Shown here one piece after another: positions 1 to 64,000 of a DNA stretch of 64,000 bases. This DNA is from Rhizophagus irregularis (Eukaryota > Glomeromycota > Glomeromycetes > Glomerales > Glomeraceae): contig NC_089429.1 of assembly GCF_026210795.1 (NCBI RefSeq), positions 62,001 through 126,000 on the forward strand. The letters run 5' to 3'. The position numbers and the translations under genes were made by a program. The stretch's first letter is position 1. Every line of letters starts with the position of its first letter. The notes under the pieces are model-generated. The model worked only from the letters and a program-made list of their open reading frames with translations, made no database searches and had not been told where the DNA came from.

Positions 1-663
1 CAAATGTAAGTCAAAAAGAAGTAAGTTGAAGTAAGTTAAAAAAAGTTGAAAGAGTTTTTTGGAGGTATATATACTTGTAAAAACTTCATTTTGACTAGAC
101 GCGGTGGCTTGTTATAAGTTTATCAGGCGAAAGAAATGAATCGCATCTCATGAGTAATTATCACGAGTATTTATTAATTACTATTACGCAATTTTTCGGT
201 TGTACAGTTGACTATATTTGACTAATGTGGCTTTTTGTATAAAAAAAATAAAACGCAGTAACTCTCTTACTCCGACGCAAAAGTATCGGACTTGTCCTCG
301 TGGTATTTTCTTGACCTGATCAAAAATGCAGATCTATGCATAACAATAAATGTATTTTTCTTGACCCGATCCAAATAATGGAATTTTCTTGACCCATAAA
401 TATAATCAAGTATTTTCCCGAAAAAAAAATCCGAATTTTTCGGAATTCTATGTACACTTCCGAAGATAAAAAAATTTGCCACTGAGAATTACCCTTTTAG
501 GCTGATCTGTGGCTTGTGCTTAAACCATAATCATGTGTTTTTCAGAAAGAATATTCCGAAAGTTTATATTAACTATATCTGGTATATTATCATAGTTTAC
601 TCCTGAACGCTAAAAAAAAAAATATTTTCGATTTTAATTTCATATAAACGAGCAATTATAATG
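1..663. other. AT-rich stretch, no gene seen
   Basis: I see no supportable gene. A short open frame on the minus strand (267-482) is Phe/Lys-rich and has no recognisable motif. Runs of A and T are frequent. Confidence 0.6.
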
Positions 664-1150
664 TGTGTACTTGGTCTTTGATATTTTTCGTGGACTTGTA
701 ACTTGTGTATGACCTTTTATTTTAATTTATTTGATCTTAATACATGGGCAATAATATGGTCTTTCGCGTCTAATGAGCAATTTAATTCATGTATAGCGGC
801 CTCTTATTTTAATTTTTAATGGGTAATGTTAATTCATATTCTTATTTGATTTTAATACTTTTTCATGGACAATTTTAATTTATGTCTTTCCATTTGATCT
901 CTAATATTTTTCGTAGGAATTTTTATTTATGGTGATGGTCTGATTTCTAATGAGCAATTATAATTCATATATAGTGGTCTTTCTATTTGATCTTTAATAT
1001 TTTTATGAGTAATTTTAATTTATATATGGCGGCTTTCATATTTTGATCTTTAATACCTACCCTTTCGTGAATTTAATTTATGTATGATGGTCTTATTATT
1101 ATTTGATCTTTAATATTTTTTTTGTGAGCGTGCGATAGTCTTTTCATTTA
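664..1150. repeat. Degenerate tandem repeat, unit about 60-70 bp
   Basis: A motif of the type TTTGATCTTTAATATTTTT followed by a GAGCAATTTTAATTTATG-like stretch and a TGGTCTTTC-like end recurs about eight times with many substitutions and small gaps. Clear instances lie near 720-790, 845-920, 950-1010, 1010-1080 and 1085-1130. No coding capacity is seen. Confidence 0.6.
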
Positions 1151-1330
1151 ATTATTCACAGATTTTTAATTTATATGTAATAAATGCAATTTTTTTTTTG
1201 GAAAATATCATTTATTATATAAAAATATGCACAATTTAATATTTTACGTAGTTGAAAATAAAATGTTTATTTTGTATCACTAATATCAAAATATACAATT
1301 CACCAACCTGATACATATATTATTTCTAGT

Positions 1331-1715
1331 CTAGATTTTCATGTTTGTCCTTTCTTTCCAATTCTTTATTAATCCAATTTTTAATCACTGTTAATGTTGT
1401 ATCACATTTAGGTATATCAATATTATTGTACATACGAGATACCATTGATTGATTAAAACCAATATCATTAAGAGAAATATCCCTTATTTCTCGAGCTATT
1501 CTATATTGACTTGGAACATCAAGGGTTTTCCTATAATCTAAAATTATTTTAAATTCTTTAAGTATCTTTGATTCTTTGCTTGTAAAAACTCGTGTTCTTT
1601 TAGGTTTCCATTGTTCATTTAATTTATCTTGATCTTGGGATTTGTGATTAGAACTAGAATTATAAAATGTATTAGTATTATCGGCAATATGCTATTATTG
1701 TTAATTTAATAATAA
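1331..1715 (-). pseudogene. C-terminal piece of a decayed DDE-type transposase gene, possibly a separate exon
   Basis: An open frame of about 120 codons on the minus strand ends with TAG at 1333-1331. It has no early ATG. It reads as a hydrophilic segment (KPKRTRVFTSKESKILKEF) followed by a helix-turn-helix-like stretch (IAREIRDISLNDIGFNQSMV) and a Lys/Glu-rich end. Its upstream edge follows AATAG, which fits a splice acceptor, so it may be the last exon of the transposase remnant just upstream. The assignment rests on position and orientation; the HTH reading is tentative. Confidence 0.45.
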
Positions 1716-1744
1716 TAATTAATATAAATAAATAATTATCTCCT

Positions 1745-2815
1745 ACGCATTAACTTTTCAGCAATTAAATTTTGTGTTGATTTTAAGGTTTGAGTACGAA
1801 TTCCAATATATTCATCAATAGGCAAATTCTTTTTACCAATATCCAAATTTTTGACAATATTATTTTCTACTTCTACTGTCGCCTGGTTCTATTCTTAATA
1901 GCCGGTACCAAATTACTCCATAAAACAATCGTCTTCCACCAAACTTTTTCTAAGTAGTTTTTTAAATTGACACTATAAAAAGGATTTATAATTGATTTTC
2001 CTGTGGTATCTAATTGTACTTCAATTTTAATATCTAATTGTAATATTAATAACTCGTAATTACTATGATGGTTTTGTAAAATCTTCAATAAAAAATTACC
2101 ATCTTCCATAGTATATGTCCAAGCATTTAATTCATTACATTGTAACAAATTTGATATATATATTAAATCTTCGTTCTCATCTTCAAGATTTTGATTAGAT
2201 TCAAAATTTAATTCCGGCAAATCATACAAATTATCATTATTAAAATTATTAAATCTATTTTTTCTAACCAAAATTACTTTTTCGTTAATTAAATTTAATT
2301 TTTTTTGTAGCATTAACCACTCCCATTTATCTATTTCATTTTCTACATCTTGAATATTTTCCTTTACTCTTACTGAATTCCACACTCGCATCACAAATTT
2401 TGCCAAAATTTCTCGATTATTACCATTTCAATTATAAATTTTTTTGATCTAATATGGTATCATATTGCTCTTATAGCATGTCCAAAGCACCAAGCAACTA
2501 AAATTTTAGAATTATCAAACTCTTGATTTGCTACAATATTTCCAACTATTCTTTTAAAATACTGATCTGGTGTCTTATTATTATATTCTTTCAACACTGC
2601 CACCAATATATTACGTGCACAATCAGTATTAATTAAGTAAGGAATAGAATTAACATTAAACAATTGTAATTCTTTTTGTCTATAAATATTCAAATAATGG
2701 CAAAGATTATTAGATTTGTTATAAGTTCAAATACATCTATAGGCGACGCATCTGATCCTTTACCTAATGAATAATGATGAGCCAGTTCCATGACACACCG
2801 AGTTGTTTCTCAAAA
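1745..2815 (-). pseudogene. C-terminal half of a DDE-type (MULE-like) transposase, broken by frameshifts
   Basis: Joining frames on the minus strand gives a continuous transposase-like protein. It begins at about 2815 (TRCVMELAHHYSLGKGSDA) and shifts frame near 2705. It then continues with INTDCARNILVAVLKEYN and AWCFGHAIRAI, shifts again near 2460, runs through 2406-1873 with NPFYSVNLKNYLEKVWWKTI, and ends with VENNIVKNLDIGKKNLPIDE. From memory, this pattern resembles the C-terminal half of a transposase family common in Rhizophagus: an Asp-containing block, an ILVA..K helix, then an NPFY/NxxVEN block. At least three frame breaks make it non-functional. Its missing N-terminal half appears to lie at 10870-12180 in the same orientation. 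Confidence 0.6.
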
Positions 2816-3122
2816 TCACGAGATGATCGGCTAATCAGATTTCGGAAAAAATTCATAGATTTGCGATCATCCTTTTTTTCCCATATTCATATCAGGGCAA
2901 GCTATTAGGATAGGTTATCTCCCGCAGATCAAAGGAGTTTTTTATTCACATGCATGTAGATTAATTTACACAGTATTGCATATCAATTTCGCAGATGTAG
3001 TTAAAAAAAGGACAAAGTTCACTATGTGGACAAACTAATACTTTTTATTTATTTATGCATAATCAAAAATGAAAAATCTGGACACGCGTGTCCGGGCGCA
3101 GTAATGTGGCGCAGTAAACAAA
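2816..3122. other. Gene-poor spacer between transposase remnant and RING gene
   Basis: I see no gene or clear repeat. It contains the 3' flank of the RING gene on its high-coordinate side and AT-rich sequence elsewhere. Confidence 0.5.
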
Positions 3123-4379
3123 TTATTGATTTGCTCTCAAGACACCAGCTATTACATGATAAACATTATTATCAGATAAATTTAATATAAATCTAGCGGG
3201 AAAAGTTCTAATTCGTGCTATTTTCGATTTACCAATACCATTAAAAAGCTTATAGAGCTTCTCGGCCCTTTCCATCCTCTTTCGCAAAGCTTCATCAGAA
3301 AGTTCTGTTACGGAGATTTGTTTCCTAACTTCATCTTTAACGAGAGCTTCAGCTCCATACTTACCATGACTGGGTTTTAATTCCTTATATCGCAAGTGTA
3401 AAGCTTCTCCAAAGTCGAAATATCGATTGATGACATTCCGTGTTGCATCTTTATTTTTTTCTTCGGCTTGGTCTATCATACTGGATAGATGAAAAAAATT
3501 ACCAGAGTTTAGTGACGCATTCGATTCTTCCAAATCTTCATTATTGGAATTATCGGTTAATAACTCTTCGATAAGTTTTTTCAGCATAGAAGGGACGCCT
3601 TCCTTATTAGATGTCTTCTGCTTCTTACTTGACGATTTTTCGGGTAAATCACTAGAGCGTTTCTGGGCGGTACTCGAAGCCTGTTCTACTGGAAACGATT
3701 CCATATCATCGGCTGAAGTACAGGTAGGACATCTTTTGTGTAGATCGTTAATACAATCTAAATGCACAGCATGTTTACAGGATAAAAAGACGGTATCTTT
3801 CTGGAAATCTATGGAGATTTCTTCGGAACATTTCTCACATATAGGGCGTTGGATTTGACCGCTAGAGAGTTCCTTTGAAATCGAGTCATCCACATTTTTG
3901 GAATTGCCAGGCGTAGTACTAACAACTTCAATAGGGCTGGTTGCCTGGTCAGAAGTTTCTTTAGTGGCCTCAATAGAACTTGATGCCTGGTCAGTAGTCT
4001 TGGACGAACTTTGTTCCTCTCCGCCTAATATCCCTAGTTCGTTCATAAGAATTACATCAGCGTCCTCATCCACGGGAGTTTGATCTCCTGAATCCACTTG
4101 CTTGGAGGTAGTATCTGTAGTCGGGGTTGTAGCCTTGTCTTGCGATCCCTTTTCCTTAAAAAGATCCGGAGAGAGAAAAGTTTCAATATCTCTATTACAA
4201 TCCTTATTCGGGCATCGCACTTCTCCATTCACCAGATACTTTTCGAGACACTTCTGGTGAAATATGTGTCCACATGAAGCTAGGGTAAATTCTTTGTATG
4301 GCGGGTTCGATGCAGAATAAATCCCTTTTCCATATAATGAGCATGGATTCACATCCGGGATACTGATATGCCATAGCAA
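3123..4379 (-). CDS. Protein with two RING-type zinc fingers and a helical C-terminal domain
   Basis: A 418-codon open frame, probably a ubiquitin-ligase-type protein. RING 1 covers about residues 13-61: C13, then Tyr16 where a second Cys is expected, then SCGHIFHQKC and CPNKDC. RING 2 (residues 181-220) is complete: CEKC, SCKHAVHLDC and RCPTC, a C3H2C3 pattern. Between them is a Ser/Thr/Gln-rich linker with a repeated SSKTTDQA/KETSDQA motif. A basic SSKKQKTS stretch near 250 could be a nuclear signal. Residues 315-415 form a helical domain (RYFDFGEALHLRYKEL, RMERAEKLYKLFNGIG) that recurs in the gene at 8819-9808. The first codon of the frame is TTG. In-frame sequence extends upstream to a TAG at 4418-4416 and aligns with the start region of the decayed paralogue at 33292, so the true 5' end is lost or in another exon. 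Ligase function is inferred only from the RINGs. Confidence 0.7.
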   Translation of the reverse strand: MLWHISIPDVNPCSLYGKGIYSASNPPYKEFTLASCGHIFHQKCLEKYLVNGEVRCPNKDCNRDIETFLSPDLFKEKGSQDKATTPTTDTTSKQVDSGDQTPVDEDADVILMNELGILGGEEQSSSKTTDQASSSIEATKETSDQATSPIEVVSTTPGNSKNVDDSISKELSSGQIQRPICEKCSEEISIDFQKDTVFLSCKHAVHLDCINDLHKRCPTCTSADDMESFPVEQASSTAQKRSSDLPEKSSSKKQKTSNKEGVPSMLKKLIEELLTDNSNNEDLEESNASLNSGNFFHLSSMIDQAEEKNKDATRNVINRYFDFGEALHLRYKELKPSHGKYGAEALVKDEVRKQISVTELSDEALRKRMERAEKLYKLFNGIGKSKIARIRTFPARFILNLSDNNVYHVIAGVLRANQ

Positions 4380-4479
4380 GAGTGCTAGTATAGCGGAGGA
4401 TATTTTTTGCGAGCGCTACGATGTGTGTTCTATCCATACCTCTTCGTATACGGCTGAAGAGCCTTGAGCAAAAAAAGAT

Positions 4480-4770
4480 CATTTTGTTTTATATTACTTG
4501 CTAAATTTCGCAGGAGAAAACATTCCCCGGATCCTCACTAGCAATTACGCATTGCATTTCGTCATTCCGTTAATCTCCCTGCAAATCGATAAAAATAACG
4601 AAGGATTAGCATATTTATCTCCAAACCCCATATGCGAAATATTGATTGCTGGAAAAATATCCATACCTGAATATTGTTTTGTTAATATGATACTAGCGTG
4701 GCCAAAGACAGCCAGAGGAGCTTTTGTGCCCCAGTTCGCAATTTGCCCCAAATTGAAATAATTACTATAT
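4480..4770 (-). promoter_or_regulatory. Conserved 5' flank of the RING gene
   Basis: About 280 bp immediately upstream of the minus-strand RING gene recur upstream of the RING pseudogene at 33292 and, without a RING gene, at 8205-8560. Shared landmarks read on the gene strand are ATACTAACAAAACAAT-like, CGCATATGGGGTTTGGAGAT-like, TTATCGATTTGCA, a block around ACGGAATGA, ATGCGTAATTGCT and GGGAATGTTTTCTCCTG. A TATAAAAC-like stretch lies just before the gene. Conservation next to three copies suggests a promoter, although recent duplication alone would also explain it. Confidence 0.5.
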
Positions 4771-5002
4771 AAAGGGTATAGTGCTGGTACTGCCTTAAGG
4801 CATTATAAAAATGGGTCAGTAATGGGTCGATAATTTAGGCCGAATTGCGATTTGGGGTACAACAGTCTTCCGCACATACCCTATCTTTTAACAACACACA
4901 TGTTAAAAATACGTACTCGAGTTACGGGCGAAACTTTATTAATATTTATGTGAGAATACAAGGCGAAAAACTACATATTTACTTGTGACGTAATAACATA
5001 AT

Positions 5003-5628
5003 CTATTTCGGTTTATAATCTTTTGAATTATCCTTGTAACCTTCGTCAGTGTCATACGAACCGCCCATGTATGAAGCGGATCTTATGGGTGGTCTTTCAT
5101 CAAAATATGGGTTTTCGTTGTATTCACGGGCATTAGGAATTAATGGTTCACCACTAGTACCAACAGCTCTGGAACAGGATTGAATGCAGTTCGCCGTAAA
5201 TAAGTTATACGGTGTATTCCCGCCGGCGGATTCGAAGATATCTTCGACTGTAGTGTTTGGATTGGCCGTATGAAGACTCACTACATGAAAATTATCCTTA
5301 TTTTCGACATCCTCCCATGGAACAATCTGGGTGGAATTTCCATTCTTATCCCGGTCAAAAAAACCTTACCCTGGTCAATAAAATATTGGTTAGTTCCGTC
5401 ATCGTAGTCACCACTAGTAGTTCCCACAGTAGTAACTAAAAGCCCTTGATGAGGAACTCCTAATGCTGATAAACTCTGGGAAAAAATTTCATCTCCAGGT
5501 TCGATTGGGCGTTGAAGTACTTGCACAAATTCAACTTCTTGCTTATATGGATTGTTTTGTTCCATAATAAGTGTTGGAGGATAGAAATCAGAAGTCTCTA
5601 AGCTTCCAAATGAAAAAGGTTGGCGCAT
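5003..5628 (-). pseudogene. Papain-fold-like (LRAT/NlpC-type) protein split by a one-base frameshift
   Basis: Two minus-strand frames, 5628-5281 and upstream-extended 5281-5003, form one protein of about 208 residues if one T is added to the seven-T run near 5368. The first frame then runs on in the second (DRDKNGNSTQIVPWEDVENK) instead of ending at 5281. It starts at an ATG (MRQPFSFGSLETSDF). A PHQGLLV motif in the first half and YNLFTANCIQSCSRAVG in the second resemble the His and NC signatures of permuted papain-fold families such as LRAT-like proteins; this fold call is an inference. The C-terminus is polar and disordered-looking. The break is in a homopolymer, so a sequencing error is as likely as a true lesion. 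Confidence 0.5.
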
Positions 5629-5764
5629 GACCTATGAAGTTGGCAATAATTTTTTTTAAAGTTATTTTTGATCAATATTATTATTGCTAAACTATAACCT
5701 TTATGAATGAAGAGTGAATGTGTATTTGTCAAGAGTACGTTTGGTTAATACAAGTCCCCGACTA

Positions 5765-6037
5765 CTATCTCCACCTACGAAACATGTTTTTCGGTTTCGA
5801 TTTCGTCCATTCCCACCTACAAAACATGCGTTGCACGTTTTTTCGGCTTCGACCAGTTATCCGCCTACGAAACACATATTGCATGTGCTTTTTCGGCTTC
5901 TCCTGGAACCGCCCAGATCCACCTACTGAAACATACGAAATGTTTCTCGGTTTCACAACACCTACGAAACACAAGAAAATGTTTCGAGGCCTATCCCACC
6001 TACCAAAACACAAGGAGTGTTTCTCGGCTTCGCGGAT
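5765..6037 (+). repeat. Six-copy tandem repeat built on CCTACGAAACA ... TTTCGGCTTCG
   Basis: Six imperfect units begin at about 5769, 5814, 5861, 5920, 5957 and 5996. Each has an ACCTACGAAACAT-like start, a spacer often containing its reverse complement (ATGTTTCG), and a TTTCGGCTTCG-like end. Unit length is about 37-60 bp. Long open frames cross the repeat on both strands, but I treat them as repeat artefacts. The neighbouring DNA up to 6318 holds the 5' region of the next gene and nothing else that I can identify. Confidence 0.7.
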
Positions 6038-6318
6038 GGGAACTTGTATTATTGCAAAAGTACTAGAGAAAAGTAGTGAGAAAAAATGTTCTATTTTGAG
6101 ATATTTATATATTGAAGTATCATCATTTTAAGGGGAAAAATCATTATTACTTTGATCACGTGACGGATATCACATAAGTTGAATCGCGTTCGATCAGCAG
6201 TAAGAATTACGCGTTAACTTGACTTCGTACTTTGTACTTCACAACAAGTTTCTTTTAAAGTCACCTTTTCTTTCTGTTTCATCACATTCTTAAATAAATT
6301 ACGCGTTACATTTTTACA

Positions 6319-7871
6319 ATGGCTAAGTTGTTAAAGTGGCTCAAAAGGAATCTTAAGGGCAATATTAAAGGAACACTAGAGGAAACGATCAAACATTTGA
6401 TTTCGTTAAAACCTCCAAAATGTAATAGTGAGGCGTTGAAGTCTTCCTTACGAGATCTGATGAAAAACGATAAAGTGATACGTAATGAATACGAATCACT
6501 AAACATGTGGCTTAACGCTGATGTTCCTGAGAAAGTGAAAAATAAAAGACTAAGAGTTATTGATAAAGATAATCGAGCTGTTTTCAAGAAAGTAAGAGTT
6601 GTACAGTACAATATTTCTTACGGAACACAAACACAAACACAAAATTCAAATAGTACAGCAAAAGAAGTACAAGTAGTTCCTACAAATGATAAAGAATTGC
6701 AGGAAAGTGATGAAGAACAAGCAGTCCCTACAAATGATAAAGAATCGCAGGAAAGTGAAGAAGTACATGCAGTTCCTGCAAATGATAAAGAATCGCAGGA
6801 AAGTGACGAAGAACAAGCAGTTTCTACAAATGATAAAGAATCGCAGGAAATAGATATACGAAGTTGGGAAGTAAAAGAAGAAGAGGGGGAAGTTTTAGTT
6901 CATCCATCATTTTCACGAATTCCGCAAAAGTTCTCATTCTCGCCATCGAAGCAAGGTTCGTATGTTGAGCCAATACTAGAACACGTTGAGAGAGCACTCT
7001 TTAGATTCCTTGTGAAAAATCAGGAATATATACCGTCCAATATTGTGAAAGAATTCGCAATTAAATGCCACCCTCCGCGAAATGTTGATTTCTCGGACGC
7101 CGATTTACTTTGTCTCTTGAACTTTATCATAAAAAATAGTTCTTTGTTTACGGTTCCTAATTCTGATCAAACGCTGTTCCATGGAGAATATAAACTGAAA
7201 CCGTTAGATATTCTTAAATCATTCAAAACTGAAGCAAGAAATCACCATGCACACGGAATAACGCAAATTGAAGGAAGGTGGTGCGACGAAAAACTTCAAA
7301 GACTGTCGACTTTGTCATTAGAATTAGTCAATTGCCTTGGTAAGTTTTGTATGGATATCATTCATACAGTATTTTAAATATTTATTAAGAACAATTTTTT
7401 TGTGTAATCTATTTTATAATAGGAGACGAAAACGCATATGAGTTATTATTGAGAATTAAACTGGAGCTTAATTCTGAACTCGAGGAACAATGTGTTTCAT
7501 CAATGAAAAGGAAATATGAAGAAAATGAAGATAAATTTCATGAAAAAAAGAAAAGGATGGTAGAAATAGAACTCGGAGAGTTGGTTGATTTCGCTCTTGA
7601 TATAGTAAATAAACTTAATTCAACAAATGAAGGACATCTAAGTCAAATAGTGCGACTAGCTGTCGATGAAGACAAGGTATTTTTAAAGATTTGGAAATCT
7701 TTAGCAACCCGAAAGGACGAGAATGAAAGGATTCAAAAGTTTATTTCTCTGATGAATGTCCTTTTTGATATGGTGAGTATTTCAGACGTATCTCGAATGC
7801 TTAGTATAATATCCGATTTTACAACTGATTTCATAATATTATACTCAACAGAATTTAAAGACCAAGAGTGA
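6319..7871 (+). CDS. Two-exon gene of unknown function with four acidic peptide repeats
   Basis: Exon 1 is 6319-7339 and exon 2 is 7423-7871. The 83-bp intron has GTAAGT at its start and AATAG at its end, is phase 1, and rejoins the frame exactly (LVNCLG to DENAYELLL). The protein is about 489 residues and starts at ATG 6319. Residues 1-100 are basic and helical. Residues about 117-180 hold four tandem copies of a 16-18-residue unit (VPTNDKESQESDEEQA). After about residue 215 comes a compact part (ILEHVERALFRFLVKNQEYI) ending in HHAHGITQIEGRWCDEKLQ and a helical tail. I recognise no domain. No signal peptide or membrane segment is seen. It is probably lineage-specific. It lies opposite in strand to the cassette genes around it. 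Confidence 0.75.
7340..7422 (+). other. Spliceosomal intron of the 6319-7871 gene
   Basis: The intron is 83 bp and AT-rich, with donor GGTAAGT and acceptor ATAATAG. Removing it joins two frames that are otherwise separated by a stop. Confidence 0.85.
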
Positions 7872-8204
7872 AACAATTTGAGAATATTAAAAATTTGACT
7901 TTCCTTTTCCGATAATTATCAGCAAGAGCTTTAATTTGTTAGTACAACAGTTTATATTACTTAATAAAGTATTATGCATAACTTATCGAATAATTATATA
8001 AGTAAATCTTGATCATACATATTTGGTTAGGTAGCATAGTTTTATGCGAAGTTAAAAAAAAAATAACATGCGCAAATAATTTATATTTTTCCAATGCACT
8101 GGTTAAAAAACAAAGCCGATATGGGCAAAAATCCGCCTTCTTGGTTGAAGCCAGAGAAAAATATATCACAATAAGTTAGAATCATTTACTGTTAACTGCT
8201 TTCT
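7872..8204. other. AT-rich spacer, no gene seen
   Basis: A short minus-strand frame (7972-8169) has no motif. I see nothing else. Confidence 0.5.
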
Positions 8205-8560
8205 GGGCATGAACTTTACTGGCAATTATGCACTGCATTTCGCCATTCATTAGCTCCTTGCAAATCGATAAAAATGACTTCATGATTTGCATACGACTCT
8301 CGTTAGGTGAAATAACCAGAAAATGTTCAAATGGAATTAGCTCGTAATTTTGGAGGAATAGAATTTAATGCTAAAATATTTTGGCGATTTTCTTAAAACA
8401 TTGAATAATAATAATCCATGGTTCTATAAACCAATTCCAACAGAACAATTATTCGATTCAAATTTAAATAATTCTGATGATATCCCAAACCCCATATGCG
8501 AAATATTGATTACCAAAATATATTCGAATATTGTTTTGTTAGTATGATTCTAGCGTGAAC
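8205..8560 (-). promoter_or_regulatory. Orphan copy of the RING-gene 5' flank, with an insertion
   Basis: The stretch 8205-8290 matches the gene-proximal part of 4500-4620, and 8480-8560 matches the distal part (CCCATATGCGAAATATTGATT and TTGTTTTGTTA). About 190 unrelated bases (8290-8480) separate them. It lies downstream of the minus-strand gene at 8819-9808, where a RING gene would be expected by analogy with the second cassette, but no RING gene follows it. It looks like a leftover from duplication or from movement of the RING gene. Confidence 0.55.
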
Positions 8561-8818
8561 TGGAAACATGACACGAAATAAATGCGAGATATATATGTGA
8601 ATCTCACCTGCCCCCTTGATCCATCGATCTGCGGGGTGAGAATGAAATAACTCAAATTAATTTTGCAGAAAATCAAGTGATAGATTATTTCTGAGCTATA
8701 CGAAGAAAAAAAGAGAATTTCTCTGATATCGACTACTGCGCATAATACAGTATATAAGCCACCCACGGATAATTCAGTCTATGCAAATATGTGATTCACT
8801 TGATAATCTCCTAGGCGG

Positions 8819-9808
8819 TTACCGGAGAGATGATTGGAGAGGTTTTTCTTTCATATTTTCCGTCAGATAATAATAACCTCTATCACATTCACCATATTCA
8901 TTATATCCACCGTATCCATTATATCCATCATCATCCGAATCGTCTGGCATCTCATCTCCAGAATTACTATCGGGATCAGAGTCATCATTACATGAATTGG
9001 AGCCACCATCTTGCGTATTATCTGGATCTGGCCGAAGGCGCTGAAGCAAAGGGACCTCTTCATTCGCCTCATCGAAATACACATCGTCATCATCTGAAGT
9101 GGTGGTGTTCACTTTAGTGGGATTCGTCTCATTGAAAAACATATCTTTATCAAACCACGCCTCTTCCTTGGAATTATCAGAAGAATTAGAGACATTGACT
9201 AATGGAATAGGTGCAGTTGATTCTTTTGGAGGCGAGACCTCCAATACATTAATTTGATCGGATCCCTCTGGGACCTCGTTATCTTGTTCTACGTCCTCGG
9301 AATCATCAGTGAATTCCATATCGGGATTTTTGGTAAAGTGATCCATGACTCTTTGAATTTCTTCGTTGGTAAATTTTGAAATACTGTTCGCACTGTATGA
9401 TTTAATATATATGACCTTATCTAACCCTATTGTTTCAGTCAACCTGTAAATCTTCCTAGCTCTTTCGATTTTCTTATACAGAGCGGGACGCTTAGTGTCG
9501 GGATTCTGCGCAAGTATGAAATCATAAATTAGTCCTTTGGCTTTTTTCATGCCTACTCTATCTCTAGCCATGATTTCGTCAATGGTTTTATCAAATGCTA
9601 TAATAAAAATTCTCCAGCATAAAATTTCCGCCTGGTTAGCTTTTATCGATACATCTTCTGCATCACAAGCTTTTTCATATAAGTTAGCTATATTTTGTAA
9701 GATATCCGATTTTTCCTGACCCGAGGTCAGCGAAATTTGCCAAGAAAAATTTTTTATTATTACATGCGAAAAATAAATACAAAGTTCGGGACTGTGCCCG
9801 TGATACAT
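8819..9808 (-). CDS. Protein with the same helical domain as the RING protein and a long acidic tail
   Basis: A 329-codon frame starting at ATG 9808. Residues about 40-165 (LYEKACDAEDVSIKANQAE, LYKKIERARKIYRLTETIGL, SYSANSISKFTNEEIQRVM) form a helical domain also found at the C-terminus of the RING protein at 3123-4379. From memory this is a very common domain in Rhizophagus proteins. Residues 170-310 are Asp/Glu/Ser/Asn-rich and probably disordered. The last residues are Tyr/Gly-rich (NGYGGYNEYGECDRGYYY). The first 30 residues fit the family less well, so a different start or an upstream exon is possible. It lies about 40 bp downstream of the SAM gene's original end, in the same orientation. 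A 3' relic of a paralogue lies at 32704-32960. Function is unknown. Confidence 0.65.
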   Translation of the reverse strand: MYHGHSPELCIYFSHVIIKNFSWQISLTSGQEKSDILQNIANLYEKACDAEDVSIKANQAEILCWRIFIIAFDKTIDEIMARDRVGMKKAKGLIYDFILAQNPDTKRPALYKKIERARKIYRLTETIGLDKVIYIKSYSANSISKFTNEEIQRVMDHFTKNPDMEFTDDSEDVEQDNEVPEGSDQINVLEVSPPKESTAPIPLVNVSNSSDNSKEEAWFDKDMFFNETNPTKVNTTTSDDDDVYFDEANEEVPLLQRLRPDPDNTQDGGSNSCNDDSDPDSNSGDEMPDDSDDDGYNGYGGYNEYGECDRGYYYLTENMKEKPLQSSLR

Positions 9809-9847
9809 GACGTTTCTATGCTAATGATGGCGGACTATTTTACATGA

Positions 9848-10866
9848 TTATTTTTTCGAGCGATACTCCTCTATTCTAGCCTTTTTCTTTGAGGGGGAAT
9901 CGTCTTCTGCACATGCCCTATCCTACTACTACACCCAACACCTTTTTCACGCCACTTCGCAACGTTTGATATTCCTCGGAGTCTTTATCCAAGGCCTTCT
10001 TGTTAAATTCGATAGTAACGGGGACTTCACTCGCCTGAGAAATTTCACCCGGAGAATATAGCAAAAAATGCCAATCCCTGGCCGAGGTGATGATACCATA
10101 GAGATAATCGAAATCATCATCACCATCTCGTTTTCTTTTTCTCTTATTCGTTTCGTACGAACTTTCGAGTTGCTTTATATTTTGGGCGAAGCCTTCGAGA
10201 ATACTACGCTGGACCTTGTCCTCTGTCACACAAATAAGGTTCTCAGCCTCCTGGAAGGGAAATAACATTAGCTTATTTCGGGAAAATGCCAAGAAAAAAA
10301 CATACCTTTATTGCATAATCGACTCGCCCGGAACTCTCTTCCCTGATTATTTCAAACTCTGGCCTCATACTAAATTCCTTCTTCGTGAGATCTCCTGCGA
10401 TATGGAGGGATGTATGAAGTATAGTCGAAACGTATTCATTGCGCATGGATTCCAAGCTATCTAAAACCAAAGAACCATAGTGCTTCATCCTGAACAAAAT
10501 ATTATCCATACAATGTTCGAAATGCTTATCAGTGTCTTGAATTTCGTGGGTTTGTAGGGAAAAAATCGGGATGGTATCCGTGCCCTCACTTTCGAGACCA
10601 TAATTTTTCAACACTTCTTTCAAACTTTTGTACGAGGAGAACGCACGCTTCGGCTTTTCTTTGAGGGTCTTAGCCTCTTTTGCAAGTTTCATAGCCGGTC
10701 CCATTTCCAACCCTGCTTGCATAAAATCTTCCTTGCTCATGTCGATAAAGACCTGTCCATCGATTTCTCTATTGCGGAGAACGTCATAGTGTTTTTTATC
10801 GTCAAGCTTGAGGTTCTGTTCTTTCAAAAAATCGATAAGGGTTTCTGTATCCCAGTTCTCAACCAA
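9848..10866 (-). CDS. SAM-domain protein of an expanded fungal family, with a shifted C-terminal tail
   Basis: Exon 1 is 10866-10306 and exon 2 begins at 10250. The 55-bp intron (GTATGT to CTTCCAG) joins GRVDYAIK to EAENLICVTED in frame. Residues 1-70 are a sterile alpha motif (ENWDTETLIDFLKEQNLKL, IDMSKEDFMQAGLEMGPAMK). The middle holds EFSMRPEFEI, a basic TNKRKRKRDG and FDYLYGIITSARDWHFLLY, a pattern I recall from a large Rhizophagus family. The frame closes after KKVLGVVVG at 9920-9918. In another frame a fitting tail (DRACAEDDSPSKKKARIEE) runs to a stop at 9850-9848, so a small deletion seems to have cut the tail off. No ATG is seen at the start; the frame opens with TTG 10866 and extends upstream (STTEHDSYL) into the transposase remnant. 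The function is probably protein-protein contact through SAM. Confidence 0.7.
10251..10305 (-). other. Spliceosomal intron of the SAM-domain gene
   Basis: The intron is 55 bp and phase 0, with donor GTATGT and acceptor TTCCAG on the minus strand. Its removal restores a continuous family-typical protein. Confidence 0.85.
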
Positions 10867-10869
10867 GTA

Positions 10870-12180
10870 AGAGTCGTGTTCGGTTGTTGAGGTATTGTAA
10901 AAAACGTGTTCAAGATTCTTTTATATGCATCTGTACTACCACCTTTTGTAAGAAAATATGGAACCAGTTTTACTAATTGTCCTGTGTAATCTAAAAAAAT
11001 ACCTGGATTTTCATATACATAATAATGATAATAAACAATTGCAGCTTCATTAAATATTACTATTGATAATGGTTGCGTCTGAATAGGTTCTTGAATAAAA
11101 CCCATATTTGGCGTTTAGATGCTGATCCTGATCCATTTTTTTCAAGATATTCGCTCTTTTCTTTTTTATTTATATTTAAAATAGCTGCATGAAATTGTTC
11201 ACATAAATTGTATCCCAATTGTTTATTTGCATAATTTTTAATTGAATTAATAGTCCTTGCTGAATAAGCTGATGGTACATGTTGCCGATTACCAGTATAT
11301 CTAACTTCACCTTTAACAGTAGACATAATTTTTTTTCACATATCACGAGGTGACTTATAATTAGAATTTATTAAATTCTGTCTGGCTAATCCACAGCATT
11401 AACCATATGTTTTTCCATCCAAATGTTTGCATTGTTTTTTATTAATTGAGAATGTAACATTAATAGTTACTAATTCTTTAGAATTAATTAAATCCAATCT
11501 GTCAATGATTATTTTAAAAGTTGTTTTTTCATTTTTTTCACATCCTTCACAATAACAATATTTCGTTAAGATTTTATTTGATTTATATGTTTTTTGAATG
11601 GATATGGATATCTGAGGAGGAAATTCAGAAATCAGAACGTTTCTTAAGTAATTCAACCAAATAATAATTACTAGTTTGCCATGGTCGCCAATAATAATTA
11701 ACTTCTTGATTATTATTAACAAAAAATAAAAATAATTTATTTAATGCATTTTCTTGAGTAATATTAAATTGAAAATCTTGAGCTTCCTCATAAATAAGAT
11801 AACCATCAATATTTTTAACATTAGGAACAAATGCATCATCAATACCTATTAGCAATCCTAACAAAGCTGAATTTTGATCTCTTTCTTGATCATTAAAATG
11901 ATCTTCATACTCATCTCAATCCTTTATATTATATAACCGGTTTTTTGTACTTTTGATCCTTTACAATATCAACGTTATAATTTTGATCTTTAATAACCAG
12001 TTTTTTGTACTCTTCTTGATTCTTTACGATATCAATATTATAATTTTGATCATCATCAATAACCAACTTCGTAATATTATAATCTACAATAATTGGCTTA
12101 TTGCAATCTTCAGTAATAGATAAATAATCTTGAATGTAAGATAATTTATCATCCGAAAAAGCAGTAAAATCTAGAGCTTT
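10870..12180 (-). pseudogene. N-terminal half of a DDE-type transposase, several frame breaks
   Basis: On the minus strand, frames join in order. First comes an acidic N-terminus from about 12178 (FTAFSDDKLSYIQDYLSITE) with an internal peptide repeat (NYNIDIVKNQEEYKKLVI, then a second similar copy). Next is 11864-11625 (LLGLLIGIDDAFVPNVKNID), then 11720-11399 with a CYCEGC and a CKHLDGKTYG motif. Then come 11326-11060 (VRYTGNRQHVPSAYSARTI) and 11105-10824 (LSIVIFNEAAIVYYHYYVYE, FLDYTGQLVKLVPYF). The FLDYTG block fits the first catalytic Asp region of a MULE-like transposase. It stops next to the SAM gene. The upstream end is cut by the MITE at 12187. The matching C-terminal half is at 1331-2815. 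Confidence 0.6.
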
Positions 12181-12186
12181 AAAAAA

Positions 12187-12652
12187 AATTCAGGTCAGGT
12201 ATGAAGATTGACCTGACCTGATTGACCTGTTGACCTGAAACTATTGATTCTACTATATAATAAAAGTGAATTGCAGTATTGGGATTCACTTTTTTATATG
12301 ATTTTAATATAAAAATGTTGAATCGCAATATTTCGAGAAAAAATGTTGCGAAAACGTTTTTTCATAATATTAAAAAAATGTTTCGTAACATTTTTTTTTT
12401 GATATTTCAATAATAACGTTGCGAAAACATTTTTTTCATAATGTTATTAAAAAAAACGTTTTGCAATATTTTTTTTCAATATTTTAATAAAAAACGTTGC
12501 AAAAACGTTTTTTTTCATAATATTATATTAAAAAAAAAGTTTTGTACCATTTTTTTTCAATACTTTAATAAAAATAGTTTTGAAATTTTTCAGGTTTCAG
12601 GTCAGGTCAGGTCAAATAGACAACCTGATATAACCTGACCTGACCTGACCCA
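12187..12652. mobile_element. MITE-like element with AGGTC-repeat inverted ends
   Basis: Both ends consist of runs of AGGTC/GACCT pentamers (left about 12189-12240, right about 12593-12650) in inverted orientation. The interior repeats an AACGTTGCGAAAACGTTTTT-like motif in both orientations. No coding capacity is seen. A possible flanking match is AGAGCT on both sides, too weak to be called a target duplication. Confidence 0.5.
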
Positions 12653-12659
12653 TTCAGAG

Positions 12660-13095
12660 CTCTAGTGACTATCCAGTTAGTGAAAGAAAGAAACTCTGGA
12701 ATGTTCTTTCAGCAAATATGCAAGACATTTTATTTTCTCTAGCTCATGCTGTAAATACAGCAACTCCACTATTACCAACTTCTTCTGCAGATGACCCCCT
12801 GAAGTAGAACAGAAAGAAGATAAAATACTGAACTATGCAATACGTGCTTATCAGCAGAAAAACCTATACTGGCTAAGACCCTTAGAAATTAACTTTCTCC
12901 AGTTAGATGATCCCAATGATGTAGCGACCATTTCCTGTAAAATCAAAAATGTATGCATACCCTATGCTATGATCGATACAGGGTGTCAGGATCTGACTCT
13001 TCAGTAATCTCTGAGAATGTAGCTAAGCATCTAGGTCTCAAAATAGTTCGAAAGAATGTACATGCACTTAATGGTGTAGCTGCATCTAAGGATGG
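12660..13095 (+). pseudogene. Retropepsin-like (Gag-Pro) retrotransposon remnant
   Basis: The plus strand encodes NFLQLDDPNDVATISCKIK followed by an IDTG motif, and after a frameshift near 12990 SSVISENVAKHLGLKIV. This is the DTG...SVIS..LG pattern of a retroviral-type aspartic protease. Upstream frames contain stops. The fragment is cut on the right by the element starting at 13096. Confidence 0.5.
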
Positions 13096-14716
13096 GTCCG
13101 CAAATGATTTTCAAATTCTGCAATATTGCGGATTTGGAGTTGAATTGCGGTTAGTAGCTCGCAATTCTGCAATTTTAATTGCTGCCTATAACTGTTAGTT
13201 TCGTACATTTATAAAAATGCCAGAACTATGGGTTCTGGCATTTTCTTTTGATTTTTTTTATATAAAAATGCCGGAACTATAAGTTCCAGTATTTTCTTTT
13301 GATTTTTTTTACATAAAAATGCCAGTACTATAGTTCCGGCATTTTCTTTTGATTTTTTTTACATAAAAATGCCAGAACTATGGTTTCAGCGTTTTCTTTT
13401 GATTTTTTTTACATAAAATGCCAGTACTATGATTCTGGCATTTTCTTTTGATTTTTTTCACATAAAAATGCCGGAACTATAATTCTGGCATTTTCTTTGA
13501 TTTTTTTCGCATAAAAACACGGTCTTATGGTTCCAGCATTTTCTTTTGATTTTTTCGCATAAAAACACTGGTACTATGGTTCTAGCGTTTTCTTTTGATT
13601 TTTTTTACATAAAAATGCCAGAACTATGATTCCGGTGTTTTCTTTTAATTTTTTTTACATAAAAACGCCAGAATTATAGTTCTGGCGTTTTCTTTTGATT
13701 TTTTTTACATAAAAATGCCAGTACTATGGTTCCAGTATTTTCTTTTGATTTTTTTCACATAAAAACGCCGGAACTATAGTTCCGGCGTTTTCTTTTGATT
13801 TTTTTTACATAAAAATGCCAGTACTATAGTTCAGGCATTTTCTTTTGATTTTTTTTTACATAAAAATGCCAAAACTATGATTTCAGCATTTTTTTGATTT
13901 TTTTTATGTAAAAACACTGAGACTATAGGTTCCAGCATTTTTTTAAATTATTTTTTATATAAAAATGCCGGGACAATAGGTTCTGGCATTTTTTTTAAAT
14001 TTTTTTTATATAAAAACGCCGAACTACCATAGTAAATCGACATTTTTATAAATTTTTTATATAAAAACACTGGAACTATAGGTTCTGGCATTTTTTTTAT
14101 TTTTTTTTATTAAAAATGCCAGAACTATTAGTTCTAGCGTTTCAATTTTTATTTTTTTTTATATAAAAATGCCGGAACTATTTAATTTTAGCGTTTTTTT
14201 TTAATTTTTATAAAAACGCCAGAACTATTATTTCCAGCATTTTTTTTTATTTTTTTTTATTAAAATTGCCGGAACTATTAGTTCCGGCATTTTTTTTTGC
14301 AGTTATAATAAGAGAAAATGCCATTTCTGTCAGTTTTTCTAAATTACTGATCCATTTTTTTCTAAAAAAATAAAATCATTTTTTTTAAAATTTTGTTAAT
14401 GAAAAATGATTTTTTTTTGATTAATAATAAGAGGAAATATATTTTTTAGTAGTTAAATTAAAAAATTATATTTCATTAAAAAAAAAATTAGTTTTTTTTG
14501 CGGACATTTCGCAAATCTGCAACTATTCTACAATCCCGCAAATATTCTGCAATTAAATTGCGGTACTTTGGATATTTGCAAATTTGTGGAATATTTGCAG
14601 GATTGCGGATAATTGCGGATTTGCAGATCTGCAGATTTTAGATTTAAAAATCTGCAATGTTCCGCAATACCATAAATCACAATTATTCCGCAATTACATA
14701 TTTGCAGCACCATCCT
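13096..14716. mobile_element. Non-autonomous TIR element carrying a hairpin array
   Basis: The left end (AAGGATGGGTCCGCAAAT) and the right end (ATTTGCAGCACCATCCTT) are imperfect inverted repeats. Both subterminal regions are crowded with TTGCGG/CCGCAA and CTGCAAT motifs in both orientations, as in hAT-like elements. There is no transposase frame. The interior is filled by the tandem array at 13212-14300. It inserted into the retropepsin remnant. I cannot define a target duplication. Confidence 0.6.
13212..14300. repeat. Tandem array of about 22 hairpin-forming 50-bp units
   Basis: Units begin with AAAA(T/C)GCC at about 13212, 13264, 13315, 13366, 13414, 13465, 13512, 13561, 13611, 13661, 13711, 13761, 13811, 13862, 13911, 13960, 14013, 14063, 14112, 14164, 14211 and 14262. 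Each has an inverted repeat, such as GCCGGAACTATAGTTCCGGC at 13766-13785, separated by T-rich spacers (TTTTCTTTTGATTTTTTTT). Several units show paired changes: ATGCCAG with CTGGCAT, and ACGCCGG with CCGGCGT. Other units carry mismatches. Confidence 0.9.
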
Positions 14717-15059
14717 TAATTATGATACCATTTTTTATATAATATTTTTATTATACTTTTATAAACATTTATAGCTACTAAGACTATATAAATTTTTATT
14801 TTCTTTATATTTTATTAAAATATACTTACTTTTTAATAATATATGTTAAAAATTCAATATATATGAGAAATGGGTTTTTTATTAGTGAAATGGGTTTTTT
14901 CACACCTCTTTTACATTTAATAATTTAAGTTTCACAAATGTAAATTTTTGTTCAACTTATTATTTAGTCAAGTGATCATCAATCAGATGATTTTTTGGTA
15001 TTACAAAACAATTTTGAGTAACGAAAATTATGAAAATTAATTCAATAATTCTTTTTAAT
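14717..15059. other. AT-rich stretch, no gene seen
   Basis: Nothing supportable is seen beyond long A/T runs. Confidence 0.5.
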
Positions 15060-17075
15060 TCAGAGTAGACAAATCAGCCTATATGTTTCAAATTTGTGGT
15101 TTCTCATATAGAATAATGATGAGAATGCGTTGATTGCTTCTGCTTGGACTTCCTCTTTAGTGTTTAAGAGGATTTCTTCCTGTGTATCTATGACTATGCG
15201 AATTCTATTTAAGTCGATTTTTGAGTATGTTTTATCTAATATATTATTAATCATTCTCCGTTGATCTGTAGTAATCATACTATTCCTTTATTTTCTCTAT
15301 TCTTTTTTTTATTGTTTTTTCTTTACACTTTTTATCTTTCATTTTGATTACTCTTCTAACTATCTTCAGCCAATTTCTAGTCTCATTTTTCCATATGTGC
15401 CAGTCAGTATCTTCTGTTAACTCAGATATGTTTGTTCTGTAATGACCATTGAATGTTTTGATTCCTTTCAATGCCTTGAGCAATTCTGCACCTTTCAGCT
15501 CATTCTTATATAATTTTCTCATTATACTTCTTATGTAGAGGAGGTCCTTACGTTCTTTCAAGAAGTCTTCAATTTCTTTATAGTTTCTATTTAGGTTTGT
15601 TTTGATGCCTCCTACCTTTCTGTGTGAGATGTATTTAAGTAATACCTGTTGTATACACTTACATATAATATCCTATAATTTGTTTAAGGTATCTTCACTT
15701 CTTCTGTGGGTTTCTATATATTTGAAGGCATTATGTTTTTTCAATAGACTTGTGAGATATATTTCATATTCGTTCTATTGTTCATTTGTAGTGTTTTTAT
15801 AGGACCGGGAAAACTACTAATAAAGGTCACCGGTTTTCTTGGTTCGAACCCATATTTAATTTTCAAAAAGGTCACCGTAAAAATAATTAATAAAAGTCAC
15901 GTGTTGGTTCGCAAGAATAAGAAAATTTGAGTGAAGATCTTTCCTTTTTCTGTTTTTGGAGCGAAAACATGTGAATAAATAGCCAATTGACCAATCATAA
16001 GATGGTTCGCATATATATGATTTTCTGATTTTTTTTCCGGTGACCTTTATATATAGTTTTCCCGGTCCTGTTTTTATAGTCATATACAACGCATTTTGTA
16101 TTTTTTTCCGCTCTTCTACTTCCTTTGTTATTGGAGACCATTTATCTGTGAAAGATATTTTCATGAATGTGATATTGTGGTTACTATCTGTAATGTCAAT
16201 TGATTGGTATATACGACTCTTCATTATTCTGAATTCAAGTTTAAGATCCGCCTAGATGTAATCAATTTTTGATGATGTAATTTTATTTGTCCACGTAAAC
16301 TCGTAAAGCTTATCTTTTTGGGATTTAATTTTCTGAATGTATCCACAAAGAAGGCATTATCTAACCATGTGATAATGTTAGAGGGTTTTTTTCCAAGCTT
16401 AGATGGGCTACTGTAATCTAACGATTTATCAATATATGTATTCAAATCACCTATTAAAATATAATGTTTATTTTTTGCTATGATTAATGAATTCGCCTTT
16501 GATATGATTGGTTAGTTCACTTTGTTTTTCCATGTCAGATGGTGGCATGTATACTACTCCTATTATAAGTGTGCAATTCTTAAGGAATAGTTAGACTTCT
16601 ATATAATACGTGCCAATTCTATTAATTTTTCTTATATGGTTTTCCCATTTTTTGTTAATCACAATATACACTCCAGATCCTTTTATTTTGTTGTCTTTAT
16701 TAGTTCAGAATGAGGTGTATTCTGCGTTCTGTTTATTCCAGAATTTGCTATACTTTCTGTCTCTTTTAGTTTCAACTATTCCTACGATGTCAGCTCTTTT
16801 ATTCGTGCAGTAATCCATTAAAATATTAAGCTTGAAGTCGCCAGTCCAAGTCCATTAATATTATGTCCCATAAATACTAAATTAAACGCGTTAATTTTAC
16901 TAATATTGTTATTAGGGCTATGTTCGTTTTGTTCTTTTTGTAAAGGTCTAATGTTCGTGTCTTATTTATATATTACGTTATTGTTTTGAATGTTCTTGAA
17001 GGAAGTGTTGGAGGGTTTTCCCTTCTTTTTTTTCTTTGTTTTTAGTGTAACTCTAATGTTATTGTTTGTCATCAT
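15060..17075 (-). pseudogene. LINE ORF2 fragment: endonuclease and linker, reverse transcriptase missing
   Basis: Minus-strand frames give a decayed L1-type endonuclease. It has an N-terminal MGHNINGL near 16870, then a GDLNTYIDKSLDYSSPSKLG block (16445 down) and a C-terminal IDITDSNHNITFMKISF (SDHN-like motif) near 16190. The post-endonuclease linker is at 15561-15060 (ELTEDTDWHIWKNETRNWL). Stops and frame breaks are frequent. The fragment ends before any RT motif. It is interrupted by the MITE at 15802-16068; removing that element and one copy of the target restores the frame. A LINE lacking its 3' part is not a normal truncation product, so a later deletion is likely. Confidence 0.65.
15802..16068. 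mobile_element. 267-bp MITE with inverted ends and target duplication
   Basis: The ends GGACCGGGAAAACTA and TAGTTTTCCCGGTCC are inverted repeats that extend, imperfectly, to an AAGGTCACCGG/CCGGTGACCTT block. The element is flanked by TGTTTTTATA at 15792-15801 and 16069-16078. Depending on where the ends are drawn, the duplication is 8-10 bp, which fits hAT or Mutator. It interrupts the LINE endonuclease remnant. Confidence 0.8.
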
Positions 17076-17245
17076 TTTGGGCTAGTAAGTTATTTTTTAT
17101 ATTCTATTATTATTTTTGTTTTCTGTTTAGACCAGCTAAGGGAAAGAATTTTCAATTCCATATAAACTTTTTTTTATTTTTTAGCTAAAAAAATTATTAC
17201 TATTAAATATTAAATATTATATATAATAATTAGTATTATAAAATT

Positions 17246-18502
17246 GACATGAAACTCCAATTGATTGGAATATAATTTGGAACTTAATTCATAGATATAA
17301 AGAGTTTAATTGTATTTCAGTTAAAAAACATTGGCACTTAATATTTTATTGTTAAACTATTTGCTAAACTTCTTCCTATAGGTACTATTCTTCTACAGCG
17401 AAAACTAAATCTATACAAAGAGTTTGTCTGTCCAAGGTGTAATACTAATAAAGAAGAAAACAGACATCATTTCATTGAATGTGAGGCCAATAAGAAACTT
17501 ATGGTCTATAATCATGCAAAATGATATGATTTCCATAATTCAAAAATGAAGTAATATAACAGAGGATACATCTAAGATTATAAACAAGAAATTAAACCAG
17601 ATACTAGGAACACAACATGATGATAAAAAATTTTTTGATTTTTGCTCACTGGCCTTGGAAGCTAAGATTGACACTAATTTTTCCAAAATATCAAAACAAA
17701 TATTTGGATTCTTAGAATCAAAAAAATTTTATTTTTGGCTTCACTTTTGGATTCCTTCATCATGCACTTTAAGGAACTAATTTGGTTGTCTAGATGTAAT
17801 GCTACTAATGCATGGAAAAAGACTAAAAATATTGGAAAAAAAGACAAATTAAATGAATCTGAAAATATGGATCGTTATTTTAAATCCTCTCATCAACAGA
17901 TCAAGCAATTAAAACAGAATAAACAACAATCAAAGAAGAATAATATAACAAATTCATAGAAAGATCAAATGGTAGAGTTTGGTGATACATCATTGGAATT
18001 GAATTCAGTACAGCTTGAAAACTTAAAAAATGAAAATCTCATATTATCAAAATGCTATAGAATGGAAAAAAAAACAAAAGATCAAATGTGTTTATTAATT
18101 AATAATAACTGATGGTTTAGTTGGGCTTATAAAAAGACAAAAAATGTTATTAACAATGTTATAATTGATTTAGCAACAGTATAATTAAACTTAAATTGGA
18201 GTTATACATAAATTTACCAAATTTGAAAGGAAAAAGGGAGGGAAAAAAAAAAAAAAATATAATAATAATAATATTTATAATAATAACAACAATTTCTATA
18301 ATATAATCAATAGACATAATATTAATTATTTTTATAATCAATAGATACAACACTAATTATTTTTTATTCTATATTTATTCTTATCCATATTTTAATGATT
18401 GCATCCTACTGGGTGGATATAGCTTATGATAATTTGTTTGTATGGTATATAAACTACATATCAATAAAGCATATATAAATCATTAAAAAAAAAAAAAAAA
18501 AA
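17246..18502 (+). mobile_element. 5'-truncated LINE 3' end with poly(A) and 18-bp target duplication
   Basis: AATAAAG-like sequence and an A run at 18485-18502 mark the 3' end. AATTAGTATTATAAAATT at 17228-17245 is repeated exactly at 18503-18520. The coding remnant contains a zinc-finger block (CPRCNTNKEENRHHFIECEA, about 17435-17490) typical of ORF2 C-termini, then a Lys/Gln/Asn-rich tail up to 17959. Frames are broken. The poly(A) end distinguishes this LINE from LINEs B-F, which end in AAGACTGTTTG. Confidence 0.85.
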
Positions 18503-18826
18503 AATTAGTATTATAAAATTATTTTGGCTTTTAGTTATTCAATTTGAACAAACTTTTTTTTGTTTTGTAAAGCTAGATTTGTAGAACTAAATGAGTACTA
18601 TAAAATAAAAAAATTAGACTACTAGAAGTCAAGATAATTGCATTATAATAATTATATAAAAATAATTAAATTACTTATCATATTTATATTTAAATATATA
18701 AATATTACATGATATATATAGATCTGATCTGAAGATTGACTCCCCCCACCTTCTTTCAAATTAATTTCTGGTATGCCCCTAACTTTATTAATAAGTGCAG
18801 TTTTTTTATTATTATTAAGAACAGAT

Positions 18827-18995
18827 GGCTATCCTAAACATTATAAATTTTCAGTTTTCCCAGTCTTTTTAATTTATTAATAAATTTACATATTGTAATA
18901 GGATCATGTCCCATTTTTCTTGTTATTTATACAGGATTAAAATTTTTCATATATGCTAGTATTTTTTCTTTCTCTTGAGAGGATAACCCAATATA
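18827..18995 (-). pseudogene. HTH fragment of a Tc1/mariner-type transposase
   Basis: The minus strand reads LSSQEKEKILAYMKNFNPV, stop, ITRKMGHDPITICKFINKLK, then KKTGKTENL. This is the N-terminal helix-turn-helix pattern of Tc1-like transposases. Only about 55 codons remain, with one internal stop. Confidence 0.5.
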
Positions 18996-19712
18996 ATGTG
19001 ATATTATTTTTTAACTGCAAAATGAATTTGGTAAGTTGTAAAATTATGGAAAATAATAAAAAAAATAATAAAATAGGTGTATCATTACACAATATAAAAT
19101 TAGGCAATACTTTCTAACATGACTATACTTATTTTTATTTTTTAATACTATAGAATCTAAAATTAATTTACAACAGAAAAGTTTTCTTGCAGAACTTAAT
19201 CTTTTACATAAAAAAATAAGTAATATAGATAAGTAAAAATATTTTAAGTATAGGTAAAATAGATTATTAGGATGTAAGAAATTATAGATAGCAATATTAT
19301 AATAGAAATAAATTAGTTTATAGAAATTATTTAGAGAGTGAAGAAATAACTTGTTGGAACTCATATTAAGTGACCTAGGATTCATGTACTCCCTCTTTCT
19401 TTGATAATATCATATATATTTATTTTTCTAAAATTTAAAAAAAATCATAAGTTCCTACATTGTAATACTATAACAAAATAAATCATATTGTGTATTGGAT
19501 AATATAAGATATTTCATGATAACTAATTTTTTGTTAACCAATATTAATAATAGGAACTCCATGTTTCAGATGCATTTTCATAAATCAATAAAATTTAAAT
19601 TTGATAAGAATTTATTTGTATTTAAGAGATTTTAGATACATTTACTTGATAAAAATATAAAAGTTAAATTTGAATCATATACTTTTTTCTTCACATTTAC
19701 AAATTTTACTAT
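18996..19712. other. AT-rich stretch, no gene seen
   Basis: A 113-codon minus-strand frame at 19044-19385 is Leu/Phe/Tyr/Asn-rich, as expected for AT-rich noise. I see nothing else. Confidence 0.5.
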
Positions 19713-19760
19713 CACTGGTCAAAAACCAGGCAAACGTGGCATAGTAGCCTTTATCTTTAT
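19713..19760 (+). repeat. Left arm of a palindromic MITE split by LINE A
   Basis: This 48-bp arm, starting CACTGGTCAAAAACCAGG and ending CCTTTATCTTTAT, is the exact reverse complement of 28220-28267. Joined without the intervening DNA, the two arms form a perfect palindrome of about 96 bp with TTTATAAA at its centre. The outer flanks share only TAT. Confidence 0.85.
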
Positions 19761-19986
19761 TAAATTTATTTGGACTTTACAATTTACAAAAAAAAATAAA
19801 AAGAAAATATAAAAATAAAACTAACTAAAAACAAAGCTATATAGTCTCCTAAGAAAAAATAAAGTAAAAAATTAATCTAAAAAAAGAAAAATCGCAATAC
19901 ACTAAATTTCCCCAGATCTTCCCCCTTGATATATTACAACCAAAGTAGAAGCAACTATGCTAACAAAATAACGAATAGCGCGCCCA

Positions 19987-20352
19987 CTATAAAAATCGAC
20001 ACTCCATCCTGCAAAAGCTGTTATTAAGTAGCACCGTTAGACGACCCATAAAACCCGAAAAATGATTAAACCAAGGTAAACCGTATTTCATCGAGTTCTT
20101 CAACCAATCGGTTCCGGAGTCACGTAAATCGTGTAGGGTCGGAGGTGGTAAAGATGAGTAAGGTATATACGATGACAATGGCAAATTAGAAGGCTTCGGA
20201 GTAGTTTTCAACTTATAAGTAATATTCATCGCGTTTTCCCATCTACTTTTCTCATAAGAACGCGGATTCCAAATTCGTTTTCTGAATTTTTGAACAAAAT
20301 TATTATGAATAGCAGCGATAACCTTAATCGCAGAGATTCTTGGAATAGACAA
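19987..20352 (-). pseudogene. Frameshifted C-terminal tail of LINE A ORF2
   Basis: Extending this frame upstream gives NWSSYALVRGCLPTLFIDIL, then SIPRISAIKVIAAIHNNFVQ and FRKRIWNPRSYEKSRW. This lines up with the C-terminal tails of ORF2 in LINEs B-D (LTRGLLPAHLTAFL, then YGEIWLCRNVLFHAW). It shows that ORF2 was originally about 120 residues longer than the present frame. Confidence 0.65.
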
Positions 20353-20357
20353 ATCGA

Positions 20358-23300
20358 CTAAGATGTCAATAAAAAGTGTAGGTAAACAACCACGGACGAG
20401 GGCGTAAGAGGACCAATTTGTAGAAGAAAAGGACCAGCATGAAAGCAGGTGAGTTTAGCAATAAAGGGAGTAGGATCAATATCAGCCAATTTTCCAGCTT
20501 CTTGAATTTTAGAAATCAAATGGTTTTGATAAGATTGGAGAATTTGTTGCATAGGTAGACGACGTTTTTTGCACATAAAAAGGTGCATCAGGTCTTCCAT
20601 GCGATCGATACAAGAACGGCAAGTTAATTCGTCCATGTATAAGTCTGGTCGAGTCCGCTTAAGCTTTTCCAATGTAGGTAAGTCGTCCAAGAAAAGTTTG
20701 AATTTAAAGGTTAAGTGTCTTGAAGCATGCTCAAGAGTAAAAGATGCATCATGAGAAGGCATGAAATTCAAGGTAAACCAAGTAAGTTCCCAGTCGACAA
20801 TATATTCTATATTAAATAATAATAAAGAAATAAAGTGAAATCGCGTTAAATTTAACAAATCACGCATTAACTGCGTTTGATAATACTGTTTAAGAAGGTG
20901 TCGTGGATTAGATTCACAAACGGCGTCATTGTCGTAAGTCAAGACGAAATCATGGGCAGAAGCAAGGTCCATTCCAGAAATCAAAATACTGGATGATGCG
21001 GTATGGGCAGTATTGGCCAGGGAGTCAGCAAAATCGTTCAAATAATTGCCAGAATGAGCTTTAACTTTAACAGGAAGAACTGTCAAATTCTTGGTAAGGA
21101 TAGTTCGTTCAATAATGGCCCAAAGCTCAAAATTTGTTGTTTTGTAGTAAAGACGGCTATTTGAGTAGACATAGGAAGAGCAACTTCGAAGGCCATCAAT
21201 GGCAGTTTGCGAGTCAGTATAAATAGTAACTTCTGAGTCGCGAGGAGAAATGGTTAAAACTGCGTAAATAGCGGCAGCTTCAGCACGAGAAGAAGAAGGA
21301 TTATCTCGAATGATGCCATGTGCATAAGTGGCAATGGAATTAGGAAAACCAGCATCAGGTACGATTTGTATCCAAGACCAGCCCATAGAAACATTAGGAG
21401 TGCCTAGATTAATAAGAGACCCATCAGTGAAAAAGATATAACGTGAGTCTGAAGACACAACCAACGGCGAATTTGCAAAAACAGCAGCAGCTGAGGATTC
21501 AATAGTGATAAGAGGAGCGGAAACTTCAACAATATCATCAGGAGGAGAGTCAAAATCAAAATCCAATCGACTGTAATAAAGACGGACACCATCTTCGATA
21601 TCAGCCCAGGTAAAAGGAGAGGATACTGCAGAAGTATGACGTCTAATGCGCTCATTGATGGTGGGCAGAATAAGCGAATGTTGTAGAGAAACCGTAGGCG
21701 TACAAAGGGTTAAATCAGCATTCCGTTTTTTGGAAGGAGGCAAAGGAGTATGAGCAGCACAACCAGGGCAAGGAGAGAGTCTAATGAGGTCACCAGGCGA
21801 AGATTCACAATCAGGAGAGACCCAGTGAACAATAGAACAAGTACCACGACTTGCTTGAACTAAAAGTTGTTTGCCAAAGATGGGAGAACCGTAGTCGTCT
21901 AACGTGACAATCCAATTTTTTGTAGTGGTAGGAGAGGACAGGCAAGGAGTCAATTCATAAAATGAAGAGTCAATCGTAGGCGTAGTAATGAACTGGCTCA
22001 GCAAACGATTGTTGGTGTCAGGAATGGTAGTAGCTTGCTGGATATCTTTATACCAATAAGGGATACAGCCAGGGCCACGTCGTCCAACCAAATTGTCATA
22101 GTAGGCTTTCCAAGAAATTAAATGAGTCCCTTGAGGAGTAACAAGCTGAGATAAATAAAATAAATGCCGTTTTCGCAAAATAGGGAAATAGGCTTTAAAC
22201 GCTTTAGGTGTCATGCATTCAAATAAGGGAACGCGTCCATCCATCAAAGTCAGGTTCGGAAGCTTCGAAAGTTGAGTATGAAGCAAACGAAAAGGAGTAG
22301 AGGATAAGAGAGCAATAGTGCATGCGATATAATCTTTCTTAAAAGAAAAAAGAGAAGACCATATAGACCAATCCTTAATTAAAAGGGGAGAAATAGGAAT
22401 TAAAAAATTATATTGAATCAAACTCAATCTATAAATAAAAAGAGATTGAATAAAAGAAAAGGAAGAATTAGCCATTAAAAATAAATTAGTAATATGACAT
22501 TGTCGTTGATGAGCAAATAAATTTATCAAGCCCAAGGCTTGAGATAAAAATAAAATGGGATTTGGTAAAGAGCGAGAAAAATTTGCTTTGTGCTTTACAA
22601 CAGATCGTATACTTCTCGTTATTAGGTGGCAGTCAGATTCAGACAAGTGAGTAACTTGCATCCGGTATTCAAGTTTCGGTATAAGGACAGCATTATGTAA
22701 ATAAACAACTTGTTTGGATGAGAGCTTTGCAGGGCGGATGGTTGCAGCGAAAGAGCAGCATTCACGTTTGAGTTGTTTCTTGACAAAATCCCGGGAGCTT
22801 TTAATGTTAAACCAAACACCTAAAAAACGAAAAGAAGTTGTCATAGAAATTGGGGTAATGGTAATGGAAGGAACACTATTTAATGAGGATAAATCTAAAT
22901 TAAAAGTAATAGGAGATAAAGTGGAATTCGAAGTCAAAGGCAACGAATTAGTAATTAACACATATTTGTTGTGATTGGCAGAAGTGTTATTAATTTGATA
23001 AAATTCTTCTGTAATGGATAACATAAATTCCATGCCAGTCCTCGACGAGGAAATAAGAGTAGAGTCATCCATAAATACTAAATTATTAATCTTCAAATCG
23101 GAAGAAGGATTGGGAGAATCAATTAAGGATGGTGTAGAAAGAACATAAGGGTCCATCATTTCATGCTTCAAGACAGTAAGTAAGGGATCAATATAAATAA
23201 CCCATAAGAGAGGAGAAATAACTTCGCCTTGGTCAATACCAATGCGAACCCTATAAGCAGGCGTGGATCCATGAGCAGTGAAAACGCTATTAATGCGTTT

Positions 23301-25613
23301 TGTGAAAAGGGAAAGAATAAACTTAATAGCAGAAGCTGGAAGACGTATTCGTTCTAAAGCGAAACGTAACATTGTCAAATCAACCGAATCAAAAGCTTTA
23401 GAAATGTCTTGAGAGAGAATCCAAAGTGGGTTTTTGTTGACATCAGCATCATGGATAATAGATTCTAGAGTAATAATAGGGTCGCGGCAAGAACCACCAG
23501 GAAGACCAGCGAAGTTACCACCTTTAAGAACATCATGTGTAGCCATAATAGTAGAAAGGCGATTATAAAAGAGTTTGACAAGAGATTTTCTAATCACTTC
23601 AAGTAAAGTAATAGGACGAGTATTTTTCAATTGACATTTCCATTCGTGAGGTTTGGGAATGGGAAAAACCATTGCCTGTCGCCATAAGTCAGGAATATCA
23701 GCTTTGGAAAGGCATGCTTGAATCAAAATGAGGAGTAAAGCCGAGGTACGAGATCCGAGATGTTTGAGCATTTCATAAGTGATCATGGAAGGACCTGAGG
23801 CTTTACCGTTAGGAGTAGAAGAAACAGTGGTTAACCATTCGTCAAGGGTAGGGGGATTCATCAAAGAATCATAGATGGAGGAGGGCACATCATCCATAGG
23901 TTGGTAAACAGAAGACCATCTATCAGGTAATGTATCTACAGATACAGGAGGAGTGGATTTTATAGGTACAAAGTTTTGGAAATGGTTAACAACAGCATCG
24001 TCTATATCCTTGGGAGCAGTTAATAACTGAGGGTGAGTGGGATGATCAACAAAGACACGATCCAAAGTGATACGGCGGCGGGTGCGAGAAAGCGCTGAAT
24101 CAATGAAAGAGGAAAGGTCAGTTTCAAAATTATTGTTCCTATCGTCCAAATGAGCACGAATGGAGGAGTCTTGGAATTCTTTTTCTTGAAGTAAATGAAA
24201 TCCCCGTAAGGATTTTGAAATATTGGATAAATCATCAAGAAGTGACTTAAAATCATCTTGTCGACATGATGAAAGAGAAGAGGGCAAAGTAAGAACGAAA
24301 GTAAATACTTTCTTATATAATTGCAAAATGTTTTGAAGTCTGATTAAATGAATAGACCACTTATGTTCATGAGCGGCAGAATAAGTTGAAGGATATTTGC
24401 GCAATAAACGTATTGAATGCATAAGGCGATTTAAAAACCGATAATGTTGGGTTAAAATTTCCAGATCTTTAGGAACCTTAGGAGTATAATTATTGCCAAC
24501 AGTGGAAGAAGGTAGTGTAGCGTTGGCAGCTTTAAGAATTCGTGATTGGAGATATTCGCACATTTGATTGATATGCCAAGAGGAAAAGGTTGAAGGTGAG
24601 ACGTCACATAAAGCATCAGCTTTATCAGCAAATTCCGTCCATTGAATTTCAGTTACAGAATCAAATTTGAAGACGCGATGGGTTCGGCGCTTAAGTTGTC
24701 GAGCGCGAGCCAATTTGGTAGAGGCAAAAAGTAAAGACATATCATAGTATGTTATGACGGGGTTATGATCAGATGTGCAAACATCTTGAGCATTAAAAAT
24801 GCAAGCAGTAAGAGCAAATCCTTTGAGAAGAGGGCAGGACCATACATAATCAACTCGAGTAATGTGATCATTGCGATGAAAGGTACCTAAGGAGTCGGAA
24901 AGATTAATAGGAGTATAGTCTTCATATCCGTGAGAGAGGAGATGAAAAAATAATCGGTGAATATGTTTTGAAGCAACTTGAGGTTGATTGAAGTAAATAG
25001 GGTAATATTTGTCTAAATGCATATTGAAATCGCCACAAACAGCATGGTAAAAGCCAGCATGTTTAGTAAGGGTAAGTTGTTGAATGAGCAAATCAATAGT
25101 ATCAGTGCGCAGAACACTTTCAGCAGGGGGAGGGATATAAATAACAAATATACGCAATTTAATATTGCCTTTGAAATATAAATCAACAGAAAGTAACCGT
25201 GAAGAATGCGATTTAAAATCTTGAACATGTGAAGCAAGGGAATTTTCTATAAAAAGAGAAACACCACCAGAAGAGAGAATTTGTTTAGAAGTATCCAAAT
25301 TAGAAGAGAACACAGTATAATTAGAAATACGTTTGGATAAAAACTTCATTTGTTTAGGGTGAAGATGGGTATCCACGATACCACCAAAGGAAATATGTTT
25401 TAAGGAAAAGAAAGTAGAAATTTCTTCTAATTTGGTCTGACCGTGCATTTTGAGGCCATTGACATTAAAAGAGGAAATATTAAATGAATTGGGGATAGGA
25501 GAAGTGTTACTAGGAGAAGAAAATAATGATTCATGTGAAAAAAATTCAGTAACATTATCGGGGTTGGGAGGGTTTCGTACAAAGGTGTCATAATTAAAAT
25601 TATTGTCCGACAT
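20358..25613 (-). CDS. LINE A ORF2: endonuclease, reverse transcriptase, RNase H
   Basis: An uninterrupted frame of 1751 codons starting at ATG 25613, the replicase for target-primed reverse transcription. The apurinic-type endonuclease covers about residues 45-295: SSFNVNGL, VCGDFNMHLD near 197, SDHNP near 283. Reverse transcriptase covers about 620-900: QDISKAFDSVDL near 740, GIDQGEVISPLLW near 792, and FMDDSTL near 848 (Met where Ala is usual). RNase H covers about 1395-1530: FFTDGSL, SSRAEAAAIYAVL, IYTDSQTAIDGL, NDFADSLA. A Zn motif CRSCIDRMEDLMHLFMC lies near 1660. All key acidic residues appear present. The final 20 residues are out of family frame: a frameshift near 20450-20400 moves the conserved C-terminus into the frame at 20352-19987. 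Confidence 0.9.
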   Translation of the reverse strand: MSDNNFNYDTFVRNPPNPDNVTEFFSHESLFSSPSNTSPIPNSFNISSFNVNGLKMHGQTKLEEISTFFSLKHISFGGIVDTHLHPKQMKFLSKRISNYTVFSSNLDTSKQILSSGGVSLFIENSLASHVQDFKSHSSRLLSVDLYFKGNIKLRIFVIYIPPPAESVLRTDTIDLLIQQLTLTKHAGFYHAVCGDFNMHLDKYYPIYFNQPQVASKHIHRLFFHLLSHGYEDYTPINLSDSLGTFHRNDHITRVDYVWSCPLLKGFALTACIFNAQDVCTSDHNPVITYYDMSLLFASTKLARARQLKRRTHRVFKFDSVTEIQWTEFADKADALCDVSPSTFSSWHINQMCEYLQSRILKAANATLPSSTVGNNYTPKVPKDLEILTQHYRFLNRLMHSIRLLRKYPSTYSAAHEHKWSIHLIRLQNILQLYKKVFTFVLTLPSSLSSCRQDDFKSLLDDLSNISKSLRGFHLLQEKEFQDSSIRAHLDDRNNNFETDLSSFIDSALSRTRRRITLDRVFVDHPTHPQLLTAPKDIDDAVVNHFQNFVPIKSTPPVSVDTLPDRWSSVYQPMDDVPSSIYDSLMNPPTLDEWLTTVSSTPNGKASGPSMITYEMLKHLGSRTSALLLILIQACLSKADIPDLWRQAMVFPIPKPHEWKCQLKNTRPITLLEVIRKSLVKLFYNRLSTIMATHDVLKGGNFAGLPGGSCRDPIITLESIIHDADVNKNPLWILSQDISKAFDSVDLTMLRFALERIRLPASAIKFILSLFTKRINSVFTAHGSTPAYRVRIGIDQGEVISPLLWVIYIDPLLTVLKHEMMDPYVLSTPSLIDSPNPSSDLKINNLVFMDDSTLISSSRTGMEFMLSITEEFYQINNTSANHNKYVLITNSLPLTSNSTLSPITFNLDLSSLNSVPSITITPISMTTSFRFLGVWFNIKSSRDFVKKQLKRECCSFAATIRPAKLSSKQVVYLHNAVLIPKLEYRMQVTHLSESDCHLITRSIRSVVKHKANFSRSLPNPILFLSQALGLINLFAHQRQCHITNLFLMANSSFSFIQSLFIYRLSLIQYNFLIPISPLLIKDWSIWSSLFSFKKDYIACTIALLSSTPFRLLHTQLSKLPNLTLMDGRVPLFECMTPKAFKAYFPILRKRHLFYLSQLVTPQGTHLISWKAYYDNLVGRRGPGCIPYWYKDIQQATTIPDTNNRLLSQFITTPTIDSSFYELTPCLSSPTTTKNWIVTLDDYGSPIFGKQLLVQASRGTCSIVHWVSPDCESSPGDLIRLSPCPGCAAHTPLPPSKKRNADLTLCTPTVSLQHSLILPTINERIRRHTSAVSSPFTWADIEDGVRLYYSRLDFDFDSPPDDIVEVSAPLITIESSAAAVFANSPLVVSSDSRYIFFTDGSLINLGTPNVSMGWSWIQIVPDAGFPNSIATYAHGIIRDNPSSSRAEAAAIYAVLTISPRDSEVTIYTDSQTAIDGLRSCSSYVYSNSRLYYKTTNFELWAIIERTILTKNLTVLPVKVKAHSGNYLNDFADSLANTAHTASSSILISGMDLASAHDFVLTYDNDAVCESNPRHLLKQYYQTQLMRDLLNLTRFHFISLLLFNIEYIVDWELTWFTLNFMPSHDASFTLEHASRHLTFKFKLFLDDLPTLEKLKRTRPDLYMDELTCRSCIDRMEDLMHLFMCKKRRLPMQQILQSYQNHLISKIQEAGKLADIDPTPFIAKLTCFHAGPFLLQIGPLTPSSVVVYLHFLLTS

Positions 25614-25663
25614 TAAAACACAATGATAAAAACAGTCGGGGAGATAAGATTTGAAGAAGAAAA

Positions 25664-27794
25664 TTAAATAGAAGAAGCTGAATCAGCTTGTTCTAGGGGA
25701 GCACCACCAATGGAGCTAATGAATTGTTTGATATGACCAGTAAGTTGGTCCAATTTACTTTCAATAACGACTCTACTATTTTTGAGATCATTAATTTCTT
25801 CTTGCGTGGAGGAGATAGGGGTAAAGGGAGGAGCATTTGGAGAAAGGTGAGAAGAAGGAAGTGATGTGTCAGGAATAGTAGTGAATGTAGGCGAAGGTCG
25901 CGTTAAAATGCTTTTGGGGGGCAGTAAAGATTTAGCGGAAGACTGAATATTAAGCGGAACATGAGTTACAGGGGCATCTTCTTGCATGAGGTCCGGTTCA
26001 GGTTCATTGGGCACAGGAAGTGGATCGAGGCCAAGGTGTGATTCAATACGAGTCATCCGTTGGTCAGCAAGTTCAAGAGCGGAGATGCGTTTGTGAAAGT
26101 TGGCAACTTCACATTGTAAATCTCGCAAAAGGTTTAAAATGTTATTAGCATCATCAGGAGATAATGCAGAGTTAGGAGTTTGTCGGGGTAAGGGACGTGC
26201 TGTAGAACGAGAGGAGGAAGAAAAGGAGACAGATCGTTCTTTACTATTATGGCGGGCACGTTGAGAAGTATTGGGAGGGGGTTTGTTATGATTACTATTA
26301 TCATTATTAGTGCGGTCATGGGAAGCGTTATTGGCTCGTCCAGAATTGGGAGCAGATCGATCTTTAGATTTGGAGCGAGATCGAGAGCGAGAACGTGCAT
26401 TGGCAATATTAGAATTGGAGCGGAGGTTGATTAACATTGAATCGTTCTTTGAGTTTTGCAACAGGGTCGCGAGTGCGGCTTCTACCTCTGGTTTGTTTGA
26501 GTGGGCAAAAATTAGGAGCACAACCTAGTTTGCCACATCTGCGACAAAGTTTATTAGTATTATCGGGGGAGGACCAGAAAAGCACTTTGCCTTGGAAGCT
26601 AACAGTCTGTTCCATAGCAGCATCCATGGTTTCTTGGGAGTTGAAGGTGACATAAGCCCATCTTTTGGGTTTGTAGGAATTTAAAGAAAGAGGAACATTG
26701 ACAGCTTTTGCACCAAGTTCGCGTGTAAGAGGAGCCAAGTTGATATCCTTAACATTGGGAGGAAGTTGAGTGAGGGTGGCAACGTATTGATGGCGCGCAG
26801 CCTTTTGATCCACAGTATAGAAACATGGAGTTATTCGGAGACAGGTGGAGAAACAGTAAACAGCCCATTGGTCAGTAAAACGAGCAATTGAATCGGCGTG
26901 ATCATACACAATACGGGTTTGCTGGACTTTAGCATTAGGCCTGGAGAAGAGGCGACAAGAGGTAATATTACCAAATTTTTTGAAATAGGCCATGAGGTTG
27001 TCTTTTTTAATGAAGAAAGGGATATCGGTAACTTGGATAGCCCGGAGATCTTCATTGGATCGGAGTTGGCGAGGATCATGTGCATGAAAGATTAAGTCAG
27101 GGAACTCAGGATGGGTGGAACCAACGCACAAATCGCGTGCTTCAGCTGTATGGAAGTGGATAACGAGGCGTTTAGCCTCACCAGAACCTGTCATACGAGC
27201 TTTTCCAGTGAATGACTCGTACGTTTCTAAGAAAAGGTTATTCACAGCCTCAATAAGGGCTTTATTGGTAGGGAATTTCTTGAGTGATTCGGGGGCAGCA
27301 TTCGGCGCAGCCGCAGCCTGAAAATCATCTCTGGTTATGGCAAAGGTCACCACTGGATCTGGGGTTTCGATCGCCATCAGGAGCACCATTAGTATCCAAA
27401 TTGGGCGACGCGTTAGGGGGTTGTTGCAAGTCTTTGTTTGAATTGGCTACGCATGCATGGACGCGTCCACATTTCCAGAAGACGCGACGTGACCGGGCGC
27501 AGTTGGCGCAGCAGATTTTTTCGGGGAGGAGGTCAAAGTATTTTCGCCAGAGATATTTTGTTGAGGAGAAGAGGAAAATCCATCTACTCCAACGTCAGCC
27601 GTCTGGTCATCGGCAACGTAGTCTTCTTCCATAGAATTATCGGTAATTGTGCGATTACGTTTCTGCTGGACAGTGTTTTCGCCATCAGAGCTTGAGTTAT
27701 CAGAGTTATTGTTATTTTTTCGTTCTTGACGGGAAGTTTTCCTACTGTTAGGGTTATGACTTCCACGGCCTCTCTTGGCATAGTTACCAGACAT
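25664..27794 (-). pseudogene. LINE A ORF1: RNA-binding protein with zinc knuckle, two breaks
   Basis: The N-terminal part 27794-27447 (MSGNYAKRGRGSHN) ends at an in-frame TAG. The same frame continues at 27446-26409 with two RRM-like folds (LRAIQVTDIPFFIKKDNLMA, then KRWAYVTFNSQETMDAAMEQ) and a zinc knuckle CRRCGKLGCAPNFC. A frameshift near 26430 leads into 26521-25664: an Arg/Ser-rich stretch (ARSRSRSRSKSKDRS) and a helical C-terminus (LLRDLQCEVANFHKRISALE). Compared with the intact ORF1 of LINE C, one stop and one frameshift disable it. Role: binding of LINE RNA to form the ribonucleoprotein. Confidence 0.8.
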
Positions 27795-27926
27795 AGTAGA
27801 GGGCTTTGAGTTGGGAATATATAAAATATAAAATTTTATTAGTAGCTTGTATTATTTTTTTAAAAATAATAAAAAAAAATATTTTTCGTCGGAAATTTTC
27901 GTTGTTGAAAAATTCAGGAGAGAGTT

Positions 27927-28219
27927 ACTGGTCAAAAACCAATATATCGGGTAGCAGATATGTATCAGATATGTACCCGATATGTGTAGTATTAATGCAG
28001 AAAATCGGGTACCCGATATGTGTAAGATATATGTAAATATATATATCATATACATATCGGGTACCGATATGTATATGATATGTAAATGATATGTAGACGA
28101 TATATATATTTACATATATCTTACACATATCGGGTACCCGATTTTCTGCATTAATACTACACATATCGGGTACATATCTGATACATATCTGCTACCCGAT
28201 ATATTGGTTTTTGACCAGT
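27927..28219. mobile_element. MITE with 121-bp perfect inverted arms
   Basis: 27927-28047 and 28099-28219 are exact reverse complements, separated by a 51-bp spacer that itself holds a smaller palindrome (ATATCGGGTACCGATAT). The ends read TACTGGTCAAAAACC, with TA on both sides, which fits Tc1/mariner-type insertion. The interior is rich in ATATCGGGTACCCGAT-like motifs. It inserted at the 5' edge of LINE A. Its first 15 bases match the arm of the split palindrome at 19713, so the two are related families. Confidence 0.9.
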
Positions 28220-28267
28220 ATAAAGATAAAGGCTACTATGCCACGTTTGCCTGGTTTTTGACCAGTG
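28220..28267 (-). repeat. Right arm of the palindromic MITE split by LINE A
   Basis: Exact reverse complement of 19713-19760. Confidence 0.85.
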
Positions 28268-29880
28268 TATTACTAATTCTTTTTAACAAATTTTAATAAA
28301 TTCTTTATAATAATTACAGTTATTTGTAATTTAATAGAATCACATTTTTCCAATATGTCTTATTTTATTTTAACTGCGGCTAACACTTCAAATGAGCTTG
28401 CAAAAGTTACAACACTTTTCTTATCTGCAGTTAAAAAACAGCCAAAATTGATGAAATCCTTTCATATAGAAGTTAAGATTTCTGATGAATGATGATAGTA
28501 TTCTATTACGAGTTTGTCTTAACTCCATATTATAGTATGATGTATATCTTTATAACAAATTCAGAACTGAAGTGATTATAATTATAAAGGAATATATTAC
28601 AACCACACAGAAGATAATCCCACCTGAAGAAGATGAACCATCTATAGTAAATTTAAATTGTGAAGATCTTGAAAAAAATAAGGCATATACTTGATGTAAT
28701 AGGACTAATTATCATGATAAATCTCTTTGTGATAAGTTTAATATTTGTATATTCACATAATTGCCATTTTTATCATGACACTTATCAATCTATTAACCTT
28801 TTTGTAGAATATGATTATATTAAGTATATATGTGCAAATCTGAGATTCTTAAGAAGAAATTTGCAATTTTTATTGCACTATAAAACTTATCCTTCAGAAG
28901 CTCTTTACAAAAGATTATGTTGTGTTATTGTGATGGGAAATTATTAGAGAATTGTTCTTTGCATCTTATTTTAATAAAAAGAAAGACAATCACTGTGATA
29001 ATAAGAAATTGTTATAATGAACTAATTTCTGGTCGGTTTTGTTAAAAGTTAAACTATTGAAATTCCACACCATGGCAGTTAATTTTGGCTGGTGAAAGTT
29101 AGCTCAGTTGCATAATAAATATATGCAGACATGCTATACATATGTCTACTTATTGTTTAATAAAGAAGCTTAGGAGGTGATGAAGGAAAAGGTGACAAAT
29201 AATGAGCTAATCTCAAAACTGAATATCTGAAATTATCCCAGGCTGAACTATTTGCTAGTGGGCTGTATGGAGCTAGAAAAATAGCATTTGCAATTAGAGA
29301 AAAGTCAATATATATCAAGCAGTATTAAGAAACTAATAGATTTTGTCAATGAACTAACAAAAGCAATAAAAACTACCAATGATTCTGTTAATGCATTAAC
29401 AAAGAAAGATTTCAGGAAGGATTCAGTTCTCTTATTAAAGCAATCGATAAACTTGCACGTTCAGAGAATTCTTAATCTGCTGTAAGGCAAATTACGTAAT
29501 ATTAATAAAAAAGTTCAATTCAGAAAATTATATTAAAGCATGAATATTATATTTGTATTTTGTAATGGCAATGTATTCGCAAAATTTATTATTTAGTATA
29601 TTAGCATTTAGTAATGAGATATAGCTTTTTTATATAGTTTCGCTATTATATTAATAATTTCTAGTCATGAATATGAATGAAAGGTCTGTGTGATGGTAAA
29701 TTCCAACATAACACTTTTTTTTTACCTGAGCATAATCACCCTATAAAAGCGTTATGTTACAATCTATTAATAAACTGGCAGTCAAGAGTGCGTCATGCTC
29801 AAAAGTTCTATCATACGCAACTTGAATTATAGTTGTTAAATGTTAAAATGAAATGAAAAGGGATATGATTTTTCGTAGAT
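28268..29880. other. AT-rich stretch with short broken frames only
   Basis: Small plus-strand frames occur, for example 28355-28492 (SYFILTAANTSNELAKVTT), 28600-28675 (PPEEDEPSIVNLNCEDLE) and 29290-29485 (KLIDFVNELTKAIKTTNDS). They look like relics of coding DNA but I cannot assign them. Stops separate them and no intron pattern joins them. Confidence 0.4.
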
Positions 29881-29884
29881 TCAT

Positions 29885-30240
29885 CTCGGCCCAAAAAGAT
29901 AACTTCGAAAACATTGTCAGAATTTCAGAATACAAGAAATATAGGAGTACATCATCAAAATTCAAAATATACAACCTATATGTGATATGCCATTATACAT
30001 ACTATTAATGGAAAGGGTACAATCATTAACTACTCTGATTTGGATGATAATTGCATCTATAATACGAGTAGAACTGAATACTGAATTTCACTAACTGAAG
30101 ACTTCCTCAAAGATGACACAAAATTGTGTAAGAGTGTAAAGAGTGTTTTAGAAGTGATCGTAGGATTATTAAAGGATAGAGCAGTAGGTAGTGAGGAATC
30201 TGCAACTAAGAAGCGCCATGTAGAAGAGATAATTAAGTAA
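29885..30240 (+). pseudogene. C-terminal relic of a SAM-family gene
   Basis: The plus strand reads NGKGTIINYSDLDDNCIYNT, a frame break near 30085, then SLTEDFLKDDTKLCKSVKSV and VLEVIVGLLKDRAVGSEESA, ending at TAA 30238-30240. The last block aligns with KKVLGVVVG and the out-of-frame DRACAEDDS tail of the gene at 9848-10866. It is the first member of a decayed second cassette. Confidence 0.6.
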
Positions 30241-30244
30241 TTGT

Positions 30245-30366
30245 TATCAGTCATGTTGTAGATGATAACTGATTTACCACTAGGATTGCTATGTATATCA
30301 TATGGCCGAAGGCCACATGATAGAGTAGCATCCTAGTGTAAATCAGTTATCATAAACATGACTGAT
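30245..30366. repeat. Near-perfect 120-bp palindrome (foldback MITE)
   Basis: Arms starting TATCAGTCATGTT and GATAACTGATTTAC return in reverse order and complement at 30320-30366, with the turn at GGCCGAAGGCC. A few mismatches lie in the arms. It begins immediately after the stop codon of the SAM-family relic. Confidence 0.8.
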
Positions 30367-30429
30367 AATAAAGTTATTGGATATGTATGACGTAAAGCAA
30401 CTGAGACCTTTTCGCGTATCTTATTTATT

Positions 30430-30520
30430 ATTTTATAATAATGTGATCAAAATTTTGTATATCACTAATTATAAAGTGACCAAAATTTGTGTATCACTAT
30501 TATAAAGTGATCAATAACAT
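30430..30520. repeat. Short direct repeats of a TATAAAGTGATC motif
   Basis: The motif TATAAAGTGAYC with AAAATTTTGTATATCACT-like spacing occurs about 2.5 times. Its halves are complementary (GTGAT and ATCAC), giving local hairpins. Confidence 0.55.
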
Positions 30521-31102
30521 ACGTGAAAAATGTCCAGTTACATAGAACATATACAATAAGAAATAGGACACTAGCATAGATTCCATAGAAAATTCGTCAC
30601 GTATCGCAGGCTACGTCACAAACTCTGTATTTATTTTTGCATGTATTAATAAAAAAATTTTCTTGGAAAAAGTGATCTGTGTGACAATTTGTCACGCGCA
30701 CATTATTTTTTTATCTATCGTTCATATGTACTAATTCGAACTTTTGAATTATTCCGTCTCGTATAAAAAATATTATTGAATATGTAATCTGAGATTGATT
30801 CGAAGCTCTTAGAAAGAAGTTACTAAAGTTTAAGGCTGTGAATGCGAAATTGAAACATATAAAGAGAATTTTATTGGTTACAATTTTAGCGTAACTCAAT
30901 CAACCAATTTTGAACTAGCCCAATCTTGAAATGGCCTAGTGTACTGATGGATTAAAATAATAAAATGTGGCTTTGTTTTAAGTAATCTATAGTTCACAAT
31001 CTCTAGCAATTTTCTAACGAAAATGTCAAGTACTTACACGGTTACACCGGCTCAGGTGGATCAACTGGATCATCCGACAAAGCAGTTCTGACTTCTGATA
31101 CT

Positions 31103-32385
31103 ATGGCGTAAGTAGTTATAAGTACTGTAACTGGAATTTTCAAAATTTTTTCTTACTTCAGTTACTTTTAGTGATGCCGATGCTGGTGTGGCTCCAAATC
31201 AAACCCTGGTATTAAATTATTATCGAAATTTATGGTGGAAAAGCGGTGAATTTAGTTCGAAAGCAAAGTGGGAGGAAGTAACGTAAGCCTTTTTCCTAAC
31301 TGACATTTTTGAGCTAGTAAATTACAAAACTAATATTTAAATTTTGCATATCAAGACTTCCTTACGTACTTGTCGATAATGTCTCTTTACGCGAATATGA
31401 ACTTCGCACCGACAAATTCAACATACGTGGTGTGTGGGAATGGAAAAATAATAAAGTAATGATTTACGAACTTCCGTCCAAACCACACGAAACTTGTATC
31501 TACGCGATTAATAAGGTCATTAGTCGAGCCTGTACTGCTGTTGATTATACTAATTCCAGAATATTGAATCTAGGAGCAACTCGTAAGCATCAATTATTAA
31601 TTTACTATCTTGTCCTTATTATTATTATTTGTACGGTATAAATCTTTCTTCTTAAGGAACTCACGCCGATGATTCCGGAAAAGAGGCCGATTCTTGTTTT
31701 CGCCCGATGAAAGCACGTGTTCCAGCACCAACTGGAAGTGACGGAGAGGTATTTCTACTTCCCCATTAGTTTTGGATCCCTTAGCATCAAAGTTTTATGT
31801 TTTCGTTATTTCAGAGCGAACCCTGGCCAAACGTCGTAGTAGAAGTTGCGTACACTGAAAGTACAGATCACGTTCTCGAAAAAGTAAAGGAGTACTGGTT
31901 ACCGGATTTAAGTCGTGTTCACGACGTAATAGTAGTTAAAATCGATCCGGTTCCTGATGGAGAAATACCTTTGCGCATGCAAGTAAGTTGTATTAACTAA
32001 ATGTTTCCTTGCTTGTATGTTATCCTAAAGAATTTAACCTATGTAGGCGTGGCATTTTTGTGTAAATGACAGAAGAACGAGGAGTGCACCACCTGAGGCT
32101 CGAACTCATGTAATGTTACAATAGGAACATTTATCCTTTTATCAATCTTTTCAATTAATGTGAATGATTTATTATTAGTTTGAATTTGGCACCTACGACG
32201 GGAACAACCCGCCCAATCAGTTGAACATTGTACCGGGAATGTGCCTAATCAACATCGATTTAAATTGCCTTTATCATGAAGCATACCCGGGTACCCAGAT
32301 TCCCACTCCTCCCACTCTCCCCGATCCCATTGTACTGGATTTCTACCAGGTTCTGGATGAATTTTTATGTGCATATAGAGTATAA
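31103..32385 (+). CDS. Seven-exon gene, PD-(D/E)XK/Uma2-like family
   Basis: Exons: to 31107, 31172-31282, 31356-31582, 31657-31748, 31815-31982, 32047-32109, 32179-32385 (stop TAA). All six introns are GT-AG, and each join keeps the frame (VLVDNVSLREYELR, IYELPSKPHETCIYAINKV, ACTAVDYTNSRILNLGATR, PWPNVVVEVAYTESTDHV, VKEYWLPDLSRVHDVIVVK). From ATG 31103 the protein has 290 residues. The VVVEVAY...EKVKEYW...VIVVKID pattern resembles Uma2/PD-(D/E)XK nuclease folds; I recall this as a large Rhizophagus family of unknown function. A better family start (ATG 31023, STYTVTPAQVDQLD) is out of frame with the rest of exon 1, so either a frameshift near 31070 removed about 25 residues or translation starts at 31103. 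Confidence 0.7.
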
Positions 32386-32703
32386 TCGAAGCTGAAAGCA
32401 ACCAGGTTATGAATTGATGAATTAATTGGACTAATCATTCTTAGTCATCAAATGCAGTAGTTAATATCTTATAATGTAAAAATATATATTTTTATTGTTA
32501 GAAATCAGTTAATGTAATACAAATGCAAATATAATAAAAACATTGGTCAAGCTCGACTGAGACTCAAATTAAGAATATTGTAAATTTTTCTTTGAGTCTT
32601 CTACAGGCAATACAGATAATGCCAAAAGTGATCAGCATGACCGTACATGACTGAGGTGTCTTAACCGCACTTATTCCTTTAACTCACGTTTCCAATTCTC
32701 TAG

Positions 32704-32960
32704 ATGATTCCCAAATTGAAAGGTCGTAATGAAGGGGATTATTATGGAGATGATGGCATGTATGATGAAGGATGTTATTACAAAGATAAAGGGTATTATT
32801 ATGAAAACGGAAGATGTGAAAGAAAAGTCTTACCAATAGAGTCCGGTCATCTCTCTAGTATATATACTTGGGAAATACTCAATAACTGTCACCTGAAATG
32901 CGCAGTACGATATCGGAGAGATTCTTGCCGAAGAATAGGAGCTGTGCGACGTGCGATTTG
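32704..32960 (+). pseudogene. 3' relic of an acidic/Tyr-rich gene like that at 8819-9808
   Basis: DYYGDDGMYDEGCYYKDKGY and YYENGRCERK parallel the tail NEYGECDRGYYYLTENMKEK of the 8819-9808 protein. The 3' flank after it matches the flank at about 8810-8560. The helical domain itself is missing. Confidence 0.5.
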
Positions 32961-33291
32961 CATATATATTTCGTTTTTCGGAGTTGATTTGCGTCTATTT
33001 TTTGCGTGTCATGTCTCCGGCCACGTTAGTATCATACTAACAAAACAATTCGAATATAGGTAGTTTTTTGGAGCAATCATTATTTTGCATATGGGAATTG
33101 GAGATATCTATGCTAATCATGAAGTCATTTTTATCGATTTGCAAGGGGATTAACGGAATGATGAAATGCAGTGCGTAATTGCTGGTGAAAATTAATCCCG
33201 AAGGGAATGTTTTCTCCTGGACATTTGCCTGGTGCTATAAAAACAGGGCCTTGTATGAAAAATTACATAGCTATTTTTGGAAAATGATACC
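32961..33291 (+). promoter_or_regulatory. Conserved 5' flank of the RING pseudogene
   Basis: It matches the region upstream of the RING gene at 4480-4770 (ATACTAACAAAACAATTCGA, TTTTTATCGATTTGCA, GTGCGTAATTGCTGGTGA, GGGAATGTTTTCTCCTGG). A TATAAAAAC at about 33236 lies 50 bp before the ATG at 33292. Confidence 0.5.
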
Positions 33292-34442
33292 ATGGAGAAC
33301 CAAGAGAGCTCAGCTAATACAGAAGTTCCATTTGATGTGACAGAAATCACTACTGACGATATCAATATGGAGGATTTCTCTACTCAAAGTAGTGATATGA
33401 CCAAGAAGGCGAGTAGTATGAACAAATCTCAAATCACTGCTCTAGCACAGATAATATGATTCGTTCTACTGGCATTCATATTCCGGAGATGAAACCATGC
33501 ATTTTATGTAAACAAAAGTTCATCTCAGCCAATCAAAGAATTTACTATGGCCAGCTGTGGCTGTCTTTACCACCAAAAGTGTCTCGAAGGATATTTCCTG
33601 AATATTGCAAAAAACAAGAGCCAAGCTAATATGTCCAAATTGGGATTGTAAAGGCGGAGTGATCAAAACTCTAATAACTCAAGATCTTTTTAAGGAAATG
33701 GGCAAACCTACATCCTCAACTGTAGATGTCACTAAGCCAGTAGATTCGGAAAATCAAACTCCCATGAATGATGATGTAACACTAATGGACGAACTAGGAT
33801 TATTAGACAGAGAGAAACAAAGTTTGTCCAAGACTGCTGACGTTGTTAAAGAAACTTCTGACCTGGCCCTATTGAGGTTGTTAGCTCTACACCTGGTAAT
33901 TCCAAAAATTTGGATGACTTGATTTCAAAGGAGTCTAGCAAGAAAGTGAAACAGACTAGTGGAAAGAAAGTATTGTCTATGCTAAAAAAACTTATTGATG
34001 AATTATTAACTGATGTACCTGTTCCCACTGCTGGAGAGAGCAAATGATAATGGAGTCAGTATTTTTTTGCAACTCTCCAATAAGATTAATAATGCTGTAA
34101 CTAAAAATGAAGATGTATCTTGAGATTTTATTTACAGCTATTTTGATTTTGGGGAAACTGTATTTAAACGATACAAGGAGTTAAAAGTTAAAACTTGTTC
34201 ATGGTAAAGACGAAGTTCGAGCTTTAGTTAATAGTGAGGTTAGTGAAGAGATTCCTGAGACGAAATGTTCCAATGATGCTTTGCGAAAAAGGATGAAAAG
34301 AGGTTGGAAGATGTACAGGATTTTTAATACTATTGGTAAAGAAAAAATGGCTCAGATCACATCAATTCCCCTGTCATTTATCTTGAATCTAACTCAAGAT
34401 GACATCAATTATATGATTGCTAAAGTTTTAAAACCATCCTGA
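33292..34442 (+). pseudogene. Decayed paralogue of the double-RING gene
   Basis: ATG 33292 opens an N-terminal part missing from the intact gene (DVTEITTDDINMEDFSTQSS). After a break at 33459 the frame gives IHIPEMKPCILC, with the proper CxxC of RING 1, then after another break ASCGCLYHQKC. The linker VDSENQTPMNDDVTLMDELG matches the linker of 3123-4379. The second RING is absent. The C-terminal domain follows in pieces (ALRKRMKRGWKMYRIFNTIG, SFILNLTQDDINYMIAKVLK) to TGA 34440-34442. Several frameshifts and deletions are present. Confidence 0.75.
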
Positions 34443-34572
34443 TCAAAAGATTTATCGCACCAATTTGATTTACTAGATTGGGCTCAAATTCAATTAAATT
34501 TAAATCAAATTTTAGATTTGGTTTATAATCTAAATTCATAATCTGATTTATAAAATAGAAAATAGATTTGAT

Positions 34573-34859
34573 TTCAGTACAGTTAACTCCCTCTATAGTC
34601 ACTCCCGTTATAGTCACATTCTACTATATAGTCACACCAGTTGAATGTTCAAAACACTTTATTATTAAAATCTATCCTATATAGTCACAATCTATCTGTA
34701 GTCACTATCACACCTATCCTCAAAAATCTTATATTAAAAAGAACCGTTTATAATCACAGTTATATAAAGAATATATTAAATAACTTGGCATCTAATAATC
34801 GTACAAAGATGTATCATAACTTGTTAGAATCGTTTCACTGAGACGAATCGAATGGTGGT
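34573..34859. repeat. TATAGTCAC-rich repeat, likely end of a DNA transposon
   Basis: It starts CAGTTAACTCCCTCTATAGT and repeats TATAGTCAC five times up to about 34700, reminiscent of pogo/Tigger-type ends. A related TATATAGTCAC...TATAATCACC stretch reappears at 38390-38416 after the nested SINE and LINE insertions, so the two parts may be one interrupted element. No transposase is seen. Confidence 0.45.
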
Positions 34860-35216
34860 AGTTTTATCCTTTTTCTTTGCAAGTGTTTACGGCCAGACCA
34901 CCCATTGCCTCTTATGAGACTAATCTCGGGTCTGTGTCCTATTATCTTCAATGGGCAACCATTAAACCGAGTACTTAATTCCTCAAGTAACAGCACCACT
35001 ATAGAAGACATCCCCCATTGGGCCATTTTAGGCTGATCTGAAGCTAGGTACACGCCGCCTACTCATCCTATACCCATTGCATGATACTGGTACTCAATTT
35101 ATTTAATGACCTTTAGAGAGCACCTATTTTCATGGAGGATTTTTGACAGGTAACATCAATCATCTAGTACCCTTCCATACCACTATTTTAGGTACTAAGT
35201 CTCACTCAAAGGCCAC

Positions 35217-35416
35217 CACAGGTCGAAATGCTAAAAATCGGCAAAAAAAATGGCGTGAAAAGCAGTGGTTATTCTTGGCTATTCTTGGCTATTCTTGGCT
35301 GTTTTTGGCTATTTACGAATTAACCTATACTATTTGTAAATAGTTTATACAAATTTGCGAATAGTTTATGCGATTTGCGCCATTTTTTTTGCCTATTTTT
35401 GATCATTTGACGTGTG
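35217..35416. mobile_element. 200-bp MITE inside the SINE
   Basis: Imperfect inverted ends (CACAGGTCGAAATGCTAAAA and TTTTGATCATTTGACGTGTG) continue into GGCAAAAAAAATGGCG / CGCCATTTTTTTTGCC. Comparison with the other SINE copy shows that exactly this DNA is extra, with CAC as a 3-bp duplication. A TTCTTGGCTA motif repeats inside. One end of the same family is found at 57676. Confidence 0.75.
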
Positions 35417-35597
35417 CACTACAGCCCGCGATTACCTAGCACCGATAGTACAGTTGTTTACCCCAAGTGGTATACTTTGTAGTGACCACTCAGACAGGAA
35501 GTAGCAGGCATCTGTCCAGGATCACCCCTTATGGTGGGTATCAACCACTAGGGATCACCAACTAGGACCCAAGGAGTAGGGAATCGAACCCCATAGC

Positions 35598-35952
35598 CAG
35601 GGTTGGGAAATGTAGTACTGTACTGTACCAGTACAGTTAGTACAGTACATACAGTACAGTACTGTACTGAGTTTTTTTAGTACAAGTACATTTTTTTATA
35701 TAAATTACAGAGGTATTTTTAATCATATATACCCTGTTTTAAGTGGTCCAGTGATTAGATTTCAATAAAATTAAGCTTATTAGATTCATCTCAATGAGAG
35801 GAATTTAATAGTATTTATTTTATCATAAATGAATCAAAATAACTTTATTAAATATATGGTATTTAAAATTTTAAGTACAATGTACTAACTGTACTGTACT
35901 GTACTGTACTGTACTGAAATTTTACCTTGTACACCATATTTTCCCAACCCTG
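35598..35952. mobile_element. 355-bp hAT-type MITE
   Basis: The ends CAGGGTTGGG and CCCAACCCTG are perfect inverted repeats. CCCATAGC at 35590-35597 and 35953-35960 is an 8-bp target duplication. Both features are classic for hAT elements. The interior near both ends is built from GTACTGTACT repeats. It interrupts the second tRNA-like head of the SINE copy. Confidence 0.9.
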
Positions 35953-36440
35953 CCCATAGCCATACTACCTGTTCTGTGCACAAACACCTTGATTGGTCTA
36001 AGACCTAACAGAAAGTCTAACTACCACTAAGACATTGCACCCTCAGCTTTACCATCTAGGACGACCATCTAGCCATTACTGACCCCAAGCGGTATTGTAG
36101 AGTGACCACTTGGACAGGAAGTCCCCCTCAAGGTATAGTAGTGACCTCAAGAACAAGACTGCGCACATGCCAATGGCCTCATAGGGAACATTAGAAGGAC
36201 ACCATGACCCTTAGTTGAAATGTGCGGCCTAACCATACACACTAATTCACCATGATGCAGTCCAACTACACTAATCCCTGTACCTTCACGCTATTGGTTG
36301 TAGCGTCTGCAGTAAAATTCTTTTTATTTCCATGGTCATGGGAATCGAACCTGCGACCTCACCATACTCAGGCTTAATGAGGGTCTCAGTGACTAACCAC
36401 CAAGATAGGGTGACCAACCCTACAGTTTTATCCTTTTCCG

Positions 36441-37778
36441 TACAAACAGTCTTGTGACTTTATCTTTTATTTATATTTTAGTTTCGAAAGAATAGTCGAA
36501 CAATATTACAAAAATAAGAAAATAAACTAATAAAAAATAAAAAGAGTAGCTTCACGACTCATACAAGTAAAGAAATCTAAACTAAAATAAATTAAAGCAA
36601 AGAAAAACTAAACTATTACAGAATCGCATACCCCAACTTTACCCGAAGGCCAGTGTGAGTCAACTATCCAACATCCAAAAATCCAGTCCGTTACCAGAAA
36701 GAAACCCTAAGAGGTTGAACTGTTAAGCGGCGCAGAAAATCCAGGTGCGAGATCCACGATCCACCCCGAATTATAGAAGAGGATATCCAAGAAATCCAGG
36801 AATCCTGAGAAACTGTCGCCAAAGAAGAGTTGTGTTTTTGTGGAGAAGTAACGATAGAAGGAGAAGTTGTAGATGGGCCACGTAATTTGGAAGCAGCCGA
36901 GATACCCTGCGACTCTTCCCAAGCATGGAAAAGAACATTCCGGCATAGCCAAATTTCACCATATAATTCGACTTGGAAATCATTAAGGAGAGGAGAAATA
37001 GTCTTGTATATGACAGAGAGAGGAAAGTGTTGGTTTAAGAATGCTGTTAAATGTGCAGGTAACAATCCTCGAGTAAGCCAAAGACAGGACGGAGAAGGAG
37101 CTTCATAGTTCCAACAATCCAAAGCAGAGAATTCGTGTTGGAAAGAAATGTCCAAAGATTTCAAGGACAAGAAAGAAGATAAACAAGAATCTCTGAATTT
37201 AATAACTTCAGAATGATGTATTAAACATGGATTCAGATCAGGTAAAATATAAGGACAAGTCCAGAGATGGTTCAAGTCTTCAGGAGCTGAGTTGCATTGT
37301 GAACAAAGCCAATCGGGAGAATACAAATAGGGTTTGCGTTGTTGTAGAGTAGTTAAGGTAGGCAACATATCCAAAAGGAGTTTAATACGGAAGATCCAGA
37401 ATTCAGGATGACCATTCTTATGTGAAGCAAAACCTTTAATTTGTGAAAGGCAAAAATGTATACCAGCCCAATCAAAAAGTGAAGGAGAACCAAGAGCAGT
37501 AAAACGTGCCAATGAACAGAAAGATAAAAGAGCACGAGCATCAGCTATGGAGCGAAGAAAGTGACGAACATTCATGTCAACAGGCAAAGAATTAAATGAC
37601 AATAAGCATGGAGCATAGCAAAATTCCAAAAGTAAAACAGCAGGCTGTGAAGATGAATGAGCATCTTTGGCCAGAGAATCCGCTTGAACATTGTATATGT
37701 CATCACCATGAGCAGGGACTTTAATCAAATCGACTTTAAGATTTCGATCCATGATAAGTTGTTGAACAAAAAGCCAAA
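36441..37778 (-). mobile_element. LINE B: 5'-truncated copy with 19-bp target duplication
   Basis: It carries only the 3' 1.3 kb of a LINE related to C-F. ACAGTTTTATCCTTTTCCG at 36422-36440 and 37779-37797 flanks it. The 3' end reads AAGACTGTTTGTA with no poly(A). It inserted at the target already duplicated by the SINE next to it. Confidence 0.9.
36691..37778 (-). pseudogene. LINE B ORF2 C-terminal part (RNase H end, zinc finger, tail)
   Basis: The frame is open over the whole truncated copy. It begins within RNase H (LKVDLIKVPAHGDDIYNVQA, DSLAKDAH with the last catalytic Asp). It continues with a zinc motif CSQCNSAPEDLNHLWTC and the conserved tail IIRGGSWISHLDFLRRLTVQ. The open frame suggests recent insertion. 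The present reading frame starts outside the element, in flanking DNA, so no complete protein is made. Confidence 0.85.
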
Positions 37779-37929
37779 ACAGTTTTATCCTTTTCCGATC
37801 ACTGGCTGACAAGTTATTCAACAAAATGTTAAACATCGGCATTATAATATTTCTTGATTTACGTTTACTGCACCATTTAACATTTTGCTAGATTTCTCGG
37901 TACCTAGTGATTGTAAAAAGACGATTTAT

Positions 37930-38300
37930 AGCTCGTTGGAATCGCCTCATCGAGACGAATCGAATGGTGGTAAGCTCATCTCTCTGTGATCAATATTGAT
38001 GGAGTTATTACTTAAAAACAATTTAATATTTTTTAATTTCGGAAATTGATCTAGTGATTGGATTTTGATGTATTTTATACCATTAGATTCGTCTCATCAA
38101 GACGAATCGAATGGTAGTAAGATCGTCTTTCTAGGATCAATATTGACAGAGTTATTACACAAAAACCATTAATATTTTTTTAATTTCAGAAATTAATATA
38201 GTGATTGGATTTCGACGTATTTTATACCATTAGAACCGTCTCATCAAGACGAATCGAATGGCGGTAAGATCATCTCTCCACGATTAATATTGGCAAAGTT
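37930..38300. repeat. Tandem repeat of about 143 bp containing GACGAATCGAATGG
   Basis: GACGAATCGAATGG, preceded by TCGTCTCATCAA-like sequence that makes a small hairpin, recurs at about 37957, 38100 and 38250. An older unit lies at 34842-34860 on the other side of the SINE and LINE B insertions. Each unit continues with a GATCAATATTGACAGAGTTA-like and an ATTTCAGAAATTAATATAGT-like block. Confidence 0.75.
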
Positions 38301-38407
38301 ACAATACAATAAAGTTTTAAGTATAATTCTGGCTAAAATTATGTTAATTTTTGGCCGGAATTATGATATACAAATATAAGAAATTTTTTATATAGTCACA
38401 TCTCTTT

Positions 38408-38422
38408 ATAATCACCAAATAT
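38408..38422 (+). repeat. First of six copies of the shared 15-bp target ATAATCACCAAATAT
   Basis: Identical copies lie at 38408-38422, 39427-39441, 39543-39557, 47549-47563, 55564-55578 and 61641-61655. They separate, in order, a SINE, a truncated SINE and LINEs C, D, E and F. Each element is therefore bounded by the same direct repeat. Confidence 0.95.
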
Positions 38423-38429
38423 ATGGGTT

Positions 38430-38515
38430 GGTCACCCTATCTCAGTGGTTAGTCACTGAGACCCTCATTAAGCCTGAGTATGGTGAGGTCGCAGGTTCGA
38501 TTCCCATGACCACGG
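38430..38515 (+). promoter_or_regulatory. tRNA-like head 1 of the SINE (pol III A and B boxes)
   Basis: The A-box-like TATCTCAGTGGTTAG is at 38438-38452 and a perfect B box GGTTCGATTCC at 38494-38504. GGTCA (38430) can pair with TGACC (38507), TCTC with GAGA as a D stem, and CTCA with TGAG around an AAG-containing loop. The T stem is poor, so it is a tRNA-derived promoter and not a functional tRNA. Confidence 0.75.
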
Positions 38516-38810
38516 AAATAAAAAAGAATTTTACTGCGGATGCTACAACCAATAGCGTGAAGGTACAGGGATTAGTGTAGTTGGACTGCATCATGGTGAA
38601 TTAGTGTGTACAGTTAGGCTGCACATTTCAACTAAGGGTCATGGTGTCCTTCTAACGTTCCCTATGAGGCCATTGGTATGTGCGCAGTCCTGTCTTTGGC
38701 GTCACTACTATACCTTGGGGGGACTTCCTGTCCAGGTGGTCACTCTACGATACCACTTGGGGTCAGTAATGGCTAGATGGTCGTCCTAGATGGTAAAGCT
38801 GAGGGTGCAA

Positions 38811-38905
38811 TGTCTTAGTGGTAGTTTGACCTTCTGTTAGGTTTTAGACCAACCAAGGTGTTCGTGCACAGACAGATAGCTTGGTGATTGGGTTCGATTC
38901 CCTTC
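38811..38905 (+). promoter_or_regulatory. tRNA-like head 2 of the SINE (pol III A and B boxes)
   Basis: The A-box-like TGTCTTAGTGGTAG is at 38811-38824 and a B box GGTTCGATTCC at 38891-38901 inside GGGTTCGATTCCC. The spacing is longer than in head 1. No cloverleaf is evident. Confidence 0.6.
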
Positions 38906-39441
38906 TCTGATGGGCCCTGGTTGGTGATTCCTGGTGGTTGATACCCACCATAAGGGATGATCCTGGGTAACACCTACAAGCTTACTGTTCAGGTGGTCAC
39001 TACAAAGTATACCACTTGGGGATTACAACTGTACTATCGGTGGTGGGTAATCGCAGGCTGTAGTGGCCTTTGAGTGAGACTTGTTACCTAATATGGTGGT
39101 ATGGAAGGGGTCTAGATGTTTGAAGGTTATCTGACGAAAGTCCTCCGTGACAGTAGTAGTGGTGAGGGGTTTATAATAGTAGCCATTACAGTATCATGCA
39201 ACGGATTAAAGGACGAGTAGGGTGGTGTTCTTCCGATTCAAAGGCCTTCGGGTCCCTGGGGTATGCCTGAATGTTGGACGGGCTGGATAAGTTGTCTTGG
39301 TTAAAAAGGTGGCCTTGATGACATCTGGTGGTTCAATGATGGCGAGGATACGAACGACCTACCTCCATAACCTTCAATAGAGGGTGCGGAAAGTAGTGGC
39401 CACTAAACGTACAATACACTTGTAAAATAATCACCAAATAT

Positions 39442-39542
39442 TCATGGCTTAGTGAGGATGATGCAATGAACGACCTACCTCCATAACCTTCAATAGAGGG
39501 TGCGGAAAGTAGTGGCCACTAAACGTACAATACACTTGTAAA
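39442..39542 (+). mobile_element. 5'-truncated SINE copy, 101 bp
   Basis: It repeats the last part of the SINE before it almost exactly (GAACGACCTACCTCCATAAC ... ACACTTGTAAA) after a diverged start. Both sides carry ATAATCACCAAATAT. Confidence 0.8.
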
Positions 39543-39696
39543 ATAATCACCAAATATGAGGATCATCGCAACTCTTTCCTGAATTTTTGAAAATACTAAT
39601 AAAATTTTATTTTGAAATTTTCGTTCGAAAATTTCTAAGTGCTCGTTCAAATACTAATATTCCACAGTTGCTTTCCTCTTTACTGAGCTTTAAACT

Positions 39697-41814
39697 ATGA
39701 CTACACCTCCAGCTCCTTCTGTTATTAACCCGGATATTCCGCCGCCACTGTGTCCTGTTGTTTCTACTCCCTCTGGAGACCGACCTTTATTTCCCACTAA
39801 TACCGCTGGCACGCCTAACAAACGTTCACGCGTTGTCTCTGATGACGCTATGAATGTTGATATAACTTCACCTTCTGCTTCGACTCCCAACCTTATTTCT
39901 ACCGCTCCCTCAGGTCTTCCTGTCAACAAAGTCCAAGTGATTACCTCTTCTCGTAATACTACTACCCCTGTTGAAACTGTTGACGCTTCCATCCATGCTC
40001 CCTCCAACACTGATGGCAAAGGCAAAGCTGTTGCTTTTGATATCCCAGAACGACGACCATCTCCCGATGGTAATGCTGCTGCTATCAAATCCGCACCCTC
40101 TCGTTATCATGCTGCGGCCTATCTACGTGACGCACCTTACGCGTTTACAGCTAAATTCACCACCAATCGCTCTATGTGTGACGAAGTGGATTGTTCACTC
40201 TCCCGTTATCCCTCTTATGGTGCCCGTGCACGTTGCGACGGATCAGGCAATAACAAAAAGATCCTTGTCTTCTTCAATGATCAGCATGACTATACCGATT
40301 GTGTCAGTTCACCACATGCAGATCTTCTCAATTTAGCCTTTATTTATTATTCCCCTGCAGATGCCAAACTCAATGACGAAGCGAAGTCTTTGTTTGTTAC
40401 TGATATCCCACTTTTCCTAACTGAGACTCAAGTCCGTCAGGCCTTTTCCCGTTATGGCACTGTAACCAAGTGCAAACTTACTCCTCGAAAACACTATTAC
40501 AATAGACATATCCAATTTTCCTCCGCGGACGCAATTACCCAATTTAATGATATTTGGGCGATCGTTTGTCTTGGTAATTCTTTACGCGTCTGTCCGGCAT
40601 CTTATTCAAAATCCCAACGTGATAGCCGCAGAGAACATGTTGCTATCCTTGCCAGCATTCCCAAAAATATTAAAGAAACTGATCTGATAGATATTGCCAC
40701 TCAAGTTAACGCTAAGGCTCTTAACGTTCCTTTATCTATCAATTCATACAAACCTAAACCCTATGCATATTTGAATTTCTCCTCGTTCGAATCTCTTGAG
40801 GCCGCCAAAGAAATGACCGTGGCTTTCCGCGGCAAAGGTTTAACTTGGCACCCTCCTAATGAAGTTCACACTTTATGTCATGTCTGCGGACGTTCGGGTT
40901 GCTCTCCTTCTGTATGTAGCCCTCGCCCTACACGTAAAGTAGACGATCGCCTTAACAAACTTTACTCTCGCTTCAATGCTGGCCCTAGACGTGGCCGTCA
41001 GGATTCACGACAATCACGTGACAACTCTAATTCCCGTTCAAGATCACGTTCCAATTCTCGATCTCGCTATAATAATTCCTCTTCATCCCGCTCTAACAAC
41101 AGCAATAATAATTCTAACACTTCTCGTCCCAATACTCCTCGAAGTAGTAACCGGACTAACAATAATAATAATAATCCCAGAAACAATGAAAATTCCAGAC
41201 CTGCTCAACCTTCGCACAAACCTCATCCTATTATTTCTACAACACCTGCTTCTTCATCTAATGATCCTGCCCCTACGCTTCCTCAACATATTATTGATGA
41301 ATTAAAGGCGCAGATTAAAGAGATCGCTAACACCCTTCATACTCTCGAGGAAACTGTCTCTTGGATGAATGATACTATCACGTCCCATGAATATAGGCTA
41401 TCCGAACTTGAATCAGCGATGAATTATGACAACCCTGGTGACTCTGATTTGTATCCGCCTCGTGATGATTATGAAAATCAGGATCATTCTTATAATAATG
41501 GATGGGATGATGTTTCAACACATGACACAAATTCTGGATTCAACCTTCCTCCCCATACTTCCTCTTCTCTTATGGACGTTTCTCCTGATGCTTCCTTCTC
41601 AGCTTTGGATCCTAGCTCCGTCCTATCAAGACGACATGTCCCCTTACCTGTCTCCCGACCTACTAATATCACCCCCGACGCTAATACTTCCCGTTTGCAA
41701 TCAGAAATTTTTAATGTTACTAATATACAAATGAATCTTTCTGCCCAACTTGATTCAATTATGGAAAAATTGGACTTCTTCTCTCCTTCTAAACCCTCCC
41801 CTTCCAATGATTGA
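39697..41814 (+). CDS. LINE C ORF1: intact RNA-binding protein
   Basis: 705 residues from ATG 39697. The Pro/Ser/Thr-rich N-terminus is followed by two RRM-like folds: KSLFVTDIPLFLTETQVRQA near 230 and KPYAYLNFSSFESLEAAKEM near 354. A zinc knuckle CHVCGRSGCSPSVC lies at about 394-407 with the spacing C-x2-C-x4-C-x4-C, so Cys replaces the usual His. Then come a basic Ser/Arg/Asn-rich stretch (440-510), a predicted coiled coil (IDELKAQIKEIANTLHTLEE, near 535) and a final helix (NLSAQLDSIMEKLDFF). Expected role: LINE RNA binding and transport in cis. The other array copies are broken, so this is the only ORF1 here that could act for them in trans. Confidence 0.9.
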   Translation: MTTPPAPSVINPDIPPPLCPVVSTPSGDRPLFPTNTAGTPNKRSRVVSDDAMNVDITSPSASTPNLISTAPSGLPVNKVQVITSSRNTTTPVETVDASIHAPSNTDGKGKAVAFDIPERRPSPDGNAAAIKSAPSRYHAAAYLRDAPYAFTAKFTTNRSMCDEVDCSLSRYPSYGARARCDGSGNNKKILVFFNDQHDYTDCVSSPHADLLNLAFIYYSPADAKLNDEAKSLFVTDIPLFLTETQVRQAFSRYGTVTKCKLTPRKHYYNRHIQFSSADAITQFNDIWAIVCLGNSLRVCPASYSKSQRDSRREHVAILASIPKNIKETDLIDIATQVNAKALNVPLSINSYKPKPYAYLNFSSFESLEAAKEMTVAFRGKGLTWHPPNEVHTLCHVCGRSGCSPSVCSPRPTRKVDDRLNKLYSRFNAGPRRGRQDSRQSRDNSNSRSRSRSNSRSRYNNSSSSRSNNSNNNSNTSRPNTPRSSNRTNNNNNNPRNNENSRPAQPSHKPHPIISTTPASSSNDPAPTLPQHIIDELKAQIKEIANTLHTLEETVSWMNDTITSHEYRLSELESAMNYDNPGDSDLYPPRDDYENQDHSYNNGWDDVSTHDTNSGFNLPPHTSSSLMDVSPDASFSALDPSSVLSRRHVPLPVSRPTNITPDANTSRLQSEIFNVTNIQMNLSAQLDSIMEKLDFFSPSKPSPSND

Positions 41815-44800
41815 ACACCTATTTATATCGGATGCATCACAGGGATTTCATCCCCCTAATAGTGCGATACCTAATAATAATAGTCCTAATAATCCCTCTT
41901 CTCCTTCCTTTTCTTCCCCTCTTATTAACTTTGGACAAATCAATGTTAATGGATTATGTTCCCCGATTCGACAATTGCATTTGTTAAATTATTTCCTTCA
42001 TTCTTCTTTTGGCGTTTTATCTTTAAATGATACTCGTTTTATTTCCTCTAGTGCTAAATTTATTTATCAAAATGAACATTCCCAACATAATTTTAAGTCC
42101 TATTGGACTCCTTCCCCTTCTAATTCACGACCTCATGATGGTGTTGGTCTTTTACTTCGCCATCCTTTATATAAACATGTTCAGAAAATTGATCCTTGGA
42201 AAGGTCGTCTTTTAAAATTAGATCTTTTTTTCCATCAAACTAAAATTTCCATCATTTCTGTTTACATTCCTCCTTATCACTCTATTCATTATAAAGAACG
42301 TGATGCTATTTTTGCCCAACTTAATTTATGGCTTGATAAAGCCCGTTCTAATAATTACCATGTTGTAATACTTGGTGATCTTAATGCAGATGAAATTTCA
42401 CATTCACATCTTCCTCAACATCATTTAAAAATTGTACGATTACTTTCTTCTCGATATTTTACGGATCATCAATCCCATATCTCATCAATTTCTGGTCCTA
42501 GTCCTACCTTTTATCATCAGAATGGTTCTTCAAGACTTGATTATATTTGGTCATCCCCTGGATTTCCTGCTCCTGGTCTTTTTTCTCAAGTTGAAACTTG
42601 TCCTAAGTTGAATGATAATCAATTTACTGATCACCGTGTACTTATTACGACCTTTGATTTTAGCTCTTGTTTTGCTACTTTAGCTAAAGCTAGATTAAAA
42701 CAAAAAAGCGAACAACGCACCATCTTTCTTTACAAAAATTTGAAAGATGACACTTGGGACAAATTTTCCAATGAAGTAAATTCACGTCTTTAGTTATACT
42801 TGACCACACACCACCCTTCAGTATCTTCACTTTCAGCTCTTTCATTGGACAAACTTTGGCACACTCTTAAACGTTCTATTCTTGGTGGTGCCATTGAATT
42901 TCTACCATTTCAACATGTATCCAATACCCATCACCATAAATATCCTCCTGAGCTTACGATGCTTATTGCTATCAACAAATTCTTGGATAGATTATTGTTC
43001 AAATTGACCACGTCTCGGCCTAGTCGTCCAGCTCAAATTTCACAGATGATTAATTCTTTGTCTACACAACTAATTCTTCTGAAATCTTTTTTAAAAAATT
43101 ATACTATACCTATTTATAGTACGACACCACTTCCTGCTTTTATCAAATTTTTGCGTTCGCAAAAAGCTTTGGTCTCTGCATATCTTTCCACACAATTTCA
43201 TCAACATTGTGTAGATTCCATAGAGTATTATACTGCTCTTAGAGATGAACATTTCTCTACGTCTCCAGGCTCTTTTATTTCTTCAGCCCTATCAGTGGAA
43301 CATCGTTCTATCGTCCTTGATAGAGTTTTGGTGGTTATTGACTCCAAACCCACATTACTTACTGATCCTTTGGATATCAAGCAAGCTGCTATAAAACATT
43401 TCCAATCGGTTGTTACTCCTCCTTTGGTCCAGTATTCTTCTACAGATTCATTTCCTTCACGATGGCAACGAGCATATACTCCTCTTCCTGATATTGATTC
43501 GTCATTATTCAACTCGGTCATGTCTCCTATTCTGGAAGATGAATGGAAGAACACCCTCAATTCCATGCCTAATAACAAGGCCTCCGGTCCTTCCAAAATT
43601 TCTTATGAAATGCTCAAACATCTAACTGGCGAAGCTCTCAACTTATCCCTTGTTTTAGCTAACGCCTGCCTCATTCATGGAGACATCCCTGCTGATTGGC
43701 GTGAAGCGCTTGTTTATCCCATTTTTAAGCCTCATGAATTTGACGCCCAATTAAAGAATACGCGACCTATCACTTTGTTAGAAACCGTATGGAAATGCGT
43801 GGTTAAGTTCGTTACAACTAGACTTTCAAAAATCCTGGCTGACAATCAAGTGCTCCAAGGTGGTAATTTTGCTGGATTGCCAGGTGGTTTCACTGACATT
43901 CCTATTAAGATGCTCGATGCTATTATTCATCAACGACGCTTTGATAAAAGCGATGACCAAGAATTATGGATTGTTTCTCAGGACATTTCTAAGGCCTTTG
44001 ACTCAATTGATTTAAACATGCTTAGACTAGCTTTAATCCGTCTGCATATACCGTCTCTATTGATTAAATTTATCATCAACCTTTTTACTAGACGTAATAA
44101 TAAAATTATTACCCATCATGGTGATACTTCTGGATATAGAGTGAAAATTGGTATTGACCAGGGTGAAATTATTTCTCCATTATTATGGGTTATTTACTTG
44201 GATCCTTGCTTACTACACTTAATCGTGAAGCTTGTGATCCCTTTATTTTGAAATCTTCTGCATTATTGGATTATTCTCCAATTGAATATAAACAACATAA
44301 TCTTCCTGTTTCGCATATTACATTTATGGATGATTCTACTTTAATTGCTTCATCTAAACGAGGAATTGAAGATCGCCTTTCCATTACTGCTGAATTTTAT
44401 ACTCTAAATAATACTCAAGCAAATTCAGCAAAATATATCCTTCTTTCTTCTGAACAATTCTCTCAAACTGTAGAGTTTGATCTTTTTCCGTCTCCTTTAA
44501 TTACAACTTCTACCCTTACTTTAAAGGCTTTAGCCTTATCAACATCTTTCCGTTTTTTAGGGGTTTGGTTCTGCCTTTCGGCTTCCTCTCGCTTTGTTCA
44601 CAACCAAACTACTTCCATGGTTAAAGATATGGCTGCTTTACTTAGTCCTAAAAAGCTTTTGGCTCAACATGTGGCTTATCTTTATAATGTTGTCCTGCTT
44701 CCGAGACTAGAATTTCGCCTACAAACCACATTATTTGCAGAATCCACCATTAATCGCATGGTTTCTCCAATGCTTTCTCTTATTCGTCAAAAGGCTGGTT

Positions 44801-47285
44801 TGGCCTCAGTCACTCCTCTTTCTGCGCTTTTCACACTGTTGCCGTTCTCTATCCAGCAAGCGTTTGGTCGATTTCTATCATCTCATGTGGCTTCATGGCA
44901 AAGAGTTTTCTCTCATCCCTCATTTAAGGTTTTTGCCAATTATATGATTACCTATCTCCAAGGATTTTTGGATTGTGATGCCTGTCCCTCTACTATTGAT
45001 TTGGAACCATGGTCCCATACCTTTTCTTTACGAACACATTCTTTGTTCAATTCTTTATTGTTCTCTTCTCGCTTAAATATCACGTGGTCTTTATTGTTCC
45101 GACCTCTGAGGAAAGATTTACGTCCGGCAATTCCACTCCGGTCTATTTTACCGAACGATTTATTTACTTCCATGAATAAAGTTCGGAAGAAATTTTGCAC
45201 TCGTTTTCTTGCCCAATTGATTACACCGTGTGGCTCTCGACTTCTCCCATGGAAAGATTTACGTTTTCTTAAACGTGTCTCGAACAAAGGATCCGTGCTT
45301 GCTTGGTTTAATTATTTATTTAATCTTGTTGTTATTCCTAATTCATCTTTCTTTTTTATTTTACAAACCATTTAGAATTCCTAATTCCCATACTGTAGCT
45401 TCTATTTCTTTTATAGACATTAGTCGAAATTATTGGTTTAACCCTCAATGGGCTATTTCTTTTAATCGCAATACTAACTCTTTCTTTGTTGGCCGTGTGA
45501 TTACTACCTATCCTGCTCCACGTAACAAAGCTCTTATTTCATATTGGATTGCGTCTTCGGTTGATGATTTGCTTTCTGATTTTACTGCATGCCAAGGTTG
45601 TGCCTCTGCTCTCCCGCGATCCTCTACCTCTAAGACGTTGCTTAAACGTTGTCCTTCTGAAAAGTGCTTCTCTTATGTTCCGTTATCAAGTTTGATCCGT
45701 TATCCTACGAAACCTCGTACTTATATACATGCGGATACTCGCTCGGTTTCACTTTCTGCCTCGTTAGGCTATGCCAAATCTCTTTTATTATTTCATCTTT
45801 TTGCTCCGGATCGGTTACCTTCTACGAATAAACAAGTGCCTAGGATTTCTGATATCCAACTTCCTTCTTTGGTGTCTACACTCTATATTGATGGTTCCTT
45901 CCTTCCTCCTTCTAGTCATCCGGTATCCTCGATGGCTTATGCATGGACTGCTATAGATCCTGATGGATTTATTTTGGAATCCCACTATAATAATATTTTT
46001 TCCATTTTTCATTCTGCTCTACGCTCAGAAATTTTTGCTTTATTGCATGGATTGGACTCCCTCCCTCGAAATTCAAAGATTACTGTCACCACTGATTGTG
46101 CTCAATTACTTTCTTTATGGTCTTTGTATGTGGATGCCCTTTTATTCCCAGAATGCTTAACGAATCCAACCACTTTTTGTGGTTCTCCATTCGCACTATT
46201 ATGTTGCAAAAGAATCTGGATGTTACCTTGATCAAGGTTCCTGCTCATGCTGACGACCCTTTGAATAATCATGTGGATGCATTAGCCAAAGCCGCTCATA
46301 CTGATTCACATCTTTCTTCTTGTCCACAATTGGAATTGATGGCTCCTTGCATTTTACAATTTAATTCCTTACCTGTGGATATGAATATCCGGAAATTTAT
46401 TAGAGATATTTTTAACGCTAAAAGTCTTCTAACTCTTGCTGTATTACCAAGATTTAATTCCTATTCCTCAACTTCTGATATTGATTGGGCTTGCACCAAA
46501 TTTTGTCTCAATAACAATAAACAATTTGCCTCTCATTGGAATGGCCGTTCCGAATTTTGTGGTTTCCGTATCAAACTACTATTAGATATGCTTCCGACGC
46601 TTACAACTCTTCAGAGACGAAAGCCTCATGTTTATAATCCAAGTTGGCTTTGTCCCAATGTAACTCTTTTCCTGAGACTTTAGACCACTTGTGGACTTGT
46701 CCTTATATCTTACCAGAATTTAGCCCTTTAAATACCTTTAAAACACTTTTCTTGGCTCTTCGGACTAATTATCTTGACAAACTCCTTTCCGCGTCATCTT
46801 TAATACCATTACCGGACTCTTTTGCTGCTGCATTTATGGCTCTTGATTGTTGGGATTGTGACCCTCCTTCATTTTCTTGCCTGAGACTCGTACGAGGACT
46901 TATACCGATATCCCTTACAGAATTTCTTGGAACCTATTTTTCTTCATTTACCATATGGTCTATCTTAGATACACCTTTGCACGACTTTCATTTTGACCTT
47001 TATGTCCAAATCTGGTTGTGCCGTTCCATTTTTTTTCATCATTGGGAATTAGCTCAAGGCATTACAAAAAAAATGAAATCGTCAGCTTTTGGGCCTTCTT
47101 CTTTTCTTTGTCCTTCCTCTAACATTCCTCTTGACTCTTCGACACCTTCCTTGGCGACAGCTTCCTTGGATTCCTGGGTTTCTTGGGTTTCCTCTTCTAT
47201 AATCCGTGGGGGATCTTGGATTTCGCAGTTGGATTTTTGGCGCCGCTTAACAGTTCAGCCTCTACTTAGGATTTCTTTTTGGTAA
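41807..47285 (+). pseudogene. LINE C ORF2: endonuclease-RT-RNase H, one stop and four frameshifts
   Basis: ATG 41807 overlaps the ORF1 stop (ATGATTGA). Endonuclease: FGQINVNGL, VILGDLNADE, TDHRVLITTF. RT: QDISKAFDSIDLNMLRLAL, IGIDQGEIISPLLWVIYLD, FMDDSTLIASSKRGIED. RNase H: YIDGSF, LRSEIFALLHGL, TTDCAQL, VDALAKAAH. Zinc: PNVTLF / CNSFPETLDHLWTC. Tail: IIRGGSWISQLDF. Against copies D and E the lesions are TAG at 42791-42793 (from GAG) and one-base changes near 44205, 45370, 46138 and 46652. The total would be about 1820 residues. It cannot make replicase now, but the lesions are few. Confidence 0.9.
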
Positions 47286-47704
47286 CGGATTGGATCTTAG
47301 GACATGCTGGATAGTTGACTCACACTGGCCTTCAAGTAAAGTTGGGGTATGCGTATTCTGTAATAGTTTAGTTTTTCTTTACTTAATTTTATTTTGTTTA
47401 GATTTCTTTACTTGTATGAATCGTGAAGCTAGTTCTTTTTATTTTTTGTTTATTTTCTATATTTGATATTTGTAATATTGTTCGATTTGTTTATTGTACT
47501 TTCGTTTAAAAATAATAATAAAAGATAATGTCATAAGACTGTTTGCTCATAATCACCAAATATGAGGATCATCGCAACTCTTTCCTGAATTTTTGAAAAT
47601 ACTAATAAAATTTATTTTTGAAATTTTTGTTCAAAAATTTCTAAGTGCTCGTTCAAAATACTAATATTTCCACAGTTGCTTTCCTCTTTACTGAGCTTTA
47701 TACT

Positions 47705-49826
47705 ATGTCTACACCTCCAGCTCCTTCTGTTATTAACCCGGATATTCCGCCACCACCACGTCCTGTTGTTTCTACCCCTCTGGAGACCGACCTTTATCTC
47801 CCACTAGTACCGCTGGCGCGCCTAACAAACGTTCACGCGTTGTCTCTGATGACGCTATGAATGTTGATATAACTTCACCCTCTTCTCCTGCTCCCAACCT
47901 TATTTCTACCGTTCCTTCTGGTCTTCCTGTCAACAAAGTCCAAGTGATCACCCCTCCTCTTAATACTACTACTCCTGTTGAAACGGTTGACGCCTCTATC
48001 CATGCTCTTCCAACACCGATGGCAAAGGCAAAGCTGTTGCCTTTGATATCCCAGAATGACGACCATTTCCCGATGGTAATGCTGCTGCTATCAAATCCGC
48101 ACCCTCTCGTTATTATGCTGCGGCCTATCTACGCGACGCGCCTGACGCGTTCAAAGCTAAATTTACCACTAATCGCTCCATGTGTAACGAAGTGGATTGT
48201 TCACTCTCCCGCTATCCCTCTTATGGTGCCCGTGCACGTTGCGACAGGTCAGGCGATAACAAAGAGATCCTTGTCTTCTTTAATAATCAGCATGACTATA
48301 CCGATTGTGTCAGTTCACCACATGCAGATCTTCTCAATTTAGCCTTTATTCATTATTCCCCTGCAGATGCCAAACTCAATGATGAAGCGAAGTCTTTGTT
48401 TGTTACTGATATCCCACTTTTCCTAACCGAGACTTAAGTCCGTCAGGCCTTTTCTCGATATGGCACTGTAATCAAGTGCAAACTTACTTCCCAAAAACAT
48501 TACTACAATAGACATATCCAGTTTTCCTCCGCGGACGTAATTACCCAATTTAATGATATTTGGACGATTATTTGCCTTGGTAATTCTTTACGCGTCTGCC
48601 CGGCGTCTTATTCGAAATCCCAACGCGATAGCCGCAGAGAACATGTTGCTATCCTTGCCGGCATTCCAAAAAATATTAAAGAAGCTGATCTAATAGAAAT
48701 TGCTACTCAAGTTAACGCTAAGGCTCTTAACGTTCCTTTATCTATCAGCTCATACAAGCCTAAACCCTATGTATATTTGAATTTCTTCTCGTTCGAATCT
48801 CTTGAGGTTGCCAAGGAAATGACCGTGGCTTTCCGCGGCAAAGGGTTAACATGGCACCCTCCCAATGAAGCACAAACTTTATGCCATGTTTGTGGGCGTC
48901 CTGGTTGTTCTCCCTTTGTATGTAATCCTCGTCCCACACGGAAAGTGGACGATCGCTTCAACAAGCTTTATTCTCGTTTCAATGCTGGACCTAGATGTGG
49001 TCGTCAGAATTCGCGCCAATCACGTGACAATTCCAACTCCTGTTCAAGATTGCGTTCCAATTCTAGATCCCGCAATAATAATTCCTCGTCATTCCGTTCC
49101 AACAACGACAATAATAATATGAACACTTCTCGTCCCAACACCTCACGCAGTAGCAACCGGCCCAATAACAATAATAATAATATTTCCAAGAACAATGAAA
49201 ATACTTCCGGTTCTGCTCAACCTCCACACAGACCTCATCCTATCAATTCTACATCTCCTACTTCTCCATCTGCCGATTCTGCTCCTACACTTCCTCAACA
49301 TGTTATTGATGAATTAAAGGCATAGATCAAAGAGATCGCTACCACCCTCCACACTCTAAAAAAAACTGTCTCTTGGATGAATGATACTATTACGGCTCAT
49401 AAATATAGGCTATCTGAGCTTGAATCAATGATGAATTATGACAACCCTGGTGACTCTGATTTGTATCCACCTCGTGATGATTATGAAAATCAAAATTATT
49501 CTTATGATAATGGATGGGATGATGCTCCAATCCATGACACGAATTCTGGATTCAATCTTCCTCCCCATACTTCCTCTTCTCTTATGAACGTTTCTCCTGA
49601 TGCTTCCTTCTCAGCTTTGGATCCTAGCTCCGTCCTATCAAGACGACATGTCCCCTTACCTGTCTCCCGACCTACTAATATCACCCCCAACGCTAACACT
49701 TCCTGTTTGCAATCAGAAATTTTTAATGTTACTAATACACAAAAGAATCTTTCTGCCCAACTTGGTTCGATTATGGAAAAATTGGACTCCTTCTCTTTTT
49801 CAAAACCCTCCCCTTCTAATGATTGA
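47705..49826 (+). pseudogene. LINE D ORF1, two frameshifts and two stops
   Basis: ATG 47705. One base is missing near 47780 and again near 48008. CAA became TAA at 48435-48437 and CAG became TAG at 49323-49325. RRM-like blocks, the CHVCGRPGCSPFVC knuckle and the helical C-terminus are recognisable. It ends at TGA 49824-49826, overlapping the ORF2 start. Confidence 0.9.
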
Positions 49827-52800
49827 ACACCAACTTATATCGGGTGTATCACAGGGATTTCACCCTCCTGATAGTGCGATACCTAATAATAATAGTCCTA
49901 ATAATCCCTCTTCTCCTTCTTTTTCTTCCCCTCTTATTAACTTTGGACAAATCAATATTAATGGATTATGTTCCCCTGTCCGACAATTGCATTTGTTAAA
50001 TTATTTCATTCATTCTTCTTTTGGCGTTTTATCTTTAAATGATACTTGTCTTACTTCCTCTAGTGCTAAATTTATTTATCAAAATGAACATTCCCAACAT
50101 AATTTTAAGTCCTATTGGGCTCCTTCCCCCTCTAATTCACGACCACATGATGGTATTGGTCTTTTACTTCGCCATCCTTTACACAAACATGTTCAGAAAA
50201 TTGATCCTTGGAATGGTCATTTATTAAAATTAGATCTTTTTTTTCATCAAACAAAAATTTCTATCATTTCTGTTTACATTCCTCCTTATCACTCTATTCA
50301 TTATAAAGAACGTGATGCTATTTTTGCCCAACTTAATTTATGGCTTGATAAAGCCCGCTCTAATAACTATCACGTAGTCATCCTTGGTGATTTTAATGCA
50401 GATGAATTTTCACATTCACATCTTCCTCAACATCATTTAAAAATTTTACGATCACTTTCTTCTCGATATTTTACGGATCATCAATCCCATATTTCCTCAA
50501 CTTCAGGTCCTAGTCCTACCTTTTATTATCAGAATGGTTCTTCAAGACTTGATTATATTTGGTCATCCCCTGGATTTCCTGCTCCTGGTCTTTTCTCTCA
50601 AGTTGAAACTTGTTCTAATCTGAACAATAATCAATTTACTGATCACCGTGTACTTATAACGGCCTTTGATTTTAGCTCATGTTTCGCTATCTTATCCAAA
50701 GCTCAATTAAAGCAGAAAAGCGAACAACGCACCATCTTTCTTTACAAAAATTTGAAAGATGACACTTGGAACAAATTTTCTAATGAAGTAAACTCACGTC
50801 TTGAGTTATACTTAACCACACACCACCCTTCAGTATCTTCACTTTCAGCTCTTTCATTGGACAAACTTTGGCACGCTCTTAAACGTTCTATTCTTGGTGG
50901 TGCCATTGATTCTCTACCATTCCAACATGTATCCAACACCCATCATCATAAATATCCTCCTGAACTTACAATGCTTATTGCTGTCAACAAATTCTTAGAC
51001 AGATTACTGTTTAAATTGACCACATCTAGGCCTGGTCATCCTGCTCAAATTTTACAAATGATTAATTCTTTACCAACCCAATTAATCCTCCTTAAGTCTC
51101 TTTTAATAGATTATACTATACCTTCTTATAGTACAACACCACTTCCTACTTTTGTCAAATTTTTACGTTCACAAAAAGCTTTGGTTTCAGCTTATCTTTC
51201 TACACAATTTCATCAGCATCGTGTAGACTCCATTGAATATTATACTGCTCTTAGAGATGAACATTTCTCTACATCCCCGGGCTCTTTTATTTCTTCAGCC
51301 CTATCAGTGGAACATCGTTCTATCGTCCTTGATAGAGTTTTGGTTGTTATTGACTCCAAACCCACCTTGCTTACTGATCCCTCAGATATCAAACAAGCTG
51401 CTATTAAACACTTCCAGTCGGTTGTTACTCCTCCTTTGGTCCAGTATTCTTCTACAGATTCATTTCCTCCACGATGGCAACGAGCATATACTCCTCTTCT
51501 AGATATTGATTCGTCCTTATATAACTCGGTTATGTCTCCTATTCTGGCTGATGAATGGAAGAACACTCTCAATTCTATGCCTAATAATAAAGCCTCTGGT
51601 CCTTCCAAGATCTCTTATGAGATGCTCAAACATTTAACTGGAGAAACTTTCAATTTGTCCCTTGTATTAGCCAATGCTTGTCTCATTCATGGAGATATTC
51701 CTGCTGATTGGCGTGAAGCGCTTGTTTACCCCATTCCTAAGCCTCATGAATTTGACGCCCAATTGAAGAATACGCGACCTATCACTCTATTGGAAACAGT
51801 ACGAAAATGTGTGGTTAAGGTCGTTACAACTCGACTTTCAAAAATCCTAGCTGACAATTAAGTGCTCCAAGGTGGTAATTTTGCCGGATTACCTGGCGGC
51901 TCCACCGACATTCCTATTAAGATGCTTGATGCTATTATTCATCAACGACGCTTTGATAAAAGCGATGACCAAGAACTATGGGTTGTTTCTCAGGACATTT
52001 CTAAGGCCTTTGACTCGATTGATTTGAACATGCTTAGACTGGCTTTAATCCGTCTGCATATTCCGTCCTTACTGATTAAATTCATCATTAACCTTTTTAC
52101 AAGACGTAATAATAAAATTATTACCCATCATGGTGATACTCCTGGATATAGAGTTAGAATTGGTATTGACTAGGGCGAAATCATTTCTCCACTACTATGG
52201 GTTATTTATTTAGATCCTTTGCTTACAACACTTAATCGAGAAGCTTGTGATCCCTTTATTTTGAAATCTTCTGCATTATTGGATTATTCTCCAATTGAAT
52301 ATAAACAACACAATCTTCCTGTTTCACATATTACATTTATGGATGATTCTACTTTGATTGCTTCATCTAAACGAGGAATTGAAGATCGCCTTTCCATTAC
52401 TGCTGAATTTTATACTTTAAATAATACTCAAGCAAATTCAGCAAAATATATTCTTCTTTCTTCTGATCAATTTTCTCAAACTGTTGTGTTTGATCTACTC
52501 CCATCTCCTTTAAATACGATTTATACCCTTACTTTAAAGGCGTTAGCCTTATCTACATCTTTTCGGTTTTTAGGTGTTTGGTTTAACCTTTCGGCTTCTT
52601 CTCGTTTTGTTCATAACCAAACAGTTTCCATGGTCAAAGACATGGCCGCTCTACTCAGTCCTAAAAAACTTTTAGCACAACATATAGCCTATCTTTATAA
52701 TGTTGTCCTACTTCTGAGGCTAGAATTTCGCCTACAAACCACGTTATTTGCAGAATCTACCATTAATCGCATGGTTTCTCCAATGCTTTCTCTTATTCGT

Positions 52801-55298
52801 CAGAAGGCTGGTTTGGCCTCAGTCACTCCTCTTTCCGCGCTTTTCACACTGTTACCTTTCTCTATTTAACAAGCGTTTGGTCGATTTCTATCATCCCATA
52901 TGGCTTCATGGCAGAAAATTTTTTCTCACCCTTCATATAAGCTCTTTGCCAATTATATGATTACTTATCTCCAAGGTTTTTTGGACTGTGATGCCTGCCC
53001 TTCTACTACTGACCTGGAACCATGGTCCCACACTTTTTCTTTGCGAACACATTCTTTATTTAATTCTTTATTGTTCTCTTCTCGTTTAAATATCACGTGG
53101 TCTTTATTATTCCGACCTCTGAGGAAAGATTTACGTCCGGCGATTCCATTCCGGTCTATTTTACCAAAAGATTTATTTACTTCCATGAAAAATGTTCGAA
53201 ACAATTTTGGTACTCGTTTCCTTGCCCAACTGGTTTTTCCGTGTGGCTCTCGACTTCTCTCATGGAAAGATTTACGCTTTCTTAAACGAGTATCGAACAA
53301 AGGATCTGTGCCTGCTTGGTTTAATTATTTGTTCAATCTTATTGTTATTCCTAATTCACCTTCTTTTTTTATTTTATAACAATTTAGAATTCCTAGTTCT
53401 CATACTGTTACTTCTATTTCCTTTATAGATATTAGTCAAAATTATTGGTTTAACCCTCAATGGGCTGTTTCTTTTAATCGTAATACTAACTCTTTTCTTG
53501 TTGGCCATGTGATTACTACCTATCCTGCTCCACGTAATGAAGCTCTTATTTCACATTGAATTGCGTCTTCGGTTGATGATTTGTTTTCTGATTTTACTGC
53601 ATGTCAAGGTTGTGCCTCTGCTCTCCTGCGATCCTCTACCTCTAAAACACTGCTTAAACGATATCCTTCTGAAAAGTGTTTCTCTTATGTGTCTTTATCA
53701 AGTTTGATCCGTTATCCGACGAAACCTCGTACTTATATACATGCGGATACCCGCTCGGTTTCACTTTCTGCCTCGTTAGGCTATGCCAAATCTCTTTTAT
53801 TATTTCATCTTTTTGCTCCGGATCGGTTACCTCCTATGAATGAACTAGTGCTTAGGATTTCTGATATCCAACTTCCTTCTTCGGTGTTTACACTTTATAT
53901 TGATGGTTCCTTCCTTTCTCCTCCTAGTCATCCGGCATCCTCGATGGCTTATGCATGGACTGCTATAGATCCTGATGGATTTATTTTGGAATCCCATTAT
54001 AATATCATCTCTTCCACTTTTCCTTCTGCTTTACATTCAGAAGTTTTTGCTTTATTGCACGGATTGGACTCCCTTCCTCGGAATTCAAAGATTACTGTCG
54101 CCACTGATTGTGCCAATTACTTTCTTTATGGTCTTCGTATGTGGATGCTCCTTTTATTCCCAGAATGCTTAAAGAATCCAACCACCTTTTGTGGTCCTCC
54201 ATACGCACTATTATGTTGCAAAAGAATCTGGATGTTACCTTAATTAAGGTTCCTGCTCATGCTGACGACCCTTTGAATAATCATGTGGATGCATTAGCTA
54301 AAGCCGCTCATACTGACTCACATCTTTCTTCTTGTCCACCATCGGAATTGATGGCTCCTTGCATTTTACAATTTAATTCCTTACCTGTGGATATGAATAT
54401 CCGGAAATTTATTAGAGATATTTTTGACGCCAAAAGTCTTTTAACTTTTGCTGTATTACCAAGATTTAATCCCTATTCTTCAACTTCTGATATTGATTGG
54501 GCTTGCACCAAGTTTTGTCTCAATAACAATAAGCAATTTGCCTCTCATTGGAATGGCCGTTCCGAGTTTTGTGGTTTTCGTATCAAATTACTTTTAGATA
54601 TGCTTCCAACGCTTACAACTCTTCAGAGACAAAAGCCTCATTTTTATAATCCAAGTTGGCTTTGTTCTCAATGTAACTCTTTTCCTGAGACTTTAGACCA
54701 CTTGTGGACTTGTCCTTATATCTTACCGGAATTTAGCCCTTTACATACTTTTAAAACACTTCTATTGGCTCTCCGGACTAATTATCTTGCCAAATTCCTT
54801 TCTGCGTCGTCTTTAATACCTTTACCGGACTCTTTTGCTGCTGAATTTATAGCTCTTAATTGTTGGAATTGTGACCCTCCTTCATTTTCTTGCCTGAAAC
54901 TCGCACGAGGACTTATACCGATATCCCTTACAGAATTTCTTGGAAATTATTTTTCTTCACTTACCATATGGTTTATCTTAGATACACCTTTGCACGACTT
55001 TCATTTTGACCTTTATGTCCAAATCTGGTTGTGCCGTTCCATTTTCTTTCATCATTGGAAATTAGCTCAAGGCATTACAAAAAAAATGAACTCGTCAGCT
55101 CTTGGACCTTCTTCTATTCTTTGTCCTTTTTCTAACATTCCTCTTGACTCTTTGACACCTTCCTTGGCGACAGCTTCCTTGGATCCCTGGGTTTCATGGG
55201 TTTCCTCTTCTATAATCCGTGGGGGATCTTGGATTTCACATTTGGATTTTTGGCGCTGCTTAACAGTTCAGCCTCTACTTAGGATTTCTTTTTGGTAA
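49819..55298 (+). pseudogene. LINE D ORF2, five stops and one frameshift
   Basis: ATG 49819 opens a frame of about 680 codons covering the whole endonuclease (INFGQININGL, VILGDFNADE, TDHRVLITAFD) and the start of RT. Stops: TAA 51859 (from CAA), TAG 52171 inside the IGIDQGE motif (from CAG), TAA 52867, TAA 53377 and TGA 53557 (from TGG). A base is lost near 54112. FMDDSTL and the RNase H motifs remain. The last 396 codons (54108-55298), including CSQCNSFPETLDHLWTC and the tail, are open. Confidence 0.9.
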
Positions 55299-55718
55299 CT
55301 GATTAGATCTTAGGACATGCTGGATAGTTGACTCACACTGGCCTTCGGGTAAAGATGGGGTATGCGTTTCTGTAATAGTTTAGTTTTTCTTTACTTAATT
55401 TTATTTTGTTTAGATTTCTTTACTTGTATGAATCGTGAAGCTAGTTCTTTTTATTTTTTATGTTTATTCTCTATATTTGATATTTGTAATATGGTTCGAT
55501 TCGTTTATTGTACTTTTCGTTTAAATTTAATAATAAAAGATAAAGTCAAAAGACTGTTTGCTCATAATCACCAAATATGAGGATTATCGCAACTCTTTCC
55601 TGAAAACTTGAAAATACTAATAAAATTTATTTTTGAAATTTTCGTTCAAAATTTTTAAGTGCTCGTTCAAAATACTAATATTTCCCCAGTTGCTTTCCTC
55701 TTTACTGAGCTTTATACT

Positions 55719-57675
55719 ATGACTACACCTACAGCTCCTTCTGTTATTAACCCAGATATTCCGCCGCCATCACGTCCTGATACTTCAGCTCCTTCAGGAG
55801 ACCGACCTTTGTCTCCTACTAATACCGCTGGCACGCCTAATAAACATTCGCGTATTGTTACTGATGATGCTATGAATGTTGATATAACTTCGTCCTCTTC
55901 TCCTGCTCCCTCCCTTATTTCTACCGTTCCTTCTGGTCTTCCTGTCAACAAAGTCCAAGTGATTACCTCTCCTCATAATACTACTACTCCTGTTGAAACT
56001 GTTGACGCTTCTATCCATGCTCCCTCTAACACCTGATGGTAAAGGCAAAGCTGTTGCCTTCGATATTCCGGAACGACAACCATCCTCCGATGGTAATGCT
56101 ACTGCTATCAAATCTGCACCCTCTCGTTATCATGCTGCGGCCTACCTACGTGACGTGCCTGACACATTCAAAGCTAAATTCACCACCAATTGCTCTATGT
56201 GTGACGAAGTGGATTGTTCACTCTCCCATTATTCTTTTTATGGCGCTTGTGCACGATGCGAAGGATCAAGCGATAACAAGAAAATCCTTGTTTTCTTCAA
56301 TAATCATGATGATTATACCGATTGTGTCACCTCCCCATGTGCCGATTTCCTTGATTTGGCTTTCAGTCATTACTTCCCTGCAGACGCTAAGCTCAGTGAT
56401 GAAATGAAGTCTTTGTTTGTCACTGATATTCCACTTTTCCTAACCAAGACTCAAATCCGTTAGGCATTTTCCCGATATGGCACTGTAATCAAGTGCAAAC
56501 TTACTCCTAGGAAATATTACTATAATGATTGTTGGTCCGATTGCTACTTTGGGAAGTATTGGGACGAGAAGTATTAGTATTATTGTTGCTGTTGTTGGAA
56601 CGGGATGAAGAGAAATTATTATTGCAGGATCTAGAATTGGATCACGATTTTGAACGGGAATTGGAATTGTCACGTGATCAGCGCGAGTTTTGATGACCAC
56701 ATCTAGGGCCAGCATTGAAGCGAGAATAAAGTTTGTTAAGGCGATCATCTACTTTCTGTGTGGTACGAGGATTGCATACAGAGGGAGAACAACCAGGGCA
56801 CCCATAAACGTGGCATAAAGTTTGTGCTTTATTGGGAGGATGCCATGTTAATCCTTTACCACAGAAAGCTACGATCATTTCTTTGGCAGCTTCAAGAGAT
56901 TCAAACGATGAGAAATTCAAATATACATAGGGTTTAGGCTTGTAGGAGCTGATAGATAGAGGAACGTTAAAGGCCTTAGCGTTAACTTGAGTAGCAATTT
57001 CTAACAGATTAGCTTCTTTAATATTCTTTGGAATGCTGGTAAGGATAGCAACATGTTCTCTGCGGCTATCGCGTTGAGATTTTGAAAAAGATGCCGGGCA
57101 AACACGTAAACAATTACCAAGGCAAATGATCGCCCAAATATCATTAAATTGGGCAACTGCATCTGCAGAGGAAAATTGGATATGTCAATAATAATAATCC
57201 TTGGAACAATGATAATTCTTCCGGTTCTACTCAACCTCCACACAATCCTCATCCTACCAATTCTACACCACCTACTTCTCCATCTGATAATTCTGCCCAT
57301 ACACTTCCTCAACATATTATTGATGACTTAAAAGTGCAGATCAAAGAGATCGCTAACACCTTTCATACTCTAAAGGAAACTGTCTCTTGGATGAATGATA
57401 CTATCACGGCCCATGAGTATAGGCTATCTGAGCTTGAATCAATGATGAATTATGACAACCCTGGTGACTCTGATTTATATCCGCCTCGTGATGGTTATGA
57501 AAATCATACTCATTCTTATGATAATGGATGGGATGATGCCCCAACCCAAGACACGAATTCAGGATTCAATCTTCCTTCCCATACTTCTCCTTCTCTTATG
57601 GATACTTCTCCTGATGCTTCCTTTTCAGCTCTAGATCCTAACTCCGTCTTGTCAAGAAGACATGTCCCCTTACCT
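55719..57675 (+). pseudogene. LINE E ORF1, frameshifted, partly inverted and cut short
   Basis: ATG 55719. An extra C near 56033 shifts the frame. CAG became TAG at 56461-56463. The segment 56528-57186 is inverted and carries the second RRM and the knuckle (CHVYGCPGCSPSVC, one Cys lost) on the minus strand. The helical C-terminus resumes at 57187 and stops at the deletion point. Confidence 0.9.
56528..57186 (-). other. 659-bp inversion inside LINE E ORF1
   Basis: Turning this segment round restores collinearity with LINEs C and D at both joints (TATAATG joined to GACATATCC, and CCAACAAT joined to AATAATAAT) with no evident loss or gain. The minus-strand frames in this interval are the ORF1 protein. 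Confidence 0.95.
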
Positions 57676-57896
57676 CACACGTCAAATGATCAAAAATAGG
57701 CAAAAAAAATGGCGCAAATTATACATGCTGCTCAAATTATTTTGGGATGCCATAATTATAATTTGGGATGCTATAATTCATTCGGTTTATATATAATTTA
57801 CTATGTAAAGTGCCAAAATAATTTGGGATGCCATAATTGAATTTGGGATTTTACTTATAATTACGGCAGTCCAAAATAATTTGGGTGGCATGTATA
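57676..57896. mobile_element. Foreign segment filling a deletion in LINE E
   Basis: It begins with the end of the MITE family seen at 35217-35416 (CACGTCAAATGATCAAAAAT, then AAAAAAAATGGCG). It continues with repeats of TTTGGGATGCCATAAT and inverted AAATTATTTTGG / CCAAAATAATTT motifs. LINE DNA from the ORF1 end to RT start, about 2 kb in C and D, is missing here. Confidence 0.7.
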
Positions 57897-60800
57897 GTGG
57901 TTACAACTCGGCTTTCAAAAATCTTAGCTGACAATCAAGTGCTCCAAGGTGGTAATTTTGCTGGATTGCCAGGCGGTTTCACTGACATTCTTATTAAGAT
58001 GCTTGATGCTATTATTCATCAACGACGTTTTGACAAAACTGATGACCAAGAATTATAGATTGTTTTTCAGGACATTTCTAAGGCCTTTGACTCAATTGAT
58101 TTAAACATGCTTAGACTGGCTTTAATTCGTCTGTATATACCGTCTTTATTGATCAAATTTATCATTAACCTTTTTACAAGACGTAATAATAAAATCATTA
58201 CACATCATGGTGATACTTCTGGATATAGAGTTAGAATTGGTATTGATCAAGGTGAAATCATTTCTCCATTATTATGGGTTATTTACTTGGATCCTTTGCT
58301 TACTACACTTAATCGAAAAGCTTGTAATCCCTTTATTTTGAAATCTTCTGCGTTATTGGATTATTCTCCAATTGAATATGAATGACACAATCTTCCTGTT
58401 TCGCATATTACATTTATGGATGATTCTACTTTGATTGCTTCATCTAAACGAGGAATTGAAGATCGCCTTTCTATTACTGCTGAATTTTACACCTTAAATA
58501 ATACTCAAGCAAATTCAGCAAAATATATTCTTCTTTCTTCTGAACAATTCTCTCAAACTATAGTGTTTGATCTTTTTCCATCTTCCTTAATCCCGATTTG
58601 TTTCCTTACTTTAAAGGCGTTAGCTTTATCCAAGTCTTTCCATTTTTTAGGTGTCTGATTTTGCCTTTCAACTTCCTCTCGTTTTGTTCATAATCAATGT
58701 ACTTCGATGGTCAAAGATATGGCTGCTTTACTTAGTCCCAAAAAACTTTTGGCACAACATGTAGCTTACCTTTACAATGTTGTCTTATTGCTGAGATTAG
58801 AATTTCGCCTACAAACCACATTATTTGCTGAATCTACCACTAATCGCATAGTTTCTTCAATGCTTTCGCTCATTCAACAGAAGGCTGGTTTTGCTTCAGT
58901 CACTCCTCTTTCTGCGCTTTTCACACTGTTACCTTTCTCTATTTAACAAGCGTTTGGTCGATTTCTATCATCCCATATGGCTTCATGGCAGAAAATTTTT
59001 TCTCACCCTTCATATAAGCTCTTTGCCAATTATATGATTACTTATCTTCAAGGCTTCCTAGATTGTGATGCCTGTCCTTCTACTATTAATTTGACACCAT
59101 GGTCCCATACGTTTTCTTTACGTACACATTCTTTATTCAATTCTTTATTATTTTCTTCTCGATTGAACATCACATAGTCTTTATCGTTCCGACCTCCGAG
59201 AAAAGATCTACATCCAACTATTTCACTCCGGTCCATTTTACCTAAAGAATTATTTATTTCTATGAAAAATGTTCGGAAAAACTTTTGTACTCGTTTCCTT
59301 ACCCAACTAGTTACTTTGTGTGGCTCTAGACTTCTCTCATGGAAAGATTTACGCTTTCTTAAACGAGTTTCGAACAAAGGATCTGTGCCTGCTTGGTTTA
59401 CTTATTTATTTAATTTTATTGTTATTTCTAATTCTCCTTCCCTTTTTGTTTTACCGCAATTTAGAATACCTAATTCCCATACTGTAGCTTTTATCTTTTT
59501 TATAGATATAAGTCAAAATTATTTGTTTAATCCACAATAGGCTATTTCTTTTAATCGCATTACTAACTCTTTCCTTGTTGGCTGTGTGATCATTACCTAT
59601 CCTGCTCCGCGAAATGAAGCTCTTATTTCACATTGGATTGCGTCATCTGTTGAATGACTTATTATCTGAATTTACTGCATGTCAAGGTTGTGCCTCTGCT
59701 ATCCCGCGATCCTCTACCTCTAAGACACTGCTTAAACGATGTCCTTCTGAAAAGTGCTTCTCTTATGTGCCTTTATCAAATCTTATCCGTTACCCTACGA
59801 GACCTCGTACTTATATACATGCGGACACTCGTTCGGTCTCACTTTCCGCCTCATTAGGCTATGCCAAATCTCTATTATTATTTCATCTTTTTACTCCAGT
59901 TCGATCACTTCCTATGAATTATCAAGTGTCTAGGATCTCCGATATTCAACTTCCTTCTTCGGTGTCTACACTATATATCGATGGCTCTTTCTTTCATTTT
60001 TCTAGTCATTCGATACCTTCGATAGCTTATGCATGGACTGCTATCGATTCTGATGGATTTATTCTTGACTCCCATTATAATATCATTCCTTCTTTTTTCC
60101 CTCTGCATTGCGTTCTGAAATTTTTGCTTTATTGCATGGACTGGACTCCCTCCCTCAGAATTCCAAGATTACTGTCGCTACCGATTGTGCACAATTAATT
60201 TCCTTATGGTTTACGTATGTGGATGCTTCCTTCATTCCTAGAATGCTTAAAGAATCCAACCACCTTTTATGGTCTTCGGCACGGGCTATTACTTCACAAA
60301 AGAATCTGGAAGTTACTTTTATCAAGGTTCCTGCTCACACTGACGATTCTTTGAATAATCATGTGGATGCATTAGCTAAAGCTGCTTATATTGACTTGCA
60401 TCTTCCTTCTCGTCCGTTGTCGGAATTGCTAACTCCTTGCATTTTACAATTTAATTCTTTACCTGTGGATATGAATATCCAGAAATTTATTAGAGATATC
60501 TTTGACGCTAAGAGCCTTTTAACTCTTGCTGTATTACCAAGATTTAATTCTATTTCTTCTACTTCTGATATCAATTGGGCTTGTACCAAATTTTGTCTTA
60601 ATAATAATAAGCAATTTGTCTCTCATCGGAATGGCTATTCTGAGTTTTGTGCTTTCCATATCAAGATTTTATTAGATATGCTTCTGACACTCACAACTCT
60701 TCAGAAATGAAAGCCTCATATCTATGACCCGAGTTGGCCCTGTCTTCAATGCAACTCCTCTCCTGAGACTTTAGACCACTTATGGACTTGTCCGTATATT

Positions 60801-61376
60801 TTACTCGAATTTAGTCCTTATAATACCTTCAAAACACTTCTGTTGGAACTTAGAATTGTGTGTATTGAGAAATTTCTTTCTGCGACTCCTTTAATACCTT
60901 TACTGGACTCTTTCGTTGCAGAATTTACGGCTCTTGATTATTGGGAATGTGACTTTCCTTCGTCTTCTTGCCTGTGACTTACACGTGGACTCATACCGAT
61001 ATCCCTTACAGGATTTCTTGGACTTTACTTTTCATCATTCGTTATATGGTCTATTTTAGATACATCTTTACACGACTTTCACTTTGATCTTTATGTTCAA
61101 ATCTGGTTGTGCCGTTCTGTTTTCTTTTATCATTGGGAATCAGCTCAAGGCATCTCTAATAAAATAAAATCGTCCGTTATTGGACCTTTTCCTATTTCTT
61201 ACCCTTCCTCTCAAATCTCTCCTGATTTCTCGACACTTTCCCTGGCGATAGTTTTCTTGGATTCCTGGGTTTCTTGGGTTTCCTCTTATATAATCCGTGA
61301 GGGATCTTGGATTTCGCACTTGGATTTTTGGCGCCGCTTAACAGTTCAGCCTCTACTTAGGATTTCTTTTTGGTAA
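57897..61376 (+). pseudogene. LINE E ORF2 without endonuclease, many stops
   Basis: It starts within RT (KILADNQVLQGGNFAGLPGG). IGIDQGEIISPLLWVIYLD and FMDDSTLIASSKRGIED are intact. Stops occur at about 58056, 58383, 58658, 58944, 59175, 59538, 60708 and 60976, several from TGG or CGA. Frameshifts lie near 59652 and 60100. RNase H (YIDGSF, LRSEIFALLHGL, VDALAKAA) and tail (IREGSWISHLDFWRRLTVQP) are recognisable. Confidence 0.85.
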
Positions 61377-61795
61377 CGGATTGGATCTTAAAACATGCTG
61401 GATAGTTGACTCACACTGGCCTTTAGGTAAAGTTGGGGTATGCGTTTCTGTAATAGTTTAGTTTTTCTTTACTTAATTTTATTTTGTTTAGATTTCTTTA
61501 CTTGTATGAATCGTGAAGCTAGTTCTTTATATTTTTTATGTTTATTTTCTATTATTTGTTTTTGTAATATTGTTTGATTTGATTATTGTACTTTTCATTT
61601 AAATTTAAAATAAAAGATATAGTCATAAGACTGTTTGCTCATAATCACCAAATATGAGGATCATCGCAACTCTTTCCTGAAATCTTGAAAATACTAATAA
61701 ATTTAATTTTTGAAATTTTCGTTCAAAAATTTCTAAGTGCTCATTTAAAATACTAATTATTCCCCGTTGCTTTTCTCTTTACTGAGCTTTATACT

Positions 61796-63905
61796 ATGAC
61801 TACACCTACAGCTCCTTCTGTTATTAACCTGGATATTCTACCGCCACCGCGTCCTGTTACTTCTGCTCCCTCTGGAGACTGACCTTTATCTCCCACCAAT
61901 ACTGCTGGTGCACCAACCAAACGATCACGTACTGTTTCTGATGACGCTATGAATGTTAATATAATTTCGCCCTCTGCTTTTGCTCCCACACTTATTTATA
62001 CCGTTCCTTCTGGTCTTCCTATCAACAAAGTCCAAGTGATTACCTCTCCTCATAATACTACTACTCCTGTTGAAACTGTTGACGCTTCTATCCATGCTCT
62101 CACTAACACCAGTAGTAAAGGCAAAGCTGTTGCCTTCAAAGTCCTGGAACGACAACCATCCCCAATGGTAATGCTGCCGCTATCAAATCTGCACCCTCTC
62201 GTTATCATGCTGTAGCCTATCTACACGACGCACCTGACACGTTTAAAGCTAAATTCACCACCAATCGATCCATGTGTGACGAAATGGATTGTTCACTCTC
62301 CCACTACCCTTCCTATAGCACCCGCGCACGTTGTGATGGATCAGGCTATAACAAAAAAATCCTTGTCTACTTCAATAATCATGAAGATTTTACCGATTGT
62401 GTCAACTTCCCACGTACCAATCTCCTCGATTTGGCCTTTACACATTATTCCCCTGCAGATGTCAAGCTTAGCGACGAAGCGAAATCTTTATTCGTCACCG
62501 ATATCCCACTTTTTCTAAACGAAACACAAGTCCGTTAGGCGTTTTCTCAATATGGTACTGTGATTAAGTGCAAACTTACCCCTAGGAAACATTACTGTAA
62601 TGGACACATCCAATTTTCTTCTGCTGATGCAGTTACCCAATTTAATGATATCTGGGCGATCATTTGCTTAGGCAATTCTTTACGTGTCTACCTGGCATCT
62701 TTCTTAAAATTCCAACGTGATAGTCGTAGAAAACATGTTGCTATCCTTGCTTGCATTCCAAAAAAATATTAGGGAAGCTGACCTTTTAGAAATTGCTAAC
62801 CAAGTCAACGCTAAGGCTCTTAACGTCCCCCTTTCTATCAGTTCTTACAAGCCTAAACCCTATGTATATATGAATTTCTCCTCATTTGACACTCTTGAAG
62901 CTGCAAAAGAGATGACTGTAGCTTTCCGCGGCAAAGGGTTGATGTGGCACCCTCCCAATGATGCACACACTTTATGCCATGTTTGTGAGAGTCCTGGTTG
63001 TTTCCTTTCTGTGTGTAATCCTCGTTTTACACGTAAAGTGAATGATCGTCTTACCAAATTATATTCATGCTTTAATGCTATTCCTCAACGTGGTCATCAG
63101 GATTCGCACCAATCACATGACAAATCCAATTCCCATTCAAGATCGCGATCCAATTCTAGATCCCGCAATAATTTTTTTTCACCCCGATCCAGCAATAGCA
63201 ATAATAATCCTAATATTTCTCGTCCTGAAACCTCCTCATATAACAACCAGAATAATAACAATAATAATAACAAACCCAGAAATAATGAAACTTCTTCAGG
63301 TTCTACTCAATCTTCACACAAATCTTAGCCTAATAAATCTATACCTGTTTCTCCATCTAACAATTCTGCCTTTACGCTTCCTCAACATATTATTGATGAT
63401 TTAAAAGCGCAGATTAATAAGATTGCTAATACCCTCTATACTCTCAATGAAACTGTCTCCTGGATGTAGGAAACTATCACGCAACATGAGTATAGACTAT
63501 CTGAGCTCGAATCAATGATGAATTATGATAATCCTGGTGACTCAGATTTATATCTGCCTCATGATGATCATGAAAACTATTCCCATGGTAATGGATAGGA
63601 TGATGAACCAACCCGAAAAACGAATTCACGATCCAATCTTCCTCCTTATACTTCCTCTTCTCTTATAGACACCTCTCCTAATACCTCCTTTTCAACTTTG
63701 GATCCTAACTCCGTCTTATCTAGTAGACATGTCCCTTTACCAAACTCATGATCCAACATTATTGCCCCTGATGCTACTACTTCCCGTCTACAATTGGAAA
63801 TTTCTAATGTTACTAATGTACATAAGAATCTTTCTGCTCAACTTGGTTTGATTATGGATGAATTGGACTCCTTCTCCCTCAAACCTTTCCCCTTCTAATG
63901 ATTAA
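61796..63905 (+). pseudogene. LINE F ORF1, heavily mutated
   Basis: ATG 61796. TGA near 61879 (from CGA), TAG at 62536-62538 (from CAG), a frameshift near 62765, TAG near 63326, TAG near 63466 and TAG near 63597 (from TGG). RRM-like blocks and a CHVCESPGCFLSVC knuckle can still be read. It ends at TAA 63903-63905. Confidence 0.85.
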
Positions 63906-64000
63906 ACACCAACTTAATTTGGGTGATTTACAGGGATTTTACCCTACTAATAGTGCGATACCTGATAATGCTAATCATAATAATTTTCCCCTTTCCTCTT
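63898..64000 (+). pseudogene. LINE F ORF2, 5' end only
   Basis: ATG 63898 overlaps the ORF1 stop by 8 nt, as in C and D. Only about 34 codons are inside the window. Its state is listed with the broken copies, but this part alone does not prove disruption. Confidence 0.6.

Follow-up and report, generated by a model that had tools for sequence, protein, structure and literature searches.

The LINE Tx1L of Xenopus laevis is targeted to the DNA transposon Tx1D, so that the use of one mobile element as the landing site of another has a precedent, and R1 and R2 are LINEs of rRNA genes. Transposons are also named among the known LINE targets in PMC4640811, which further describes one Utopia family that occurs occasionally in tandem in U2 genes. 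For Rhizophagus irregularis, a SINE and several LINE classes were catalogued in PMC11075540, with LINE/L1-Tx1 named among the families; the main text of that paper contains no mention of site-specific, nested or tandem insertion, of target sites or of TSD.

The window analysed here is a stretch of 64,000 nt of the R. irregularis genome (GCF_026210795.1, contig NC_089429.1, positions 62,001 to 126,000). It contains a head-to-tail array of SINEs and LINEs that was probably built, with an estimated probability of about 0.9, by serial target-primed insertion into a regenerated target (site 1) inside a DNA transposon, such arrays growing one insertion at a time. The features of the window are listed in Table 1.

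Table 1. Retroelements, target sites and host transposon parts in the window.
Feature	Position	Strand	Basis
Site 3 copy (TGGTTTTTGACCAGT) at 3′ end of family G LINE	19714..19728	-	
Family G LINE; open 1751-aa RT-RNase H frame 20358-25613, ORF1 frames	19729..27926	-	
Palindromic transposon, site 3 in both terminal repeats (27927-27941, 28205-28218, 28252-28265)	27927..28265	.	
33-nt LINE 3′-end scrap within palindromic transposon	28219-28251	+	
Host transposon, left part (host positions 1-294); left TIR at 34580	34580..34873	+	blastn vs uninterrupted copy L046, 97.3%; TIR match
Site 2 copy, leftmost, 1 mismatch	34861..34875	-	
SINE at site 2, tail type 2	34876..36424	-	
Site 2 copy, exact (CGGAAAAGGATAAAAC)	36425..36440	-	
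Family B LINE, 5′-truncated, at site 2; 3′ end ...GACTGTTTGTA	36441..37781	-	flanks read
Host transposon, middle part (host positions 281-922), ends in site 1	37781..38422	+	blastn vs L046, 97.0%
Site 2 copy, exact	37782..37797	-	
Site 1 copy 1 (ATAATCACCAAATAT)	38408..38422	+	pattern match
Full SINE, tail type 1, tRNA-like B box	38423..39426	+	flank reading, box pattern, tail comparison
Site 1 copy 2	39427..39441	+	pattern match
5′-truncated SINE: 26 nt without SINE match, then 75 nt of SINE 3′ end	39442..39542	+	
Site 1 copy 3	39543..39557	+	pattern match
LINE copy C, family A, full length; second ORF split over several frames	39558..47548	+	
Site 1 copy 4	47549..47563	+	pattern match
LINE copy D, family A, full length; 753-aa EN-RT open frame 49600-51861	47564..55563	+	
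Site 1 copy 5	55564..55578	+	pattern match
LINE copy E, family A; about 1.9 kb shorter; 692-bp inverted segment 56507-57198	55579..61640	+	
Site 1 copy 6	61641..61655	+	pattern match
LINE copy F, family A, 5′ part; runs beyond window	61656..64000	+	

The array in the window and its target

The 15-bp sequence ATAATCACCAAATAT is present in six exact copies on the plus strand, which are also the only matches in the window at up to two mismatches; 100 shuffles gave a mean of 0.65 and a maximum of three. Flank reading revealed that a full SINE is followed by a SINE stub and then by LINE copies C, D, E and F, all in a single orientation, and together with the match search this bears out the arrangement described in the sequence-only reading, in which the six 15-mers separate these elements. 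Copy E is rearranged: it has the 692-bp inverted segment, and its site 1 spacing is 6,077 bp compared with 8,006 bp for copy C and 8,015 bp for copy D. The 3′ end of copy F (C1:159562) adjoins the right end of the host transposon, so that the array is closed on both sides. Copy F is broken up by an insert of about 4.8 kb and by a further copy of the host transposon, which has TA on both sides.

The target had been taken for a unique AT-rich sequence, but it is a fixed site within a multicopy DNA transposon, with 646 exact copies (345 + 301) genome-wide vs. one for a reversed-pattern control. Within this 963-bp non-autonomous element, 41 bp separate the target from the right end. At 396 empty sites (up to two mismatches; control 0) the host is present on both sides, and at the sequence level the 15-mer is thereby shown to occur in the host transposon without any retroelement. 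The flanks of the empty sites together form a single element with TIRs, whose left edge carries TA in all 11 copies listed; the longest stop-free stretch of copy L046 comprises 69 codons, and the element may belong to the Tc1/mariner type. It carries two insertion sites, site 1 for LINE family A and site 2 for a second LINE family, B, with SINEs found at both.

Just left of the site 1 array, a second array in the opposite orientation (34861-37797) consists of a SINE and a LINE fragment with three copies of site 2. Within this SINE, the segment at about 35592-35964 is without SINE match and is probably other inserted sequence. The family B fragment shares 82% DNA identity with family A (copy D) across the last 0.4 kb, and the middle part of the host holds 147-bp tandem repeats (37939-38301). 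Furthermore, a different transposon, which is palindromic, has a family G LINE in its terminal repeat; the endonuclease domain match of the 1751-aa frame of this LINE is under the Pfam cut-off.

Target fidelity, SINEs and arrays across the genome

AP-type endonuclease domains (PF03372/PF14529) were detected in frames of copies C and D and a reverse transcriptase domain (PF00078) in copy C, and the frame of copy D matches the LINE-1 ORF2p chain 8sxt_A (E 6.8e-9), pointing to reverse transcriptase similarity. Based on these predicted domains, family A is classified as an AP-endonuclease non-LTR retrotransposon. Its constant 3′ end, varying 5′ truncation points and 15-bp target duplication agree with the hallmarks of target-primed insertion.

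By exact 14-mer matches only, 115 family A 3′ ends were found genome-wide. All of the 100 that were listed are located at site 1: 85 adjoin an exact 15-mer, 14 a 15-mer with one mismatch (L016 and 13 of 14 other loci fetched), and in one case (L084) a 6-nt insert precedes the exact 15-mer. Dispersed copies at unrelated targets, which the sequence-only reading had named as an outcome against its own proposal, do not occur among these 100 ends. In the 30 loci around the first 30 listed 15-mers, inspected by eye, the left flank was the host or a LINE or SINE 3′ end in 30 of 30 and the right flank host, LINE or SINE in 30 of 30. From these comparisons family A is classed as a site-specific LINE.

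The SINEs have a common body and two 3′ tails, tail 1 at site 1 and tail 2 at site 2; the proposal that LINE and SINE share one target holds at site 1. A B-box-like motif (GGTTCGATTCC) was found at SINE positions 72 and 469, with no A box ahead of the first by the pattern used, and ARAGORN predicted no tRNA within the window. A single sub-threshold Rfam match on the SINE was attributed to chance. The folded 3′ ends form small weak hairpins only and were not counted as evidence.

Runs were defined as at least two retroelement 3′ ends on the same strand within 9.5 kb of each other. In total, 42 such runs were found on 23 contigs, of which 25 contain LINEs and SINEs, 10 only LINEs and 7 only SINEs; the 10 LINE-only runs include C1:157377/159562, which reflects the nesting within copy F instead of a head-to-tail pair. 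A looser count gives 55 runs including single-LINE runs, which were recounted as the 42 above and 13 with one listed 3′ end. The search for other tandem arrays, suggested from the window alone, was thus successful, as mixed LINE/SINE runs recur. Of 62 full-length LINE starts, at least 17 are located directly behind a LINE 3′ end, a lower bound with 100 of 130 LINE 3′ ends listed, and 11 behind a SINE 3′ end. For 18 of the 62, none of the listed LINE 3′ ends lies within 15 kb.

The nearest-neighbour distance is smaller for copies at the left side of the host than for those behind a LINE (16 vs. 10, one-sided Mann-Whitney p = 0.034) and than for those behind a LINE or SINE (16 vs. 15, p = 0.044). 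A polarity of array growth is only hinted at by this, since the copies compared are those most similar to copy C and the test was conceived post hoc.

Origin of the array members

In the proposed mechanism, a family A LINE would nick site 1 in the TA-flanked transposon, presumably by its own AP-type endonuclease, and target-primed reverse transcription would insert it, duplicating 15 bp. An intact target would thereby lie on either side of the new element, so that the locus stays open and head-to-tail arrays can grow stepwise, each insertion returning one landing site more than it consumes. The family A enzyme may also insert the tail-1 SINEs; as these use site 1, arrays mix LINEs and SINEs.

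Alternatively, a single site-specific insertion could have been followed by growth of the array, with 15-mers or LINEs serving as the substrates of unequal crossing-over or tandem duplication. By plain distance, copy C is indeed the nearest row to copy D (8.9%), as this would predict. However, a one-clade tree was rejected by the AU test in all five arrays tested, with p = 0.00077 for copies C-F and 8.9e-37, 1.5e-45, 1.4e-11 and 2.9e-5 for the other four; the test of the C17 pair depends on L006, a row marked as having unusual composition and a long branch. The AU trees were calculated with L006 and the distance comparison without it, and L001 and L002 were omitted, being the window copies C and D. 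Copies C-F are therefore not each other's closest relatives; a closest relationship among them, combined with unrelated targets of dispersed copies, had been named as evidence for simple duplication. At C13, L009 differs by 2.6% from a C17 copy and its array neighbour L022 is not among the three nearest to it, and the orders of LINEs and SINEs are mixed, which also argues against duplication. Of 13 pairs of full-length neighbours, 8 have different letters at the 5′ junction, the fraction expected from random pairs being 0.62, and the remaining five have a common junction, as expected from crossing-over. Several of the 13 include a SINE between their two LINEs; C1 D-E, C1 E-F, C19 and C5 L085-L016, each with a start absent from the list of starts, were left out, and C13+ was kept with its second start read from L030. 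Read by eye, C19 differs and the other three omitted pairs are the same, giving 9 of 17. All junctions read at C5, C12 and C27 carry one variant 15-mer per locus, spanning LINE and SINE junctions at C5 and C12 and two LINE ends at C27; these shared variants support a target that is borne by the locus, but they and the head-to-tail order are also expected from crossing-over or duplication. One or two variant 15-mers next to exact ones at C10, C13 (4.38 Mb), C16 and C23 are taken as later private mutations. For the arrays tested, tandem duplication is disfavoured by trees and junctions and appears improbable as the general origin, and some recombination may have occurred in other arrays. The re-use of the duplicated target by successive insertions, as first suggested from the window, is supported by the rejection of copies C-F as one clade and by the location of all 100 listed family A 3′ ends at the same target.

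The possibility that the 15-mer is a short terminal repeat of the retroelements and not a target has almost no probability left: the copies read do have an exact or near 15-mer on both sides, but the DNA transposon has empty sites, which refute this reading, and against it there are also the 15-mer at 5′-truncated copies (L048, L054) and, at C5 and C12, shared variants that follow the locus rather than the type of element. As the assembly of long similar repeats is difficult, the tandem order could reflect collapsed or joined repeats; this is very unlikely given that the five listed pairs of window LINE copies show differences of 8.9-19%, that runs recur on 23 contigs, and that the array is closed by both host ends with the host copy inside copy F flanked by TA. 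A further alternative, which does not conflict with serial insertion, is limited to the SINEs: those at site 1 may be carried by a LINE outside family A with the same target, or be recognised via target-matching read-through RNA, not via a shared tail. When tails 1 and 2 were compared with family G, copy D and the family B fragment, no match with E up to 0.5 was obtained, so that a 3′ tail shared with a partner LINE is not seen among these three, and SINEs with the same body have different tails at different sites. On the other side, none of the 30 loci inspected had another LINE 3′ end at site 1, and we consider this route possible but the less probable one for the SINEs. For serial insertion by family A, the fixed target, the empty sites, the 15-bp duplication and, in the arrays tested, the separate origin of the members are shown as far as sequence can do so.

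Comparison with known systems

We lean towards a joint reading in which related LINE lineages have divided the DNA transposons among themselves, each with a landing site of its own (one transposon holding two, a different one having its site in the terminal repeat), and SINEs switch sites by exchanging 3′ tails. Insertions would return surplus targets, making the transposon copies growing safe havens that spare genes, and new insertions may enter mostly at the left side of the host. A natural experiment on LINE endonuclease target choice is offered by this genome, in which three LINE families use three sites, sites both empty and filled number in the hundreds, and the tail of SINEs with a common body changes by site. 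The loci also illustrate a way in which retroelements may stack while sparing genes, and the order and variants in the arrays could serve to date insertions.

Like the telomere-repeat LINEs of the TRAS/SART type, family A stacks head-to-tail since its target remains available, but its target is no tandem repeat, and the new target copy is the 15-bp duplication of the insertion itself. R1/R2 and Utopia, in rRNA and snRNA genes, resemble family A in having a strict target in a multicopy sequence; in contrast to these, the target of family A is another mobile element, and arrays are frequent and include SINEs. Tx1L, compared here for enzyme type and target, is likewise an AP-endonuclease LINE with a fixed site within a DNA transposon. 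For R. irregularis alone, we describe several related LINE families with different sites, two of them in one transposon, SINEs at both of these sites, and recurrent mixed LINE/SINE arrays.

Target site and host transposon

The 15-mer ATAATCACCAAATAT occurs in the window in six exact copies, at precisely the positions noted in the sequence-only reading according to a pattern search, and no other copy was found there with up to two mismatches (shuffle mean 0.65). The copies set apart a full SINE, a SINE stub and the LINE copies C, D, E and F. The target had been described as unique and AT-rich; in the 146.7-Mb assembly (32 contigs; the window is C1:62001-126000) it has 646 exact copies, compared to one for the reversed pattern used as control, and it is a site within a DNA transposon (site 1). 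Thirty loci around the first 30 listed 15-mers were fetched and their flanks typed by eye. All 30 left flanks are fixed host sequence, a LINE 3′ end or a SINE 3′ end, and on the right every one of the 30 continues into host, LINE or SINE. The host is a TIR element, with TA ahead of the left TIR in 11 of 11 printed copies. An uninterrupted copy (L046) measures 963 bp, carries site 1 at 908-922 and has a longest stop-free stretch of 69 codons. Empty sites with host sequence on both sides were found 396 times with up to two mismatches (control 0).

Features of the window
Feature	Position (strand)	Description
50-bp tandem repeat	13211-14299	about 22 copies, with internal inverted repeat
Palindromic transposon	19714-28265	contains the family G LINE
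Family G LINE	19729-27926 (-)	open ORF1 and RT-RNase H frames
1751-aa frame	20358-25613	first 1000 residues match a named R. irregularis protein at 100% identity
Host part 1-294	34580-34873	retroelements between and after host parts
Second array	34861-37797	opposite orientation to site 1 array; SINE and 5′-truncated family B LINE between three site 2 copies
Host part 281-922	37781-38422	
Full SINE	38423-39426	between 15-mer copies
Stretch ahead of SINE stub	39442-39467	26 nt without SINE match; possibly extra letters gained at a 5′ junction
Inverted segment in copy E	56507-57198	692 bp, within the first ORF region; about 1.9 kb missing beyond it

Copy F runs out of the window and is broken by an insert of about 4.8 kb, after which it is also interrupted by a second host transposon copy with TA on both sides. 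It resumes past this nested copy and ends at C1:159562, adjoining the right end of the host. Together with the host parts in the window, this shows a single 963-bp transposon that is now stretched to about 63 kb.

Site specificity and origin of the arrays

The 3′ end of family A, the LINE of copies C-F, is AAGACTGTTTGCTC and has 115 exact genomic copies, of which 100 places were listed. The exact 15-mer adjoins 85 of these; for the remaining 15, a 15-mer with one mismatch was found in L016 and in 13 of 14 fetched loci, and in L084 the exact 15-mer follows a 6-nt insert. Target enrichment at the LINE flanks, a check proposed in the sequence-only reading, is thus evident from a 15-mer or near copy at all 100 listed ends, and family A is site-specific. 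With up to two mismatches, the LINE 3′ end joined to the 15-mer has 130 genomic matches and the SINE 3′ end joined to it 76 (control 0 each).

Arrays were inventoried from typed lists of LINE 3′ ends (100 listed of 130), LINE starts (62 of 62) and SINE 3′ ends (76 of 76). The matches listed form 55 runs with at least two junctions each. Tandem arrays, whose occurrence elsewhere had also been raised for checking, are recurrent, as 42 of these runs, on 23 contigs, hold at least two retroelement 3′ ends (25 LINE and SINE, 10 LINE only, 7 SINE only; one of them, C1:157377/159562, reflects the nesting inside copy F). The other 13 have one listed 3′ end and are mostly a single LINE alone. Every neighbour order is present: LINE-LINE, LINE-SINE, SINE-LINE and SINE-SINE. 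At least 17 of the 62 full-length LINE starts lie right after a LINE 3′ end, 11 after a SINE 3′ end and 34 after neither. A LINE 3′ end follows within 15 kb downstream in 44 (37 of them at 7.9-8.03 kb) and is absent from this range in 18, among the matches listed. The left flank, read at 27 loci, proved to be host at 16, LINE at 7 and SINE at 4.

Simple tandem duplication would make copies C-F each other's closest relatives; this, together with unrelated targets at dispersed copies, was the outcome named beforehand as speaking for it. A tree of 32 LINE 5′ regions (28 loci and copies C-F) grouped none of five arrays together, and holding the window array as one clade was rejected (p = 0.00077). 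The same applied to the other four (p = 8.9e-37, 1.5e-45, 1.4e-11 and 2.9e-5, the last including L006, which was flagged as a long branch). L009 differs by 2.6% from a copy located on a different contig; L022, its neighbour in the array, does not rank among the three copies nearest to L009. Of 13 neighbouring full-length pairs, 8 have different extra letters at their 5′ junctions, close to the rate for random pairing (0.62); with four omitted pairs added by eye, 9 of 17 differ. The tested arrays thus most probably represent separate insertions. Re-use of the target or recombination between its copies had been proposed; the five arrays tested uphold the former, and recombination is not needed.

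Alternatively, the 15-mer could be carried by the elements. Of the junctions read, all four on C5 (1.817-1.844 Mb) end with CAAATAA, all six on C12 (3.792-3.815 Mb), LINE and SINE alike, have ATCAACAAA, and both on C27 end with AAATAC. One variant per locus is predicted by a duplicated target and not by an element-borne sequence, so the 15-mer derives from the locus. This is not a strict rule, since exact 15-mers on C10, C13 (4.38 Mb), C16 and C23 are accompanied by one or two variants, which we take to be later private mutations. The case for separate insertion into a duplicated target rests on the tree, on the empty sites and on the count of 3′ ends; neither the private variants nor the 9 of 17 junctions change it.

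Second and third target sites

Site 2, CGGAAAAGGATAAAAC, has 191 exact genomic copies (control 0) and lies in reverse orientation at host positions 282-297. At 12 fetched loci (the overlapping pair L061 and L062 comes from the window itself), the sequence downstream is empty host in 5, a SINE in 6 and a 5′-truncated family B LINE in 1. Compared between the two sites (window versus L064), the SINEs agree at 88.5% across positions 1-734 of 1004 and do not match past position 734. Among matches that extend to the 3′ end, all 31 of tail 1 have site 1 next (5 more end short), and 11 of the 13 of tail 2 have site 2 next (7 more end short). Both counts are biased, since some loci overlap and the site itself was used to fetch them; in these loci neither tail was seen at the other's site. 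The two exceptions represent a single place covered by two overlapping loci (L041/L065, near C1:213.4 kb) at another position of the host transposon, where a tail 2 SINE sits at GTAAAAAGACGA, a sequence similar to site 2 GGAAAAGGATAA. This is possibly an off-target insertion in the same host element. Neither tail resembles the LINEs compared.

The family G LINE is lodged in one terminal repeat, TGGTTTTTGACCAG, of a palindromic transposon; a 33-nt LINE 3′ scrap occupies the other. This is the same behaviour again, at a different target (site 3). The endonuclease-RT part of family G shares 33% identity with that of copy D. The family G 3′ end joined to site 3 has 94 genomic matches with up to two mismatches, and the transposon edge joined to site 3 has 163 (control 0 each). 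Among eight fetched loci, L076 and L079 contain tandem copies, and in L077 and L080 an element of about 1.26 kb lies directly after a family G LINE and ends at site 3. In L077 this element matches neither family G nor the SINE and may be a third non-autonomous partner. Site 3 variants at neighbouring places agree often, not always.

Mechanism and comparison with known elements

Target-primed reverse transcription is established for LINEs. It is consistent with the presence of endonuclease and RT domains, with 3′ ends that stay fixed while 5′ ends are truncated, and with the 15-bp duplication. Each insertion would leave two targets, since the duplication contains the re-used sequence, and this would suffice for arrays to grow without recombination.

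The LINE Tx1L, with its fixed site in the DNA transposon Tx1D, is likewise bound to a DNA transposon site. In the open-licence literature searched, including the available part of PMC11075540, no description was found of this target use in R. irregularis, of tail-linked SINE site choice or of mixed LINE/SINE arrays, which hints at their novelty. Transposons are listed among LINE targets in the available part of PMC4640811, which reports for one Utopia family tandem insertion, as found here.
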